Assembly: GCA_938743325.2 (NCBI GenBank)
Contig: OW568899.1
Location: forward strand, 186,001-250,000
Length of the DNA: 64,000 bases
Direction of reading: 5' to 3'
From: Pycnococcus provasolii
Taxonomy: Eukaryota > Chlorophyta > Pseudoscourfieldiophyceae > Pseudoscourfieldiales > Pycnococcaceae
Part shown: positions 1 through 64,000 of the stretch, one piece after another
How positions within the stretch are numbered: position 1 is the stretch's first letter
Layout of the letters: each line of letters begins with the position of its first letter
Program-made: the position numbers and the translations under genes
Notes under the pieces: generated by a model
What the model was told of the DNA's origin: nothing
Database searches by the model: none
The model's input: only the letters and a program-made list of their open reading frames with translations

Positions 1-1
1 C

Positions 2-781
2 AAGGCTGGTACAGGCGCATCTTTCTCGCGAGCGCCACGAAGTCCCACTCGACAGCCGCCAAGTCCAACACGCTCGAGCCCCGTGCGACCGCCGCCGAGT
101 CCAACACGCTCGAGCCCCGTGCGACCGCCGCGAAGCCCCGTGCGACCGCCACCAAGCCCCGTGCGAGAACCACCAAGTCCTGCGCGATCTGCTCCTGAGA
201 CGACGACTTCTGAAGGTCCAGATGCCAAGGCGGTGGCGTGGGCACAGCGAAATCCCTGGTTTGGTCGAGACCAGGAAATGACACAGCGAGCCTATGCTGA
301 GCACGATCGCCTTGTCGGGCGATTAGGCGTGGATCCCACTTCAGATGAGTACTACGCTGCGATTGAGGAGGCTGTCATGGCGACATTTCCGCACAAGTTT
401 CCGCCACCTTCGAAGCAGGCAAAGCAGCGTCGAGCTGCCCAGCGTCGCAAGGCTGATGTCACCGCCAGCGCTAGCGCGGTACCGCGGCGCCGGGCGCATG
501 ACCCCGTGCCGCCCACCAAATCGGCGTCGGCCGTAGCTGTCAATCGCGGTCCAAGGGCTGGATACATCGGACATGCGAGCAAGCGGAGCGTGAATGCTCG
601 ACTAGATGCAGCATTCGAGCTATCTGGCGTCGGCGTCGAGCTTCAGAGGCGTAATGATGCACAGCCATTGAGCCGGGCTGACGTTGTGGCCTCGCTTCAG
701 CAGATGAAAGCTGAGGCGGAGGCTGACCGTAAAGAAATCATGGCGCAAATCCGTAAGGCGTTAAATGACGCTGGTGTGTAA
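2..781 (+). CDS. Phage-structural-like protein, 5' end cut by window
   Basis: The frame is open from base 2 to a TAA at 779-781, giving 259 residues with the start outside the window. The N-terminal third is a Pro/Ser/Arg repeat: two 12-residue units of the type RPPPSPTRSSPV, then shorter RPPRSPV-like units. A compact domain follows with WAQRNPWFGRDQEMTQRAY and DEYYAAIEEAVMATFPHKF, then basic linkers and a short C-terminal helix. From memory, the NPWFG...EMT...DEYY...FPHKF pattern is typical of scaffold-like structural proteins of tailed phages; I know of no host family with it. It may be an old virus-derived copy; what remains in the window looks whole. AATAAAG lies right after the stop. Convergent with the next gene. 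That the frame is a gene is likely; the phage link is inference. Confidence 0.5.
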   Translation, partial: KAGTGASFSRAPRSPTRQPPSPTRSSPVRPPPSPTRSSPVRPPRSPVRPPPSPVREPPSPARSAPETTTSEGPDAKAVAWAQRNPWFGRDQEMTQRAYAEHDRLVGRLGVDPTSDEYYAAIEEAVMATFPHKFPPPSKQAKQRRAAQRRKADVTASASAVPRRRAHDPVPPTKSASAVAVNRGPRAGYIGHASKRSVNARLDAAFELSGVGVELQRRNDAQPLSRADVVASLQQMKAEAEADRKEIMAQIRKALNDAGV

Positions 782-832
782 TAAAGTTTTTTTTTAGACA
801 AAGTAAAGTACACTCCATTACTGAATAAGCGA

Positions 833-1408
833 TCATAGCTTTTTCTTGCCTTTTTCACGCTTTATCTTCTTTTTCGGCGATGCTTGCGCCGCTTTCTCGG
901 TGCGAGCAGGACGCTTGTCTTTCACGTCTCCCGCTTGCTTTTTAGCTTGCTCAGCAATCTTTTTGAGTCTTGCAAGTCTTTCGGAAGCCGTTTCAACGTC
1001 ATCACCATCCTTGTTAGCCCAAAGTACGCCCTTCGCAGCATTGGCTGGCCTTCTCTTCGCGCCACGCGAACCTCGCATTCGCTTCTTCGGTTTGAGTTGT
1101 CTCTCATCCTCGCGCTCCTCCTCTCCGTCGCTATCGTCGTCACGTTTTGCGGCGTTGGCTCTTAGAACATCTGCGTCCACTTTAAAGCCTTCGAGGTCAT
1201 AGCGTGGCACGCGTGATGTCGTGAGAAGTTCGTCTCTGTCTTTGTTCCTGCGCTGTTGAATGCGAGGACGAGAGCGCTTGTCGTCGTGCTCTTGTTCCGA
1301 CTCCGAGTCCGTTGGTGACACAGACTCCGAGTCGGAGTGGGAGTCGGAGTCGGAGTCTGACTCAGCGTCTCCGTCCCAGTCGAGTCTCTGCGCGAGTCGC
1401 TTGTACAT
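833..1408 (-). CDS. Highly charged nuclear-type protein, unknown function
   Basis: A 191-residue reading frame. It has an acidic Ser/Asp/Glu stretch near residues 17-42, a short conserved-looking core (SRVPRYDLEGFKVDADVL, about residues 66-83), an acidic patch, a basic KPKKRMRGSRGAKRR patch, and a C-terminal tail of Lys clusters (KKKIKREKGKKKL). The mix of acidic and nuclear-localisation-like basic tracts suggests a nucleolar or chromatin protein, but I do not recognise the family. The acidic tract is encoded by near-repeats of GAGTCGGA/GACTCC. An upstream exon cannot be excluded. It ends about 50 bp from the stop of the convergent gene on its left. Confidence 0.5.
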   Translation of the reverse strand: MYKRLAQRLDWDGDAESDSDSDSHSDSESVSPTDSESEQEHDDKRSRPRIQQRRNKDRDELLTTSRVPRYDLEGFKVDADVLRANAAKRDDDSDGEEEREDERQLKPKKRMRGSRGAKRRPANAAKGVLWANKDGDDVETASERLARLKKIAEQAKKQAGDVKDKRPARTEKAAQASPKKKIKREKGKKKL

Positions 1409-1973
1409 CAGTGTGCGTCAGGAGGCTCACTCAAGCGGTAGACTTCGAGCACTTTGAGCAGTGAAGAGAAGAGGAAGAGGAAGAGGAAGAGGCGAGGCGC
1501 GGGCAGGAACGACGACAATACGGCCAATGGCGGCGGCGGGCAGGAAGGGAGAAGAAAACCCCAAACCCGAATAGCAAACCCCGAATAATATCGCGAAAAC
1601 AAAAGGATTAAAATTATTCGGGGTTTCGAAAGGTGGTTTCGAAACCCATCGCTTGATCATGTTTGGTTGGTCGCCTGAGCCATGATGAGGTCGCCTCCAT
1701 GGTGCATGGGAAGGGAGGGAGGGAGAGTTAACTGCCTTTTCCATCCCTCCATACCGGGTAAAGGTTTAGTCCATCCGTTCCCCTTTCCTTTCTGCACCCT
1801 TATTTAATCACTTTTATTCTGATGACCGCACGCTCTTCTCGTCGTCTGGTCGAGGCCCCTTTCCCTGATTCCCTCCCCTGAAACAATGGGTGGTCAAGCA
1901 GTCTCACAGGTACCTCTCCCAAGTCCCAACCGCGTGACACGCCATACCCTTACCCGGTACCCACCGACCGGCC
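1409..1973. promoter_or_regulatory. Shared upstream region of a divergent gene pair
   Basis: This 565-bp gap separates the charged-protein gene (minus) from the carotenoid oxygenase gene (plus). It holds AACCCCGAAT (1577-1586), its inverted copy ATTCGGGGTT (1616-1625), a GGTTTCGAAA near-palindrome just after it, and the AT-rich TTATTTAATCAC near 1800. An ATG at 1886 is followed after eight codons by GTACCT, so a short first exon of the oxygenase is possible but unproven. Confidence 0.4.
1579..1623. repeat. Inverted repeat, 11-bp perfect arms
   Basis: CCCCGAATAAT at 1579-1589 pairs perfectly with ATTATTCGGGG at 1613-1623 across a 23-bp spacer. It lies between divergent genes and contains the recurrent CCCCGAAT box of this window. 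Confidence 0.8.
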
Positions 1974-3767
1974 ATGATGATGGAGCACGCACGTTGCCAA
2001 CAACGCAAGCAACACGCAAGGAATGTACGAAGGCGCGTATGCAGGGCAAGAGCGGAACAACGTGTACGCGTGCCAGCGGCACAAGAAGATACGCTTCGCC
2101 CTGCGTCTAAGGGAGACTTGCCTCCCACCTCACAGCTCGTGCGCATCCCGCAGAAGAACTACTACGCGCAGGACGACTGGCGCGTAGCGGTGAAGCAGCT
2201 GACGCCACTTGACGAGTTCGCGTACCAGTGCCGCGTCGAGGGAACGCTGCCAAAGGAGTTGGACGGAACGCTCTTTCGCAACGGACCTGGGCGCTATGAG
2301 AGAGGCGGTGCGAAGTACGCACACTTCTTGGACGGCGACGGACTCATTGTCTCCTTCGACTTACAACCTTCGGAACAGACTGCCTTTGCACGAGCAAAGT
2401 TCGTGAGAACAGCTGAGTACGTAGAGGAATCAAGGGAAGAGAAGGTCCTATATCGAGGCACATTTGGTACTCGCAAAGATGGAATCAGCACGTTTGACTT
2501 GCGAACGAAGAACTTAGCGAACACAAACGTCATGTTTCATGCAGGAAAACTACACGCCCTTTACGAGGCTGGCGTACCGTACAAACTTGACCCGCATACA
2601 CTGGACACGCTTGGTAAGGACAGCCTGAACGGCGTGCTGCAAAGAACCGAAGGCTTGTTTGTGACCTTGCAAAACGACTTGCTAAACCAAAGTGTTGGGC
2701 TTGGTGCTTGGGCCTTCACCGCGCACCCCCATATTGATTCGCACACTGGACACATGGTAGGCTGGGCGTGGCAGAGCTGCGCTGGTTCCAGCATCTCCGT
2801 GCAGTTCGCGCAAATTGACGAGGAAGGCAATCCCGTTGTGTTACAGCCCTATCTCCTTGAGAATTGCATGGCTGCACCTCACGACTTTGGTGTGACCAAG
2901 CAGCACTACGTGATGATCCAAAATAGGCTTGATTTGCAAATAGCACCATATGTGCTTGGCATGAAATCTGCCGCGAATGCTCTCGTGAGCCGACCGGACC
3001 TGCCAGTGCTCGTTCACGTCATTCCACGAGAAGGTGCAACATCTGATTGCGAGAAATCGATTGTGTTGGAGGGTCCGCGTGAAAGCTTCGAGATTCACGT
3101 GTGCTTTGCACACGACGGCGCGCCAATAGATTGCGAACAACCAGATGATGCCGATGGCCACCAGTCCCTGGTGACAATATACACCGCAGGATGGGACAAA
3201 CTGGCCCCAGGCTCATTTCTCTCCGAATGGGGTGCGGAAGGCGACGTGGCGCCAGACTTCAACCGAATTCCTCGCACCGTTCTCTGGCGCTATGTCGTTG
3301 ACACGAACACAGGCAGCGTCACACGAACACTCGCGCCTGGCTGTGAGGGAATATGCATTGACCACCCTCACGCGACACCAAGATTTGAGGGACGCCGCTC
3401 GTGCCGTTACGTATGGTCAACAGTCACCAACGAGGTATCAACGAGTGGACCGCCTAGAGGATATGTGAGGTTGGATTTGCTCACTGGTGAGCGTGAGACT
3501 TGGTATGCTCCTTCAGGCCGGCTCTTCGTCGAAGAGCCTGTGATTGTAGAGAAAGATTCAGCAAAAGGCAACGAATGTGATATGGGAGAGGTATGGTTGC
3601 TTGGCATGTGCACAGATGTTGAGGACGACGGGAGAAGCAGCTTGCTGATTCTTGATGGGGCTAGATTAGCCGACGGTCCAGTGTGTCGCGTTCGCTTGGA
3701 ACATCACGTGACGCACGGTCTTCATGGGTGCTTCGCAAGCGGATTCCACAGCACGGCAAGTGACTAA
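1974..3767 (+). CDS. Carotenoid cleavage dioxygenase (RPE65/CCD family)
   Basis: A 597-residue protein covering the whole carotenoid oxygenase fold. These non-heme iron enzymes split carotenoids or apocarotenoids at a double bond. Visible landmarks: ELDGTLFRNGPGRYERGG (about 95-112) and FLDGDGLIVSF; the four expected iron-binding His sites in AHPHID (about 251), PHDFG (about 303), FEIHVCFAH (about 374) and THGLHG (about 584). The first 45 residues are Arg-rich and poorly conserved, which fits a plastid transit peptide. Three in-frame ATGs sit together at 1974-1982; an upstream mini-exon at 1886 is an alternative start. Which carotenoid bond it cuts (CCD, NCED or apocarotenoid type) cannot be read from sequence alone. 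Convergent with the subtilase gene, 114 bp between stops. Confidence 0.88.
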   Translation: MMMEHARCQQRKQHARNVRRRVCRARAEQRVRVPAAQEDTLRPASKGDLPPTSQLVRIPQKNYYAQDDWRVAVKQLTPLDEFAYQCRVEGTLPKELDGTLFRNGPGRYERGGAKYAHFLDGDGLIVSFDLQPSEQTAFARAKFVRTAEYVEESREEKVLYRGTFGTRKDGISTFDLRTKNLANTNVMFHAGKLHALYEAGVPYKLDPHTLDTLGKDSLNGVLQRTEGLFVTLQNDLLNQSVGLGAWAFTAHPHIDSHTGHMVGWAWQSCAGSSISVQFAQIDEEGNPVVLQPYLLENCMAAPHDFGVTKQHYVMIQNRLDLQIAPYVLGMKSAANALVSRPDLPVLVHVIPREGATSDCEKSIVLEGPRESFEIHVCFAHDGAPIDCEQPDDADGHQSLVTIYTAGWDKLAPGSFLSEWGAEGDVAPDFNRIPRTVLWRYVVDTNTGSVTRTLAPGCEGICIDHPHATPRFEGRRSCRYVWSTVTNEVSTSGPPRGYVRLDLLTGERETWYAPSGRLFVEEPVIVEKDSAKGNECDMGEVWLLGMCTDVEDDGRSSLLILDGARLADGPVCRVRLEHHVTHGLHGCFASGFHSTASD

Positions 3768-3881
3768 TGGACAATGTATCAGCCACAAAAATACAGTTCG
3801 ACATTTCGTTAAAATAACCGCCAAAAGTTTGTTTGTTACTTGGTGTATTAGATATGCTGTTGTCTCTCACTTTCCAAATAG

Positions 3882-6800
3882 CTACGCCTTTCGAGGACCC
3901 GTAGGGGGGACCGAGTTCCATTCGACCGGCATCCAACCGTTCGTTTTCATTTGAGCGAAGTCAAGCATGCCACTTCGCAAGCCCACCAAGGCTGATTTCG
4001 CAACACGCGGCTGTACCGATTTGTACGCAACGCGAATCACGCCAGGTCCGTCGAGCTCAAGAATGATCTGGAATGTATTTTTCCAAACACTAGCCGATGA
4101 CAAGCCTTGATTACCTTCCATAGGAAGGGAGACACCCCACGCGGCCATCTGGCTATAAGTCACGACTGCACGCTTCTTATTACCCTCCGTTTCTATCCCG
4201 AAGAAAACATGGCCAGATGTAGCTTCCAAGTCCACAAAGAGTGCCGCAAGTCCGATTTCGTGTTCACCCATAGCGCCATCTTCTCTCTTTCCCGTAAACA
4301 TGAATTTTTGATATGTGTCCATTGCAGATTCCCTCGCTTTTTGCTCGGATTCATGCACCATACCGGAAGGAAAGGTGGGAAATTGCCTTGACGAGGCATC
4401 TCCGAACGAAATGTATCCATTCTTGGATATAATCACAGAATCGTAGGATTTTCCGAACATTTGAAAGGAGCCTTCGAGCGATAGCATATGCAGTGAATCG
4501 CTCCCACCCGACATGTGCAAAGCTGAATGCTGATGATAGTTCGGATAAGGCAGCTCTGGTCCGTCACAATGCACGGGTAGAACATTGCGGGAAATGCTGT
4601 ACGCATGGCCATCACCAATCGGTTTGTAGAAAATCTCGTGGCCAGTGAGATCCGCAACGTCCCACACTATGGACGCGGGCAATCCCATCTTGCTGGTGTA
4701 CCGATAGTAGTCGGTGGAGCTTTGCGGGACGCAAGAACGATACTCATGCTGCAACGCCTCCACGGCGCAGTCGCAAGTTGGCTTACCATCGTCTCCGATT
4801 GAAGGATTGCAAGTTCGCTGCATCTTAATCAATGGGCGACGCAGCTCCATGCCATTCTCGTTTGACGTGGTGGCGGGTCCCATGATCAAAGTGCCCCTTG
4901 GTGGACATTCGTGCAGCGTCTGTTCAGGTGAAGGTGACGGTGCCCATGCGGTGTAAGCAGCGGCGGTGCATGCTTTCGCATTTTGTGATCCGACCACAAA
5001 GTCTTGCATAGAGTCCGGCAGGTGAAGAAGTTTATTTGCGGTCATGGCAACGTTTTGCTCCTCGTCGTGCTCACGTTCTGCGTCTAAGCCAGAGATGTGC
5101 GTTGCCTTCATGTGATGCACCTGATTCGACAATGCAGTCGCCATCACCATGTTATTCACATCCAGGGCACTGGCACTCGGTGACATCTGCAGGGCGATAG
5201 CCATAACTCCTGCGACAAACGCAGCGGCAGGGCTCGTTCCCGAGAAGAGCGTGCGATCACTTGTCGTGAATGGCTTCGCGGCCATGACTGACGTACCGGG
5301 GGCCCACAAAGACACACAGCTCCCCCAGTTGGAAAACAAGCTCTTCGTGTTGTCTATCTGCGTGGCAGCGACGGTGAGGACAGGATATGTCGCGTCAGTC
5401 GTGCTCATGCCGCCGCTGGATTTTCCTGACAAAACTTCCTTTGTTGCAGACGCGGGCGAGTATTGGCACGCATCGGCGTCCTCGTTTCCCGCCGCCACTG
5501 CAACGGGTACTCCAGCCGCGACGAGTTCCTGCACAATCTGGTTCGCGAATTTGTCGCGCGGGCCGATTGCACCGATAAGTGCCACAGCGCGTTCTGTCTT
5601 CGGCAACTTCGAAACATGATTGTGGAGTGCTGCTACAGCATTTCTGAGAGCCAAACCTGGCATCACTGCGAGACCGCCCATCGCCGTAGCAGTTTTGGCA
5701 TCGGGTGATGTGTGCGTGCTCACGATCTTGTACGAGTGCACTGTCGCGGATGGCGCCAAGCCGTATTCTTTGCCAGCAACCACCGATGCCATCATCGTGC
5801 CGTGCCCAGTCATGTCTTGATTGGCGAACCCCGTTCCATCGTCAACCGTAAAGTCGAGCACCGTTCCCTTGCGACCTTCAAGGTCGCTGTGCCCAAAGTC
5901 GACTCCGGAATCTAGGACGAAAATGTGAACGTTCTCGCCTAGACTGGTCGGGGCGTCTTCGTCGTGGCCAATGCGGTCCAAACCCCAGGTGCCATTAGCA
6001 AGCGAGACCGAGTTACCATCCGCACGCAAATCGCGGCGACGAGCTCCCGCGTTCTCAGCCGTAAGACCGTGCATGGCTTGCCTCACTGCCGCAAGTCGTC
6101 GACGATGAGCATCTGCGTCGTGAGCTTGCATATCATCACTAACCACATAGTTCGCGAGCACATCGAGACTTGCAAGCTCCTGAATCGCCAGCAGATTGTA
6201 CTTATTTGAGCACGTCAGCTTCTCTGGGTCACATCTGGCGTCTTTGTGAATGTCGTCGCGAATCTTCTCGATCTCAGCGCGAGTGCCTTTGACAAGAAGT
6301 TGGGAGTTTCCAAACTCCCACGCGCCGCCGGATGACGCGCTCGCTCGATTGAGGCAGTGGGCACTGCGCGCCGTGACGAATTCGCAGAGTTTCCACACCT
6401 CGTCAACTAACGTCCCCTTTGTCAGCTCGAAGAGGAAGGCGGTCGGGCTCTCATCGTCCAGGCTATACAACGCAGCGGCATCTGTCGCGCTCGTGCGCAC
6501 GCTTTGCGTGGTGACTGGTACCTTGCCATTCTTCAAGTCCTTGATAAGCTGGTTATTCTTATCCGCGAGCTTCTGCGCGTTCACCTCCTCCGGGTCCACG
6601 AATCCTACTAGCCCGACATTAGTTTCGTTCAAGGACGAAGACATGACGCCCGAGTTCTTGTTCGTGTGCGTCTCTTTCGTGCCTTCCACAACAGCGTAAA
6701 CGAGCCCGCTGATGGCTCCTAGCATGAGCACCATTATGAACGCGCACACGCCGACAAGGATGAGCAGGCGACGGTTCCTTTGTTTCGCCTGGTGGTAGAG

Positions 6801-7325
6801 ATGTGCAGCCTCTATGAGCTCTTCTCTGTCTAGCGAACCGTTCCCGTCCTTGTCAAATATCTTAAGCTTGTCGTGCATGTGATAAGGCATCACGGCGATA
6901 GGTATCGTGTCGTGCGACGACGCGTGCAAGAGGGACTGGTGCATTTTTAGAATCATCACGAGCTCGGCACCGTCAACGAACCCAGTCTTGTGCCCTTCCC
7001 CTCCAGCTTGGTGCGCCATTTCCTCCAAGGCGTCTCTGAGCTCCTCGGGGAAGTCGCTGATGGAAAGCTTCACGCCGTCGAGCGTCCTGTCGTGGTTAAG
7101 GTGCCCATAGTTCATCTTGAACACGTGGGACCTTGGCGAATGCAAGGCGTGCGTGGAGGCCTTGACTTGACCATATCCGTTTGCCACCACGCCGTGACGC
7201 GACACCGTGACATCTTCCCCGTCGATGCCGTTGCCAAGGAACTTGAACACCTCCGCCGGGTACGTCTCGCCGTCGTCGTGCATGAACGAAGACGGCCCGG
7301 TTTCGTACAGCTTCGCCGGGGCCAT
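3882..7325 (-). CDS. EF-hand, single-TM subtilisin-like protease (S8)
   Basis: A single-exon protein of 1147 residues. Order: N-terminal region (1-150); an EF-hand loop DKDGNGSLDREE (158-169); basic stretch KQRNRR; one hydrophobic segment (about 186-211), giving a type II membrane topology with the EF-hand inside; then a subtilase domain. The triad is visible as FVLDSGVDFGHSD (Asp, about 470), TGHGTMMAS (His, about 507) and FSGTSPAAAFVAG (Ser, about 698), with the oxyanion Asn in AAGNEDAD. The C-terminal 300 residues hold a domain with SVIISKNGYISFGD, resembling the NIDO-like beta domains found beside secreted proteases. A protease held at the cell surface or in the secretory path, with Ca2+ input from the cytosol, is inferred. 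Its EF-hand/TM module is matched by the gene at 16199-21490. Confidence 0.85.
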   Translation of the reverse strand: MAPAKLYETGPSSFMHDDGETYPAEVFKFLGNGIDGEDVTVSRHGVVANGYGQVKASTHALHSPRSHVFKMNYGHLNHDRTLDGVKLSISDFPEELRDALEEMAHQAGGEGHKTGFVDGAELVMILKMHQSLLHASSHDTIPIAVMPYHMHDKLKIFDKDGNGSLDREELIEAAHLYHQAKQRNRRLLILVGVCAFIMVLMLGAISGLVYAVVEGTKETHTNKNSGVMSSSLNETNVGLVGFVDPEEVNAQKLADKNNQLIKDLKNGKVPVTTQSVRTSATDAAALYSLDDESPTAFLFELTKGTLVDEVWKLCEFVTARSAHCLNRASASSGGAWEFGNSQLLVKGTRAEIEKIRDDIHKDARCDPEKLTCSNKYNLLAIQELASLDVLANYVVSDDMQAHDADAHRRRLAAVRQAMHGLTAENAGARRRDLRADGNSVSLANGTWGLDRIGHDEDAPTSLGENVHIFVLDSGVDFGHSDLEGRKGTVLDFTVDDGTGFANQDMTGHGTMMASVVAGKEYGLAPSATVHSYKIVSTHTSPDAKTATAMGGLAVMPGLALRNAVAALHNHVSKLPKTERAVALIGAIGPRDKFANQIVQELVAAGVPVAVAAGNEDADACQYSPASATKEVLSGKSSGGMSTTDATYPVLTVAATQIDNTKSLFSNWGSCVSLWAPGTSVMAAKPFTTSDRTLFSGTSPAAAFVAGVMAIALQMSPSASALDVNNMVMATALSNQVHHMKATHISGLDAEREHDEEQNVAMTANKLLHLPDSMQDFVVGSQNAKACTAAAYTAWAPSPSPEQTLHECPPRGTLIMGPATTSNENGMELRRPLIKMQRTCNPSIGDDGKPTCDCAVEALQHEYRSCVPQSSTDYYRYTSKMGLPASIVWDVADLTGHEIFYKPIGDGHAYSISRNVLPVHCDGPELPYPNYHQHSALHMSGGSDSLHMLSLEGSFQMFGKSYDSVIISKNGYISFGDASSRQFPTFPSGMVHESEQKARESAMDTYQKFMFTGKREDGAMGEHEIGLAALFVDLEATSGHVFFGIETEGNKKRAVVTYSQMAAWGVSLPMEGNQGLSSASVWKNTFQIILELDGPGVIRVAYKSVQPRVAKSALVGLRSGMLDFAQMKTNGWMPVEWNSVPPTGPRKA

Positions 7326-7789
7326 GATGCAAGCGCGTGGTGCGAAATGACAAGGGGGGGAGGAGGACGGGGACGGGGAAGGAGGACACCTTGCACGACT
7401 CCCTTTACTGCACGTGTACGCTCCTAACTAGTCGAACCAGTGCTTCTCAGAATCACGACATCATTTCATTCCTCGCCTTTGATATACATCTCATTTATCA
7501 CGCAAATACAGGCTGGTGGCTGGGATCCCGCCCCTTTCACCTGTCCCTTTCCACGTGGAGGATTGGCCATGGGCCAAGGGTCCCGCACGAAACGATCCGT
7601 CCATATACCTGCATGTGGCGTCACGCAAACACGACGTTTTCGGCGGAAACGGGCTTGAAACCGACTCAAATCAAGCATTCTGGCAGTTTGGTGGTTGGGT
7701 CAATCTTTGTTTGGTTACACAGTTTGGGTATGATACTGTAGTAGGCAACAGGCTGGAGGCAACATAAGACACGCGGATCTTCTTGCAAC
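7326..7789. other. Intergenic, upstream of the subtilase gene
   Basis: This 464-bp stretch lies between two minus-strand genes. I see no coding signal or repeat; it should hold the subtilase promoter and the 3' end of RAD54. Confidence 0.4.
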
Positions 7790-10700
7790 TCACTCGAAGT
7801 CCGAGTCCGATGAATCCGCGTCAACGACAGATGGTCGAGGACGTTTTAGCAACTTGAGCTTGCTGGCTTGAGCACCAGCGGACAAAGGGTCGGATATGTT
7901 TGTTGCCACGGGCGCAAGTGGTGCTGCCGCTGGCTTCTCCTGCTTCGGCGGCTGCGCGGGTGGTGCTGCCGCCGACTTCTCCTGCTTCGGCGGCTGCGCG
8001 GGTGGTGCTGCCGCCGGCTTCTCCTGCTTCGGTGGCTGCGCGGGTGGTGGTGCTGCCGCTGGCTCCTTCACCTTCGTCTTTGCCGCCTCCTTTCCAGGCT
8101 TCTCCGGCTTCTCCCGCTTCGGCGGCTGCGCGGGTGGTGCTGCCGTCGGCTTCACAACATACTCACGCGGCGGTGGCTCGAGTTTGACTTGTTCGCGCAC
8201 CTTCTCGGCCGCACTGTGATGCAAGCGATTAGCCTTCTCCTCTTTCTTCTTCTCCTCCTCGCTCAGCGGCTTACCGTCGACTTTGCAACTAAAGATGAAA
8301 CTCACCTCCGGGTATCCGACGGCAGTCATAGCAGGGTCAGGAACAGAGTGGCACTTGTAGTGCATGCCCCACGCGCTCAGATCATCTTCGGTTGGCTTAC
8401 CCACCTGTTCCGACAGCGGCACATACCGGTCTTCCGGAGGCCTTCGAACGATTGCCATAGACTCCGCTGCAGGCTGCACCTCAACGGCTGGCATCTCTTC
8501 GCCGTTCTCTTCGTCCTCATCACCCTCAGTCTTTGGTGCCGGCGGCGGTGGCGGTTTGAAGCTCTTGTCCTGCCCCAGGCTGTCGTACGTCGAGCTCCAT
8601 GTCTCCTCGTCAAGTTTGAAAAGGTCTTTCAGCTCATTCGCGCTGAATGCGGACAATGCCATCTTTGCAGGATCACCGCCCTTTCCTTCCTCTTCCTCTT
8701 CGCTACTTTCCTCTTCCTCTTCTTCTTCCTCCTCCTCCTGCTGGTCCACATCCTCGTCATCCGCATCCTCTCCGTCGGAATCCTCTCCATCTAGGTCCAT
8801 GGCATCATGCACAGTCTTCTTCGCAGGCGCCGCATCGTCCTCGGCAGCCTGACCAACCATATTCTGCAGACCCTCCTTGCTGAGCTGGCGCTGGAATACC
8901 TTCTCCTCGATGGAGCCGGATGCCACGAAACGGTACACGAATACGCGCTTTTTCTGCCCATCACGCCAGACACGGCCGGCAGCCTGCTTGTCATTCGCTG
9001 GATTCCAGTCCGGATCGAATAGTACGAGGCGATTCGCGCCGACGAGATTAAGACCACATCCACCAGCTTTTGAGCTAAGCAGGAATGCAAACTGGTCATT
9101 CGCCGGATCGTTGAATTCCCTCACTAGCTGCATGCGCTTCTTGATCGACGTCGAGCCATCGAGACGCACATACGGATAGTTGCGATTCTCACAGAGACAT
9201 TCGAAAAGGTCGAGAGCCGAGGTGTAGTTGCTGACGAGCACAACGCGGTCATCTGTGTTAGCGCGCATGATGTCGAGAAGTTTCGTGAGAACCGCCATCT
9301 TGCCGCTTTCCATTTCCCAGCCAGGAGTGAGGCTTGCCTTAAGCATGCCTACCGATGCACTAGGCTTGGGCTTTCCTCCGCGTCCACTTGCATATTTGGA
9401 CTGGAACGAGCGATTCGCCGCAAGGAGCTGCTTCAAGAGCTTCGACTTCTGATCCCTGCCTCGAGCCGCGTTCGGATCTGCCGCACATGCAGCGGCAGCC
9501 GCAGCAGCAGCCTGCTCGGCGGCGCGCGTAGCTTGCTCAAAGAATGGCTGCAGCTCCTCATACTGGCCCTTCGAGTCGTTGACGACGTCGTCGTAGATAA
9601 GGCGTGGATGATTGCAGATCTTCTTGAGCGTGGTGATGGCCGAGAGCACCATCGTCTGCTTGCCAGTGAGAGCATGCTTCATAGCCTTCGTCTCGAGGAA
9701 CTTGCGGTAGAGGTTCTTCTGAAAGTCCGTCAGGCCGACGCAGACGATTTCCACAACCTTCGGCGGAAGGTGGTCACTCAGCACCTTGTTGGTGCGGCGC
9801 AGAATGAAAGGCTTCACGAGATGGCTAAGCTCGGCGCTACGCTCGCTGCCAAGTTTGCGGTCGGCGTCGCTGCTGTCAGGCTCGCGCCCTCGCAATATCG
9901 CGACCTCGTACCTGCGCCGAAACTGCGAGACCGTGCCAAGCACGCCAGGGTTCGTGAAGTGAACCATGGAGTAGAACTCGTCGAGTTTGTTCTGCATCGG
10001 TGTGCCAGACAGCAGCACACGGCGGCGACAAGGCAGTTGCATCAGCGCCTTGTTTGTTGCCGTCTGTCCATTTTTCAACCGATGCGCCTCGTCACAGATG
10101 AGCAGATCACACGCGGAGGCGGCACATGGACCGCCCTGCCGGGCAGCGGCGAGGAAGGCGGCAGGATCGTCCTTCTTCTTCATGCCGCATCGAAGGAATC
10201 GCTTGTGGTGAATGCGGAATGTCTCGTACGACAGGATCATCACCTGGTGTACAGCCTGCGGGTGGATGAAGTCGCTGATGGCACGCATGACGAGACTCTT
10301 GGTCGACTCGCACAGAGGCAGCGTTTTGACGTGTACCTTCTTGTCCCATGTTAGCCACTTGTTCACCTCGGCGTCCCAGTTGTTCACTAGAGATGTTGGG
10401 CAAACAATGATGACTCGCTTCGCCATTGGTGTCTCGGACGTGCGTATTCCCTTGTTCAAGAGCGTATACAGCAGCGCGATGCCCTGCAGCGTTTTCCCGA
10501 GGCCCATGTCATCGGCAAGGATGCAACCGCAGCCGTCGTACAGGCCACGGTCGCGGCGCATTCCACTCACGCACTCGAACATGAACTTGACACCCTCGCG
10601 CTGGTGTGGACGAAGCCAGCGCGAGATCATCGTGTCCATCGTAAGCTCCACCGCATCCTCGGGTGGTGGCATGGGCTTCACCACCATCTCCTCTGCTACC

Positions 10701-11578
10701 ACCTCGCCGTTCGCCTCCTTCTTCGCCTTTTTTTTCGACGTTTCCTTCTTCGCAGCCTCGTGTTCCGCCATCCAGGTCACAGGGTTGTACAGCTGCAGCG
10801 GCTCACCTGGCGGAGGGCCCTTGTCTTCCTCCTCCTCCTCCTCCTCGTCTCCGCTCTCTCTCCACTCTTTGTCCGAACCGCCAGCGTCGGTCGTGTCACG
10901 ATCTGACTGACTTACCTTGAACGGTCGGCTCATCGCCCACGGAATAAAGCGGCGCCTCTGGGCAAGCCTGCGTTGAAGCGTCAGCGAGCCTTCCGGCGGA
11001 CACCCACTCGGAGGCTTGAATGGCTGCCAGAGGATGGGGTGCGGATTCTGCTGCAACACGGATGGCGGTAGGTATGCGTCGTCGCTGCGAGTCGCCAGAG
11101 TGTTGCTTTTGAGAGCGGCGATGTTCATCGCCTTCATCTTCGCCACTTCCGGCGCGAGTGGTTTGTCGTCCTCCTCCACCTCTGGGTCGAACTCACCGTC
11201 ATCGTCGTCGTCGTCGTCGTCGTCGACGGCGTCGGTGCTGCCTTTGCCATCGGCACCGCCGTCACCACTGGCAGGTTGCTTCTCCTTTGCGACTGCCTTC
11301 TCCTCCTTCTCTTTCGCCTTTGCAGCCAATTTCTCCTCCTTTGCCTTCGCCTTTGCAGCCGCCTTCTCCTCCTTCGACATCTCACGTGACTTACGCTCCT
11401 CCTCCTGCTCCTCCCACGCATCGCGCACCTCAGTTACCGAGCGCAGCTTGAACGCACCAGTCCTTTTGTCATAGTTGCACGCGTCGTTCGGGCAGAAGAA
11501 GCCGTCTTCGCCGTAGCTGTCGTCGACGCGCTCCAGGAACTTGGAGTTGCATCGCCAGCACTTGACGCGCATCGCCAA
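7790..11578 (-). CDS. RAD54: RAD54-like SNF2 DNA translocase with N-terminal zinc motif
   Basis: A 1262-residue SNF2 ATPase; RAD54 moves along duplex DNA and works with RAD51 in homologous recombination. Residues 7-34 form a zinc-ribbon-like CWRC...FFCPNDAC. A Lys/Glu coiled stretch and an Asp run follow, then the RAD54-type PPEGSLTLQRRLAQRRRFIP. Helicase motifs: ILADDMGLGKT (about 350), DEAHRLKNG (about 493), LLSGTPMQN, AAGRVWRDGQKK (about 866). The C-terminal HCD-like region with VSFIF supports RAD54 over other SNF2 classes. RAD54 is usually 750-900 residues; the excess is the long N-terminus, acidic runs after the ATPase, and a C-terminal PPKQEK repeat. No intron is visible. Confidence 0.88.
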   Translation of the reverse strand: MAMRVKCWRCNSKFLERVDDSYGEDGFFCPNDACNYDKRTGAFKLRSVTEVRDAWEEQEEERKSREMSKEEKAAAKAKAKEEKLAAKAKEKEEKAVAKEKQPASGDGGADGKGSTDAVDDDDDDDDDGEFDPEVEEDDKPLAPEVAKMKAMNIAALKSNTLATRSDDAYLPPSVLQQNPHPILWQPFKPPSGCPPEGSLTLQRRLAQRRRFIPWAMSRPFKVSQSDRDTTDAGGSDKEWRESGDEEEEEEEDKGPPPGEPLQLYNPVTWMAEHEAAKKETSKKKAKKEANGEVVAEEMVVKPMPPPEDAVELTMDTMISRWLRPHQREGVKFMFECVSGMRRDRGLYDGCGCILADDMGLGKTLQGIALLYTLLNKGIRTSETPMAKRVIIVCPTSLVNNWDAEVNKWLTWDKKVHVKTLPLCESTKSLVMRAISDFIHPQAVHQVMILSYETFRIHHKRFLRCGMKKKDDPAAFLAAARQGGPCAASACDLLICDEAHRLKNGQTATNKALMQLPCRRRVLLSGTPMQNKLDEFYSMVHFTNPGVLGTVSQFRRRYEVAILRGREPDSSDADRKLGSERSAELSHLVKPFILRRTNKVLSDHLPPKVVEIVCVGLTDFQKNLYRKFLETKAMKHALTGKQTMVLSAITTLKKICNHPRLIYDDVVNDSKGQYEELQPFFEQATRAAEQAAAAAAAACAADPNAARGRDQKSKLLKQLLAANRSFQSKYASGRGGKPKPSASVGMLKASLTPGWEMESGKMAVLTKLLDIMRANTDDRVVLVSNYTSALDLFECLCENRNYPYVRLDGSTSIKKRMQLVREFNDPANDQFAFLLSSKAGGCGLNLVGANRLVLFDPDWNPANDKQAAGRVWRDGQKKRVFVYRFVASGSIEEKVFQRQLSKEGLQNMVGQAAEDDAAPAKKTVHDAMDLDGEDSDGEDADDEDVDQQEEEEEEEEEESSEEEEEGKGGDPAKMALSAFSANELKDLFKLDEETWSSTYDSLGQDKSFKPPPPPAPKTEGDEDEENGEEMPAVEVQPAAESMAIVRRPPEDRYVPLSEQVGKPTEDDLSAWGMHYKCHSVPDPAMTAVGYPEVSFIFSCKVDGKPLSEEEKKKEEKANRLHHSAAEKVREQVKLEPPPREYVVKPTAAPPAQPPKREKPEKPGKEAAKTKVKEPAAAPPPAQPPKQEKPAAAPPAQPPKQEKSAAAPPAQPPKQEKPAAAPLAPVATNISDPLSAGAQASKLKLLKRPRPSVVDADSSDSDFE
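7905..8045. repeat. 42-bp tandem repeat inside RAD54-like gene
   Basis: About three near-identical 42-bp units encode 14-residue repeats of the type PAAAPPAQPPKQEK in the C-terminal tail of the RAD54-like protein. A more diverged unit lies near 8100-8150. This is a coding minisatellite in a probably disordered tail. Confidence 0.75.
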
Positions 11579-11902
11579 CGAAGTGTGCGAGAGGCGAGTG
11601 CGCGGAGTGACAGACAGGTTTGAAATTGGGAAGACAGGCGGGGAGGGAAATCAGGGAATGCCTGCTTCGAGGCCAGGCCGCAAAGCAGGAAAACCCCGAA
11701 TATCTCGGGAAAGGAAAGGCTGGCAAAGTAGTCGGGGTTCCACGTGTGCTCCCCAGCTGGAGCCGTGCTTGATAGCGCTCCCTACTATGCGATGGCCCGC
11801 CCAGCATAGGCGGTGGTGCCTGGTGTGAGTGCAGTACCAACTACTACCGGGTAAGAGACGTTGCAAATTTTGGTACGTAAATTTATAAAAATAGTCTACT
11901 CG
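11579..11902. promoter_or_regulatory. Upstream region of the RAD54-like gene
   Basis: A 324-bp gap between two minus-strand genes. It contains AACCCCGAAT at 11692-11701, followed by ATCTCGGG and a further TCGGGGTT about 30 bp on, the same box found in other gene-upstream regions here. Promoter role is inferred from position and recurrence. Confidence 0.4.
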
Positions 11903-13075
11903 TCACAATGAGCCGCACTTCTTCAAGCAGTAGTCGACGCCGTGCTCGAAGTACTCCTCGCGGGAGACCCAAAAGTCGTCGCGGTTCTTCATGATGTCCG
12001 CCAGCACGGCGCCGCCGAGGAACACCATGTGCTTTCGACGAGGCGGATCCTCGATGCGCAGCTTGAACTTCCGAAGGCCCTCCTTCTTCCCGCCGAGAAC
12101 TTTGTCAAGGTACAGCTTCTTCAGGTCGTTCTCCATGCGGCTGGGAATTCCAGGGTACATCGTCGAGCCGCCGCTCATCACCACGTGACTGTACAGCTGC
12201 ATCCTGTTGTCGATGTCCATTTCCTGGCAGCAGTCGAACACAATCTGCGACATGCCGCCGCCCTCGATGCCCACCAAGTCGGGTCGAAACAAGCACTCCG
12301 GCGCCTGAAAGCGCTCCGCCCCAACCTTGATGACGCGCCCGTCAGGCAACGTGTACTGCTGCACGAGGTGCGTTGTCTCCTGCGCAACGCGATTTTCCTG
12401 CTCGAAGTCGTGTGCAACGTAGCACATTTTCTCCTTAATCTGCCTAACCGTGTCGAAGTCGGCCGTGCTGTTAAGGTTGTACCCGCGGCGCTGAAGCAGC
12501 TCGCAGAGGTGGCTGGTGACGTGCCGTCCAGCGACGTTAAGGCGCTTCGTCAAGTGAGGGAAGGAAAAGCCTTGCACGACAGGAACGGCGTGCGTCACGC
12601 CGTCACCGCTGTCGACGACAAGCCCCGTGAGCAGTCCCTGTGCGTAGAGTGTAAGCACCGCCTGTATTTGTATGAAGCATCCCTGGAACCCGTACTTTTC
12701 GAACATCGTTGACAGCATCTTCTCGCGGTTCTTCTTCGGGTTGAGCGGCGGGTCGGTGAGAAGGATGTGGCACTCCTTCGGGTCCACCTGCAGCACGTCG
12801 TTGAAGGTGTGATCCCAGATGAGCCCCATGTCGTCCCAGTCCTGCACGATACCGTTCGTCACTGGGTATGTCACCTCGAGCTGGTGCCGCTGAGCGGCGC
12901 ACTCCGCTCCGACGACGACATCCTTGATGGCCTCCGTGCCAATTTCCTGTTCGTATCGCAGAAGCGGCGTTCCTACCATGCAAGGGAACTGCGCGCGGGG
13001 GAAGTTGTCGCCCGCGAACCCGCACTTGACGAATCCCGTTCCGTTGTCGCACACCACCACCTGTTTCGCGGGCAT
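11903..13075 (-). CDS. ARP2: Actin-related protein 2 (Arp2/3 complex)
   Basis: A 390-residue actin-fold protein matching ARP2 end to end; human ARP2 has 394 residues. Diagnostic stretches: [17 protein letters not shown] at the start, [85 protein letters not shown] and [22 protein letters not shown]2 pairs with ARP3 to form the first two subunits of a new branched actin filament. The ATP-binding phosphate loops (DNGTG and DSGDG) are intact. One exon. Presence of ARP2 argues that the alga keeps the Arp2/3 complex, which several plant and algal lineages have reduced. Confidence 0.95.
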
Positions 13076-13418
13076 GCTGGCGAACGAGGCGAGGAGGCCC
13101 GTGTGAGGCGTGTGGGCCCGTTGAGATGACGGTTACCAAAAAAAGCAGGGGAACGGAGATCACGTGAAACGCAGAGGGACCAATATTGTATCCCCGAAAT
13201 ATTACCTCTCGGACCAAAGGCCTAGACCACACAGAAAACGCCTTAAGTCGTGCGCTCCGCCACGGCAAGTGCACGGGTACGTGCCGCGTTCCGTCTCGAG
13301 CCGCGGGCGGAGGCCGTTGTGTACGTGGCGGAGGTGACCAGGTGGGAGACGGTTGGGGTGCACTTGTCGCGCGAGCGTCTTTACAAATTTGTGATTGTCT
13401 GAACGAATTTGTGACGTC
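13076..13418. promoter_or_regulatory. Upstream region of ARP2
   Basis: A 343-bp gap between the minus-strand ARP2 and TMEM107 genes. It contains a CCCCGAAATATTACC box at about 13193-13207 close to the ARP2 start and nothing else that I can interpret. Confidence 0.3.
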
Positions 13419-13942
13419 TCAACCTGCGTAGTCCAGGACGCGGAAGCGGAACACCGCGAGCGCGACGAACGACTCGGCGATAGCGGGGACGAGCGCGAAA
13501 ATGATAAAGCACCACGAATATGTACCAATAGGCCAACCCTGGCTGACAAACAGGCCGACGAGACATGTGCCCAGGAAGTGCGCCAACACCTGCAGCGCAT
13601 TCAAGGCGGGAAAGAAGAATGATGTGCCCGACAGCACGCCAACGAACTGCAAACCGAGACAAATGACCGCCGCATATGCCAAGCCCTCCACCCTGTGATT
13701 ACGTACGTGTGTGCGCGTGTTGGTTAGTGGAATATGAGTTAGTCCGTATGTGTGCTGCTCCTTTCTCCCAAAGCGTGTCGGCTCAACTTCACGTACTCGC
13801 TTCTTGCTCCTGCAAAGTCGTCGGCGCCCGACTTGTGTGCCACGGCTGAAGAGTCGTACAATACGGTCAGCGTGGCAATGAGGTGCGTGACCATAAGCAT
13901 GAAGCGCGCGGGCACCATGGTCTCGTTGGCGGACGCGTACAT
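13419..13942 (-). CDS. TMEM107: TMEM107, ciliary transition-zone membrane protein (two exons)
   Basis: Exon 1 (13942-13797) encodes MYASANETMVPARFMLMVTH and on to a GTACGT donor; exon 2 (13692-13419) follows a CACAG acceptor and encodes GLAYAAVICLGLQFVGVLSG and the last membrane segments. Intron 13693-13796 is 104 bp, and joining in phase 2 gives 139 residues, the length of human TMEM107 (140). Four hydrophobic segments and the (M)VP[AS]RF start match the family. TMEM107 belongs to the MKS module of the transition zone, which gates entry into cilia and flagella. The Met at 13918 (MVPARF) is an alternative start. The intron placement is inferred from frame and splice consensus. Confidence 0.8.
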
Positions 13943-14283
13943 GGCTGAAACCCACTGACGAGTGAAAAATGGAGGACGTCCCTAACCGACGGGGCGACTT
14001 CGGGGACGAACTTGCGCGCGAAAAAAGGCGAAAGGGACATACTTAGAGCTCCTCGCGAGCAAGACCAGCCACTCCACGGGGGATCCCCAGCAGCGATCTC
14101 GCGCCCGTAAAGCAGTTGGCGGTCTGTCATGACGTCACGTGTTTGGTCGGGCAGCGGCCGCGGGCAAGACCGGTGAGCCTTGACGCACAGGCCCTCTGGA
14201 GAGGATATCTCCTGTATCTGATGACGCCCGATCGGCTTTGGCCGCGCGTGCACACACTCCCATCACACGCACTACACAGCGAC

Positions 14284-15507
14284 ATGGTCGGCGTGGCCTT
14301 GCGACTAAGACGCACGCACTGGCGACTCAACGTCGTCGTGGCGCTGTGTGCATCCGCTCTGTGGACGGTGAGTGCATCGGCACAAATAGAAGGGGAGGGT
14401 GGTGGTGAAACCTCTGAGGAGTACCGGCAGTTTATGGCGGTGTTCCAGGACGCGTCAAGATTTGCATCCAGAGGACAGACGGAGGAGGCAGTGGCCGGCT
14501 TTGCGACAGCAGTTGCACTCTTTGAAAAGAGCCGCAAGGATTCGGGAAAGGAGGTCGAGAGGAGCGGTTTCGCGGCGCACGTGTACAACAGCTACGCGCG
14601 CACGCTGGCGGACGCCAACAAGTGGGAGCTTGCAGGCAAGATGTACAACAACGCGGTGCGTGAGGCGGAGGCTAGTCTCAAGAGACACCGTAAACGCGAA
14701 GGAAGCCTGATGTCTTTTGGCGACGGCGAGGCACTCGATCGCTACGACCTCGAGGAACTCGAGAAGGCTATGGAGACCAAGGCGAAGGAAGCGGCGGCGG
14801 CGGTGGCAGCTGACGACACGCCGAAAAAGAAGAAGAAGAAGAAGAAGAACAAAAAGGGTGCTAGCCCATACGAAATTCCGCCGGAGAGTGGGTTGACACA
14901 CGAGGATATGAAGGAGCGTTTCGAACTCGAGCAGGTGCACAGCGCGCATATGGGAATTGCTGCGATGAAGGAGGCACGCGAAGATCTCGAGGGCGCCGTG
15001 GCCAGCTACGAGCGCGCTCGTAAATTTTCTCGCGATCGCGACTCCCTGGCTCGGACTTGCAAGGCACTCGGCGTGCTCCACATGCGCCGCAACGACATGA
15101 ATGGGGCGATGGATATGCTCACGGAGTCGACAGACCTCGTTCCGAACATTCCGAAAGGCAAGAGCAACTTAGCGCTTGTTCAGCACAAGCAAGGCATGTA
15201 CCTCGAGGCGAAGGCGACGTTCCAAGATGCGGTGGAGCTTGAGCCACGCAACGCGAATGTGATTGCCAACTATGGCACGCTTTTGGCGCAGATGGGAAAC
15301 TGGAAGGATGCTCGCGAGGCATTCCACCGCGCGTTGACGGTGGACCCCAGTCACAAGCACGCGTCTACGCAGCTTGCCCAGATTGAGGAGCTGGAATCGA
15401 GCGGCGAGGAGCCCGTGAATGTGTTTGCGCACGTTCCCGAGCCCAAGTTTCGGTCGAAGATGGCGCGCGTGGGTCGCGTCGCGGGCATTCCCGGGTACCG
15501 CACTTGA
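14284..15507 (+). CDS. Secretory-pathway TPR protein
   Basis: A 407-residue protein if started at the ATG at 14284; the frame stays open upstream to 14116, but this Met gives a clean signal peptide (LNVVVALCASALWTVSASAQ). The body is helical with TPR-like units near residues 50-130 and again over the last 170 residues (GKSNLALVQHKQGMYLEAKA, ANYGTLLAQMGNWKDAREAF). A run of nine Lys-rich residues (KKKKKKKKNKK) splits the two blocks. TPRs bind other proteins; a luminal or secreted scaffold role is inferred. The family was not recognised. Divergent from TMEM107 with about 340 bp between starts. Confidence 0.65.
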   Translation: MVGVALRLRRTHWRLNVVVALCASALWTVSASAQIEGEGGGETSEEYRQFMAVFQDASRFASRGQTEEAVAGFATAVALFEKSRKDSGKEVERSGFAAHVYNSYARTLADANKWELAGKMYNNAVREAEASLKRHRKREGSLMSFGDGEALDRYDLEELEKAMETKAKEAAAAVAADDTPKKKKKKKKNKKGASPYEIPPESGLTHEDMKERFELEQVHSAHMGIAAMKEAREDLEGAVASYERARKFSRDRDSLARTCKALGVLHMRRNDMNGAMDMLTESTDLVPNIPKGKSNLALVQHKQGMYLEAKATFQDAVELEPRNANVIANYGTLLAQMGNWKDAREAFHRALTVDPSHKHASTQLAQIEELESSGEEPVNVFAHVPEPKFRSKMARVGRVAGIPGYRT

Positions 15508-16198
15508 CCTCGAGCCTTCCTCGTCCTGCACTCCTGCTATCATCTTGAACAAAGAGGTGGTGACTTAATTTTAGTAACGCACGTATTTATCTTTCTTTTA
15601 TTATATTTAACACTCTGCCGAGCGAGACCCCCCGGCAGCCATCACCTTCCCCTTTAGCCATCACACGAACCCCTTCAGTCCACCCATAATTCATCGTCTT
15701 CACCTTCGCTTCTACAACATCTCTCTGATCACCGCGGTTCGTCATCCACTCATCCTCAAGAAGCACTCAGCACTCCACGTCGTGAAAACTCGTCCAGCGG
15801 CAGTGCTCATCATCATCGTCATTATCATGCTGGCTTGCGCACAACAACACCAACAAAGTCGTGGATGGAGATACGTGTCACGCGGCACAGGTGTGTGGGG
15901 TCGCTTCGCGTTGGATTGGGCTTGAGCAATTTCGCGCGTCTGGAGATTGCGCTCGTCACGCTGAGAAGAACAACGCGGCCGGCCTCGAGCTTCAATCTGA
16001 CTGTTGACGGCTTCCCTCTTGAATGAGTGAGTGAGAACACACTGCTGACTGAGGTGAACAACAGGTATAGATCTAGATCTGTGCGTGCGTGCGTGCGTGC
16101 GTAAAGGAAAGATAGATGCCTGTTCTTTTTTTAAAATAACATACTGCTCTCTTCACTCCCATGCCTCTCCCAAGCCTAAGCCATATTTGTCGTGAAAA
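15508..16198. other. Convergent intergenic region with GTGC microsatellite
   Basis: This 691-bp gap lies between converging genes. It contains AT-rich likely 3' ends and a (GTGC)n microsatellite at 16081-16102. The open frames here look unlike protein. Confidence 0.5.
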
Positions 16199-19100
16199 TT
16201 AGACGTCAAATCCAATCAAGTCGCGTGCCAGCCATCTCAGATAGCCAAGGCTTCCAAATACCTCGCCTTCGTCAAACAGTGCGCGATTCGCCATGCGTGC
16301 ATTCGTCTCCGGCATAAGCAAGTCAAATAGGCGAGCTGGAAAGTAGCCCACCGGCTGCAGCACACGTACATGCGACGTATAAACAGAATGCTTCACACCA
16401 TCAACAATCACAGTATCGTCGTACGTGACCGGTGTGTACATTCCGATCGAAGTCTTGCTCACCACCTTTGTCACAGGTGAAAGCATCTCCTGGCCGTCGC
16501 TTCCATATGCAAAGACATAGTCGCCAACTTCCAGTTGCGAGGCCATCACCTCCTCCGTGGACGTGCACTTCATTCCATTCATGCTCGCGCATCGGAATGT
16601 GTGGTGCCGGCCAGAAAGCGTGCTGCTCCTGCCGCCGTGGTCGCCAAACGTAATGGTAAGAGTCGTCGAATCCTCAGCCGTTGGGTGATGGTGCCCGAAC
16701 GCATACACTCGACTCCAGCGGCCATTTCCACTCATCACCGCGTCTCCAACTCGCAGATGCGACATCGGTACGAGCCGCCCGCTGGTAGATGGACACCACG
16801 ACGATGATGCCTGCGCCGCGTTCGCCGCGTTCTCCTTCTTTGCGCCGTCTTCCGCTTCTCTCACGCACACATTCGCATTGCCTGGGAAACAAGATGAAGG
16901 ATTCTGATCCTCTTTCCACATCAAATAACCGTTCATTTTTGGTTGAGGTCTTGCGGTCATGCCACCTATGATATCACCTTTGTACGTCACTGTCTTTTGT
17001 CTATTGCCAGCGTCATATGTCGTCGTCACGTCAGGTCTCGCAGGCCCATACGCACAGTGTCTGATAGCCTTCGCGACCGCTTTCGCTAATTTGTTTCCAC
17101 CATACTCAAGGTTTTTACCAAATCCTTCAACTTCTAATCGGTGCATCAAGCCGAAGTTGAGCGAATGATTTTCCTTGTCATAATCGGCACGGTCACCGAA
17201 AAATGTATACATTCCCGGGTATGCGGATCGCTTGCAGTAAATTTCTCCCGTGTCTGGTTTCCCTTGCAGTGCACGACGACGTTTACCGCTGTATGCTCGA
17301 CTTCGGTAGTGGTCGCTATCTGCTTCGGGTCCATCTTTATGAGCCGACAGTGGCCAGTAGAACGCACCACCGCCATAGTACCACTCGTTGTACCAGCTCT
17401 CTATCATGTCTCCCGTCACTCGGTAACATGTAGTTTTGTCATAAGCAACACGCTCTTTGAAGAAGTCCGCATAATCTGAGAGACTCCAATTCCCTTTGCG
17501 CATCTCGAGACTGTACTGATAGTCTTGGTACTTTGGCGCGATAAGTCCATCCTTCTTCTGATCGATAGCGTCAAAAATGCTTTCCATGATATCAATGGTT
17601 AATCCATGATCCGCCTCTTTTGTCAGGTAAGTTCCAAAATGTTTTGGTTGTCCAAGCGCTTCGACCTGCAAACCTGGAAGTCCGCGTTGGTCCAATCGAG
17701 CAAAATCGTAGAACATAGGATCCTCCTTATGATAATTTCTGTTATATTTCGTGCCGATTGGTTCTTCCCACTCAAAGTAACAGTCCGCTAGGCTGTAAGA
17801 TCGATCGAACAGAGGATCGTATGTGTCATTTACGCTATATCCTCTTGCTTGCTTGAACATCTCTTTGCCACAATAAGCTTTATCGTTTCCGTACTTGTTC
17901 TGGTCAAAGCAACAATACTTTTTCTCGCCGCTATCGCAGCGAGCTTTCCGGAGCTCGTCTTCCATCGCGTTCAGATAATTGTCTTTGCCAGGATTCCAAT
18001 TATCCCAGAGAGGGTTGGAATATGTCTTCACTGTCTGTGATGACGATGATCCCGATGCTTGATTCGTGAGCGATATGTCATTCGTGGCACAGAATCCCTC
18101 GCACAGTGCACGATCCTCTGTACCTCTTTCCGCTTCGCATTTCGAACACTCAGCAGAATCGCACGAAGCGTAGCATTGAAAGCAGTCCTTGTACTTGACA
18201 CTGGTAGCCTCCAGACATGTGCTCATGATCTTTGTCCAATCTTTTGATATGTCCATCAGGTTTCCAACTCTTGCACCAGCCTTCATGTAAGTTGTCTGAA
18301 AGAAGTTGCAAGAGCACATCTCGTTGAGCACACTAGAGCACTTTATACAGGCGAGATCATCACGAGCATCGCGACAATGCCGGCAAACCGCCTCACTGTC
18401 GCACTGACTCGCTTTGCACTGCGGCATCTCTACTAAATCTGAGCCACAGTTCGTTTCGTAGACATCCTCGCAATCGCAGCCCGTTTTATCCTTGCACGCA
18501 ACGCAAGCACCTGCAGCACATTTGCTTGCACAAATGTCACAGAAATCATAATTCTTGCACGTTGACTCGTCGCATTTCGGAAGCGGAGGAGGAGGTGGTG
18601 GAGCTGGTGGTGGAAGCTTAGGCGCATCCGGAATTGTTTGCTCAGTAGGTTCCTCCTCAACATAATGGATCATAGTCCCGGGCGTATCACCTAATGGTCG
18701 CCAAACGGGCGTTTCGTACACGTTATAGCAAGACCAGAGGAGGCACACCTCGACATACGCACCGCCCTCCACGAACAAGTGATACCCTTTGTCATACATC
18801 TTGGAAGAGCTGCACTCGTCGCCACCCGGTAGGTAGATGAAGGCATCCAATGCGCCCCCCAATGTTCCAGACAGACCTCCGCCCAAGCACTCAACGAAAA
18901 CCTCAAGTGAGAACGACCCCTTGAAAAATTTGCGATTCCTGCATCCATCGATGTTTCCACCGTTTCCACCTGATCCGCAAAATCCTACTGTAAAACCAGC
19001 CTTGCAGAGACCTAAAAAGTCTACCGCAAGTGTAATCTCAATGCAGCCACCACCTTGCACGCAGCCATCATATGCAAGTGGGTCGGAACTCGGGTCATCT

Positions 19101-21490
19101 GGGTCTGAGAGTTTCTCATCACCATCTGGCGTCCAATCGACGAAGAGAGATCCACCTACGGCAATCTTAAGTGGTGGTAAAATAGAGGGGAAGCCCTTCG
19201 ATGAAAAGCTGACTTGAATATAGCAAAGGCTCTTTTGAGGAGGAAACTCAGTGCCTGCGTCCATTGATGCCACATCGCCCTCAAATCGAGGGAAGAGCGT
19301 GCTAAATCCAAGATCAAGCTGGAAAATATCGCCTCGCTTAATCTTGCCCATTTTTTGGGTGGGTACTGGCATTGTAAACGTCATAGCATCATACTCGGTT
19401 TTCTTATCCTCAACGTAGCGATTTCCGCAGCATAAGTACGGCGATCCAATAGGAACATTCTTGGTATATGATGCAGAGTCAAGTAGTCTTAGCTGTCGTC
19501 GCTGTCCTCCACCATTCGTAGCAGTAGAAGCATTCCCTGTTGCCGCTGACATGTACTTCTCCGCAAGAATTTTGTTGTCCTCTAGATGCTTGAGATTCAT
19601 CTCCTGTATCCTTGTACGATACCCGTCGTCAGCGCCGGGAAGCAGCGAAGTGCTGCGAAGTATGTGCTTTGCGCTAACAGTGTTGTCGCCGCCACTGTGA
19701 CATTTTGCCGGCTTAGCAAATATGCCGTCGCTAAGCATGTCCTCAGATGTGACATTTAAGTTCCATTCTTCGAACTGCGTGCGGCCCATCAGCATTCCCG
19801 TGTCCAAGTCGTACAATTCAACCCTGTAGGGCAGAAATTCAAAGCCTTGCGTATTCGCCGTGGCAGAACGGTCGTGGTAGATAAACACTGTTCGATCAGA
19901 TTTAGATTCTGCGATATTATCGTTCGCCGTTCGCACGCGGATGGTAAATCGCCGCTCTTTCACGCCGCCGTCGAGCAAGGTTGTCCCCTCGTATGCTGCT
20001 TGCACGTTATCGAGATTGTACTTCCCTGCCTGCACGGTGCTGTTGAGTTGTTGATCCAAGCACCAGTAGCCCGTCTGATAAAGAAGGCCGTTGTTGTCGG
20101 CATACGTCTTCGTCTGCGTTTCTTTCGCCGCAGACGCCGCATCTGCAGAGAACGACGGTTTGTCGCTCTGTCGTTTCGCCGTTTCCGTTGTCGGTGTCAT
20201 GAAGAAGTTCTTGATCAGGCCTGGCGTGTTTTGGATCACGACCAGCTTGTAGTCCTTTGTCCTCGAGTCGAAGTTCAATTCCTCGCGGATGAGCTGATTT
20301 TCCACGTCCATGTAAACCCAGCCGCTTGCGCCTGCATAGTGAAACCCGTTCTCCTCTACGATCGTAGGATCCGACGTGTCGCACTTCACCTCCTTGCTTT
20401 CGCCGTGCAAGTTCGTGCACGACTCCATTTTCCTCACTCTTGCAGTTGCAAGCATCGGGAAGGAAGGCTTGGGACCGTCCACCGACTCCTCGAAGCAGCC
20501 GTACTTCTCGGCAGGAATTTGGTTGAACAGCGCGATGAGCTCGTAGAAGTTCAGCAAACGCCTGCTGCCTTCGGCCGCCGTATTGAAGCCAGCCTCCGCG
20601 AACACGTCGCCCACATCGTTGGAGAAGCTCATCGCCTCGCCGTCAATCGTGATTCTACCGATGGGCGTGATGAGGATCACCACCGTGCCGTACAGCGACG
20701 CCTTGCGTGCGACGCGCGCGTAGCCTAGCACATCAACCCTCAAGCTCATCAGGCCGCTCTTCACCTCGAAGCTCTTCATACTGGCGAAGTGCGCGTTCGA
20801 CATGCACGACTTGAGCCGCGCCGTGTACGTGCGCTCCTCCGCGACGACGGTGAGCTTGTTGCCGGTGGCAGAGGCTGTCTGCGCATCCTCCACGACGGCG
20901 CCATCTTCGCTCGACAGAGACGCCTTTGCCGCCGCCTCGTCGCGAGGCGCGAGGGCACCGTTTACCACCTTGAGGTCCGTAGACGACGTCTGAACAGCCT
21001 CATTGGTTCCCGCGACACGCATGACGGGGTCTTGCTTGGTCACCTCGACTTGCTTCGTGAGTTCCGTGACGGCCACCGACAGGCCGAAGATCGCTAGGAG
21101 CAGCAGTACGCATATGGCAAGTACGGCAGCGGCGACCTTTCTCATGAGGCGCACTTGCGCCTGCGACGAGAGCTCTTGGCGCACCGCTCCGCGAAACTCA
21201 TCTTTGTCTAAGAATCCGTTTCCATTCTTGTCGTACGTTCGCAGACGTCGCCCCACCTCACCGCTTCCTCCCTGCGAGCCAAATAAAGCTTCCACGGGAA
21301 CTCCGTGCGGGAAGAGATCCCAGAAGGAGGAACCACCATCGGCCGCCGCCAACGCCGACTTCTCCAGCTTCTCCTCCCCTGAAACGAATCCGAGATCAAC
21401 GTCACCTGAGGCGGCGGCCGCTACGGCCACGGGAGCGGCCGCCGCCTCATCCGACTCCCCCGAACTTCCGAGAGACGCCGGCGCCATCAC
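16199..21490 (-). CDS. Giant EF-hand, single-TM protein with hedgehog-type Hint domain
   Basis: One exon of 1763 residues. EF-hand loop DKNGNGFLDKDE (87-98), then a strong membrane segment (about 119-143), so the EF-hand is probably cytosolic and some 1600 residues lie outside. The outer part has unassigned beta-rich regions, a Gly-rich segment, a Pro stretch (PPPAPPPPPPLPK), and a Cys-rich block near 1000-1100 (CDICASKCAAGACVACKD). The last 200 residues match a Hog/Hint self-cleaving domain: start Cys in SSWCPSTSGRLV (about 1564), LRVGDAVMS, LSGRHHTF, LEVGDYVFAY, and YTPVTYDDTVIVDG matching the hedgehog APLT..GT.vVd pattern. Hint domains cut the chain before their Cys and can link the product to a nucleophile. 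Cleavage here is inferred. Shares its EF-hand/TM module with the subtilase at 3882-7325. Confidence 0.8.
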   Translation of the reverse strand: MMAPASLGSSGESDEAAAAPVAVAAAASGDVDLGFVSGEEKLEKSALAAADGGSSFWDLFPHGVPVEALFGSQGGSGEVGRRLRTYDKNGNGFLDKDEFRGAVRQELSSQAQVRLMRKVAAAVLAICVLLLLAIFGLSVAVTELTKQVEVTKQDPVMRVAGTNEAVQTSSTDLKVVNGALAPRDEAAAKASLSSEDGAVVEDAQTASATGNKLTVVAEERTYTARLKSCMSNAHFASMKSFEVKSGLMSLRVDVLGYARVARKASLYGTVVILITPIGRITIDGEAMSFSNDVGDVFAEAGFNTAAEGSRRLLNFYELIALFNQIPAEKYGCFEESVDGPKPSFPMLATARVRKMESCTNLHGESKEVKCDTSDPTIVEENGFHYAGASGWVYMDVENQLIREELNFDSRTKDYKLVVIQNTPGLIKNFFMTPTTETAKRQSDKPSFSADAASAAKETQTKTYADNNGLLYQTGYWCLDQQLNSTVQAGKYNLDNVQAAYEGTTLLDGGVKERRFTIRVRTANDNIAESKSDRTVFIYHDRSATANTQGFEFLPYRVELYDLDTGMLMGRTQFEEWNLNVTSEDMLSDGIFAKPAKCHSGGDNTVSAKHILRSTSLLPGADDGYRTRIQEMNLKHLEDNKILAEKYMSAATGNASTATNGGGQRRQLRLLDSASYTKNVPIGSPYLCCGNRYVEDKKTEYDAMTFTMPVPTQKMGKIKRGDIFQLDLGFSTLFPRFEGDVASMDAGTEFPPQKSLCYIQVSFSSKGFPSILPPLKIAVGGSLFVDWTPDGDEKLSDPDDPSSDPLAYDGCVQGGGCIEITLAVDFLGLCKAGFTVGFCGSGGNGGNIDGCRNRKFFKGSFSLEVFVECLGGGLSGTLGGALDAFIYLPGGDECSSSKMYDKGYHLFVEGGAYVEVCLLWSCYNVYETPVWRPLGDTPGTMIHYVEEEPTEQTIPDAPKLPPPAPPPPPPLPKCDESTCKNYDFCDICASKCAAGACVACKDKTGCDCEDVYETNCGSDLVEMPQCKASQCDSEAVCRHCRDARDDLACIKCSSVLNEMCSCNFFQTTYMKAGARVGNLMDISKDWTKIMSTCLEATSVKYKDCFQCYASCDSAECSKCEAERGTEDRALCEGFCATNDISLTNQASGSSSSQTVKTYSNPLWDNWNPGKDNYLNAMEDELRKARCDSGEKKYCCFDQNKYGNDKAYCGKEMFKQARGYSVNDTYDPLFDRSYSLADCYFEWEEPIGTKYNRNYHKEDPMFYDFARLDQRGLPGLQVEALGQPKHFGTYLTKEADHGLTIDIMESIFDAIDQKKDGLIAPKYQDYQYSLEMRKGNWSLSDYADFFKERVAYDKTTCYRVTGDMIESWYNEWYYGGGAFYWPLSAHKDGPEADSDHYRSRAYSGKRRRALQGKPDTGEIYCKRSAYPGMYTFFGDRADYDKENHSLNFGLMHRLEVEGFGKNLEYGGNKLAKAVAKAIRHCAYGPARPDVTTTYDAGNRQKTVTYKGDIIGGMTARPQPKMNGYLMWKEDQNPSSCFPGNANVCVREAEDGAKKENAANAAQASSSWCPSTSGRLVPMSHLRVGDAVMSGNGRWSRVYAFGHHHPTAEDSTTLTITFGDHGGRSSTLSGRHHTFRCASMNGMKCTSTEEVMASQLEVGDYVFAYGSDGQEMLSPVTKVVSKTSIGMYTPVTYDDTVIVDGVKHSVYTSHVRVLQPVGYFPARLFDLLMPETNARMANRALFDEGEVFGSLGYLRWLARDLIGFDV

Positions 21491-22690
21491 TGACCAGTGC
21501 AGCGAGTGTTCCGAACGAGCAGTGATGGGACGCCTTGACGTGGCACCGGGAATCTGCAGTCGGGGGGAAGGCGTTCAACACCGTTCAACACCGACCATAT
21601 GGTTTGGTTGTGAAGGCACCTCGTTCCCTCCTGCTGGTTAGTCCTAGGGCTTGGCGTTTTGTACTTGTACCAGGCCGGCCGGCTGTTCTCCTTAGACTAG
21701 CAGAGAAGCAAGGGAGCTTGGCAAGCAAAGAAAGTAAGAAACACACGAGACCTCCTCACTCCTCTCCTCACTCTTCAAGCTTCCACGGAATCCCACGTAA
21801 ATTCACAATTCACGGACTTTGCAAGCACCCATCTCCCCAAACTGTATTGCCAAACCCCAAAGGCCGTAAATTCAAGGGCATATTAACGTTAATATGCCCT
21901 TGGTAAATTACGTAGAATCCAAGGCTGGAACCAGACCCAGAAAAACAACCAGACCCGTATTGGTTTGGTTATTTGGTCTCGTTATAGTTTGTTATGGCAC
22001 ATCACGAGATTGTCTCCTAGATCACGTGATTTTCTTCATGGTTATATTTTATGGTTATATGTGGCAAAGCATGGATTTCCCATGCATGTCGATATTCTCC
22101 ATTCGACCGTTCCTCTTTGGACTCCACTCTTTTGAATGGCTCATGTTGCAAAGCACGATTCCTCATGCTTTGCTCCCTAGTCTTCTTAGAGGCCTCCTAG
22201 GCCTTCCCCTTTTCCTTACCTCTGCCTTTTACTTTCATTCTAGTAACAAACCTTTTTACCTTAAGCACTCTCTTCACCTTAATGTCTTCTACCTACAACA
22301 CATGACCCCCGCCATGGGATCGATCCCCCGAGGGAAGAAAGATTAACCGTAACCCCTAAAGTAAAGGCCAAACCAGCGCGCAGGAGACAGCCAAAGCCTA
22401 CCCGGTAAAGGGAGACACAGCTTCTCCGACTTTTGTCTTTTGGGAGGGAGGGAGGGAGGGAGGGATTGATATTTTTGAGTTTGTAGTTGGTAGATCGTTC
22501 GCCGAGGGGGGGGGGAGTTCGCCGCCAATTCCAATTCGTCTCCCCCTGCTCCCCCTGGCTGCCTGGGGGAAAAAGGACACCTCGGGAAAAAAGGACCCAA
22601 AGGCTTGCCAAAGGGTCCTTTTTCCCCCTCCGGATAACCCGTCCGCTTTTATTATTTCCCTCCCCCTTCCCAAGACAAGACTCGGGAACC
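21491..22690. other. Long intergenic region between divergent genes
   Basis: 1.2 kb between the Hint-protein gene and the Tic22-like gene. It holds a 30-bp perfect palindrome (21873-21902), a (GGGA)n run near 22442-22465, and repeats of TATGGTTATAT near 22040-22060. Open frames here are low-complexity and not convincing. Confidence 0.5.
21873..21902. repeat. 30-bp perfect palindrome
   Basis: CAAGGGCATATTAAC at 21873-21887 is followed at once by its exact reverse complement GTTAATATGCCCTTG at 21888-21902, with no spacer. It lies between divergent genes, about 380 bp from the start of the Hint-protein gene. It could be a dimer-binding site or a scar of a mobile element. Confidence 0.9.
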
Positions 22691-24271
22691 ATGCCCACGC
22701 TCGTGCGGCGTGGTAGTAGTACAGGACGACGACGACATGCTTGTGGTGCACGTGTTGAAGAAGGAGAAGTTGATGTTGCTCCATCTCCTCATGCTGGTTT
22801 GTCCTTGCCTGCTCTTGGGTTAGGGAGGCTTCGCCCGCTCTCGAAAGGCTGCTCTATGCGCTGCTCCGCTTTAGCCGCGCATGTCCATTTTGGACTCAAA
22901 AACGCTGCCGCGACCCTCAAACAAGCAGCAGCTGTAGTAGTCAACGGTGGCACTGGACGGGAAAGTGCGGACGTGGTTGACGCACTGCTGCAAAACACAC
23001 ACGCGGCGCCGCTCGCGCGCATTCCGCTTCCCATGCCTCTGTGGAACTTGGCAAAGAAAAGCAGAAAGAAGAGGGAGCAAGATGACGACGAGGACTCCGA
23101 CGATGAAGACGACGGCGACGGCAAAAAGAAGAGCAGTGGGGACACAGAAGAAGACGAGTGGGTAAGACAGCTCGAGGCTCGTGAACAGAAGCACAAGCGT
23201 GGGAATATGAACACGAAGAAAAAGGCAATTCGTGAACGGTGGGAGGAAGCAAACGACCCGCAGCGGCTCACGGAAGAGTTGGCGGCGCAAGACCAGAAAA
23301 AGTTCAGGGAAGTTGTGCGGGATCTCAAAAAGGTGGAGACGTACAAGGACAACGCCATGGATGTTGCTGAGGACTACATGAAGCCTCGTTTGGAAGCGCG
23401 GGACATCTCCGACCGTCTCGAGGGAGTTACTGTGTACACCGTGACTTCCGGGCCTCAGAAGGAGGTGGTATTCATGACGGAGGATAACGTGCCTGACCAT
23501 AAGAATCTTCGTGACGGCGTCTCAGCCTCGGGTGGCAACGTCACGAAGAGCAGGATCCCTAGCAAGCTCGCGCTCTTCTTCATGGACCCGGAAGATTGTC
23601 GTCAATACGCTATCCAGGTGCAGAAGGCCAAGGCTGACGCGCACGTGACTAGCCTAACCTTGGGCGAGGCGTACCGCGTCGGGCTAACCAAGGGGCCTCT
23701 GGCAGGTGGACTGCCGCTGCACACAGCGATGCGACTTGTGCCTGACGTGCGCGAAGTCAAGCACGCCGTTCAGTGCTATCGCGATGCTGGTCTGCAAACA
23801 AAGGGGACGCTAGGCGTGCCCGTTTATCAGGCGGCAGGTCTCAGCCTCACCGCAACGGACGGTGAGGGGCATAAGCGACAGCTCATTCCCATCTTTCTCA
23901 GCCGCGTCGACATCGAGGCAGCGCTCATCGGTGCGGGACTTAAAGGCAAGGGTGCACGCGATGCGGTGAAAAAGTCCGTCATCGAGGTTGGAAGCCTCGA
24001 GGAGGTGCTCTTCCAGATGCAGTACGCTGGAAGTGCGAGAGTTGGTCAATCAGGCGCCGACGAATCGGGTGGGAAGATCGGAGCGATGATCAAGGAGGGG
24101 CCATGGGACGATGTCGTGCTCGTGCCGCCGGGAATGTCTCGCTCGCCGAACAACGTCACGGACAAGAAAGGGGGCTGGCGCGGGGTTGCACGCAAGACGG
24201 AAACAGCGGGGATGCCGGTTTCGAATGGAAAGGAAATGTACGCCAAAGAAACAGAACCGATACCGAGGTAA
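22691..24271 (+). CDS. Tic22-like plastid protein
   Basis: 526 residues from the first ATG (22691). The N-terminal 100 residues are Arg/Ser/Ala-rich and fit a plastid transit peptide; an acidic DDDEDSDDEDDGDGKKK stretch and a charged helical segment follow. The second half fits the Tic22 family: EGVTVYTVTSGPQKEVVF, then SRIPSKLALFFMDPEDCRQY, VTSLTLGEAYRVGL, and VPVYQAAGLSLT...LIPIFLSRVDIEAAL. Tic22 acts in the intermembrane space of the plastid envelope during protein import. This protein is about twice the usual length because of the N-terminal extension. Family placement is from pattern memory; function is inferred. Confidence 0.6.
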   Translation: MPTLVRRGSSTGRRRHACGARVEEGEVDVAPSPHAGLSLPALGLGRLRPLSKGCSMRCSALAAHVHFGLKNAAATLKQAAAVVVNGGTGRESADVVDALLQNTHAAPLARIPLPMPLWNLAKKSRKKREQDDDEDSDDEDDGDGKKKSSGDTEEDEWVRQLEAREQKHKRGNMNTKKKAIRERWEEANDPQRLTEELAAQDQKKFREVVRDLKKVETYKDNAMDVAEDYMKPRLEARDISDRLEGVTVYTVTSGPQKEVVFMTEDNVPDHKNLRDGVSASGGNVTKSRIPSKLALFFMDPEDCRQYAIQVQKAKADAHVTSLTLGEAYRVGLTKGPLAGGLPLHTAMRLVPDVREVKHAVQCYRDAGLQTKGTLGVPVYQAAGLSLTATDGEGHKRQLIPIFLSRVDIEAALIGAGLKGKGARDAVKKSVIEVGSLEEVLFQMQYAGSARVGQSGADESGGKIGAMIKEGPWDDVVLVPPGMSRSPNNVTDKKGGWRGVARKTETAGMPVSNGKEMYAKETEPIPR

Positions 24272-24343
24272 ACGTAAGATTGCTCATTGAGTAATGAAAT
24301 GGAGTTTACTTCGTCCAACGGCGGCCATTCACACACCATCGAA

Positions 24344-26587
24344 TCACGATGGGGATTGAAGGGGAACGTTGAGTTTAAACACCTTCTTCGCTGCGGAGCC
24401 GAGTCTTCGCGCCTTTGCGAGGGCTGTCCATCGGCTGTTGGCTGAACCCGGCCGATCACCCTTCGAACCCTTTGGTCTTGGCGATCTCTTGCCACCTGGC
24501 GTTGTACTGCGGACACCGCGCAAACGCGAATACATGGCGAATGAGCTCTCTTCTCCAAACAGCGCTGATGCATCTTGTCCCTGCCTTGATAGAATGTTGG
24601 CGTACTCCTCACGTTTCTGCATAGCCTCGGCTGGCATCTTTTCCGCAGGTGTAATCGGCACATCTTTCTTCCTCAGAGGCTTATAAAGATTTCGTATTTG
24701 GTCGTGGGCGATTGTCGCTTCAACTGCGTTTTTCTCCGTGAGCTTAAGTTTGCCATCGGCATTGACAGCTTCCTTTCTCACCGTGCTGCCCCACATGCGA
24801 CCTGCCGCGGCGGCCGCTATCAAGGACTGCATATCCTTCGCCGTGTCTTTTTTGCCGTTTTGGGCAAAAAGCAAGGTTTGCCCCGTCTCTTTTTCATGCT
24901 GCTCCATGAGTTCCGCCAATTTCTCCTCAGCTGCCAATAGCCTGGAGTACATTCGAACAAATTTGTCGACCACTTCGTCCCTGCTGCACTCTGCCACGAA
25001 GACTGTGTAATGGATCATTTGATCCTCGTTGAATCCATGAATGCCGAATATTTCATGTATGTGCAATTCGACTTCCTCTATAGTTTCTTTCATCGACGGC
25101 GGTGCTGGCGGCGGCGCACGCATCGTCGTGCGAAAGCTCGCCGGCAAGGTTGACATCTCGCGCCTGCAAGCCTGAACGCGCTTCTCGTACGTTTTAGATA
25201 CGTTCCGGAAGAAGATAATGACGTCCGCACGGTTTACATAGCCGTTGCCGTCCTCGTCGAACTTCTGGTAAACGCGCTGCGTCTCAGCCTCAGTCAGCAA
25301 GGTTTTGAGCTCCGCCAGCCCGACGACGAATTCTTCAAAGGTGACAGAGTCCGTCTGATCTCTGTCCAGGAAGTTGAAGACGTAGCGCATCGCACCTTGG
25401 CCCACAAACCCAACTCTTTCGAGCAAAGGCATGAGCTCTCGCTTGGACACCTTGCCGTCGCGTCCGCTGAACGTCTTAAAGTTTTGAATGTCCTTGAAAA
25501 GCTTCTTTCGCGAGAACCCGTACTCCGCGCTAAGGCGCACGGCGGTAAACCAGTCTTCTCGCGTTTCGTCGTCGCGCTCCTTCTTCTGTGCACGCGCAGC
25601 GGCAGAGTCCTCAGGTCGATTCGCGTGGTGTACGCGCATCATGCACACAGAACCGCCCCTCAAGTTGCGCACGCCAAAGCGACTCTCGACGCCTCGATCG
25701 CTGCGCGGGGCTGAGCACGTCACGTATACACCGGTGATTCGATCGGCTTGTTTCAGCTTTTCGTCCAACGCGTGCCAGTCCGTGGGTCGTATCGGGTCGA
25801 GCTCGAGGTTCCCGGTCTTGTCTCGCATAGGCGTGTTGCGCATATCTGCTATAGATGCCGCACTGCTTTCGGGACTCAGCTCCGGCGGCTCGCGCTCGAG
25901 CGGCGCAGACCTACGGCCGCTCGGCGTCAGTGACTGAGCGCCGCGCCTGCTGAACCACGAGTGCGGAGTCCTTGACCTTTCGTACACGGAGTGGCCCCTG
26001 AACATGTCGGGCGTGGGCGTAGCACGAGGTGGCAGTCCTGGCCTTCGCCGCGTGCCGCCCGCGCCACTGCTGGCACCACCCATTTGCAGTCGCTGCAGCT
26101 CCTCCGGGCTTCTCTTTCGGTAAGTGTACACCTTCCACGGATAGGAGGACACGTGTATGTTCTTCAGCGCCTCGGATGTGACAATTTGCGACTTGCCACG
26201 CACTAGCCTGGAACCGCGCTGACGAAGCAAGGCCAGTTGTGCCGGCGTCAGTTCTTCCTCCTCTATGCCCGGAATTGCGTCGCCTGCCACCGCGTGCTGG
26301 GGCGCGTTCCACGACCAACTCGGCAAGTCCATCTCATCCCCGGCACTCGTTGCCGGCGCCTCGGCGGACGCCTCGGGCCCAAAGTTTTGTGCTTTCGACA
26401 CCGCAAAAGCAGGGTTAGCCGCAGAGGTTGGCCGCGAGCCCGGCACCGCTGGCGTCGCGGGGCGCGATCCCCCTCCGCTACGCGACGAAGGTCTCTGCCC
26501 TAACCCGCCTAACGAGGAACCTATGGCTGCTCGCGGCGTGAAGGGGTGGCTGAGCGTGCTGTCGAGGAGCGCCTTCTTCGACTCCAT
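24344..26587 (-). CDS. EF-hand protein with disordered N-terminal half
   Basis: 747 residues from MESKKALL; in-frame codons further upstream fall in a promoter-like repeat region, so the Met at 26587 is preferred. Residues 1-350 are Ser/Pro/Arg-rich. The centre has a pair of EF-hands: FNFLDRDQTDSVTFEEFV and YQKFDEDGNGYVNRADVIIF, preceded by a weaker pair. A charged helical region follows (AEEKLAELMEQHEKETGQT), then a basic tail. Calcium binding is likely because the second loop DEDGNGYVNRAD has all ligand positions. No enzyme domain is seen, and the family was not recognised. A calcium-sensing adaptor, perhaps cytoskeletal, is a guess. Confidence 0.65.
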   Translation of the reverse strand: MESKKALLDSTLSHPFTPRAAIGSSLGGLGQRPSSRSGGGSRPATPAVPGSRPTSAANPAFAVSKAQNFGPEASAEAPATSAGDEMDLPSWSWNAPQHAVAGDAIPGIEEEELTPAQLALLRQRGSRLVRGKSQIVTSEALKNIHVSSYPWKVYTYRKRSPEELQRLQMGGASSGAGGTRRRPGLPPRATPTPDMFRGHSVYERSRTPHSWFSRRGAQSLTPSGRRSAPLEREPPELSPESSAASIADMRNTPMRDKTGNLELDPIRPTDWHALDEKLKQADRITGVYVTCSAPRSDRGVESRFGVRNLRGGSVCMMRVHHANRPEDSAAARAQKKERDDETREDWFTAVRLSAEYGFSRKKLFKDIQNFKTFSGRDGKVSKRELMPLLERVGFVGQGAMRYVFNFLDRDQTDSVTFEEFVVGLAELKTLLTEAETQRVYQKFDEDGNGYVNRADVIIFFRNVSKTYEKRVQACRREMSTLPASFRTTMRAPPPAPPSMKETIEEVELHIHEIFGIHGFNEDQMIHYTVFVAECSRDEVVDKFVRMYSRLLAAEEKLAELMEQHEKETGQTLLFAQNGKKDTAKDMQSLIAAAAAGRMWGSTVRKEAVNADGKLKLTEKNAVEATIAHDQIRNLYKPLRKKDVPITPAEKMPAEAMQKREEYANILSRQGQDASALFGEESSFAMYSRLRGVRSTTPGGKRSPRPKGSKGDRPGSANSRWTALAKARRLGSAAKKVFKLNVPLQSPS

Positions 26588-26829
26588 GATATGATATCGT
26601 TCGCCAATATATATGAAAGAGAAGAAGGGGGGTTGACTCCGGGAGGAAGCACCTCGACAATTATTGATCGGGGCGGCCAATAAGGGGGGAAAAGAAGGGG
26701 AGGGATGCTGGTATATTACCACACCCCTTCTTCCACCGGTCCCCTGAGTTCTTGCAAGTTGCATGCAAGGCCGTACGGGTAGCCACGTTAAAGAAGAAGA
26801 AGAAAAACACAATGCCCTACCGTAACAGA

Positions 26830-26981
26830 AAACCCCTTGAGCAAACCCCTTGGTTAAACCCCCAAACCCCTTGGTTAAACCCCTTGGTTAAACCCCTTGG
26901 TTAACCCCTTGGTGAAACCCCTTGAGCAAACCCCTTGGTTAACCCCCTTGAGCAAACCCCTTGGTTAACCCCCTTGGTCAA
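26830..26981. repeat. AACCCCTTGG-type tandem array between divergent genes
   Basis: About 11 copies of a 12-15 bp unit, AAACCCCTTGGTT or its variant AAACCCCTTGAGC, fill this stretch. It lies in the 592-bp gap between the divergent EF-hand gene (start 26587) and cNMP-binding gene (start 27180). It resembles the array at 59881-60088 in place and base pattern but not in exact unit. Confidence 0.85.
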
Positions 26982-27179
26982 ACGCCTGTTGTGAACGAAC
27001 GACGTTGGGAACACAAACCTGTTTGGGGCCCAAAGAGCTGTGATATTCACGTCTGTACAGTCTCCGCGTTGACCGACGAACCAACCGGCCTAACTCGTCC
27101 GGCATAGTCTAACTTCCCCCCTCTGGCCTCGCCTCGCCTTGCGGTGGGTGACTCGAGTGGCAGCACAGCCTTAACAGCG

Positions 27180-29626
27180 ATGAGCGCGCGTCGTCCGCCG
27201 GGCTTGCCTGCTTTGGTGCTCAACAACAACAACAACAGTGGCAACAGTGGCGGTGCCAGTGGCGGTGGCAACAGTGGTGGTGGCGCCAGTGGCAACAGTG
27301 GCGGTGCCAGTGGCGCGGTCACGGGGCCTCTGCCTTTTACCCCTAAGGTGGTGGCCTCTTCTACCCTAGGTGGCCTTTCCCTCACATCTGATAATTTTAT
27401 TCATAAGGCCTCAGCTTCTAAGGGGGCGGCGGAGGGGGCGAGTTCGGTGACGCCCACGCCCACGACGGCGAGGAGATGGACGGCCGCACGAACGAAGCTG
27501 CACTCGGATGCTAACACGGACAGGTATGTTAAGGAGGGTCGCCCGGCCAATCGGTCGTAATAAAACAACCTGAAAAGGATATGGATGGACTCACTCGCTC
27601 ACACAAACAACACAACAACTACAGGGAGTTTGCACGGCGTCGCAACGCGCTAAGAAACGCAAGCCAGGAGGCAATTCTCGTGCGCCTAAGGAAACTCATC
27701 GTTGGTGCCGACCGCAAGGTGGCTTCTCTGAAAACTGCGCACGCCTACGCGAAGAGTAAAGGCGAGGCTGGAACGCCGCGTGCTTCACCGCGCGGCGAAC
27801 AACCGCATATGCTGCTTGGCGAAATATGCAGACGCCAAGAAGACGTGGACGAAATCGCACTGTATGCTGGACTTCTCTGCCCCTTCCTTGCTGACAAGTC
27901 TTCCACCATTGAACGAGAAATCTCCAGCGTTGCGGCGTTTGAGCTCGCTCCACGAGGACGCGTGCTCATCCACCAAGGCATGGAAGGAAGCCGCTTCTAC
28001 ATGCTGCTAGGTGGAGAGGTGGACATCTTAGTGGACAATAGACGTGTTGCGAGCTTGCAACATGGCGCCACCTTTGGAGAAACGAGCTTGCGGAGTGGCG
28101 TACCCACTTCCGCGACCTGCGTTGCAGCGACACAGTGCTACCTCTTCACGCTGACGAAGAAGCAGTTCCTGTACTTCTTCTCCGACGAGCAGCAGGTCAA
28201 AAACAAGGAGACCGCCGCCTTCTTTCGTGAGCATGTGCGCTGCTTGCAGAAGCTAAGCGAAAAATCGCTGCTGAAGCTGGCGGCAGCGTCTGTTCTTGAG
28301 AAGTACAAGCCTGGGCAGTGCTTCGATATAGACAGCGGATCGCGTCTGTACGTTGTCGAGAGTGGCACCGTGGAGATTCTACAGCGACGACCCGACGCAG
28401 ATAGCAATTCGGAGAACTCGACCACACCGGCGAATGTGTCGAGCACCGTCGCGGCATTCACCGCGGCGCACAAAGCATCCAAAGAACTTAACGGCGATGA
28501 CGAGGAGGTTCCCACGTGGATGCCCGTAACTCGGCTGACAATCGGAGGTATGTTTGGGCAGACCGCACTCTTTCCGGATCTACAGCGAGGGTTTGCAGCC
28601 GCCACGCTTACGAAGTGCATGATATTCTGCATTTCGAAAAATGCTATCCACAACTGCTTGTCTCAGGAGTGCGTGCAGGCGCTTCGCAACGAGACCGCAT
28701 TTCGCGACCAATTTCACGTGGGCCGCATGGGCATGGACTTGCCCGATCGCCGCCTTCGAATCGTCCAAAGGCTGCAGGATGCAGAGAGAGGGCCATTCCC
28801 TGGCAGCGATACTCCAACGCGCATGCGAAGACGACCGTCAGTAGGAAGTGCGTCGTCGCCGCGTACGCCGCGCACGCCGCGGTCACGGCGCACGCCCTCG
28901 CCCCCGCCGAGGTTGGGCGAGAAAAAGGATCGGCGAAAGCACATGCAACAGTTGAAGAAGGAAACCATGAAACGCTATCAGACGCTTGGCCTGAGCAACG
29001 ACGATGAAGATATCGAGGTTCGTGGCATTGGGCAGGCAGGAAATCGCGTGGAGGTGGTAAAGTCGGGAAGGCTGACGCAGGGTGGTTTGCTGAACCAAAT
29101 GAAGGCACTCGCGTCGAAGAATGCCTCACCCAGCCTTCGCGTTTTTGACGACTCGAATGTGGGCGGAAAGAAGACAACGACAACAACAGAACTCGTTGGC
29201 TCAGCGATCATGGGATGGCTCACGGATCGCAGATCAAAACCGCCGTCGCTTGGTGCTGCTCCAGCACCAGGCCAGGTCGATGCGCCGGCACTGAAGCGAT
29301 TCTTTGCAAAGGGTCACCGAGAAACGACATCCGAGGAGGCAGAGAGAGACCGGGAGCAGGAGGAGCAGCGCACGCTTTTCATGCACATGACAAAGATTCA
29401 ACTGGCGGAACACGCTAATATAGTCCTCGATACGCGACGGCAAACGCAAGAGTTGCGGAGTCGAGATTCCGCCGAGCTAGTGGCGCATTTCAAAAAAGTG
29501 CAAGAGGAGCAATACGAAAGTGCGAATTCCCCAAGAATTGGCGGAGGACATTTGGCATCTCGCCCACCTTCAGTGGTTCCGCCTAATACCGCGGTGCAGT
29601 CATCGCTTTCGTGGGCATTGGAATAA
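27180..29626 (+). CDS. Protein with two cyclic-nucleotide-binding domains (two exons)
   Basis: Exon 1 (27180-27523) encodes an Asn/Ser/Gly-rich N-terminus and ends at a GTATGT donor; exon 2 (27625-29626) follows CTACAG. The 101-bp intron joins in frame and gives 781 residues. Two cNMP-binding beta-barrels are seen: the first with GSRFYMLLGGEVDILVDNRR and GATFGETSLRSGVPTSATC, the second with GSRLYVVESGTVEILQRR, a 45-residue insert, and IGGMFGQTALF. The first keeps the FGE..L....P..AT(C) shape of a phosphate-binding cassette but lacks a canonical Arg; the second is more diverged. The C-terminal half is basic and helical. No kinase or channel domain. Role in cAMP/cGMP signalling or as a flagellar scaffold is inferred. 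Confidence 0.75.
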
Positions 29627-29909
29627 AATGTAAAATTATTCATCAAGTTTTTCGTGTGTACGTGCCAGTTACCAATTTTCATGCTAACTCCCTTTGTTGT
29701 TTGCCCAGATGGAGTTTGACCAATGGACCAGCCATTACGAACCACAACGGCATCAGTTACCGATGATGGCGATCAGAACCTTCGACATTACCTGCGCCGT
29801 CTGCGAATGCGCTGTGAATTGCGTCATTGAATGGGCTAGATTGTGAACGGCCGGGCGACCGTTGGATGAAGTAAGCTCCATTCTATTACAGAATGGGCGA
29901 TCTTAGTTC

Positions 29910-31250
29910 TCATGCGGTTGGCAGTGGCTTTCCATCGAGCAGGAGATGGGCTGGATCGGTCGGGTCGGCAACACGCACAGCACGCCAAAAAAGGTGCGGA
30001 GCACCATCGCCTGGTGCACCGTATTTGTGCTGCATCACGCGCGCTGTTGGCAGCGATAGGACGGATCCTGCGCGTACCTTGCCAGGTCCTACAGCGGTTC
30101 CGGCGAAAGGCAAGCTGATGGCAATTGCAGCCCCCGCCGCATCAAAGCAGAGCAGCGTGGAAGGCGCGCCCGTAGGCACTTCCAGGTGGCACGCTACCGC
30201 GACCACAAGCGTTCCGCGTGCGCCAGCTTCTAATTCTGCTATGCAAGCGGCGGCCGTTGCATCTATTGGCACGGTGCCGGTGGCTGCCGCTGCAGCAAGA
30301 CGCGCAACCTTCGCAGTTGGCACCGTGTGCTTACCCAAGGAGACAGCGGCATGCAAGGCTGTGCATGATGTGGCAAGGTTTTCACACTTCTGTTCGCATG
30401 GTAACGTTGGGTCGAGCGCACCGGCAGCCTCCGCATCCGCGCGAGCACCCGCAAAGTCCTCCGCCATCGTGCGTGCGACGCTCCTGTTGAAGAGGATCTC
30501 AGCACGAACGAAGTCCGGCAAGTCTGCATCATCACGCATAACCGCATCCGCCTGAGCGTAAGCGCGCAGCGCAAGCGTGAGACTTTCTGCGTGCGGCGGC
30601 GGTGGTGGAACCTCCGCTTCCTTCGCCCCTGCGGATATCGACGTGGTGGGCAGCAGGCTTGCACGAAGATAGCTCGTCGCGAGTCCCGCCCAGCCGCTGT
30701 GCCCGCGCGGCTCGAGCTTGACTGCCTTTTTTGCGAGCCAAATTGCCTCCGCCACGCATCTCCGCGCGTCGCGGAGCAATTTCGCGGTGGTGCGCTCCCC
30801 GTCGTCGCGTCCCCCCTCGGCGGCGGCTTCGGCAGAACGCTGAGCGTTATCCGCCTGCGTGCGCCTGACGAAGGCTAGGTTTCGTAGTGCGTTGGCCATG
30901 TCAGCGTTATCTTCTTCTTCGTCGTCGTCCTCTCCTTTCGCATCCTTTGGTGTATTTCGCACCGCCGCGGCTCTTGCAAAGCAGTGGCTGGCGCCGTTGA
31001 TGTCACCCTCTCGCCACAGAGCGAATCCTAGGTGCAGCCACGTCGCAGGTTTTTCCGGCGTGAGCCTTGTGGCTGCTAGCAAGCACGCGGTTGCCGTCTC
31101 TGACCACGGATCGGCGGACGACGCTGCCAGGTCGTGCACGTTGAGAGGCGAAAGCCGTGCGCGTCCGTTTCCGTTGCTGTTGTTGTGTGCCGTCGTCTCC
31201 TCGTGCTCACGACCTTGCTTGGCGTTCGCGTGGTTGGCGTGGTTGGCGTG

Positions 31251-31281
<31 letters not shown>

Positions 31282-31640
31282 GCGTCTTGCTTGGCTTGTT
31301 CCACCAGGGCGAGTGCTCTACCTCGCATCAGCAGCGTGTTTGCGCGCAGGTCAACGACACCGGCGGAGTGCCCGTTTCCGTGTCGATCAGCGGTGTTAGT
31401 AGCGAGTAGGAGCGTGGTAGCTTGTTCGTCGATGTCTGCTAAGAGTAGGTTTGCCTTTTCGGCTAACCGTTGCCGCTCGTCTTGCGAAGGTGCGTCAACT
31501 TCGGATTCCAAACGGCTTAAAATAAGAGAAAGGTCATGAGACTTCGACGAGGTCGATGATGAAGAGGCCCCCTTACCATGAGACCCACCACCACTACCTG
31601 CTGTCGGCATCACCACCATAACTAGTTTCCCAACTACCAA
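29910..31640 (-). CDS. TTC5: TTC5/Strap-like TPR protein
   Basis: 576 residues (or 566 from MPTAGSGG at 31610). A Ser-rich start leads into TPR-like repeats: TACLLAATRLTPEKPATWLH, ASHCFARAAAVRN, AIWLAKKAVKLEPRGHSGWA, AEILFNRSVARTMAEDFAGA. The C-terminal 120 residues form an OB-fold-like end (TLVVAVACHLEVPTGAPSTL ... AHLLLDGKPL), which is the hallmark of TTC5, a p300/JMY cofactor that also recognises nascent tubulin in animals. Human TTC5 has 440 residues; the extra length here is Ser/Asn runs and insertions between repeats. Convergent with the cNMP-binding gene. Confidence 0.7.
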
Positions 31641-32506
31641 TCACCGCGTGTGTTCCCGCGGCCACCTGAGGGAAGGCGCCGAGAAGAAGGGGACGCAGAG
31701 GAGCGGGAAACCATACTCTTACCAGACCCGTTTCCCTCCCCCTCGTGGATGTTGACTTGACCACCTCCATCTGCGTGTAAAAAGCAAGGGATGGGGCCCC
31801 GCGACTCGGCGGACTCGCTCACTCGCGCCATTGTGGTTCTTCCGGGCTTCTCCTGACCACCTCCAAGTCCACCCTCGCTGTCGTAAATCCAACACTAGTT
31901 CTTACGATAGGCCTTCCCACGGATAGGAAAGGACGCACACCGCACACGGAGTTGCTACTGAGTTCTACTGAGTGGTTCTTCTGGGCTCCAGCCTTCGTTA
32001 CCATTCGTGTCTGAGTGCATTCATCCTGACCACCTCCAAGTCCACCTCCAAGTCCTCCCCAATACATGAGTTAGTCTATCGTAGTGTCGGATCATTCCAG
32101 TACTGTGAAAGCTTCCCTTAAGGGCCGCGAACTTAGATGCCAACCTTGGCAGTTGGCACTTGCAAGGGACCCGTGACAAAAGGCTGAAAGGGGGGGAGGA
32201 TGAATTGAGAGCAATTTTTTAAAATAGAGGAGAACTGGGCGACTTGAGAAGGGAGAAGTGAGGGGCGTGCCTTCCGATGCGGGGTTAAGGTAGTTGTCTA
32301 TCATTCGGGGTTTGGGGAATCTCTCGAGCATCCGTGCATGAAGTCGGGCCCTCGAGGAGCCTTGGGGCCCGAGGCCCGAGCAGGGAGGGAGTTGTGATGG
32401 GGACCTTTCCCGACCTGGTCTTCAGCAGACCCCTCCGCGCATCTCGGGCAGAAGGGTTTTCATCTGCGACACATTTTAACTGGCTCGTAGCACCGTAGCT
32501 TGCTCG
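31641..32506. promoter_or_regulatory. Intergenic region of a divergent pair with direct repeats
   Basis: 866 bp between the TTC5-like gene and the Tim17/NDUFA11-like gene. TCCTGACCACCTCCAAGTCC occurs at 31851 and again at 32024, each preceded by a TGGTTCTTC(C/T)GGGCT copy, so a block of about 40 bp has been duplicated 170 bp apart. ATTCGGGGTT occurs at 32303-32312. Confidence 0.5.
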
Positions 32507-33331
32507 ATGAACTGCCTCGGCGACGCAGCGACGGGTGCGACGTACGGCGCGGGCATAGGCGCGCTCCTCGAGGGTATGGCCGTGTCGTTCGACGAGTCAC
32601 TCCTAAGGGTAAGTAGTTGCGGCAACAAGTGTGGAAGGGCAGTAGGAACGCGAGGGGGAGGGAAGGGAAGGGTACGGTTTTGCGGATGAGATGCGCGAGC
32701 AGTGTGTTTGTGTTTGTGGGAGGCACTGCAGGCTGGGCCCTGTTGGTCTGCACAAAACGCGTGGTGTGCTCCGAACTCTGCTCTGCTTGCTTGTGCGTCG
32801 TGGGTGAGGGTACTTGTTGTCGTTCGGGAGAAGATGGAGTGTGCGACAGACAAACCCACGTTTTTGGGGTTCGGCGCAGTTATATGGACGAAGTGCTTAC
32901 ACTGACACACAACACCACGCACACACACGATTATCTTTGCAACAACTCGGCTTATTCTTCGCACGTCTTCGCAGCAATCGAGCACGGGTGCAGTTACGGC
33001 TATCGGGACGCGAGTCGCGACGTCGGCGACAAGGGTCGGCCTTGTCATGGGCACGTTCGGCGCGGCGAGGTGTTTGGTCGCGTCGATTCGGGACAGAGAC
33101 GACTTCCTGAACAACATGTGGGGTGGTCTTGCTGCCGGCTCGTTGATCGGCGTCCTCGCACCCGTGAGGGCTGGCGGACCTAAGGCCCTGGCACAAGGAG
33201 TGTACGGCGCGGTTGGCGTCGCGACTATGGGCGTGGGTGCGTACTTCCTGGCGGCGACGCGTTCGGATATTGGCGACGGCGCGACGCCGACGCCTCCGGT
33301 GCTCCCCGTGAAGCACCACCCGGGCACTTGA
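32507..33331 (+). CDS. Tim17/NDUFA11-type small membrane protein (two exons)
   Basis: Exon 1 (32507-32608) encodes 34 residues beginning MNCLGDAATGATYGAGIGAL and ends at GTAAGT; exon 2 (32975-33331) starts after TTCGCAG. The 366-bp intron is phase 0, and the product has 152 residues. The Gly/Ala-rich membrane segments and the signature ...FGAARCLVASIRDRDDFLNN, then MWGGLAAGSLIGV, fit the Tim17/Tim22/OEP16 superfamily, closest in layout to complex I subunit NDUFA11 (B14.7). Such proteins sit in the inner mitochondrial membrane as complex I subunits or protein translocases. Which of these it is needs a profile search. The stretch between GTAAGT and the acceptor is not coding. Confidence 0.7.
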
Positions 33332-33642
33332 ACTCCTTCAGAACGATGGAAAGTAAAAGAAGAAATGAGACGTACAACTTAACAACCACAGTCCTGACCC
33401 ACCTGAACAGCTGAAGCACGAGCGAGCCCTCCATGGCAGCATACATAGACTACTTACCGAAGTTTAGGAGGTGGTGGGATGCGCAGAGTTCTGGGGGTTG
33501 GGGGTTGGGGTTTCGGTGGATTAAGTTTGAGTTTTCGTGTTTCGGGGTTTCCACAATTTTTTTTTTCAAATGGGTTTTGGGGCACCTTGTTTTCGCGTCG
33601 GGTTTGACGCACCATCCTCGCCGGTTTGTTTCGATTCGATCT

Positions 33643-34338
33643 ATGGTGAAGGCGACCTTGCTAGCGCGCGCCGCCGACGGGCTCCCGCTCGCCGAGGGCC
33701 TCGACACCGAGAAGGAGGCGGGCCTCGACGTCTACAAGCAGCAGGCCAAGCAGCTCTGCAGGCAACTCGCGACACAGGGACCGGCCATCGGGTCGGCGTA
33801 CGGACAGGGACCGCCGTCGTCGTCCTCCGCGTCCCGCATGTCCGTGGAGTCGGGTCCCTACGTCTTCCACTCACTAATTGAGTGCGGCGTCGTGTACATG
33901 ACCATCTGCAACAAGGCGTACCCAAAGAAGCTCGCGTTCGGGTTCCTCGAGGAGCTGCAGAAGGAGTTCAATAGGCAGTTTGGCGATCAGATTGAGACGG
34001 CGGCGCGCCCGTACGCGTTCGTGAAGTTTGACACGTTCATCCAGCGAATGAAAAAGCAATATGCGGATGCGAGGGCGCAGCGCAACCTCGACAGGCTGCA
34101 GGCGGAGCTCAGCGAGGTGCATAGCATCATGACGCGCAACATCTCCGATGTGCTCGGTCAAGGCGAACGCCTCGAGCGGGTGTCTGCCATGAGCTCGAAC
34201 TTAGCTATGGAAAGCAAGCGCTATGCCAAAAAAGCACAGGCTCTCTCGCGGCAGGCGCTCATGAAGAAGTACGTCCCCATCGCTGTCGTCGGTGGCATCG
34301 TCTTCTTCACGTTGCTCTTTCGGTGGTACTTCTACTGA
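33643..34338 (+). CDS. SEC22: SEC22 longin R-SNARE
   Basis: 231 residues from MVKATLLARAADGLPLAEGL. The frame stays open upstream, but this Met matches the family start. A longin domain (about 1-130; VESGPYVFHSLIECGVVYMT), a SNARE helix (LDRLQAELSEVHSIMTRNIS) and a C-terminal anchor (YVPIAVVGGIVFFTLLFRWY) are all present. SEC22 drives fusion between ER and Golgi membranes. At the SNARE zero layer, where an Arg is usual, the aligned residue is Gln (VLGQGERL); from memory plant SEC22 also departs from Arg here. The sequence around the anchor (QALMKKYVPIAVV) looks plant-like. Confidence 0.93.
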   Translation: MVKATLLARAADGLPLAEGLDTEKEAGLDVYKQQAKQLCRQLATQGPAIGSAYGQGPPSSSSASRMSVESGPYVFHSLIECGVVYMTICNKAYPKKLAFGFLEELQKEFNRQFGDQIETAARPYAFVKFDTFIQRMKKQYADARAQRNLDRLQAELSEVHSIMTRNISDVLGQGERLERVSAMSSNLAMESKRYAKKAQALSRQALMKKYVPIAVVGGIVFFTLLFRWYFY

Positions 34339-34638
34339 AGACGGCCGACTTTCCACCTGTTCGCGGATACCGAGCATGCTCGCCAGTCCCTCTTTGTGTA
34401 CTTCGTATAGCCAGTGTTATGTGTCATGTTTTTTCTCGTGCATCTTATCCCTTTTTTTCCGTGCTCGGAGGCGTGAGCCCGCTGCCTGCTATTCCGGTCG
34501 GTACAACAGAGTTCGCGCGCGCGGCGGCCTCCAACGCTTGCAGACAGAGCTTGAAGTTGATATATTGCTGAGCGCAGATGTAGAACGAATAACAAACCCA
34601 GGGAAGTGTTACAAAAGAAGTTGTGGAAGTCAGTCGCC

Positions 34639-35019
34639 TTACTCCTGCGGTGCCGCCTCCTCACCCCCCGGCGCCGCGTCAGCTTCTGCCTTCGCCTCAG
34701 CCGGTGGCGGTGCCGCCGCGTGGTCAACGCTCCCTCCCGGTTGTTCGATGAGAATGTCTTCCCAGCCTCCGTCGGGCGTTCGGTACGTGAGTGCGAGCAC
34801 GGAGTCGTTTTCGATTTTCAGCTCGGCGAGCGTTCGCATATCCTCGAGGAGGATGCCATCCGCGTAGAGTCGCTGCATGTCTGCTGGCGTGTCGAGTAGG
34901 CTTTGTATTTTCTCCTTGCACTCCAGCACGGTCTCGCTCGGTTCTACGGATAGGAATATGGTCTGGCGGCGTCGTTTGACGCGCACGTACATGCTGGGAA
35001 CAGCGCGCGTGTCGTCCAT
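34639..35019 (-). CDS. ELOB: Elongin B-like ubiquitin-fold protein
   Basis: 126 residues from MDDTRAVP (35019); the frame upstream is open but not conserved. The core MYVRVKRRRQTIFLSVEPSE, VLECKEKIQSLL, PADMQRLYADGILLEDMRTL and SVLALTYRTPDG follows human elongin B (MDVFLMIRRHKTTIF...; EQRLYKDDQLLDD), and the ubiquitin fold lacks a C-terminal GG. An Ala/Pro/Glu tail ends the protein. Elongin B pairs with elongin C as the adaptor of cullin-RING ubiquitin ligases and of the elongin transcription factor. Convergent with SEC22. Confidence 0.8.
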   Translation of the reverse strand: MDDTRAVPSMYVRVKRRRQTIFLSVEPSETVLECKEKIQSLLDTPADMQRLYADGILLEDMRTLAELKIENDSVLALTYRTPDGGWEDILIEQPGGSVDHAAAPPPAEAKAEADAAPGGEEAAPQE

Positions 35020-36053
35020 CTTCTGGAGTGGTGGCGACGCGGATGGGCTTAGGCCCAAGGGGCGTGTTGGGCGCGGCCGAGTCCAAAAAAGGGAGAGAAA
35101 TGGACAGCGGACTCGCCTCTTCGGGGATCCACCCAAGAACCAAAGAATTGAGACGAACGGTCTGTCTCAGCCTGTTTTACTTTCGTCACTACGGTAGGAA
35201 GGGAATCATGATGAGCTTCCTTCCTCCCACAAGGCCAATAATGTCGTGCTCGCCCTCGTGAAGAAGGCACAAACAGGCACACAAGGGACAGACAAGCCGG
35301 AGCAGCTCCGTGTGTGTTGCAAGCCTCCTTGATCACGAAAAGAAAAGTCACTTCGCTCTCTCTCGCTCTCGCCTTCGCCTCTCGTTCCTACATAAAGTTT
35401 GATCGGAGTAAAGGGTCGGACAGCACTCACAGCAGTCAGAGAGGCTCCTCGAGGGCCTCAGTCGAGCTCGTCAATGCTAAAGCACGACCATCGGTGCGGT
35501 AGCTCTCAAAAGACTCTTGCAAGACTCACTCAAGTCATGCCGGCTCGCTGGCCATGCCCCATCATTGGTGGTGACCAGTCTGCCAGTGATTGCCTCTCCA
35601 AAGCTGAAGAAGTCTCGCCAAAGCTGTTCTCGCAGAAAGCTGTAATATCTGCAGGCATTGTGCCACACGGGCACAGCAATTCAGCAAACCAAACTGCCTG
35701 CAGAGAGTGCAGAGTGCAGAGTGGAGAAAGAACAGAAAGAACACGCCACACGCAACAGCTTTTGCGCAAAGGAGAAATGAGAATGCAAATGGTCCTTTGC
35801 AAAGAACAGTCCTGTGAGAACAGTCCACCCATGCGCCCACAGCACTTCGCAGCACGTTGGTTGGCCTGTAAGTACCTGTACGGTACCTGTACAGGTGCAG
35901 GTGTTGTGGGGGAAACTCCCGACCTGCCTGACGGTGCTTTTTTTTTGTCGGAAGAGCTCGTCTCGTAGCCCTTGAAGGGGTTAAGGTAAGCCGCGGCGGT
36001 GGTCTGCCTTGTCGTCGGCACGGAACACCTCTTATTGAGCGTCGTCGACAACC
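35020..36053. other. 1-kb intergenic region, no clear gene
   Basis: Between divergent ELOB and roadblock genes. Frames of 173-189 codons are open on both strands (about 35399-36051), but their amino-acid make-up is random and neither resembles a known family. GTACCTGTAC repeats and a CCTGTACAGG palindrome lie near 35871-35893. The upstream control regions of both neighbours must be here. Confidence 0.4.
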
Positions 36054-36699
36054 ATGGTAAGTGGCTACGGTGGTGGTGGGTGGTGTTTGGTGTTTGGTGT
36101 TTGGTGACTTGTGTGTGTATGGGTGGTCTTAACTTGGCGGTGGAGTGTAAGCTGGGAGCGTGCGCCTGACGATACGTCGCACGCCCTTGTGCGTGTTGTT
36201 TGTTTCAAGGCCGGGACGACACCGCTGGGAGAGGAACGGGAAAACAGAACTTTGTGGTGGTGGATACTTGTGTAGGGGAGAGAGGTACCTTCGCGTGCTG
36301 TGCGAGACGTGAGGAAACAAAGATGCCAAGAAGAGGAAGCTCACAAGTCATACCAATCACCACGCACACTCACACAAAACAAACAAACAAACAAATACAC
36401 AGTCGGAGGTGGAGGCGACGTTCTCGCGCATCAACGCGCACAAGGGCGTGCTGGCGACGATTATTGTCGACCACGAGGGAAAGCCGATTCGGTCGACGGC
36501 GGACGCGAACGTGACGGAGCAGTACTGCGAACTCATTCCACAGCTTGCCACCATGGCGCGCAGTCTCGTGCGCGACTTGGACCCGCAGAACGACTTGCAG
36601 TTTTTGCGTGTTCGGAGCAAGTTGCACGAAATTCTTATCGCACCGGAAACGGAGTTTGTGCTCATCGTCGTGCAGGAGCCGTCCAGCGAGACGGAGTAA
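36054..36699 (+). CDS. DYNLRB: Roadblock/LC7 dynein light chain with a start-codon-only exon
   Basis: Exon 1 is just ATG (36054-36056), followed directly by GTAAGT. Exon 2 (36403-36699) begins after ACACAG and encodes SEVEATFSRINAHKGVLATI and on to EPSSETE. The joined product, 99 residues, aligns from end to end with human DYNLRB1 (96 residues; MAEVEETLKRLQSQKG, DPQNDLTFLRIRSK). The 346-bp intron is phase 0. LC7 binds dynein intermediate chains and serves cytoplasmic or flagellar transport. No other ATG in frame precedes SEVEA, which is why the one-codon exon is preferred. Confidence 0.9.
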
Positions 36700-37025
36700 G
36701 GAAGATGACACGCGAAAACAAAGGTATACAGCACGCACGCGGAGGCGCACAGCACTTTCTTGTTGGATAACGGGCAGGGAGTCTACCTTGCGTGTTTGCG
36801 ATGCGTTGCAAATATTTTTACGATTAACACGTTCGTTCTTAGGCTGGTTCTTGGTTCTCACGAGCCACGTTGACGTTGCGCCTCTCCTCGCACTGTTTTC
36901 CACGCGTACTCCGAACATGTCGACGCCGGTGTGTTCAGCCCGAGGATGCAAGAAGGGAGGGTGTTGATACGGAGGTTCGTCGTTACTGGGGCACTCCAAA
37001 AGTACCGTAAGCGTGCTTGAAAAAT
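36700..37025. other. Convergent intergenic region
   Basis: A 326-bp gap between the converging roadblock and NDUFS6 genes. I see only likely 3' UTR sequence. Confidence 0.35.
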
Positions 37026-37725
37026 CTAGTGGTGCCCACCATGGCCGGTCGAGTAGTATTTCAGGCCACAGTACTTGCAGATGGCGGGTTGGCTAAAGGA
37101 GGTGCCGTAAAGCTTGATGTACTCGGCGGGGTGTCCCGCGCGCGGGTCCGTCGTTCCACCGCAGCAAATCGCCGTCTGGCCGTCGACAGGAATCGGTGCA
37201 GCTTCGGCAATCATCTCCATAGGTGACTTGGCGCTTCCCCAACGGCCCTGCAGCCACTTATCCGTGTGTGTTTTGTACCCGTCCCCCGCACCGACGCCAC
37301 TTTCACTCCTCAAGTCACCGCGCGCAAACTTGATTCCAACCTGCATATTATGAATGTGTTTGAGTAGTGACGTTGTGAGTACATAGAAAAAAGAAGGGGG
37401 AGTCCTTTTCAGAACTCCCTGTGTAATCTTTGGAGGAAAAAGAAAAAAGTAAGCGTACCTCATATTCATATGCCTGTTGCGGCGTCACGCCACCCTTCGC
37501 CGCCGCTGACGACGCAAAACCCTTCGTCCCAAGAAAACTGCAGTCTACATCTTTTTCGTCTAAAAAAACCCCAAAACCACCACCAAAAGGAGGGCGAGCA
37601 AAGGAGGGCGAGACCTTAGGACCTGCGCAAGGAAGGCATATCAAGGCCCTAGATGACAAAGTCGATGACGACAAGGATGACGAGAGGCGGAAAGCACCTC
37701 GCAGCATGGAAAGAGAGAGCGCCAT
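37026..37725 (-). CDS. NDUFS6: NDUFS6-like complex I zinc subunit (two exons)
   Basis: Exon 1 (37725-37459) has a mitochondrial-type start (MALSLSMLRGAFRLSSSLSS) and ends ...AYEYE at a GTACGC donor. Exon 2 (37340-37026) begins after ATGCAG with VGIKFARGD. The intron is 118 bp, phase 0; total 193 residues. The C-terminus carries the family zinc motif: ICCGG, GHPAEYIKLY and CKYCGLKYY, matching the GHP.vyinl...C.YCGl.f pattern of NDUFS6 (13-kDa subunit). NDUFS6 binds zinc near the Q-module junction and is added late in complex I assembly. Cytochrome oxidase Vb also has a zinc site but lacks the GHP and CxxCGL layout. Confidence 0.8.
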
Positions 37726-37947
37726 GGCTGCGACAAAGCTGGCAACAGAAAATCTCAGAAATTGGTCCCTGAGGGAAGCACGCCTCCGGGGAACAACACA
37801 ACACCGTTTCCCCCTGGTGGGTTTGGGGATCCCTCCGAGGACTCGTTTTAAGAATTGGTGAAGTTTTCTTTTCGGGGTTGTGGTGGTTCATCTGCATCTT
37901 TTGGATTCGTTTTCATCCGTGGCGGTGTGTGTGTGTGTGTGTGTGGA

Positions 37948-38931
37948 ATGGCGCTGGCGCATGTGGTACAGCGCGTGCGTGTATCCACAACAATGGCGCT
38001 ATTTCCGAGCACACTACGCCAACTCTACGCCAACCACTCTGCTCATATAGCTCTGAGGGAAAGGCCTGCACAGGCACTCAGTGCCCTCTTTTTTGACTCG
38101 TTTGGCGCGCGGTTCTCCTCGTCGGCGTCTGGGGCGGCAAACACGCAGTGCTGGGCATGCGGAGTACACATAAGTAAATCCAAGCCAAGTGCAAGTGCGA
38201 GTGCAAGTGAACAGGCACAAGAAGAACTCCTGAAAAGGAAGTGTGAGTGCGACCGCGACCTGCCGATTCACCCGCGCGCGTACGTCGGTGACGCGTCGGC
38301 GTCTTCTCAAAAAACCTCTCTAAACGGGGAGGACTTCTTTGCGGTGCTCGGGCTTGACAAGACACCTAAGAGATACGACGCGGCGACACCCGCAGCCATC
38401 AACGACGCGCACCGCAAACTGCAACTCAGACTGCACCCGGACAGATTTCCCAAGTCCAGCGAATTAACGGACGACGAACACGCCGAGCGCATCGACCACG
38501 CTATGGCGCTCAGCGCATACGCGTCGCTAGCTGCCGCGACGCTTCGCGACCCACTCGCGAAGGCGAGGTACGTGCTCGCGACGTCAGGGTGTCCTGTGGA
38601 CACGGAGGAGGGCGCGCGCGACGCGTCGTCGAATCACGCCGACGCGATGGAGTGGCTAGAGACGGTCATGGAGGTGAACGAGGAGGTTGAGGAGGCTGCG
38701 GGCGATGCGCAGGCTTTGCTGGAAGCGCACACGCGCGCCCGGGACGTGTACGACGACTGTTTGGATAAGTTCAAGGCGGCCGTCGACGCGAGCCAGTGGG
38801 ACGGCCACGGTCCCACGAGTTCGGAGAGCCGTGCTTTGTGTTTGCGCGGTGCTCACTGGATCGTGCGTGCGGCTTACATGCGAACGGCGATGGACCTCGC
38901 TTCGACGGACGACGCGTTTCCCGCGATTTGA
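37948..38931 (+). CDS. HSCB: HscB/HSC20 mitochondrial Fe-S co-chaperone
   Basis: 327 residues from the Met at 37948; the Met at 37993 is an alternative. The N-terminal 80 residues look like a mitochondrial presequence. A zinc site CWAC...CEC (about residues 76-112) precedes the J-domain (DFFAVLGL ... RKLQLRLHPDRFPKSSE with the HPD motif ... SAYASLAAATLRDPLAKARY). The C-terminal helical domain is shaped to bind the ISCU scaffold (MEVNEEVEEAAGDAQALL). HscB passes the Fe-S scaffold to Hsp70. A (GT)n run lies just upstream at 37925-37945. SDHAF1, an Fe-S insertion factor, is the next gene. Confidence 0.9.
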   Translation: MALAHVVQRVRVSTTMALFPSTLRQLYANHSAHIALRERPAQALSALFFDSFGARFSSSASGAANTQCWACGVHISKSKPSASASASEQAQEELLKRKCECDRDLPIHPRAYVGDASASSQKTSLNGEDFFAVLGLDKTPKRYDAATPAAINDAHRKLQLRLHPDRFPKSSELTDDEHAERIDHAMALSAYASLAAATLRDPLAKARYVLATSGCPVDTEEGARDASSNHADAMEWLETVMEVNEEVEEAAGDAQALLEAHTRARDVYDDCLDKFKAAVDASQWDGHGPTSSESRALCLRGAHWIVRAAYMRTAMDLASTDDAFPAI

Positions 38932-39097
38932 CGACGCCCGACAAGAGAAACACTCACACTCACACTCACAAAAGTAAAGTAACCACTGTAGTACATAAGT
39001 ATGTAGACTATCTATCTGATAATAATACAGTACAGTACAGTAGTACTATGTTGGTAAAGGTACTTAAGGGATAACCCAATCTATCCAGAAACGTTGT

Positions 39098-39154
39098 AAC
39101 CCCTAACCCCTAACCCCTAACCCCTAACCCCCTAACCCCTAACCCCTAACCCCT
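39098..39154. repeat. Interstitial telomere-like CCCCTAA array
   Basis: Eight head-to-tail AACCCCT units (one with an extra C) form a short array just upstream of SDHAF1. On the other strand it reads TTAGGGG, close to plant (TTTAGGG) and general (TTAGGG) telomere repeats. It is either a telomere remnant or a telo-box-like promoter element. Confidence 0.85.
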
Positions 39155-39343
39155 AGTCAGTTCCCCTCGTCGAACGTGCCTTCCCCCCCACTTCCCCCCG
39201 GTCCCCAGCCACACACACCACCCCAATCATTTTTTGCCACTTCGCCATATCGTGAAATCCCGTTCTGTCACACGCACACGCACTCGCACTCGCACTCGCG
39301 CTCGCACTTACGTCTCTGAGGTAGGTAGGTAGTCACGATATCC

Positions 39344-39598
39344 TTGTCGGGTTTCCAACGCGAGGCGCTCGCGCTGTACCGCGCAGCGCTCCGCGTCGCG
39401 CGCGCCAAAGAGCCCGCCCAGCGCCTGCACATCCAACAGCTCGCGAGAAGCACATTCGAATCCAACGCGAAGCGTGTGGGAAAGAGGGACTTTCAGAGGG
39501 CGGAGCACCTCATCAGACAAGCAAAAAAGCAAATCGAACTGCTGAAGAGCGACGCCGTGTCAGGAGTCAGCACGCTCAACTTCAAAAAGCCGGTATGA
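39344..39598 (+). CDS. SDHAF1: SDHAF1, LYR-motif complex II assembly factor (start unresolved)
   Basis: The conserved body runs QREALALYRAALRVARAK ... KRDFQRAEHLIRQAKKQIEL, matching SDHAF1 with its LYR motif. SDHAF1 helps insert Fe-S clusters into the succinate dehydrogenase B subunit. No in-frame ATG exists between the stop at 39326 and the LYR motif, and none lies in any frame from 39051 to 39340. Either a non-ATG start is used or a tiny first exon lies upstream; ATG TTG at 39048-39053 followed by GTAAAG, joined after the AG at 39327-39328, would keep the frame and would put the telomere-like array in an intron. The stop TGA overlaps the ATG of the next gene (ATGA). Confidence 0.75.
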   Translation: MSGFQREALALYRAALRVARAKEPAQRLHIQQLARSTFESNAKRVGKRDFQRAEHLIRQAKKQIELLKSDAVSGVSTLNFKKPV

Positions 39599-40332
39599 CC
39601 GACCTTGCCACAGCGAATAAGGCGGACGGCACAACTGCCGCCGTCGGTGAGAAGCGCGGGCGTGAGAAGCGCGGACGAGACGAGCAAATCAGCCGAGCCA
39701 TGTCATACGTGCTTCGACACGGCGCTGTCAAGGAGGGACTTCCAATCCGCGAAGACGGCACCCTAAGCGTCGACGAGCTTCTCACGTACAAGAAGCTAAA
39801 AGGCGTGAAGCTCGCGGACGTCCAGCGCGTCGTGGAGGCAAACGACAAGCAACGTTTCCAACTACTGCATGATGAAGGTAAGGATGAATGGCGAATACGC
39901 GCGAATCAGGGGCACTCTCTACGTCTCGCTGGCGTGCAGGAGTCCATGGAGGAACTCGACGATGCGGCGTGCGCATCGTACCACTTCATTCATGGCACAT
40001 ACGAGCGCCACTGGACGAGCATCGAGGCGGAAGGTTTGAAGCGCATGAACCGCGACCACGTGCACATGGCGCTCGTGCGCCGTGAGGACAACGGCGATAC
40101 GTCCGATCTGCCTGTGGACATCGACCTTCTTAGCCGTGCAGGCATACGCCGTGGGTGCGAAATTCTCGTCTTCGTCGACGCAATTCGCGCGCGAGCGATG
40201 GGCTGTCGCTTTTACCGAAGCGCCAACGACGTTGGACTCAGCGACGGTATTGAAGGCGTCGTGCCAAGCACCGCGTTTGTACGTGCCGTCCGCCGTCGGG
40301 ATGGCGCTGTGTTGTATCCAACGATAAATTAG
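39595..40332 (+). CDS. TPT1: tRNA 2'-phosphotransferase (Tpt1/KptA)
   Basis: 245 residues. Removes the splice-junction 2'-phosphate from tRNA using NAD+. Family motifs: ISRAMSYVLRHGAVKEGLPI with the conserved Arg-His, DGTLSVDELL, HGTYERHWTSIEAEGLKRMN, HVHMAL, and RRGCEILVFVDAIRARAMGC. The N-terminal 30 residues are basic (KRGREKRGRDEQ). The start is the ATG at 39595, which overlaps the SDHAF1 stop by one-codon sharing (ATGA). The next in-frame ATG lies inside the conserved SYVLRHG block, so it is too late to be the start. A bicistronic mRNA or a promoter inside SDHAF1 is implied. Confidence 0.92.
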   Translation: MTDLATANKADGTTAAVGEKRGREKRGRDEQISRAMSYVLRHGAVKEGLPIREDGTLSVDELLTYKKLKGVKLADVQRVVEANDKQRFQLLHDEGKDEWRIRANQGHSLRLAGVQESMEELDDAACASYHFIHGTYERHWTSIEAEGLKRMNRDHVHMALVRREDNGDTSDLPVDIDLLSRAGIRRGCEILVFVDAIRARAMGCRFYRSANDVGLSDGIEGVVPSTAFVRAVRRRDGAVLYPTIN

Positions 40333-40358
40333 AATACAGTAGTAAAACACATACACCT

Positions 40359-41327
40359 TCAATAATTTCCACGACGTCCTGGCCTTTCCGCAAGATTGAG
40401 CGATCCAAAGTTCTCGACGCTGCTGCCGTATCGGCTTTTCACCTCCCGAGAGAAGCTCGCGTAGTTGCTGATTGAACGTCGAAGCGGAACCGTGTTTTGA
40501 CGGCGGAGTGATGATGACGAAGACGCGCGAACGGCATAGTGCTCCGGAAGTTCGAGAAATCGTTGTAAACGCTTCAGACTTTCGCGTTGGTTGGCAAAGA
40601 ACTCGGAGTGTTCGAAAATGGTAACGGGGACGCGGGCGGCACGAACTTGTTGCATTGCCTGCGTGTACCAAGCGGCATACTGGCCCTTAAAGTGCGAGAA
40701 GCTTCCTACGTCAACGCGCACTTTGAACCTGTTGGTATTTGTCGACGTCCAGTGCCCAGTTGACTCCGCCACGCGTAAGCTGCGGTACACCGCGAGCACA
40801 TTTTTGCGGTACAGTATGACTGCTCTTGCACCTTGCATACGCAGAATCGCGTCGATGCCGCCACTAGATAGATGCGCGGGAAATATCTTGAAACCGACGT
40901 ATCTAAGTCTTCTCCTCGTCGCGACTCTCACCATGGCATCGACGAGCGCGCGCGGTTGGTTGTTTCTGTTCGAGATGACTCGAGGGTGTATTGCGCGTCG
41001 CATGGTACCGTGCAGGTACGATTCCGTCGGGTTGAAAGCCTATTTTGGTTAGCGTGCATGTGATCGTGAGTAAAACGTAGAGGGAGCATCGTCAACCACC
41101 TTGCACGTTGATTATGGCTGACCTACCTCCTTGTTCATGATGATTCCTCTTTGTCTGTTAAGCGCGTCGCAGAAGGCGTTCGACCCGGTCCTTTCGTGCG
41201 CGAAGATCACGAGAGGTGTAGCGGCGACGACAACTTCCCCCAAGGCCACCCACGTCACACGGCACCAGCACAACACCACCACACTATAGCACACGACGAC
41301 ACGAGCACACCAGTTCAACAGCCGCAT
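40359..41327 (-). CDS. Membrane-anchored sulfotransferase (two exons)
   Basis: Exon 1 (41327-41127) starts MRLLNWCARVVVCYSVVVLC, a signal anchor, and carries the PAPS-binding loop PLVIFAHERTGSNAF; it ends at GTAGGT. Exon 2 (41039-40359) begins after AAATAG with AFNPTESYLHGTMRRAIHP and includes GFKIFPAHLSSGGID and LYRKNVLAVYRSLRVAESTG, the second phosphate-binding site. The intron is 87 bp, phase 0; total 293 residues. Golgi carbohydrate or lipid sulfotransferases have this type II layout; the acceptor is unknown. A longer start at 41387 is possible. Confidence 0.75.
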
Positions 41328-41420
41328 GGAAAACGACGCGTACAAGCAAGTCCAGCTGTCACAGCAGCATGCCGTGTGTGTGTGCAAGGTGCCAAGCTTG
41401 AGTGAGCCTCACCAAAATGC

Positions 41421-41458
41421 AACCCCGAATCAGAACCCCGAATCATCGATTAGGGGTT
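41421..41458. promoter_or_regulatory. Paired AACCCCGAAT boxes at a divergent promoter
   Basis: AACCCCGAAT at 41421-41430 and 41434-41443, followed by TTAGGGGTTA at 41450-41459. They lie about 70-90 bp before the ATG of the Rab prenyltransferase gene and about 100 bp from the divergent sulfotransferase start. Confidence 0.45.
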
Positions 41459-41514
41459 AGTGTAGAACTCCGCCCAGCATTTTCGTTTCCTCTTCCCGCC
41501 CCAGTCAGTCAAGC

Positions 41515-42579
41515 ATGCACGGGCGTCGTCGCGTCTCCGCCTCCTTGGCATCGTCGCCCGAGTTCCTCGAGCAGAGCGCCGCGAAGGCGAAGTCGTACCG
41601 CGCGCTACTAGGCGCCGTCCTGCAAGCGTCGGCGGCGAAATCGTACCTCGATAAGCAAATCGCACTCTCCGCGAAACTGTGCGAGCTGAACCCGGAGGCT
41701 GCCACATCGTGGAACTATCGAAAGAGGGCGACGTTGGCGAACCACAACAGCGAAAATACGCCTATCGGAGAACTTCCCGCGGACTTGCGCGTGTCAGTCG
41801 CGGAGGCTGAACTCACCGTCAGCGAGGCGGCACTCAAGAGAAACCCAAAGAGCTATTGCGCATGGTACCACAGGAGGTGGGTGCTCGACACCTGGATTGG
41901 AAAGGACTTTGCCGTCAAGCCATTTGACGCCGTGCTGGAGCGAGAGTGCACGCTCACTGAGCAGTTTTTGAGCCTCGACCCACGCAACTTTCACGGATGG
42001 GGATACAGGCGGTACCTCGCGGAGTTTGTGGGAGAGACGCCAGAGACGGAACTTGCGTTCAGCCGGCGCCTTATTGAACGCGACCTTTCCAACTACTCGG
42101 CTTGGCACCATCGGAGCGCCGTGTTGCCAGCTTGTCACGGCAGTGCAGCTATTGCAGGTGGTGATGCCGAAAGTGAAAGCCGCTGGCGAGGGACCATGGG
42201 CGCGATGAGCGCAGCAGCGACTCACATTCCCGCCGACACTCTGCTCGAGGAGCAGGACCTGTGGTTCCAGGCGGCGGTCACCGAGCCGGCGGACCAGGCG
42301 GCTTGGGTGTACGCGCGATGGGTTTCAGGCTTGGGCAGCCGCCTGGAGGATCCGGAGGCGCGCGCGCGCGTTCGTGAGAAGGACGTCAAGCAGGCGCGCG
42401 AGATCCTCGCGCTAGAGCCAGACGCGACGTGGGCGCTCGTTCACCTCGCGAATGCGCTCGCCGCTCCTCTCGACGCGAGCGAGGCGGATCGCGAGGAGGC
42501 GCGTCGTCTGTACGCGCGGTTGGCGGAGGTTGACGTCGACCGCAGCGGCATGTACGAAGAGTGGGCACGAACACTGTAA
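41515..42579 (+). CDS. RABGGTA: Rab geranylgeranyltransferase alpha subunit
   Basis: 354 residues starting MHGRRRVSASLAS, the same MHGR start as the human protein. Five PFTA prenyltransferase repeats are visible, e.g. ELNPEAATSWNYRKR, KRNPKSYCAWYHRRWVLD, SLDPRNFHGWGYRRYLAEF and RDLSNYSAWHHRSAVLP. With the beta subunit and Rab escort protein, it attaches geranylgeranyl groups to Rab GTPases. The protein stops after the helical domain and lacks the LRR end of the animal subunit. One exon. Unlike the farnesyltransferase alpha subunit, it has the MHGR start and short repeat spacing. Confidence 0.9.
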   Translation: MHGRRRVSASLASSPEFLEQSAAKAKSYRALLGAVLQASAAKSYLDKQIALSAKLCELNPEAATSWNYRKRATLANHNSENTPIGELPADLRVSVAEAELTVSEAALKRNPKSYCAWYHRRWVLDTWIGKDFAVKPFDAVLERECTLTEQFLSLDPRNFHGWGYRRYLAEFVGETPETELAFSRRLIERDLSNYSAWHHRSAVLPACHGSAAIAGGDAESESRWRGTMGAMSAAATHIPADTLLEEQDLWFQAAVTEPADQAAWVYARWVSGLGSRLEDPEARARVREKDVKQAREILALEPDATWALVHLANALAAPLDASEADREEARRLYARLAEVDVDRSGMYEEWARTL

Positions 42580-42724
42580 AACATACATACGCACTCATAT
42601 GACGTGACGCCATGGAAACCCCGAAATCCATCAATTCGGGTTTGGGTGTTCTTCACCTCTCCCATACGCGGATAGGGGTAACTTACTTGCGGGAACTTCA
42701 CCCTTATCGTAGACCATTTCCCCG

Positions 42725-43507
42725 ATGCCGACGACGATGCCGACGTCTTGCACGCATCGATATCGATGCCGGCCGGTCTCAGGAGGAGCCTCTCGGTCAG
42801 TCTCAGCCGGTCATGCTCGTCGAAGGATCTCTGGATACGGGTCATGCTCAAGTGGTGATGATGAAAGACGCACGCTTGCACTTGCAGGCGCCCCATGCAC
42901 CGTGCATCCGTCAGCGCGTCTGCGATCCATAGGCGCGTCTCTTCTCGCGAGTGCGTCAGTCGCCGTGAACGTGTGTTTCGCAGCTTACGTGTTGCCGCCG
43001 GCTGCGTACGCATCCACTCCTGCCGCAGATGTCAACCCGTTCACGTTGTATGGCACGACGCAAAAGCGTTTCGAGGTGCTCGAGAAAGATGGCGAGAAAA
43101 TCCTTGCGCGTAAAGCTGGTGTCACGAGCCGGGCGTGCGTGAGCATCCTGGCGCGCGACGAAGAGCAGGACGGTGCGTTTCAAGGTCTTCCCATCTTCGA
43201 GAAGATGAGAGGGCCAGACGGAACTGCAAAACCGTCGTGTGCGACAAAAGAAGTTCTCACGTCGACGGCGAAGAGTCGAACTGCCAAGGAAGCGAGTGCC
43301 GCGATCGAGAAGAGCTGCGGGAAGGCGTGCCAAGTAACATGTCAGCGTGCGTTGGACTCTTACGATTCGAGAGAAATGAAGCGAACCGGCTTGGGTCTTG
43401 ATCCTGATGCCAATGATCGCGCGAGCAAGCGTTGTGTCAAAGTGTGCACGCGCGAATGCGAACGGCCTGGCGAATTCTCTAATTTTGCTGTGCCGATCGC
43501 GAAATAG
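42725..43507 (+). CDS. Probable thylakoid-lumen protein, Cys-rich, unknown function
   Basis: 260 residues. A Ser/Arg-rich transit-like start is followed by a hydrophobic segment ending in Ala-x-Ala (SIGASLLASASVAVNVCFAA ... YAS-TPAADV), the two-part signal used for the thylakoid lumen. The mature part begins DVNPFTLYGTTQKRFEVLEK, resembling conserved plastid proteins of algae that I cannot name, and ends with a Cys-rich block (CGKACQVTCQRAL ... CVKVCTRECERPG) likely to hold disulfides. The start is uncertain; an intron within the leader is possible. Confidence 0.6.
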   Translation: MPTTMPTSCTHRYRCRPVSGGASRSVSAGHARRRISGYGSCSSGDDERRTLALAGAPCTVHPSARLRSIGASLLASASVAVNVCFAAYVLPPAAYASTPAADVNPFTLYGTTQKRFEVLEKDGEKILARKAGVTSRACVSILARDEEQDGAFQGLPIFEKMRGPDGTAKPSCATKEVLTSTAKSRTAKEASAAIEKSCGKACQVTCQRALDSYDSREMKRTGLGLDPDANDRASKRCVKVCTRECERPGEFSNFAVPIAK

Positions 43508-43948
43508 AAAAGATATTATTCAAAATTTTTTTTGTAACAGTACCCGTAGGCTTCAAACCATTTCTTATCCACGACCACCAACGAATGGCATCTTCGACGA
43601 CGCCATCACCGTCATGGTAAGCACATTCGTTCGCTGCGAGTGGCAGCGACGCCATGCCATGTACACAACCGCATCTGCCAAATGCCCCCCAAACCCCCAA
43701 ACCCCAAACCCCCAATCATGATGATGATGATTGGGGTTTTCAAACAAAAACAAACCCCTACAATTCTCCCACCTCACTGGTCTCCCACTGGTCTCCCAAA
43801 TCTACGGGGATGGACATGCCCCGAGAGGATACCGGTTTCTCCCAAGCCGGTTTCTCCCCGGGCCCTTGCTGGGGCGCCGCCGTCCTCCGCCTCCGCCTCC
43901 GCCCCCCCTCTTTGTTGGTGTGCCATTTTCCCACTCTCTAGTAGTACT
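43508..43948. promoter_or_regulatory. Upstream region of ribosomal protein uL3
   Basis: 441 bp containing C-run/A repeats (43686-43715), an imperfect hairpin (43706-43739) and pyrimidine-rich sequence up to the uL3 ATG. Confidence 0.4.
43706..43739. repeat. Hairpin-forming inverted repeat upstream of uL3
   Basis: AAACCCCCAATCAT (43706-43719) faces ATGATTGGGGTTT (43727-43739); the arms pair over 13 bases with one bulged C and a 7-bp loop of GATGATG type. Confidence 0.75.
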
Positions 43949-45115
43949 ATGTCGCACCGTAAGTTCGAGGCCCCGCGCCACGGCTCTCTCGGGTTCCTAC
44001 CCAAGAAGCGTGCGCGCCGATTCACAGGCAAAATCAAGACGTTCCCGAAAGACGACGCATCCAAACCAGCACACCTCACAGGCTTCGTCGGATACAAGGC
44101 GGGCATGACGCACATCATGCGCGACGTCGACAAGCCCGGCTCCAAGCTGCACAAGAAGGAGTCGTGCGAGGCTGTCACGCTCATCGAAACGCCGCCGATG
44201 ATCGTCGTCGGCATCGTCGGATACGCCAAGACGTCCACCGGACTTCGCGCGTACAACACCGTCTGGGCCGAGCACCTCAACGACGAGGTGAAGCGCGTCT
44301 TCTACAAAAACTGGTTCAAGAGCAAGAAAAAGTGCTTCACGCGCTACGTCAAGCAGTACTCCGAGAACGGCGGCGAGGCGATCAAGAAGCAGCTCGAGGA
44401 CCTGAAGAAGAACTGCTGCGCAATCCGCATTCTCGCGCACACGCAGATGCGAAAGCTGCACCTGCGCCAGAAGAAGGCGCACCTGAAGGAGATCCAGGTG
44501 AACGGCGGAAAGACCGTCGCCGACAAGGTGGACTTCGCGTACAACCTCTTCGAGAAGCCCGTCGAGATTGACAGCATCTTCTCCAAGGACGAGATGATTG
44601 ACACCATTGGAGTGTCGAGGGGTCACGGAACGGAGGGCGTCGTGACGCGTTGGGGCGTCTCGCGTCTCCCGCGCAAGACGCACCGTGGTCTTCGCAAGGT
44701 TGCCTGCATCGGCGCGTGGCACCCGGCACGCGTGTCTTCGACCGTCGCTCGTGTTGGTCAGCACGGATACCACCACCGTACAGAGGCGAACAAGAAGGTG
44801 TACAGGATCGGAAAGGCTGGCAACGAGGAGAGCCACGGTGCGACGACGGACACCGACCCGACGAAGAAGGGCATCAACCCGATGGGCGGCTTCCCGCACT
44901 ACGGCATTATCCGCGAGGACTACATCATGCTCAAGGGATGCGTGGTGGGCACGAAGAAGCGCGCGATTACGCTGCGCAAGTCGCTGTTCAAGCAGACGAG
45001 CCGCAACGCGCAGGAGGAGATCAAGCTGAAGTTCATCGACACGTCGTCGAAGTTTGGCAAGGGCCGCTTCCAGTCGTCGGAGGAGAAGGCGAAGTTCCTG
45101 GGACGCCTCAAGTAA
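43949..45115 (+). CDS. RPL3: 60S ribosomal protein uL3
   Basis: 388 residues from [20 protein letters not shown]; the longer open frame upstream is low-complexity promoter. Complete uL3: [14 protein letters not shown]-type block ([20 protein letters not shown]), [16 protein letters not shown], the peptidyl-transferase-facing tip [20 protein letters not shown], and [18 protein letters not shown]. It binds near the peptidyl-transferase centre of the large subunit. Strong GC-rich third-position bias (AAG, CTC, GTC) fits high expression. One exon. Confidence 0.98.
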
Positions 45116-45414
45116 ATACTACGATTGTCCTAAAAGCCCATTATTACGGTTAAGGTTGCAGTACGACAAAATGTCAACCACCCAACACCTATTGCCTTCA
45201 CACATGTACATGGTTGACAGCATCTTACGCGATGTGATTCCTCTCAGAATGCGTGTTTTCCGCCCAAACCATCCATGTGATGTGATCACATCGACCTACG
45301 ACGGATCCCCGCTTGTTCCCTGCTTGATGTTTTCCTGGGAGTTTTTCGGGGTTACTTTTCCACCACACGTTCCTGTGGTGATTCCCCCTCCCTTCCATTC
45401 CTGCTCGCACTCGC

Positions 45415-47133
45415 ATGTCCGCTCGCTTTCAAGCTCGCATGTCCCTCTGCCGTGGTCCATCTCGGTCCTCCAGGCTCCGCCGCTCTGGGAGTCGTGCTCC
45501 CTCTCCCTCTCCCTCTGCCGTCTTTTCTGGCGACTTTAGTGGCTGCCCCTCTCGGGCTCTTGGAGGAGCTTGGGTTAAGGATAAAAAGCCTTGCCCCCCC
45601 TGCTCGGCTGTTGGCGTCGCCCCTCTGGATGTCGCGTCGCTGTCCTCGAGCAGCATGGCGTCCATGGGGGTCTTGCCTTCGATGTCGCTGCTTTTCTCGC
45701 TCGCGACATTCGCACCACAAATACCTTGGACTATTATGACGATCTTCCCGCGCGCGGAGTTCACGCGTAAGCTGATGGCGTCGCTTGCAGTTCCTGTTCT
45801 GAGTTGTGCGATCCACTTCGCGGTGGACTACATCGGATTCCAACAAGCGGACGCCGCGGAGGAGCTGGCAAAATTCGCTGGAGTTTTCGATTTCGCACAC
45901 GCGCTCGACGGAACGCCGCTGCGAAGCTTCAATTCTATGCTCGAGAACCCGAACTTCGTGACAGAGGAGTGGGCACACGTCCTCGCTTGGGACATCTTCG
46001 TCGGTCGGTGGATCTTACTGGACGGTCTCGCGAGAGACGTGCCACTGCTGCGCTTGTCCCTTCTCACCTGCAACTTTACCGGACCGCCAGGTCTGCTGCT
46101 GCATCTCGCCGTATCCCTCGTGTCCGGCAAAGGCTTACCCTCGCTTGAGTTTGCAGAAGGAAAGGACGGCGGCGACGTCGTGCTCCTTCCCAGTGTGCCA
46201 CGAGCGGAATCAGCGGGAGCTCTCGTGCGTGCGCTGTACAGTGACGCGAAAGGACCTCGCGCTGATGTGACTGTATCCGCCTGTGCCGACGACGTCGTTT
46301 GGGACGACATGTGCGCGCCAAATCCCGTCAAGGGCCGGTCTGCCGTTTACAAAATGCTCAAAGTGCGCAATGCCGCAGACGATGCCGCGGGGGCAATGAT
46401 CGTGCCTGAGCGCTTTGCGGAAGGTGAAAAAGGTGCGGGCTTGACATGGCATCGTTCTAAGGAGGGGGTCGACAAGCGAGGTTTACGAGGCACGACATAC
46501 GTGGAGTTGGATGACGACGGGCGCATCGTCTACGTGCGCGAGGGTGCGGAGCCCATTTTGAAGCCGGGGGATGCCACCGCAGTGCTTCTGAAGGCTGTAG
46601 CAGAGCAAGCCGCCAAGGAAGCTGCTGTTGAACGCTCTTCGAGACCGGAACTTACGCAGCGTACGCCGGATCGCGTGAGTGACATCGTTCCCTACCTCTG
46701 GCAGGAGGTGCAAACGAGCAGTACCGACGTTCCTTCTGAAAGCATTCGATTCTTTAGCGACGAGATCTGCTACGAGGATCTTAATTACGAGCTTCCTTTT
46801 GTTGGCAGGGACAGCGTGCGTTCATTCCTCGATGAGTTCAACGTTCCGGGCCTCACGTTCAACCTTCTGCGGTGGTCGGATGGTGCTGATTCGTGCGTAT
46901 TTTGCTGGGAGGTTGACCTCGGCATGGGTGAAGACGCGGATCGCGTGCAGGGCATATCCTTTTACGGCGGCGACGGTAAGGGTGACATTCAGTACGTGCG
47001 CGATATTCCCGCGCCGACTGCGAAGCCACCTCCGCTGCAGGAGTTGGCGGCAAAGTTCGATCCCGCGCTTCGTGTATTTCAGCCGTCCCCGATGGAGGCG
47101 AGCGCGGTGGAGCTCGCGAAGTCCAAGGCGTAA
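45415..47133 (+). CDS. ABA4: ABA4-type xanthophyll protein fused to two SnoaL-like domains
   Basis: 572 residues. A Ser/Arg/Pro-rich transit region leads into an ABA4 (DUF4281) membrane domain: LLFSLATFAPQIPWTIMTIF, LAVPVLSCAIHFAVDYI, EEWAHVLAWDIFVGRWILLD, RLSLLTCNFTGPPGLLLHL. ABA4 is needed to make neoxanthin from violaxanthin in land plants. Two alpha+beta domains of SnoaL/NTF2 type follow: about 290-400 (VTVSACADDVVWDDMCAPNP, VYKMLKVRN) and about 420-545 (IVPYLWQEVQTSSTDVPSES, ICYEDLNYELPFVGRDSVRS, CVFCWEVDLG). Such domains often bind small hydrophobic ligands. Fusion within one exon is seen directly; a joint role in carotenoid conversion is inferred. Confidence 0.8.
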   Translation: MSARFQARMSLCRGPSRSSRLRRSGSRAPSPSPSAVFSGDFSGCPSRALGGAWVKDKKPCPPCSAVGVAPLDVASLSSSSMASMGVLPSMSLLFSLATFAPQIPWTIMTIFPRAEFTRKLMASLAVPVLSCAIHFAVDYIGFQQADAAEELAKFAGVFDFAHALDGTPLRSFNSMLENPNFVTEEWAHVLAWDIFVGRWILLDGLARDVPLLRLSLLTCNFTGPPGLLLHLAVSLVSGKGLPSLEFAEGKDGGDVVLLPSVPRAESAGALVRALYSDAKGPRADVTVSACADDVVWDDMCAPNPVKGRSAVYKMLKVRNAADDAAGAMIVPERFAEGEKGAGLTWHRSKEGVDKRGLRGTTYVELDDDGRIVYVREGAEPILKPGDATAVLLKAVAEQAAKEAAVERSSRPELTQRTPDRVSDIVPYLWQEVQTSSTDVPSESIRFFSDEICYEDLNYELPFVGRDSVRSFLDEFNVPGLTFNLLRWSDGADSCVFCWEVDLGMGEDADRVQGISFYGGDGKGDIQYVRDIPAPTAKPPPLQELAAKFDPALRVFQPSPMEASAVELAKSKA

Positions 47134-47613
47134 GCGCACCACCAAGTACGCTTGTAAGTTGTAACCCGACCCTTTCTACGGAATTTACCGAACTGGTCAC
47201 CAAACCTCGAGCTTACTTAAGGTAAGGTAGTACAAGTTTACTAAGATTAAGATTAAGTCGTCTATTGTCAGCTGGCATCTGGTAAGTTACCTTTGATTTT
47301 CGTTCGTGCTCGCATGAAACTGACCACCTTAATGATCGTGATACAACACCGGTGGACTGCATGACTGCATGACAGAATGAGCTCTTGCAAGCTCGCCTTC
47401 TGGCAAGGGGCGATGCAAGGGAGGAATGCAAGGGTGGTCATCGCCGCATGCATGGACGGGAATGCCAGCTCAGAATGACGGCATGGAACAGTGACAGTGG
47501 TGGTCAGTGGGAGATGATAAAGTGAAAAACAACTTGCAGCCTGAATGAGTTTGTTTTGAGGAACCCACTTCATTCCTGAAAAATATCCGCCGTCGTGGTG
47601 TCGAAGCTTCGCC
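47134..47613. other. Intergenic region upstream of the NOX-like gene
   Basis: 480 bp between two plus-strand genes; contains short repeats of GACTGCATGAC type near 47360 and no coding signal. Confidence 0.35.
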
Positions 47614-50271
47614 ATGTCGGACTTGCCTCACGCCGTCAGTGCAGGTCAGTCGAAGTTGGAGGAAGATTTAAAACATAAGAAACGCGACTCCGACGCCGAT
47701 GGCTTATGTCGGTCGTTCTCGCTTGCTGCAGAGGAGAAGACCTTGCAGGCACCGTTGGAGAAGGGGACAGCAGAGGGTGAGCTGTCGCCGTCCGTGTCCT
47801 CTGCATCCTCTGCATCCTTAAGCCGAAATATATGGACGTCCAACTTCTCACGTACCACAAGCGCGAACACAAGCGCGAAATATGCACGCAAAATGAGCAC
47901 CATGCTACACGAACTCGACCTGGAATCGCAAGGCAAGCGCTACTGGAGAAAGGCCAAGGCCATCGTGCACGCCACGTCCATGGACCCACGTCGGACGTCG
48001 CGATTGAACACGCTTAACTCGCTAGGCTGGCAAGCGGCGTTCAGAAGGTGGACCGCCGAGCTCGCCACGGACGCCGTGGTCTGGATGACTATCGCCATAC
48101 ACACGCTTGCGACGCTCTTTGTGTTCTTGCACCACGCCCTGCTGAAGGAGGAGCAAACCGCGAGCAAGGTGCCACAAGGTGCGCCGAGGTACTGGCAGAA
48201 ACGACTCGTTCCCGTGTTCGAGTTTGGAGCAATGCACGCACTGCTACTTCAGATGGCGATCCTGCCCATTGTGATGTGCTCAAACCTGCTAACCGCGCTG
48301 AGACGAACGCCGCTCGGCGTGCTTCTGCCTCTTGCCTCTTCCACGGCGTTTCATCAGCACCTAGGGGCCGTTATGCTGTTTCAACTGTTGGGCGCATTCG
48401 TCGTGTTTCTGTTCCACTTCGGATCGCTCTGCGGAGACGGCGTGACAAAGTTCTGCGACATGTTCACGTCTGAGATCATGATCAGCGGATATGTCATTTT
48501 AGGACTCACGCTGCTCGTCGCCTTGCCCGCCCTTCCTTTCATTCGCCGACTCGTTCCATTCGAGGCGTTCTACCACTCGCACCATCTATTCATCCTGCTT
48601 TACGCCGCCACCATCATGCACACCATCGATGGCGATGTGCGTGACCGAAATCGTGAGCGCAGCCAAGCATTTAAGTGGCTCAGTGGACCGCTGGTGCTGT
48701 ACGCGATTGACAAGATGGTCACCCTCGCACGACGCCTCCGCACGGGACCGTGGATTGTGATGGAGGCGCGCACGAGCGACGATTCAAACAGAGCTCTGCT
48801 GCTGCGCATCAAGCCGCGTGATGAGTCGAAGCAAGTTTCCATCGCCGCGGGGCAGTACGTGAAACTACGCATTCCGCAGATTTCAAGTGTTCAGTGGCAC
48901 AGTTTCTCCGTGGCGAATGCGGTGTCTGTGGACGATTACGTTGAAATTTTTGTCGATGTGGTTGGCTCGCCTACGAGCTGGACATCGAGGCTGTACAATC
49001 TGTGCCAAGGGAGCGATCTCGAGCATCTTCGGCTAGACGTTGCCGGCCCATTTGGCTCTGCAATGCAGTCGGCGACCGCGGTGCCAAGTCGTCGGAAGAT
49101 GCTAGTGTGTACCGGAAGTGGCGTGGTGCCGATGATTTCGCTTCTTATGAACCTCATCTATGCGCACAACCTTTGCGTGCTACCAGACACGTCTGAGCAG
49201 TCGCGCGTAAGAGATGAAGGTATCAGCAGCGACGAAGGCGAGGAAGATCCTGCCTCACCTAAAGAAAAACCGTTGGAGCGACGAAAAAGCGCTAGCGACG
49301 TCGAAGATCCTGGCATTGGAATGAGCGTTGCAGATTCCGTGGAGTACGCACGTTGGGCAAAAGCGCAGGCATCGCTTGGCAGAGCTTTCGGTATCAATCG
49401 CCCAATCGAGCTTGGATTCCTCGTGCTTGCGCTGATCGACGCTGGCGTTGGTATGGCTCTGCTGACGTGGCCAAAGCACGCCGGTGATTTAGGCGCGGGA
49501 CGCATTCCCCGCGGTGTGTTTTTTGTGCTGTACGCCCTTTATGTTGTTGGCCTTGCGAGCCACGTCGTGAACGCAATACGCCGGCGCATGTGGGGCTTGT
49601 CGGAGCTCGCAATCGAGTGTGCGTCGATCGCACTTCTTGTCGCTGCTGCGCGTCACGAGCCACCACCTGGCTTCGCGCAAAGTATGCTTCTCGCTGCATG
49701 TTGTGCGTACCGCTTCGCTTGGGAGGCTTTTGCCAATCCGTTGATGGGAAACAACATTGCGGGAGACACCGCCGTGGCAGCCACCGCCGGCGACGATGCA
49801 GATGCACCACCCGTTTTCACCCACGGCATTTCTATGCTTTGGCGTGTCAAGTCAGCATCCATTTTGCACTGGGCAATCTGGAGAATTGAGCAAGTGGTGT
49901 CCGAGCTGAGAAAGCGCTCGGATTTGGCGGGCGTTGATTTTGACAATGCATTTGACTTCCGCATTCAGTTCTCTTCGAAGGATCCCCTTGAGATTGCGTC
50001 GGCACGTGCGATTTCTCAAAACCTGGAGAATACTGTTCTCTCGGGTAGGTTAACCATCACTGACGAGGAGCCGAATGTGGACTTTCGCACGACGATGCGC
50101 GAGCTTGTGCAGAATAGCGATGGAACGTTAGGTGCCATTGGATTGTTCTATTGCGGAAATTCTCGCCTTGGGGCGAAGCTTCGCAAAGATGTGAACGAGC
50201 ATAACGTGGGATACGAAGTTAATCAGCGATCAACGCCGATCGTCTATGCTAACGAAACCGTCTTTGCGTGA
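47614..50271 (+). CDS. NADPH-oxidase/ferric-reductase-like flavocytochrome with membrane insert
   Basis: 885 residues, one exon. A cytosolic N-terminus (about 140 residues) leads to membrane helices with FHQHLGAVMLF (about 247) and FYHSHHLFILLYAATIMH (about 320-336; a proper H-x12-H pair). The FAD site is QWHSFSVAN; the NAD site starts at CTGSGVVPMISLL and ends with FYCGNSRLGAKL. Between these two NAD-site halves lies a 330-residue insert with about four extra hydrophobic segments (LGFLVLALIDAGVGMAL, GVFFVLYALYVVGLASHV, SIALLVAA, SMLLAACCAYRF). In the third-helix pair the second His expected from NOX5 is Ala. The family moves electrons from NADPH across a membrane to oxygen or ferric iron. 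Confidence 0.82.
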   Translation: MSDLPHAVSAGQSKLEEDLKHKKRDSDADGLCRSFSLAAEEKTLQAPLEKGTAEGELSPSVSSASSASLSRNIWTSNFSRTTSANTSAKYARKMSTMLHELDLESQGKRYWRKAKAIVHATSMDPRRTSRLNTLNSLGWQAAFRRWTAELATDAVVWMTIAIHTLATLFVFLHHALLKEEQTASKVPQGAPRYWQKRLVPVFEFGAMHALLLQMAILPIVMCSNLLTALRRTPLGVLLPLASSTAFHQHLGAVMLFQLLGAFVVFLFHFGSLCGDGVTKFCDMFTSEIMISGYVILGLTLLVALPALPFIRRLVPFEAFYHSHHLFILLYAATIMHTIDGDVRDRNRERSQAFKWLSGPLVLYAIDKMVTLARRLRTGPWIVMEARTSDDSNRALLLRIKPRDESKQVSIAAGQYVKLRIPQISSVQWHSFSVANAVSVDDYVEIFVDVVGSPTSWTSRLYNLCQGSDLEHLRLDVAGPFGSAMQSATAVPSRRKMLVCTGSGVVPMISLLMNLIYAHNLCVLPDTSEQSRVRDEGISSDEGEEDPASPKEKPLERRKSASDVEDPGIGMSVADSVEYARWAKAQASLGRAFGINRPIELGFLVLALIDAGVGMALLTWPKHAGDLGAGRIPRGVFFVLYALYVVGLASHVVNAIRRRMWGLSELAIECASIALLVAAARHEPPPGFAQSMLLAACCAYRFAWEAFANPLMGNNIAGDTAVAATAGDDADAPPVFTHGISMLWRVKSASILHWAIWRIEQVVSELRKRSDLAGVDFDNAFDFRIQFSSKDPLEIASARAISQNLENTVLSGRLTITDEEPNVDFRTTMRELVQNSDGTLGAIGLFYCGNSRLGAKLRKDVNEHNVGYEVNQRSTPIVYANETVFA

Positions 50272-50332
50272 TCGAGAGTGTTTACATGAATGTTGGTTTT
50301 AGTTCTAGATAATATATACATAGATATTGTTT

Positions 50333-52087
50333 TTACAAGGACGGCGATAGAGATGGTAGCTTCGTCTCTACAACGTAGAGAAACGTCTCTTCGCCTGCGG
50401 CGAGATGCAGAGGCTTTGCATCTGTCCAGATGCCCGCACCCTTAACCTGTTTTCGCGCACGTTTGGATAGATTCACAGCGCTCATCGGCACATTGCTGGA
50501 ATGCGTCCCATTCACCCCACCCCAAGTCTCCTCATGCCGACCCCACACCAGGAGCTCATTCGACTTCAAAATCGCGGCAGCCGTCGTTGCACCCGCGGCA
50601 AGCAGGCTCACGGCGTCGCCGGCTTGTCGAGCACGACCGATGAGGTGCTTCCAGGGAACAGGACGTGGATGACGCAGGCACTGCCTCCATGCCCCCGCCC
50701 GCTCTTCTAGATCTGCTCTTGTTTCCGCGTAAGCTTTCTCCATTTTCCACAGCTTGTGCGGATCGCCCTTGGACACGGAATCGCCCTTGTAGACGAACGA
50801 CGCATATTCGTCCACGCGGCTCCTCAATTTGGAAACAGACCTTGCACCCGGATGTAGAAAGTCGCACGTGCGAAGGAGGGCACCTTGGCAGCCCCACGAC
50901 CACAGCGTTCCGTCGGTATCCACCGCGAGCGAGTAGCACTTTCCCAGCGCGATGTCTTTGAATCGAGTTTGCGTCGAAAGTACCGAGTCGACGGGGCCAA
51001 TGTCCATGGGCTTCGATATGTGCTCGTCGTCGCGGCCCAGCTCACCGTAGTGGTTCAGCTTCGTCAGCGACGGCACCTGAGTTGGCGGCACGCTGCCTGG
51101 TAGCCGTTCCGTGACCGCGTTGCCCAATTCGTCGAAGCCAGTTGCGCACGTGAACAGACGTCCATCCTCGGTCAGAAAGGCACTGTGACGTCCGCCCGCC
51201 GCCACCCGTACGATGGACATGCGCTCGAGACCGACGACGCTGCCAAGACGTCGTGCGGGCTCGAAGCCGTGAACGTAGTAGCGTCCATTCTTCTCATGAT
51301 CTGGCAGTGGTAGGTCAACGCCGCACGCAGTCAAACCCCAGGCGACGGCGCCGCGGTGTGGCTTTTTGAGCGCGGCGACGCCGTAGAACGGCCCAGCGTC
51401 GACGTGCGTGAACGTACGGCTCGTCTCTGCCACCTGGACAGAGGGGTCCGTGCAGTTTGGTCCAGCGCGGCAGTGATCCGTGCGTGATGACGGCCGAGCG
51501 AGCTGGTGGTACTCGTTGCCACCCCAAGTGTAGAGTGTGCCATCATCTGATAAAGCGACAGCGTGGTCAAGTCCTGCAGCAACCATGGTGAAACGCTCGC
51601 TGTGTTTTAGCTGGATTTGGCCTGGCCTGTTTGCGGGTGCACCTTGACCTTGCTGTGAAGAAAGTGGTCGTCCTAAGGCTGATTCCGAGCTGTTCTTGGG
51701 CGTCGTCCAGCTGTACAATGCTGTTCCGCCGTTGGTCAGTGCGAGCGCGACGCCCTTGCTGATAGCTACAGCAAGGGCTTGTGGCTGTTGGCTGTGGTCG
51801 CCGAAGAAGTCGACGGGTGCTGGTAAGCCTGCAGGGTGCGGTGTGAGGCGGTTGGTTATGTGGGAACTTTTGGTGGTGGTGGAGGTGGTGGAGGGTGGCA
51901 AGGCGTTGCGTCCTAAGTACGCGGCTGATCCGTCGGATGAGAAGGACACGACTAAGAGCGATGTATTGGCGGCGGCGGCCGCTGATGATGATGATGATGA
52001 TGATGATGATGGTGATGACGACGACGTAGCGTGAGGAGGAAAGCACAGAAAGAACACAGCGCAAAGGCACATGAAAGGAAGCGGCAT
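50333..52087 (-). CDS. Secreted or membrane-targeted RCC1-repeat protein
   Basis: 584 residues from MPLPFMCLCAVFFLCFPPHA, a clear signal peptide; the frame is open 82 codons further upstream, but that part is repeat-coded. Ser-run, then RCC1-type blades: FTMVAAGLDHAVALSDDGTL-YTWGGNEYHQLAR, IVRVAAGGRHSAFLTEDGRL, DIALGKCYSLAVDTDGTLWS-WGCQGAL, AAILKSNELLVWGR. RCC1 propellers act as exchange factors or binding platforms. A signal peptide on such a propeller suggests secretion or an organelle, as in the mitochondrial FMP25 group. Convergent with the NOX-like gene, about 60 bp between stops. Confidence 0.78.
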   Translation of the reverse strand: MPLPFMCLCAVFFLCFPPHATSSSSPSSSSSSSSSAAAAANTSLLVVSFSSDGSAAYLGRNALPPSTTSTTTKSSHITNRLTPHPAGLPAPVDFFGDHSQQPQALAVAISKGVALALTNGGTALYSWTTPKNSSESALGRPLSSQQGQGAPANRPGQIQLKHSERFTMVAAGLDHAVALSDDGTLYTWGGNEYHQLARPSSRTDHCRAGPNCTDPSVQVAETSRTFTHVDAGPFYGVAALKKPHRGAVAWGLTACGVDLPLPDHEKNGRYYVHGFEPARRLGSVVGLERMSIVRVAAGGRHSAFLTEDGRLFTCATGFDELGNAVTERLPGSVPPTQVPSLTKLNHYGELGRDDEHISKPMDIGPVDSVLSTQTRFKDIALGKCYSLAVDTDGTLWSWGCQGALLRTCDFLHPGARSVSKLRSRVDEYASFVYKGDSVSKGDPHKLWKMEKAYAETRADLEERAGAWRQCLRHPRPVPWKHLIGRARQAGDAVSLLAAGATTAAAILKSNELLVWGRHEETWGGVNGTHSSNVPMSAVNLSKRARKQVKGAGIWTDAKPLHLAAGEETFLYVVETKLPSLSPSL

Positions 52088-52089
52088 AG

Positions 52090-52136
52090 AGTGCAAGAGT
52101 GAGTGCAAGAGTGAGTGCAAGAGTGAGTGCAAGGTG
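52090..52136. repeat. 12-bp tandem repeat in the leader of the RCC1 gene
   Basis: GTGCAAGAGTGA is repeated three to four times just upstream of the RCC1-protein start. In the extended minus-strand frame it would encode HSLL repeats, but a 5' leader is more likely. Confidence 0.75.
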
Positions 52137-52585
52137 GTGTTTTGACTTGAGGCTCGCACGCGTACACGTGTTGTTTTTGTTGACATCAATGACGACCAGA
52201 TACACGCGGACATGTTATTTATGTTCGCAGAAAGGCGGGGGAGGAAGAGTGCTGGGATCCAAACGAACCAACAAAAAGCTTTCCCCGTATGGTAAAGGTT
52301 TAGTCGTCCCGCGGCCGCGCAGCAAACCCCCAACGGATCGGTTTTATGTGTACACGTTTGGGGGGTTGTAGCAAGGGGAGATATTAAGATTTAAGTCTCG
52401 GTTCACGACTTCACGTCGAGCTCCTCCGCGCACGGTATTGAGGCTGTGGTGAGCGGATCATCGTGGGTGAGGCCGCGGCGCCACACGTGCACCAACGCGT
52501 CGTGAGTGTGATATAGATGTGGCGGCGAGCTCAAGCCGTCCTCTTTCACTACACGTAAGACCGCCAAGTGTCGGGGTTCAGGGTG
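52137..52585. other. Intergenic region upstream of the RCC1 gene
   Basis: About 450 bp with no convincing gene. TCGGGGTT boxes occur near 52573 and 52592 at its right edge, the latter inside the 3' end of the split gene. Confidence 0.35.
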
Positions 52586-53957
52586 TTATCGGGGTTTGGA
52601 AGTGGAGATGCGGGCTGGTGGCGGTGGCAGAGCGCCCATTCCGCGCGGCGCTGGATCTGTCTCGCGGCGGCGCTTTTGCCTGCCGCGCTCACCGTCAGCG
52701 GTGCGCAAGCCGACCGTCGCCAGCGCGGCCGGCGTCAGACTGCGCACGGCGTCCGCGGCTATCCCGGGGTCCTTAAGCTGTTGGTCGGTCAGTAACGTTA
52801 GCATCGGCGAGACGCCGGACTCCCTGATCTGTTTAAGCAACGCGGGTGTGTTTGGCGTAGACTCAGCCGGCGCGTCCAGCATCATCTCCCTGCCGAAGAA
52901 AGAAACGCGGCGCGCTACCGTGGAGGCGGACCCGGGCGTGTGGATCGGATCCTTGCCGTTCTTTTCTGGCGTCGGCGGATTCTCGCGCGCCATCTCGCAG
53001 CGGCCGGACGCTCGTGCCACGGCTTCCCGGCAGGGCTACCCAGTACGGTACGGTCCAGTACGGTACGGTGTCACCGTACCGAACTTTAACCGTACTTCTC
53101 CATATATATAAGAAAGTACGGTTAAAGTACGGTCCGACCATTTAAGTCGGCGCCGACCATTCTGGTCGGGATTCGGAGTTGGATTCGGGGTTTGGTTCGG
53201 GTGAAACCCCCAACTGTTACTGTCTGTTGACGCTGTAACTACAATGGTATGGGTTGACTCTGTGCCCTCCTGAGGTGAGAACAAGGTTCCACGGGGAGCC
53301 GCCCGCAGGAGACGTCAACGCGTCGACTCGGACCCGACGCGTCAGTGATAAGAACTACGCACACGGCGCAGGGTGCCTTCATGTACGTATATCACAACTT
53401 GAGGATACTTGACAACATAGAGAGCTGTACGACAAGCTGGACGAGTTCTATGAGTGGGATGCAGACGATGAGGGATCAGATGACGAAGAGGAGGGAAATT
53501 AAGTAGTAATGATAGTAACCAATTGAGAAGGGAATAGTAAAGAAATAAACCATTTTCGAAAATTTCATCTTAATACAGATATACCACCGTACTTGACCGT
53601 ACTTGACCGTATTTTACCGTACCGTATTTTAGCCGTATTTTACCGTACTTCTCCATATATATAAGTATTGGGTAGCCCTGCTTCCCGGAGCCGCAGTGCG
53701 TCGCCTAGGAACGCCTTGCACTTATCCTTGATCTCAGCCGGCGTGTCCGCGGCGTCCAGGAGCTCCGACGCTTTGATCTCCGCCGTCTCGAGAGACGGCG
53801 GGTGGTCGGGCTCGGCTGCCATCACATCTTGCCCGAAGGCTGCGCACCGCGTCTGCAGGTCCGCTTTCGTGGCCGCCAGGTCGTCGTCCGCTTTAAGTAC
53901 CGCGGCCTGGTGCTTCTGCAGACGCGTACGGGGAGGGTGTGGCGTAAGGGTCGCCAT
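52586..53957 (-). pseudogene. Unknown gene split by a hAT element
   Basis: Two minus-strand frames, 53957-53689 (from MATLTPHPPRTRLQKHQAAV) and 53030-52586 (through MARASGRCEMARENPP to SKPR), are in the same phase once the 650-bp element and one 8-bp target copy are left aside, giving about 240 codons. The first half is helical and charged (ADDDLAATKADLQTRC; ASELLDAADTPAEIKDKCKA), the second has SFFGREMMLDAPAES and ALLKQIRESGVSPMLTLLTD. No family recognised. With the element in place the frame runs into the insert and ends soon (NTYIYGEVR), so the gene is probably broken unless the insert is spliced out. Confidence 0.65.
53031..53680. mobile_element. Non-autonomous hAT transposon, 650 bp
   Basis: Both ends read inward CAGGGCTACCCA(G/A)TAC, the CAGGG start typical of hAT terminal inverted repeats. 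The element is flanked by identical 8-bp copies of CTTCCCGG (53023-53030 and 53681-53688), the hAT target-duplication length. Both subterminal zones are packed with CCGTAC/GTACGG motifs, and an identical 24-bp stretch containing CTTCTCCATATATATAAG occurs near each end (53089-53112 and 53642-53665). Inside, a plus-strand frame ending at about 53502 reads ELYDKLDEFYEWDADDEGSD and on to a stop, perhaps the tail of a lost transposase. Perfect duplications suggest a recent insertion. Confidence 0.9.
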
Positions 53958-54348
53958 GGCCTTCCTCGAACCGGAGAGTGAGGGGGAAGGCGGAGGGGAG
54001 AAACCCTCCTCGGCGCGGGAACTGTGCCCGACGCCGCCAGGCAAACCCCTTCTTCCCGTTTCCCCCATGTAACCCCCAAATAATCCGTTTCACCAGACTA
54101 TTTGGACCCTGCCCGTTATAAGGGGGGCTGATGAATCACGTGACCACCTCCCTGTTGGGGGTTTTGGCAGTTCGGCGTATCCCGTTTAGGGGTTCACCTC
54201 ACACACCACCCCGCAGAGCAGTCAAAAATCCGTGAGAAGTAAGCGTATCTGAGAAGAAAAACCTCAAGCTGAGAGGAAAAGAAACTCGTGTCAGTAGGGA
54301 AGCGCGCGTTGAACTCCGATGCTGAGGTTGCCGTCGTAACGATCCGCG

Positions 54349-54513
54349 TTAATCGTTGCAAGTAGGGCACCAGCGCGGTCGGTTGCGAGACACGCGTCCA
54401 GTATCAGCGCCGTAAGCAGAGGCGTTTCCCTTGGCCTTGCCCTCGTACGTCGATTGCTGACGCATCCAGTAACGGATTATCATGTCCTTAAGCTCGGAAT
54501 TATAGGTGGGCAT
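54349..54513 (-). CDS. Possible 54-residue protein with CPTC motif
   Basis: An ATG-to-TAA frame beginning MPTYNSELKDMIIRYWMRQQ and ending RNRPRWCPTCND. The composition (Tyr, Trp, a CxxC pair, few low-complexity residues) looks protein-like, which is rare in this gap. It could be a small gene, an exon, or a piece of an old mobile-element gene. No family recognised and no upstream signals identified. Confidence 0.3.
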   Translation of the reverse strand: MPTYNSELKDMIIRYWMRQQSTYEGKAKGNASAYGADTGRVSRNRPRWCPTCND

Positions 54514-54544
54514 TTACGCCGTCACGCCGGAGGGGGGGGCGTCA

Positions 54545-54566
54545 TGACGCGTCACGTGACGCGTCA
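54545..54566. repeat. 22-bp perfect palindrome of ACGCGT/CACGTG type
   Basis: TGACGCGTCAC followed directly by GTGACGCGTCA. A CACGTG core is flanked by ACGCGT cores on both sides, and further GACGCGTCA and TTACGCGTAA near-copies follow up to about 54600. It may be a cluster of bHLH/bZIP or MluI-box (MCB-like, ACGCGT) sites. Confidence 0.85.
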
Positions 54567-54696
54567 CGCGTCAAGTAACGTTTTACGCGTAACGCTTTAC
54601 GCCCATGTATACTCGGAATATCCGACCCGATTCTGGCTGGTTTCGAGCGTATCCACTACGGATTTGTACTTCCGCTCCGGCAGTACGTTGGATTGG

Positions 54697-54718
54697 GCAA
54701 TTGCCCTAAGGCAATTGC
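54697..54718. repeat. Perfect 9-bp stem hairpin
   Basis: GCAATTGCC (54697-54705), loop CTAA, GGCAATTGC (54710-54718). Confidence 0.8.
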
Positions 54719-54774
54719 GAAATCCATCACTTCCGGCGGCGACGGCGACGACGACGCCGTTGGTGCTGCTCAAG

Positions 54775-54906
54775 GCGGCTGCGATCGACGACGACGTTGG
54801 TGCTGAGGCGGCTGCGATCGACGACGACGTTGGTGCTGAGGCGGCTGCGATCGACGACGACGTTGGTGCTGAGGCGGCTGCGATCGACGACGACGTTGGT
54901 GCTGAG
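54775..54906. repeat. 33-bp minisatellite, four exact units
   Basis: Four head-to-tail units of 33 bp, each starting GCGGCTGCGATCGACG and ending GTTGGTGCTGAG, with a fifth partial unit after. The unit length is a multiple of three, and plus-strand reading gives AAAIDDDVGAE repeats, but no gene frame around it is convincing. Confidence 0.9.
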
Positions 54907-55266
54907 GCGGCTGCGAAGCCCGCGTGACAGACGCGCCGGCGCGTCCGGCGTCACTTAGCCCTTAGGACTCCTAAGTCCTTACGTCCACGCGCGTCGCGCG
55001 AGCCTCCCCAATTCCCCATCGCACCCCTTGCGCGGCCGCGCGCCGCGACCGCGACCGGTATCCCAAAACACTTTTCCCCAACTTGAAGCCGCCCAGGGCT
55101 ATGCCTCCACGACGGATCCCCAATAAGGCCAAAAGACCACGGTAGAAATACCGAGATAAGAAAATCTAGCCTCCCCCCCACCCAGACTGTCTGCCTGTCG
55201 CAGGTTGAATTGTTTGGCCCACGTGGATTGCCAGAATCCGCGACAAACAAACAAACTCTGCCGTCT

Positions 55267-55980
55267 ATGGCGGCGTCCAGTCACTCGTCGCGGTTAGCCT
55301 TGTTGGCGCGCATGTTCCCCGAGCTCTCGTGGACGGCTTGCACCTCGACGACGGTTTCTGCTTTGAAGAAACACACACCTTTGTCGTCGACAACTCACAA
55401 CACGCAAGGACGACGGCGACTCGCTCGCGCCTTCCTGACGACGTGCCTCACAAGCTCGTGCGCACACGCCGTCGGCGACGTCGCGTGCCAAAGTCTCGTC
55501 GAGAAAAAGAAAGTCGACGACCTTGACCGGTCGCGCGTCGCACGTATGGGAACCATAGGCTTCACAGCACATGGACCGTTCTTCTTTGTGGCGTTTCGGT
55601 GGATCGACGCTCTCTTCACAGCCGCGCCGAAAACGCTCGGAACCGCCGTCAAGAAGGTGGTGATGGGACACGCAACACTCTTCCCAAGCTATTTGGCGCT
55701 GTTTTTCGTGTACGCGAGCGTACTCGAAGGGCGTGGGATGGACGACATCCAGGCGAAGCTGAGCGACGCGTTCTGGCCTGCGTGCGTGACGGGAACGCAG
55801 TACTGGCCAGCAGTGCAGCTCGTGAACCAGCGGTATGTTCCGCCAAGGCACAAAACGTCCTTCACGGCAACGGCGGCTATATTTTGGAACGTGTATATTA
55901 GCCATCGCAACAAGCTCGCCAACGAGAAGGTTGACGAGAATGAAAGAGGTGGTGTGACGACGGCTGTACTAACAAAGTAA
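55267..55980 (+). CDS. MPV17: Mpv17/PMP22-family membrane protein
   Basis: 237 residues from MAASSHSSRLALLARMFPEL. Basic Ser-rich start (possible organelle signal), then the four-helix Mpv17 fold: FLTTCLTSSCAHAVGDVACQ, RMGTIGFTAHGPFFFVAFRW, VMGHATLFPSYLALFFVYA and the signature WPAVQLVNQRYVPPRHKTSF ... FWNVYIS. These proteins lie in the inner mitochondrial or peroxisomal membrane and form or control small-solute pores. One exon. Confidence 0.9.
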   Translation: MAASSHSSRLALLARMFPELSWTACTSTTVSALKKHTPLSSTTHNTQGRRRLARAFLTTCLTSSCAHAVGDVACQSLVEKKKVDDLDRSRVARMGTIGFTAHGPFFFVAFRWIDALFTAAPKTLGTAVKKVVMGHATLFPSYLALFFVYASVLEGRGMDDIQAKLSDAFWPACVTGTQYWPAVQLVNQRYVPPRHKTSFTATAAIFWNVYISHRNKLANEKVDENERGGVTTAVLTK

Positions 55981-56088
55981 GTAAAGTGTAGAAGAAGAAG
56001 AGTAGTAAGTTTTATTGTGCATTGAAAATGACGAAAAGTTGTTGTTACTACCTTTTCACCCTCACGAACAAAAGCAACAACATCCTGT

Positions 56089-56851
56089 TTACGCCTCGCC
56101 GAGGTGAGACAGCGTGGAGAAAATGGTGGCGCCGAACGGGTTCGACACGTGCGCCGCGACATTTTCGAACGGACCGGCTCCCGTTGCGCAGTACTGTGCG
56201 AAGCAGCCCACGAAGGCGAGCATAGCCAGGCGAGCGTGCTTCACCTCCTTGAAGCGCATGGATGGGGAGTCCATGTTCATCGGGTCCAGGGGGAAGAGCG
56301 AGCTGAAGTTTCCAACCTCGTCGCTCTTGCCGTTGAAGGCGTTGTAGCGGTTCAGCTCGATGACTGACATGATACCGAACTGGATGGGCAGCAGGGAGAT
56401 GGGCGAGATGTTCCACGGTCCCTCGGCGCCGATCTTCGCGACGTCGAACCAGTGTCCTCCGTTGTTGAGTCCGAGCGCCTCCTGTCCAGCGATGCTGTTA
56501 TATTTAGTGTGTTAAGGGTTGTTAGTGATTGTTGTTTGTGTTTGTGCGCTGTGAGACGCGCTGGTTAGAGGGTCGGTCGACTTACCCCGTCACGCCAAGC
56601 ATGGCCCACCGTCCGTTGTTGATCTCCGCATCAGCGAACCACTTCAAGCGCTCGGGATCGGTTCCAAGTCCGAGCGGGTCGAATCCGAAGTCACCTGGGA
56701 GCGAGCCGTCAAGGTGCGCGGGCGCGGAGGATCCCTTCAGCCACATCTCCCTGTCCGCCGCCGCCGCAGTGCGCACCGAGGAAGAGCGCGAGGACAAGCG
56801 GACAGCACGGGAGGGAGCGGAAAGGGAAGAGCGAAGAGCAAGAGGCGCCAT
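56089..56851 (-). CDS. LHCA: Light-harvesting chlorophyll a/b protein, Lhca type (two exons)
   Basis: Exon 1 (56851-56586) encodes a transit peptide ([20 protein letters not shown]), [20 protein letters not shown] and the first helix [14 protein letters not shown], ending at GTAAGT. Exon 2 (56494-56089) starts after TAACAG and continues [20 protein letters not shown], helix C ([15 protein letters not shown]) and helix A ([20 protein letters not shown]). The 91-bp intron is phase 2; 223 residues. The two ExxxxR chlorophyll-binding helix motifs are intact. The [21 protein letters not shown] start is like photosystem I antenna proteins. Divergent from a second antenna gene 482 bp away. Confidence 0.92.
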
Positions 56852-57333
56852 GACTAACAATGCTATATCGAATTTGTTCTGGGAAAATAAACAAACGCAG
56901 AGCAGGAGGTGCAAAAAGCCGAGGCGAGGGCGAGGGGATATCAGGATGCCGAGGGAGGGAGGGGGACAGCAAGCCAAACCAGCCAGCTCCGAAGGGAAGG
57001 GGAGAGTCCTGCAATCTTCGATCTAATCTTTTTTTTTCCAATTTTTTGTCCCCATGTATGCGATCAACTTCATGGTTTAAGGGTGGATCCCCAATCCCGA
57101 AGAAAGGAGTGTCCTCCCAAGTGTCCTCCTCCATATGGGGATTTTTCCCTCTCATCAAGCTCTAATCTCTGATTCTCTTATCTTCTAATTTTTCCCGGCC
57201 CTGGGAAAGTGGGAAGGAAGGGGCCGGCTGCCGGTTTCGCTCAACCCAACCAGCTTGTTCTCGGCGGGCTCCCCTTCCCTAGCTAGCTACCTTGTTACGT
57301 CGGCATATCTTCATCTTTTACCAAACGTCAGTC
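56852..57333. promoter_or_regulatory. Shared promoter region of two divergent antenna genes
   Basis: 482 bp between the two LHC start codons. Contains GGATCCCCAATCCCG near 57086, repeated AAGTGTCCTCC-type words near 57108-57132 and a GGGAAAGTGGGAAGG stretch near 57203. Coordinated light control is expected but not shown. Confidence 0.5.
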
Positions 57334-58065
57334 ATGCTCGCCCGCGCCTCCTCGCTCCGTCTGCCTGCCCGTGCTGTGTCCGTGCGCTCCTCCTCGAGGG
57401 CGTCAGTGCGCACCTCCGCCTCCTCGCGACCGACGTGGTACCCTGGTGCGACCATCCCCGACCAGCTCGATGGCACGATGCTCGGAGACTACGGATTCGA
57501 TCCGCTCGGTCTGGCTAAGGACAAGTCGCCCGAGACGATGGCGTACATCCAGGATGCCGAGCTGCAGAACGGACGATGGGCGATGGCCGCTGTGACGGGA
57601 GCTTCTTTCACGAACATTGTCGGACTCCCCATGTGGGCGGAGGCTGGTTCGTCGGCGAGCGGAGGATACGATCTCGTCACGCTCGCTCTCGTGCAGGTCG
57701 CCGTGATGGGGGCCGTCGAGTACAAGCGCACGTACGGAGGTGGCATCGACGTCGACTTCATGGGAATGGGAGGCGGCAAGGGCATGGCACTGAAGGAGCT
57801 CGTGCACGGACGCCTCGCTATGTTGGCTTTCGCCGGTATCTGGGTGCAGTACTGCGTGAACGGCCTCGGCCCGATCGACGCTCTCAAGGCGCACATCGCC
57901 GATCCCGGCCACGCCAACGTCTACGTGAACGACGGTGGAACTGGCATTGGTCCTTTCCTCGCCGTGCAGATCGGACTGCTGGCGTTTGTGCCGTTTATCA
58001 ATAACGTGAAGGAGCAGTTCCAGAGCGAGGACGACGAGCCGCTGTTCGAGGTCTGGAAGGCGTAA
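57334..58065 (+). CDS. LHCA: Light-harvesting chlorophyll a/b protein
   Basis: 243 residues, one exon, from MLARASSLRLPARAVSVRSS, a green-type transit peptide without a signal peptide. Then WYPGATIPDQLDGTMLGDYG-FDPLGLAKD, helix B with ELQNGRWAMAAVTGASF, helix C (LALVQVAVMGAVEYKRTYGG), helix A (LKELVHGRLAMLAFAGIWVQ) and a short amphipathic end. Both helix pairs keep the Glu/Arg chlorophyll ligands. Unlike its divergent partner it has no intron, and the two proteins differ clearly, so the pair is not a fresh duplicate. Confidence 0.93.
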   Translation: MLARASSLRLPARAVSVRSSSRASVRTSASSRPTWYPGATIPDQLDGTMLGDYGFDPLGLAKDKSPETMAYIQDAELQNGRWAMAAVTGASFTNIVGLPMWAEAGSSASGGYDLVTLALVQVAVMGAVEYKRTYGGGIDVDFMGMGGGKGMALKELVHGRLAMLAFAGIWVQYCVNGLGPIDALKAHIADPGHANVYVNDGGTGIGPFLAVQIGLLAFVPFINNVKEQFQSEDDEPLFEVWKA

Positions 58066-58226
58066 AAAGTTGTTGTTGCTTGTTGTTGTTTGTTTGTGAC
58101 ACAAACACGATGGTGGGTGTCACAGAAAAAGGTAGTAACGACAACGTTTCAACACATTCTGCATTCACAACTTTGTCTGTATTTACTTATATCACACAAT
58201 AGATCCATCAATGATAAATTTACTAC

Positions 58227-59744
58227 TTACTTGTTGACAACGTCTCTCATGAGCTCGTACACATAAAAGCTCAAGCCAGCGCTCGGCGCAAGCTTGATCC
58301 AGTTCATCGTGCATCCAGCGAACAGCGCCGAAATGCCCTGAGTGTGGTAAATGGTATAGATCGCCGTGATGGGGTTGCCCGAGACAATGCCAGCCATCAT
58401 GCGTCTGCGCACCACCTCGAGAGGGAAAGTGGCGGTGGCCGCCATCACGCCAGCTGTCGCACCCGTTGCGATCGAAAATACCTTCGGAAATGGGGGCACG
58501 TCCTCGTCAAGCAGAATCTCGCCACGCTTCTTAGCCTCGCTTTTCATCCTGAGCGTGTGCGTCTGCTGGCATGACCAGCGCAGTGCGTCGTACATGCCAA
58601 GGTTGATCGCGGCGTACGGAATGACACCAATGAGACTTGCGCCTATGCCGTTGTACAGCGAATGCGCACCCTCGGTGCGAACCATCGTGGTGAAGCAGTC
58701 GACGATACCCTTGTACGCACGCCCGTCTTTCGCTGAGAGCGCAAGGCGCGTGCGAAGCGTCTCCAGCGGATAGCACGCAACGGTGCTCGTGACGCCCGCC
58801 ATCGATCCGGCGAGTGCCACCGCCCACGGCGCGACTGTCTTCTTCACCTTCTTATCTCCGTCACCATCTTTTTTCCTCCTCCTCCTCCGTTTCCTCTCCT
58901 CCTCCGGCGACAGCTCTGGCTGCTTCACCGGCCGTGCGAGGGCGCTCTTGTAAAAGTCGAAGCACCCAAGCTGTATCGCCTTCTGAGGCACGACGCGTAA
59001 TACGTCGGCGCCGTTGCCTCGCCAGAAGGCAAACAAGCCACCGTTCTGCCAAGTCGAGTTGATCACCTGCTGCACGTTACCCCCGCCAACCATGAGCTTG
59101 ACTCGAATCGCCTCCAGTGGCGCCGTGGCAGTGCGACTGACGGCGCCGGCGACGGCACCAGGTGCGAACGTGCGCACAATCGGAGGAAGTTTTTGTTTCG
59201 TCGGCATGTGCTGCTTCGCGTCGCTCTTCGCCTCTTCTGAAGTCTTCTTGCCCTTCCCTGCACGCGCACGTGTCGTCTCAGGCACAGCTTTGACGACCGG
59301 TTGGCGCTTTCCCCCTGGAAGCCACGCGGGCCATTGTAGGCGCAGAGGAGGTTGGGTTAGAATGCTTCGTTCTGACACCTTGTCCGACAGTTTTTCGTTT
59401 TCGTTCAGGAACAAGAAGAAGTCGGAGTCTCCTGGGTTGCCGATGACGAGGTTAGGTCTGTGCCTGCCGCTATGTGCGAGCGGCGTCTCGAGGATTTTCG
59501 ACTGCGAGCGTCGTGACAGGGATGGCGGCGTGACAATGTGTCTTTTGGACATGACTTCACGTTCGACATCCGGCCCTCTGATTTTGAGTCGTGATCTCGC
59601 GGCGAGGTCCGCGGTGGATGTTCCTGATCCTCGCCTCCATCCTAAAGAGGTAAGAAGCTGCACATCATCGGAGGTACCTTGAGCGTACAAAGAATCCTCG
59701 AAACCTACAAGCGACGCTGACGCTGACGCTGACGAGGGCGCCAT
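58227..59744 (-). CDS. Mitochondrial-carrier-family adenylate-type transporter
   Basis: 505 residues from [21 protein letters not shown] 210-residue Ser/Arg-rich leader is followed by three carrier repeats: APGAVAGAVSRTATAPLEAI, LAGSMAGVTSTVACYPLETL, ATGATAGVMAATATFPLEVV, each with the PL-E carrier motif (Px[DE]xx[KR] form), and FAGCTMNWIKLAPSAGLSFY at the end. A basic RKRRRRRKKDGDGDKKVKK loop separates repeats 1 and 2. The layout is like plant Brittle-1 plastid or mitochondrial adenine-nucleotide carriers. The long leader might target the plastid. Substrate is inferred. Confidence 0.85.
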   Translation of the reverse strand: MAPSSASASASLVGFEDSLYAQGTSDDVQLLTSLGWRRGSGTSTADLAARSRLKIRGPDVEREVMSKRHIVTPPSLSRRSQSKILETPLAHSGRHRPNLVIGNPGDSDFFLFLNENEKLSDKVSERSILTQPPLRLQWPAWLPGGKRQPVVKAVPETTRARAGKGKKTSEEAKSDAKQHMPTKQKLPPIVRTFAPGAVAGAVSRTATAPLEAIRVKLMVGGGNVQQVINSTWQNGGLFAFWRGNGADVLRVVPQKAIQLGCFDFYKSALARPVKQPELSPEEERKRRRRRKKDGDGDKKVKKTVAPWAVALAGSMAGVTSTVACYPLETLRTRLALSAKDGRAYKGIVDCFTTMVRTEGAHSLYNGIGASLIGVIPYAAINLGMYDALRWSCQQTHTLRMKSEAKKRGEILLDEDVPPFPKVFSIATGATAGVMAATATFPLEVVRRRMMAGIVSGNPITAIYTIYHTQGISALFAGCTMNWIKLAPSAGLSFYVYELMRDVVNK

Positions 59745-59880
59745 GCTGACACAAAAATCACACGAGGGGGTTGTGTGATCGGTGTGCTGCGGGGTTAGGG
59801 TGATCAGACCGTCTTTTCGGCAAGGCATCTTTCTCGAGGACTTTCTGTGGGGGATCTTTACTTTAGGAGCATCTTTTTTA

Positions 59881-60088
59881 GGGGTTACGTTTCGGGGTTA
59901 CGTTTCGTAGGGGTTACGTTTACTCTTAGCAGGGGTTACGTTTCGGGGTTTTTTAGGGGTTACGTTTACTCTTAGCAGGGGTTACGTTTCGGGGTTTCGT
60001 AGGGGTTTCGTAGGGGTTACGTTTCGGGGTTTTTTAGGGGTTACGTTTCGGGGTTACGTTTCGGGGTTACGTTTCGGGGTTTTCCGAG
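59881..60088. repeat. GGGGTTACGTTT array between divergent genes
   Basis: Ten copies of GGGGTTACGTTT, mostly joined as GGGGTTACGTTTC at 13-bp spacing, mixed with TTTACTCTTAGCA spacers and GGGGTTTCGTA variants. The array fills the gap between the carrier gene (start 59744, minus) and the hydrolase-like gene (start 60163, plus). G4 runs at regular spacing could form G-quadruplexes. Confidence 0.9.
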
Positions 60089-60162
60089 AGGTTTGTTTTG
60101 TTGGTTGCGTGTGCGATATCGACTCGGCTTCGGAACATTCGCGAAGAAGCCTGTGGACAGAT

Positions 60163-61818
60163 ATGTCGACGCCTTCGCCGACGCCGGGCGATCATGTCAG
60201 GGCTCAAAACACATCCAATACCAATACCTCGAATACAGATGTCGGAGGACCTTCCTCTTCCGGATCAGGATCAGGATCAGGAGGATCAGGAGGATCAGCA
60301 GGATCCACAATAGTGTCGGATTCCCTGAGCCCGTTTAAGAGCATATTCCCTCAGCGCAAGAGACGCACCACCAAAGGTACGCCTAATGCTCCTTTGAAAG
60401 AAGACTTGGGTCTTGTTTCCTTGCGATTTCACGTCTCCATCCCCACATCGCGCAATTCCGCACGTTCTTCTTCACTTTCCATCGCGCATATCACCGCAGA
60501 AAAGTATGTGCCTGGCGCATGCCTCCCACCCTCAGATATTGTTTTGAACACGAACCTTTCGCGAGGAGCGGCGGACCACATCGCGTTCGCAAACAACGAA
60601 ACTAGCCTGTGCGACCAGATGCAGTACACGCCGCCGTCAAAACCCACGCAAACGGAGCAACTCGACCTGCCTGACGCTGGCGTACACGTGAAGTACGGAA
60701 TCAGAGACGGACGCGATGGCGCGGCAGGCGCCACCATACTCATGCTGCACGGCGCAGGAACGACGCACCGAGCGTTTGACAGCATCGCAGCTCGACTCAG
60801 CGTACGCGCGAGGTGCCGCATCGTCTGCCCAGACCTTCGAGGTCACGGAGGAAGCGCGACGCCGCTCGACGACGAAACCGCGTACGACCCGCGCAAAATT
60901 GTCGACGACCTCGCGGCGCTCGTGCTCGCACTGGACCTGTACACGTCGCCACTGCTCGTCGTAGGACATGCCAAGCTAGGAGGAGATGCCGCTCTCGGAC
61001 TCGCTGCGAAGATGCCAAGACTCGTCGGCGCACTCTTCCTGCTCGAGTATGCCGCCGATGGCATACCGAGGGACGTCGCGACGTTCGTGCCCACGCAGGC
61101 GGCAATTTTTCCAAACCACCGCGCTGCGTTCGACACGCTCGGCAGCGACGCACTGCAATGGCGATTTCGCACACGCGCCGCGGGCGCGGGCGAGGTGCCC
61201 TCACGCACGCGACCAGCGAAGGGCATACTTCGCCAGACGCTAGCAAGCGTGCGCGATGCTGGCGCAGGTGCTGTCGAGATCGCGATGGACCCACGCTTCT
61301 TCTACCGTGGCCTGGATCGCGATGGCGTGATTCGCCTCCTCGAGTCTCTGCCCGAGTCAATCGCGCTGTGCTGTTGCATTGGCGCGGAGTCCGCGTACAC
61401 GAGCGACGCGTGCGCACGCAAGACGCTGATGGCAGCCTCACAAGTGCGCCGCAAAAAACTCGAGGTTCTGCCAAAGTGCGGCCATCTCGCACTGTTCGAC
61501 GACGCGCTGCCCGTGTACACGGCACTCAAGAGCTTTCTTGCCAAGAGCTGGCGTAGCCTCGTCGTCGATGCGGGACGGGCAGCTGAGCGCACGCCCGAGC
61601 GACTCGGCCTTCGCGATCTAGAGCAATTCGAGTCGATGGAGGCGGCACGCAAGGCGCTCGGCCCACGGCGCTTGCCAACTCTCGAGGAGATTGAGGCGGC
61701 GTACGCGCTGATCAGCGCCGACGACGAGGCGCCGGACGACGACGAGGAGGAGGAGGCGAGAACGCGGCTCACCGCGCTCGCGCAGAACGATGCCGAGTAC
61801 TTTGGCTTTGTCGGATGA
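60163..61818 (+). CDS. Alpha/beta-hydrolase-fold protein with altered nucleophile site
   Basis: 551 residues from MSTPSPTPGDHVRAQNTS; codons upstream to 60109 lack an ATG. A GSGSGSGGSGGSAGS linker coded by GGATCA repeats is in the N-terminus. The fold shows TILMLHGAGTTHRAFDSIAA, RIVCPDLRGHGGSATPLDDE, then LVVGHAKLGGDAALGLAAKM where GHSxGG is expected, and VLPKCGHLALFDD with the catalytic His. The Ser is replaced by Ala and one residue is added (GHAKLGG), so ordinary hydrolysis looks impossible. The C-terminal 70 residues are acidic and helical. It may be a binding protein or pseudoenzyme. Confidence 0.78.
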   Translation: MSTPSPTPGDHVRAQNTSNTNTSNTDVGGPSSSGSGSGSGGSGGSAGSTIVSDSLSPFKSIFPQRKRRTTKGTPNAPLKEDLGLVSLRFHVSIPTSRNSARSSSLSIAHITAEKYVPGACLPPSDIVLNTNLSRGAADHIAFANNETSLCDQMQYTPPSKPTQTEQLDLPDAGVHVKYGIRDGRDGAAGATILMLHGAGTTHRAFDSIAARLSVRARCRIVCPDLRGHGGSATPLDDETAYDPRKIVDDLAALVLALDLYTSPLLVVGHAKLGGDAALGLAAKMPRLVGALFLLEYAADGIPRDVATFVPTQAAIFPNHRAAFDTLGSDALQWRFRTRAAGAGEVPSRTRPAKGILRQTLASVRDAGAGAVEIAMDPRFFYRGLDRDGVIRLLESLPESIALCCCIGAESAYTSDACARKTLMAASQVRRKKLEVLPKCGHLALFDDALPVYTALKSFLAKSWRSLVVDAGRAAERTPERLGLRDLEQFESMEAARKALGPRRLPTLEEIEAAYALISADDEAPDDDEEEEARTRLTALAQNDAEYFGFVG

Positions 61819-61864
61819 AGAATGTACTACATAGGTGTGTAACAACAGAGAACTTTTGTTTTTC

Positions 61865-62785
61865 TCATCGTCGCGTCACGAGTCCGTACGACGGAACCAC
61901 GCCGTATCCCCTTCCTTGATTGCCGATGGAACCGAGTCCCTTGCGTGGCGTGAACCCAATGTTCACATAGAACGGCTGACTCCTTGGCGGCGTGATGCCA
62001 AGCCTCGGACTGTAGTTGCTGTATGTCGGTCGCTGCCAGCTCGCCTCCTGCGGTGCCAGCGGTGGCGATGCCCTCAGCAGGCCAGGGTAGTAGTACGAGT
62101 TCGGTCCAAATTCTCGTGGGCGCCGTATACCAAACAGTGGGTCGAACGGAAGAAACCGATCGCGGTACAGGTAGTTCTCGTTCGGTATGCGCGGGAAGCC
62201 TGGACAGAGGAGTCCGCCCTCACCTTTCGCGATGCCTCCAAAGCAAGGTTCATTCATGTATGGTTCGAACGGTGGCGGTGCGAACGGGAAGAGCAGGAAG
62301 GGATTGAGTCGCAGAGCCGTGGCTGAAATGTACGTATTGTTTCCAAATTGGTGTGGCGGCGGCGCGGGCGTGGGTGGCGGCGGTGCGGGTGCAATTGGAG
62401 CGAATTGAATGGGTGGTGCGTATTTTGACGCGTACCAGCCCGCTTTCAGGTACGGTGTCGTGCTGATCAGATTGGCAGGTCGTTGTATGCTTCGCAAATC
62501 GACGCCTTGCGTAGTTCGTTCCATCTCGACTTCTTCCTCAATTTCAACAGCAGTATCGTCGCCGACTGCTGTTGCTGTACGACGAAATGCTTGTTCTACC
62601 TTGGGATTCGGCCGCGCCGCGACATCCGCTGCCGGGTAGACTCTGTGTGTGCTGCGATGGTGCCAAGGCTGCCACAACGTTGCATCATCGTCGTACGCTT
62701 TCGCGCTGAGCACCTTATTGAGACATGAAGTTAACGTTGCGAACGCACACGCGAAGACTGTCAACGAAAGTCGTCGCGCCATCAT
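61865..62785 (-). CDS. Proline/tyrosine-rich secreted protein, unknown
   Basis: 306 residues from MMARRLSLTVFACAFATLTS, a signal peptide (Ala-rich end ...VLSAKA). The mature chain is rich in Pro, Tyr and Arg: APIAPAPPPPTPAPPPHQFG, FLLFPFAPPPFEPYMNEPCF, NSYYYPGLLRASPPL, RKGLGSIGNQGRGYG. Only two Cys remain after the leader. Composition suggests a cell-wall or matrix protein; no domain recognised. Convergent with the hydrolase-like gene, 46 bp between stops. Confidence 0.6.
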   Translation of the reverse strand: MMARRLSLTVFACAFATLTSCLNKVLSAKAYDDDATLWQPWHHRSTHRVYPAADVAARPNPKVEQAFRRTATAVGDDTAVEIEEEVEMERTTQGVDLRSIQRPANLISTTPYLKAGWYASKYAPPIQFAPIAPAPPPPTPAPPPHQFGNNTYISATALRLNPFLLFPFAPPPFEPYMNEPCFGGIAKGEGGLLCPGFPRIPNENYLYRDRFLPFDPLFGIRRPREFGPNSYYYPGLLRASPPLAPQEASWQRPTYSNYSPRLGITPPRSQPFYVNIGFTPRKGLGSIGNQGRGYGVVPSYGLVTRR

Positions 62786-63010
62786 CGAAACATAGTTTTC
62801 AAAAAACGTGCGTGTCACAGATGCCAGGAAATGAGGGGGGCGTTTTTTTTGGCTGTCCCTGGTGGGGCCCTTGTTTGATTGGGGATTCGTTGTTAGATTC
62901 AAAAATGGGGCGTTTATTTTTCCGGGGGGAGAGGTTGGTGGGGATCCCGGTCGCGTAATGGACTAAATCGCGCCAGATCGACCTAGGAGTGGACGGACTC
63001 ACAAGGCACT

Positions 63011-64000
63011 AGGTGCTACCTTAGGGGGCGACGTCAATCGCTTGGTGGTCATGTGCGGCGGCCTCGCGTCGCGGATGCACGAGCCGAAGGGCCACTACTA
63101 CCGGATAACTGGGATAAGGACAGCATCACCTTCCTTCGCGAATGGATGAGTCCGCATCATGCGACGGTCCTCGACGTTTACCCCATTGCGCTCGTACATC
63201 AAGACGCGTGGAAGTCGAAAGGTCCCACGTGGACCGAGAAGGGGCGCAACGCGTGGGGCTTGTCGTCGACGCAGCTGAGCGCACTTCACGACGTCGCATC
63301 CAGCACGGTCAACCCGAGCACGTGAGTCATGCCACGCACGGTAGTACTAGGATTCTTGAAGCGTTCCCACACGTCTTTCGCTTTGTGCTTGCAGAGATTG
63401 CCGTACATGTCGTCTATCAAGAGAACAGACATAAAAGAATCGCATACCAAGTACAGTACAAACGGAACCGTTTACAAACAGACGACGCCTTTCGATTATT
63501 GAAAAACTGTCGCAACCGTCTCGAAAAAGCACTCAAAGGCAAATCAAAGGCTGCAAAAACGCTGGAACTCATCGGATGTACGTCGCCACTAGTCCGATCA
63601 ATCAACTAAGTGGGAGACTCATCACCATCTTCCCGTTTCAGGAACCTGTAGCAAAGATCGCATCAACGGTCACATGTTGTCCGACGTGCTAACGGACAAA
63701 CCGGCAGTGCCGAGTGACTTGTATGACTTTGATTGGAATGACGGAATGCATGCCAAGTCTCAATCCGAGGAAGTGCAACGTTCTGCACCAGCAACACCAA
63801 GTACGGCGACTCGCCACAAGCCTTTCTGGAGGCCCCCTCCTCCCCCGCCCGGCGGGAAAAACATTTCAGTGGTACCCGGTAAGATAATCTTATTTATGTA
63901 TGCAAAGTCTAAACAAAAAGAGGTGGAACACCATATCGTAAGTAACACTATACTCTTTACTCTAGTTGCCCGCAGACATGTGCTGAGGCTCGGGCCCGAG
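63011..64000 (+). CDS. Unresolved multi-exon gene, cut by window end
   Basis: Three protein-like stretches lie in different frames. First: about 63011-63321 (PDNWDKDSITFLREWMSPHH, ALVHQDAWKSKGPTWTEKGR, STQLSALHDVASSTVNPST), ending at a GTGAGT donor. Second: about 63429-63590 (HKRIAYQVQYKRNRLQTDDA, LKNCRNRLEKALKGKSKAAK), preceded by AACAG and ended perhaps at GTACGT. Third: from 63643 after GTTTCAG (CSKDRINGHMLSDVLTDKPA, SDLYDFDWNDGMHAKSQSEE, HKPFWRPPPPPPGGKN), with a GTAAGA donor at 63878. Exact joints are not settled; the simplest second-to-third joint does not keep frame. Start and family unknown. Confidence 0.35.

Follow-up and report, generated by a model that had tools for sequence, protein, structure and literature searches.

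What does a cytosolic calcium-binding loop do on a protein whose main part lies outside the cell? The question is raised by two long open frames in a 64,000-nucleotide stretch of DNA from the green alga Pycnococcus provasolii (the whole stretch is referred to here as the window). A preliminary description had read them as giant surface proteins in which an EF-hand loop and a single transmembrane (TM) segment are hard-wired to a subtilisin-type protease in one case and to a long exterior ending in a Hint domain in the other. The features of both proteins are collected in Table 1.

Table 1. Features of the two EF-hand/TM proteins, with positions in the window
Feature	Position	Strand	Basis
Protein 1: EF-hand/TM carrier with subtilase cargo, 1147 aa	3882..7325	(-)	open frame, Pfam, paralogue L049
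Protein 1 EF-hand loop DKDGNGSLDREE, residues 158-169	6819..6854	(-)	Pfam
Protein 1 linker, 17 residues, proline-free; predicted helix 167-217 continuous with TM	6768..6818	(-)	
Protein 1 single TM segment, residues 187-213, positive toward EF-hand	6687..6767	(-)	
Protein 1 post-TM signature EGTKE (family pattern [ED]x[ST]K[ED])	6672..6686	(-)	
Protein 1 propeptide-like stretch, ~residues 290-400, TM-to-protease interval	6126..6458	(-)	position and eye
Protein 1 HRRRL, candidate processing site 1, residues 407-411, common to L049	6093..6107	(-)	
Protein 1 ARRRDL, candidate processing site 2, residues 428-433	6027..6044	(-)	
Protein 1 Peptidase S8 domain, residues 463-736, keratinase/PCSK9/proteinase K-like	5118..5939	(-)	Pfam
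Protein 1 catalytic D472	5910-5912	(-)	
Protein 1 catalytic H508	5802-5804	(-)	
Protein 1 catalytic S698	5232-5234	(-)	
Protein 1 C-terminal region, residues 940-1120, common to L049; NIDO-like by eye only	3966..4508	(-)	
Protein 2: EF-hand/TM carrier, long exterior, C-terminal Hint, 1763 aa	16199..21490	(-)	open frame, Pfam
Protein 2 cytosolic motif FWDLFPHG (FW..NP.G; in most class B and C members)	21302..21325	(-)	
Protein 2 EF-hand loop DKNGNGFLDKDE, residues 86-97	21197..21232	(-)	Pfam
Protein 2 linker, 20 residues, proline-free; predicted helix 95-152 spans linker and TM	21137..21196	(-)	
Protein 2 single TM segment, residues 118-141	21065..21136	(-)	
Protein 2 post-TM signature ELTKQ	21050..21064	(-)	
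Protein 2 juxtamembrane beta domain, ~residues 222-310; kin in classes A and C	20558..20824	(-)	
Protein 2 SRRLL, residues 308-312; predicted coil end/helix start after beta domain	20552..20566	(-)	
Protein 2 GQRRQL, second RR(x)L site	19490..19507	(-)	
Protein 2 KRRRAL, third RR(x)L site	17267..17284	(-)	
Protein 2 Hint domain, Pfam match residues 1570-1726	16310..16894	(-)	Pfam
Protein 2 Hint-type start SCFPGNANV	16868-16894	(-)	

Two proteins with an EF-hand and one membrane segment

In each protein, a single strong hydrophobic segment follows directly after an EF-hand loop (DKDGNGSLDREE in protein 1 and DKNGNGFLDKDE in protein 2), as described earlier; the linker between them, previously put at about 20 residues, measures 17 in protein 1 and 20 in protein 2. 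The EF-hand of protein 2 scores above the Pfam cut-off for EF-hand_1 and that of protein 1 below the threshold; the other EF-hand of protein 1 is degenerate, as judged by eye. Neither protein, each with its one strong TM segment, has a Pfam match to rhomboid, and neither has one to DUF285.

The full subtilisin triad attributed to protein 1 is indeed present: D472, H508 and S698 are kept, together with an oxyanion-type N614, in agreement with the S8 family, and the Pfam match to Peptidase_S8 (E = 1.4e-21) lies above the PF00082 cut-off. The best sequence matches of the catalytic domain are to keratinase, PCSK9, aqualysin and proteinase K. Protein 1 is a predicted subtilase with an unusual motif around the serine (SGTSPAAA, versus SGTSMATP in its paralogue L049 on contig C19). 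This paralogue can be aligned over most of the length of protein 1 (38% identity in the protease, 28% in the module and pro-region, and 28% in the C-terminal part) and has a kringle inserted; a search of prokaryotes with its protease returned one related locus. For the C-terminal region of protein 1 (residues 940-1120), no notable Pfam match was obtained.

In both subtilases, the TM segment is separated from the catalytic domain by a stretch that resembles a propeptide and by two RRRL-type sites (HRRRL, then RRRL or RRRDL), which speaks against the earlier claim that the Ca2+ loop is hard-wired to the outer protease. The stretch in protein 1 gave no Pfam match up to E = 10, its beta-alpha pattern being recognized by eye only, and 11 residues separate ARRRDL from the mature-type start GTWGLDRI. 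Maturation of S8 enzymes cuts the subtilase from its N-terminal neighbouring sequence; with a propeptide-like stretch and RRRL sites ahead of the protease, ordinary maturation would be expected to part the protease from the module. A hard-wired protease is less likely, because maturation would remove the N-terminal part including the whole Ca2+ module.

The open frame of protein 2 starts at GTG, and the next codon is an ATG (21487), from which the product would have 1762 residues. Its exterior of about 1600 residues does end in a Hint domain, as had been stated (Pfam, E = 3.9e-12; 46.7 bits versus a cut-off of 29.7). The domain conforms to the Hedgehog type in carrying both CFPGNANV and LSGRHHTF, which we take to provide the start Cys and the block-B His, respectively. 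Besides one complete Hint, the genome yielded a broken one and a weak match that stays under the cut-off; with one complete copy only, Hint was ruled out as a family-wide outer module.

A gapless register shared across the genome

The genome (32.3 Mb in 46 contigs) has 52 matches to chlorophyll-binding proteins; within the window, uL3 is nearest to plant-type uL3 among PDB entries and the LHC protein matches LHCI proteins of the green type, as suits a green alga. The genome was searched with the module of each protein, giving at least 61 matches for protein 1 and at least 42 for protein 2, and each window module retrieved the other in its own genome (E = 5.2e-6 and 3.7e-6). These reciprocal matches indicate that the likeness of the two modules is homology; chance likeness of two EF-hand proteins is ruled out by the matches together with the gapless register. 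By our own count, which is a lower bound, at least 55 distinct loci are matched at E ≤ 0.01 with either module. Modules were read in 56 cases, comprising 43 members read as open frames and 13 more read as module stretches; C33:92937 was counted among the 43 despite an E value of 0.078, the register being present.

The register is the same in all 56 modules: an EF loop of 12 residues is followed by 44 residues without a gap, and then usually by the signature [ED]x[ST]K[ED], whose lysine is present in 53. One locus, L068, departs from the family sequence where the TM segment ends and may be broken. No proline occurs in the 44-residue stretch, either among the 2464 residues of the 56 modules or among the 1320 residues of the 30 modules that are less than 90% alike (mean identity of the 30, 34%); the linkers alone contain none in 752 residues, versus 31.7 expected (42 of 43 members, C18:353673 with its unusual loop being omitted here and from the charge comparison below). 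With no pattern imposed, MAFFT placed 27 diverse modules in exactly 88 gap-free columns, and in its alignment of the 43 members, the sole invariant columns are D1 and E12 of the EF loop. The search patterns had required both residues and, for the 13 modules read later, also a suitably placed hydrophobic stretch. Position 3 of the loop is D, N, S or T and position 5 is D, N or S in every one of the 56, in keeping with the EF-hand superfamily (a 12-residue loop, ligands at positions 1, 3, 5 and 12, and Gly at 6); EF-hand_1 is matched at E ≤ 0.01 in only 35 of the 43 members. From the loop residues, we infer that the family binds Ca2+.

The shared module of the preliminary description is thus upheld, both by the reciprocal genome matches and by a register that is gapless in 56 of 56 modules: the EF-hand and TM segments of the two proteins are related and lie in a common register. 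Its proposal of a lineage family, to be recognized by further members with the same module and new outer domains, is likewise borne out in the alga's own genome by the 55 or more loci, with DUF285, subtilase, kringle, pentapeptide, PAN and Hint among the outer parts.

The members are likely to have type II orientation, as judged from charge, cysteine content and the presence of subtilase, Hint and kringle in outer parts. The 15 residues flanking the TM segment have, on average, a net charge of +3.5 on the EF side versus -0.8 outside, and the EF side is the more positive in 42 of 42 members. Cysteines number 0.48 per 100 residues inside versus 2.01 outside (43 members); for sequons, the values are 0.25 inside and 0.45 outside. 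The proline-free stretch of 44 residues is probably a single helix that runs from the EF loop across the membrane. Such a helix is predicted by AlphaFold (AF2) for residues 95-152 of protein 2 and 167-217 of protein 1, in models that are poor overall (mean pLDDT 48 and 46, from a nine-row alignment; ~41-80 in the helix block).

Single-protein searches for relatives matched only the query proteins themselves, and no relatives were found in a viral contig collection with two queries. An alignment search gave seven matches (P0003-P0009), from which P0003-P0008 were used; P0009, a multi-EF-hand protein without the register, was dropped as a family relative. P0003-P0007 come from metagenome assemblies, and P0008 from a record named Symbiodinium sp. 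KB8, in which it could be either a genuine gene of the dinoflagellate or a contaminant. In the open-licence literature (titles and abstract openings), no paper on such an EF-hand/TM carrier family was found.

Outer parts, RR(x)L sites and the constant/variable boundary

The 43 read members were placed in classes A, B and C, a grouping of our own that leaves C33 ungrouped. Class A consists of 23 read members besides the two subtilases; most have two canonical EF loops, and the juxtamembrane domain, of about 110 residues, mostly ends in RRRLL or similar. In the 10 members of class B, protein 2 among them, the domain is related and closes with RRLLxLYxLVGLFN or a similar sequence, and the seven members of class C have a third version of it. 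Comparison of the beta domains between classes by hhalign (E = 3e-4, 1.7e-5 and 2.4e-4, with reversed profiles at 0.13-0.55 and probabilities of only 40-78%) supports one ancestry for the juxtamembrane domains of all three classes. In the two subtilases, profile comparison did not detect the beta domain (E = 0.21-0.35). One metagenome protein, P0006, has a class A-type EF hand joined to a class B-type exterior.

Outer parts are incomplete in many of the 43 read members, so that all domain counts are lower bounds: DUF285 is recognized in at least 14, S8 in at least two, and Hint, pentapeptide repeats, kringle and PAN in at least one each (Pfam), the remaining read members having outer parts without a Pfam name. 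On these numbers, enzymes are a minority of the recognized cargo. The 57 DUF285 matches in the genome fall into 22 loci by our own grouping; at 19 of these 22, a module is found directly upstream in the same orientation, and 18 of the 19 share an open frame with it. By comparison, two of the 20 S8 loci of the genome (C39 and C19) carry the module.

RR(x)L sites are strongly enriched in the outer parts. Across all 43 (24,886 residues), 71 distinct sites were counted versus 5.6 in shuffled sequences (95 versus 5.3 when overlapping readings are included); they are present in 40 outer parts and absent in three, and RR(x)LL occurs 50 times versus 0.46. The corresponding values are 8 versus 5.2 for the reversed motif L(x)RR and 20 versus 12.3 for KK(x)L, and in 17 other long open frames of the window, RR(x)L reaches 13 versus 9.7. 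Four of eight other S8 frames have at least one RR(x)L, which suggests that in this alga the motif may extend to secreted proteins more widely; in one of these frames, L008, RRRRL lies 26-27 residues ahead of the Pfam match to the protease. The first RRLL of class B falls inside the conserved stretch RRLLxLYxLVGLFN and could be structural.

The sites fit the published site-1-protease consensus R/K-x-x-L/S/T, for which the consulted part of PMC3252376 gives RRLL as an example, and by motif they are candidate cleavage sites, at which the proteins are probably cut. No processing enzyme was found: of the 20 S8 loci, the two whose sequences were compared with the PDB are nearest to deseasin MCP-01/proteinase K types, and eight S8 domains compared with NCBIfam gave matches only below curated cut-offs.

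In one subset of class A, identity between members ends at the site. This boundary set comprises 12 of the 23 class A members, selected because they are >85% identical across the 100 residues that precede the site, and gives 66 pairs that are not independent of one another; anchored members number 20 of 23 for the boundary analysis and 22 of 23 for the DNA identity of the module. Up to RRRRL, in-register identity averages ~93% in protein and ~96% in DNA, and past it drops to ~10% and ~30%, respectively. In 10-residue bins, amino-acid identity is 0.81-1.00 ahead of RRRRL; the bin that follows it has 0.47, and all later ones ~0.10. Of the 66 pairs, 64 break 0-11 residues downstream of the L and one breaks 23 residues downstream; for the remaining pair, no break was found. 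Further downstream, 57 of the 66 pairs have blastn matches, out of register by 153 nt in the median; of 489 such matches, five begin no more than 40 nt from both boundaries. The drop in identity, together with these out-of-register downstream blocks, points to a carrier that has been joined to shuffled cargo.

On the 5' side, the ungapped comparison declines near the start codon. A copied unit beginning at that codon, which this comparison would suggest, is ruled out by blastn, which finds matches upstream of the start codon in 36 of 66 pairs; 31 of these are joined to the gene and reach 58-628 nt, the 5' flank compared being only 130-149 nt in two of the 12 members. The upstream homology implies a copied unit larger than the coding part of the carrier. 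For the 160 codons that precede the site, the median dN/dS is 0.63 in the boundary set, and strong purifying selection on the constant part is thus not visible in this young set.

Possible explanations and known systems

The explanation that we favour, with a probability of roughly 55%, is a carrier with swappable cargo, which is probably freed at RR(x)L, with Ca2+ acting on the carrier and not on the mature enzyme. The two proteins belong to a family with at least 55 loci in the genome, probably of type II single-pass surface proteins, whose constant part (a cytosolic EF-hand and the proline-free stretch of 44 residues, usually followed by a beta domain next to the membrane that ends at R-R-(x)-L) would carry the cargo to the membrane and display it there. 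Past R-R-(x)-L would follow interchangeable cargo in the form of DUF285, pentapeptide repeats, Hint or unnamed regions; in two members, the cargo is instead a subtilase, preceded by R-R-(x)-L sites and a stretch that resembles a propeptide. The cut at R-R-(x)-L that frees the cargo would be made by a site-1-type secretory protease or by the subtilase that a member itself carries, and Ca2+ on the cytosolic EF-hand could act on the carrier through its trafficking, its clustering or, via the stiff helix, the exposure of the cut site. A more specific form of this explanation is offered tentatively, with the odds against it: a load-and-release display, in which a stiff Ca2+-sensing carrier spreads by copying within the genome and becomes fused to new cargo at a fixed seam that is both recombination boundary and cut site, and in which cytosolic Ca2+ sets the time and place of display or shedding of enzymes, adhesive repeats or Hint.

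It is, in our view, rather unlikely that the module is a signal-anchor with a sorting role, its EF-hand being structural or constitutively Ca2+-bound and the outer repeats being fixed adhesins that are not released. The single-pass anchor with its positive inside flank would suit such a role, as would DUF285 as the commonest recognized outer domain, which the consulted part of PMC2996958 places in bacterial bitopic membrane proteins and in prasinophytes. However, neither the orientation-specific enrichment of RR(x)L, with no such enrichment in the 17 other open frames of the window, nor the coincidence of RR(x)L with the constant/variable boundary would be explained. We are similarly doubtful about a variable surface-antigen system, in which the carrier would be copied between loci and receive new outer parts, allowing escape from viruses or grazers, and in which calcium and cleavage would be secondary. 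A DNA identity of 91% over EF loop, helix and TM segment (median of class A pairs), the sharp in-register loss of identity after RRRRL and the mosaic 3' parts all agree with copying of this kind, whereas the divergence of classes B and C and the long exterior stretches retained by class B relatives from metagenomes do not. Improbable is hard-wired inside-out signalling, in which cytosolic Ca2+ would move a rigid helix and switch the attached outer protease or domain: mechanical coupling would need a gapless proline-free link such as the 44 residues of the 56 modules, and the single predicted helix from EF loop through TM segment and the kept loop ligands would fit, but both subtilases have a propeptide-like stretch and RRRL sites between TM segment and protease, unrelated families are represented among the outer parts borne by the same stalk, and next to the membrane, the subtilases show no detectable kinship to the other members (E = 0.21-0.35).

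If the carrier with swappable cargo is real, one calcium-binding anchor would serve many outer machines in a green alga, its seam doubling as cut site, and calcium signals would be linked to display and shedding at the algal surface. Among known systems, rhomboids are polytopic intramembrane proteases with six or more TM segments. RHBDL3 has EF-hands in its cytoplasmic N-terminal domain, and regulation by calcium is presented as possible in the consulted part of the source (PMC12476590). The preliminary description called the layout unfamiliar; cytosolic N-terminal EF-hands on a membrane protein with a protease part do have a precedent, the nearest known being RHBDL3/Rhomboid-4, according to the same part of PMC12476590. 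Unlike these, the proteins described here have one TM segment; at least two of the 43 read members have an outer subtilase, which is probably released by cleavage.

DUF285/PARCEL open frames of Ostreococcus, Micromonas and Phaeodactylum have varied predicted membrane topologies and are argued to be mobile, as set out in the consulted part of PMC2996958, and DUF285 is also known in an algal giant virus, according to the consulted part of PMC10720644. DUF285 tracts in the outer parts of at least 14 of the 43 read members resemble these proteins with their BspA-like 25-residue repeat, but a constant EF-hand carrier and an RR(x)L boundary do not feature in the consulted part of PMC2996958, and the term 'EF-hand' is absent from its main text. 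If the carrier explanation is correct, DUF285 repeats, which are reported from marine picoalgae, would also gain a definite membrane carrier in this genome.

The catalytic domain of protein 1 is similar to proteinase K-type subtilases (S8A) and PCSK9, with a TWGLDRI start as in keratinase. By contrast with these, its anchor is N-terminal to the propeptide-like stretch, an EF-hand precedes the anchor, and L049 has a kringle. Protein 2 shares with Hedgehog-type Hint proteins a C-terminal Hint domain with the Cys start CFPGNANV, but here the domain ends a 1600-residue exterior on an EF-hand/TM carrier. In bacterial polymorphic toxins, a constant N-terminal carrier is followed by a boundary motif and a variable tip. 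The present family is like them in its constant carrier, its sharp boundary at a likely processing motif and its swapped C-terminal parts, and unlike them in that the carrier is eukaryotic, single-pass and equipped with a Ca2+ loop, and that its cargo bears no toxic sign; if our explanation is correct, it would be a eukaryotic counterpart of such constant-carrier/variable-tip systems.

Altered copies and a second subtilase

The second subtilase of the EF-hand/TM family, L049, carries a kringle domain placed after the RRRL candidate processing sites and before the protease, and reads GHGTH and SGTSMATP where the subtilase in the window has GHGTM and SGTSPAAA, respectively. The Hint domain of the other family protein in the window has a degraded second copy on C28, the pieces of which are 70% and 43% identical to it and which contains a stop codon. 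L068 looks like a broken family member: its reading frame departs from the family sequence where the TM segment ends, and DUF285 repeats lie downstream of the module in a different frame.

Locations of family members and light-harvesting genes (C, contig of this genome, with position after the colon)
Feature	Location	Strand	Class
Head-to-head module pair	C3:997930/999781		C
Head-to-head module pair	C18:353673/355868		C
Head-to-head module pair	C37:264062/266797		C
Head-to-head module pair	C21:621985/624839		
L049, second subtilase	C19:310000-314300		
Degraded second Hint copy	C28:225128-225555		
L068 module	C22:234540-235397		A-type
Light-harvesting gene, left of head-to-head pair	window 56191-56725	-	
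Light-harvesting gene, right of head-to-head pair	window 57292-58065	+	
Light-harvesting cluster, six copies	C31:133072-142609		
Light-harvesting cluster, six copies	C31:360395-366434		

Light-harvesting genes

The match to the left light-harvesting gene in the window is split into two pieces, reflecting either an intron or a break. Profile scores are identical for the genes of both C31 clusters.

Arrangement and reach of the family

Several family members are arranged head to head on opposite strands, with modules spaced ~1.6–2.5 kb apart; the three all-class-C pairs appear as if one divergent pair had been duplicated. Four modules lie within ~6.4 kb of a contig start (C5:1151, C25:2079, C44:3051 and C9:6121), and these starts may be chromosome ends. 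Outside this genome, the relative P0008 comes from a protein record under the name Symbiodinium sp. KB8, which would mean either that dinoflagellates also have the family or that the assembly in question is contaminated with algal sequence.
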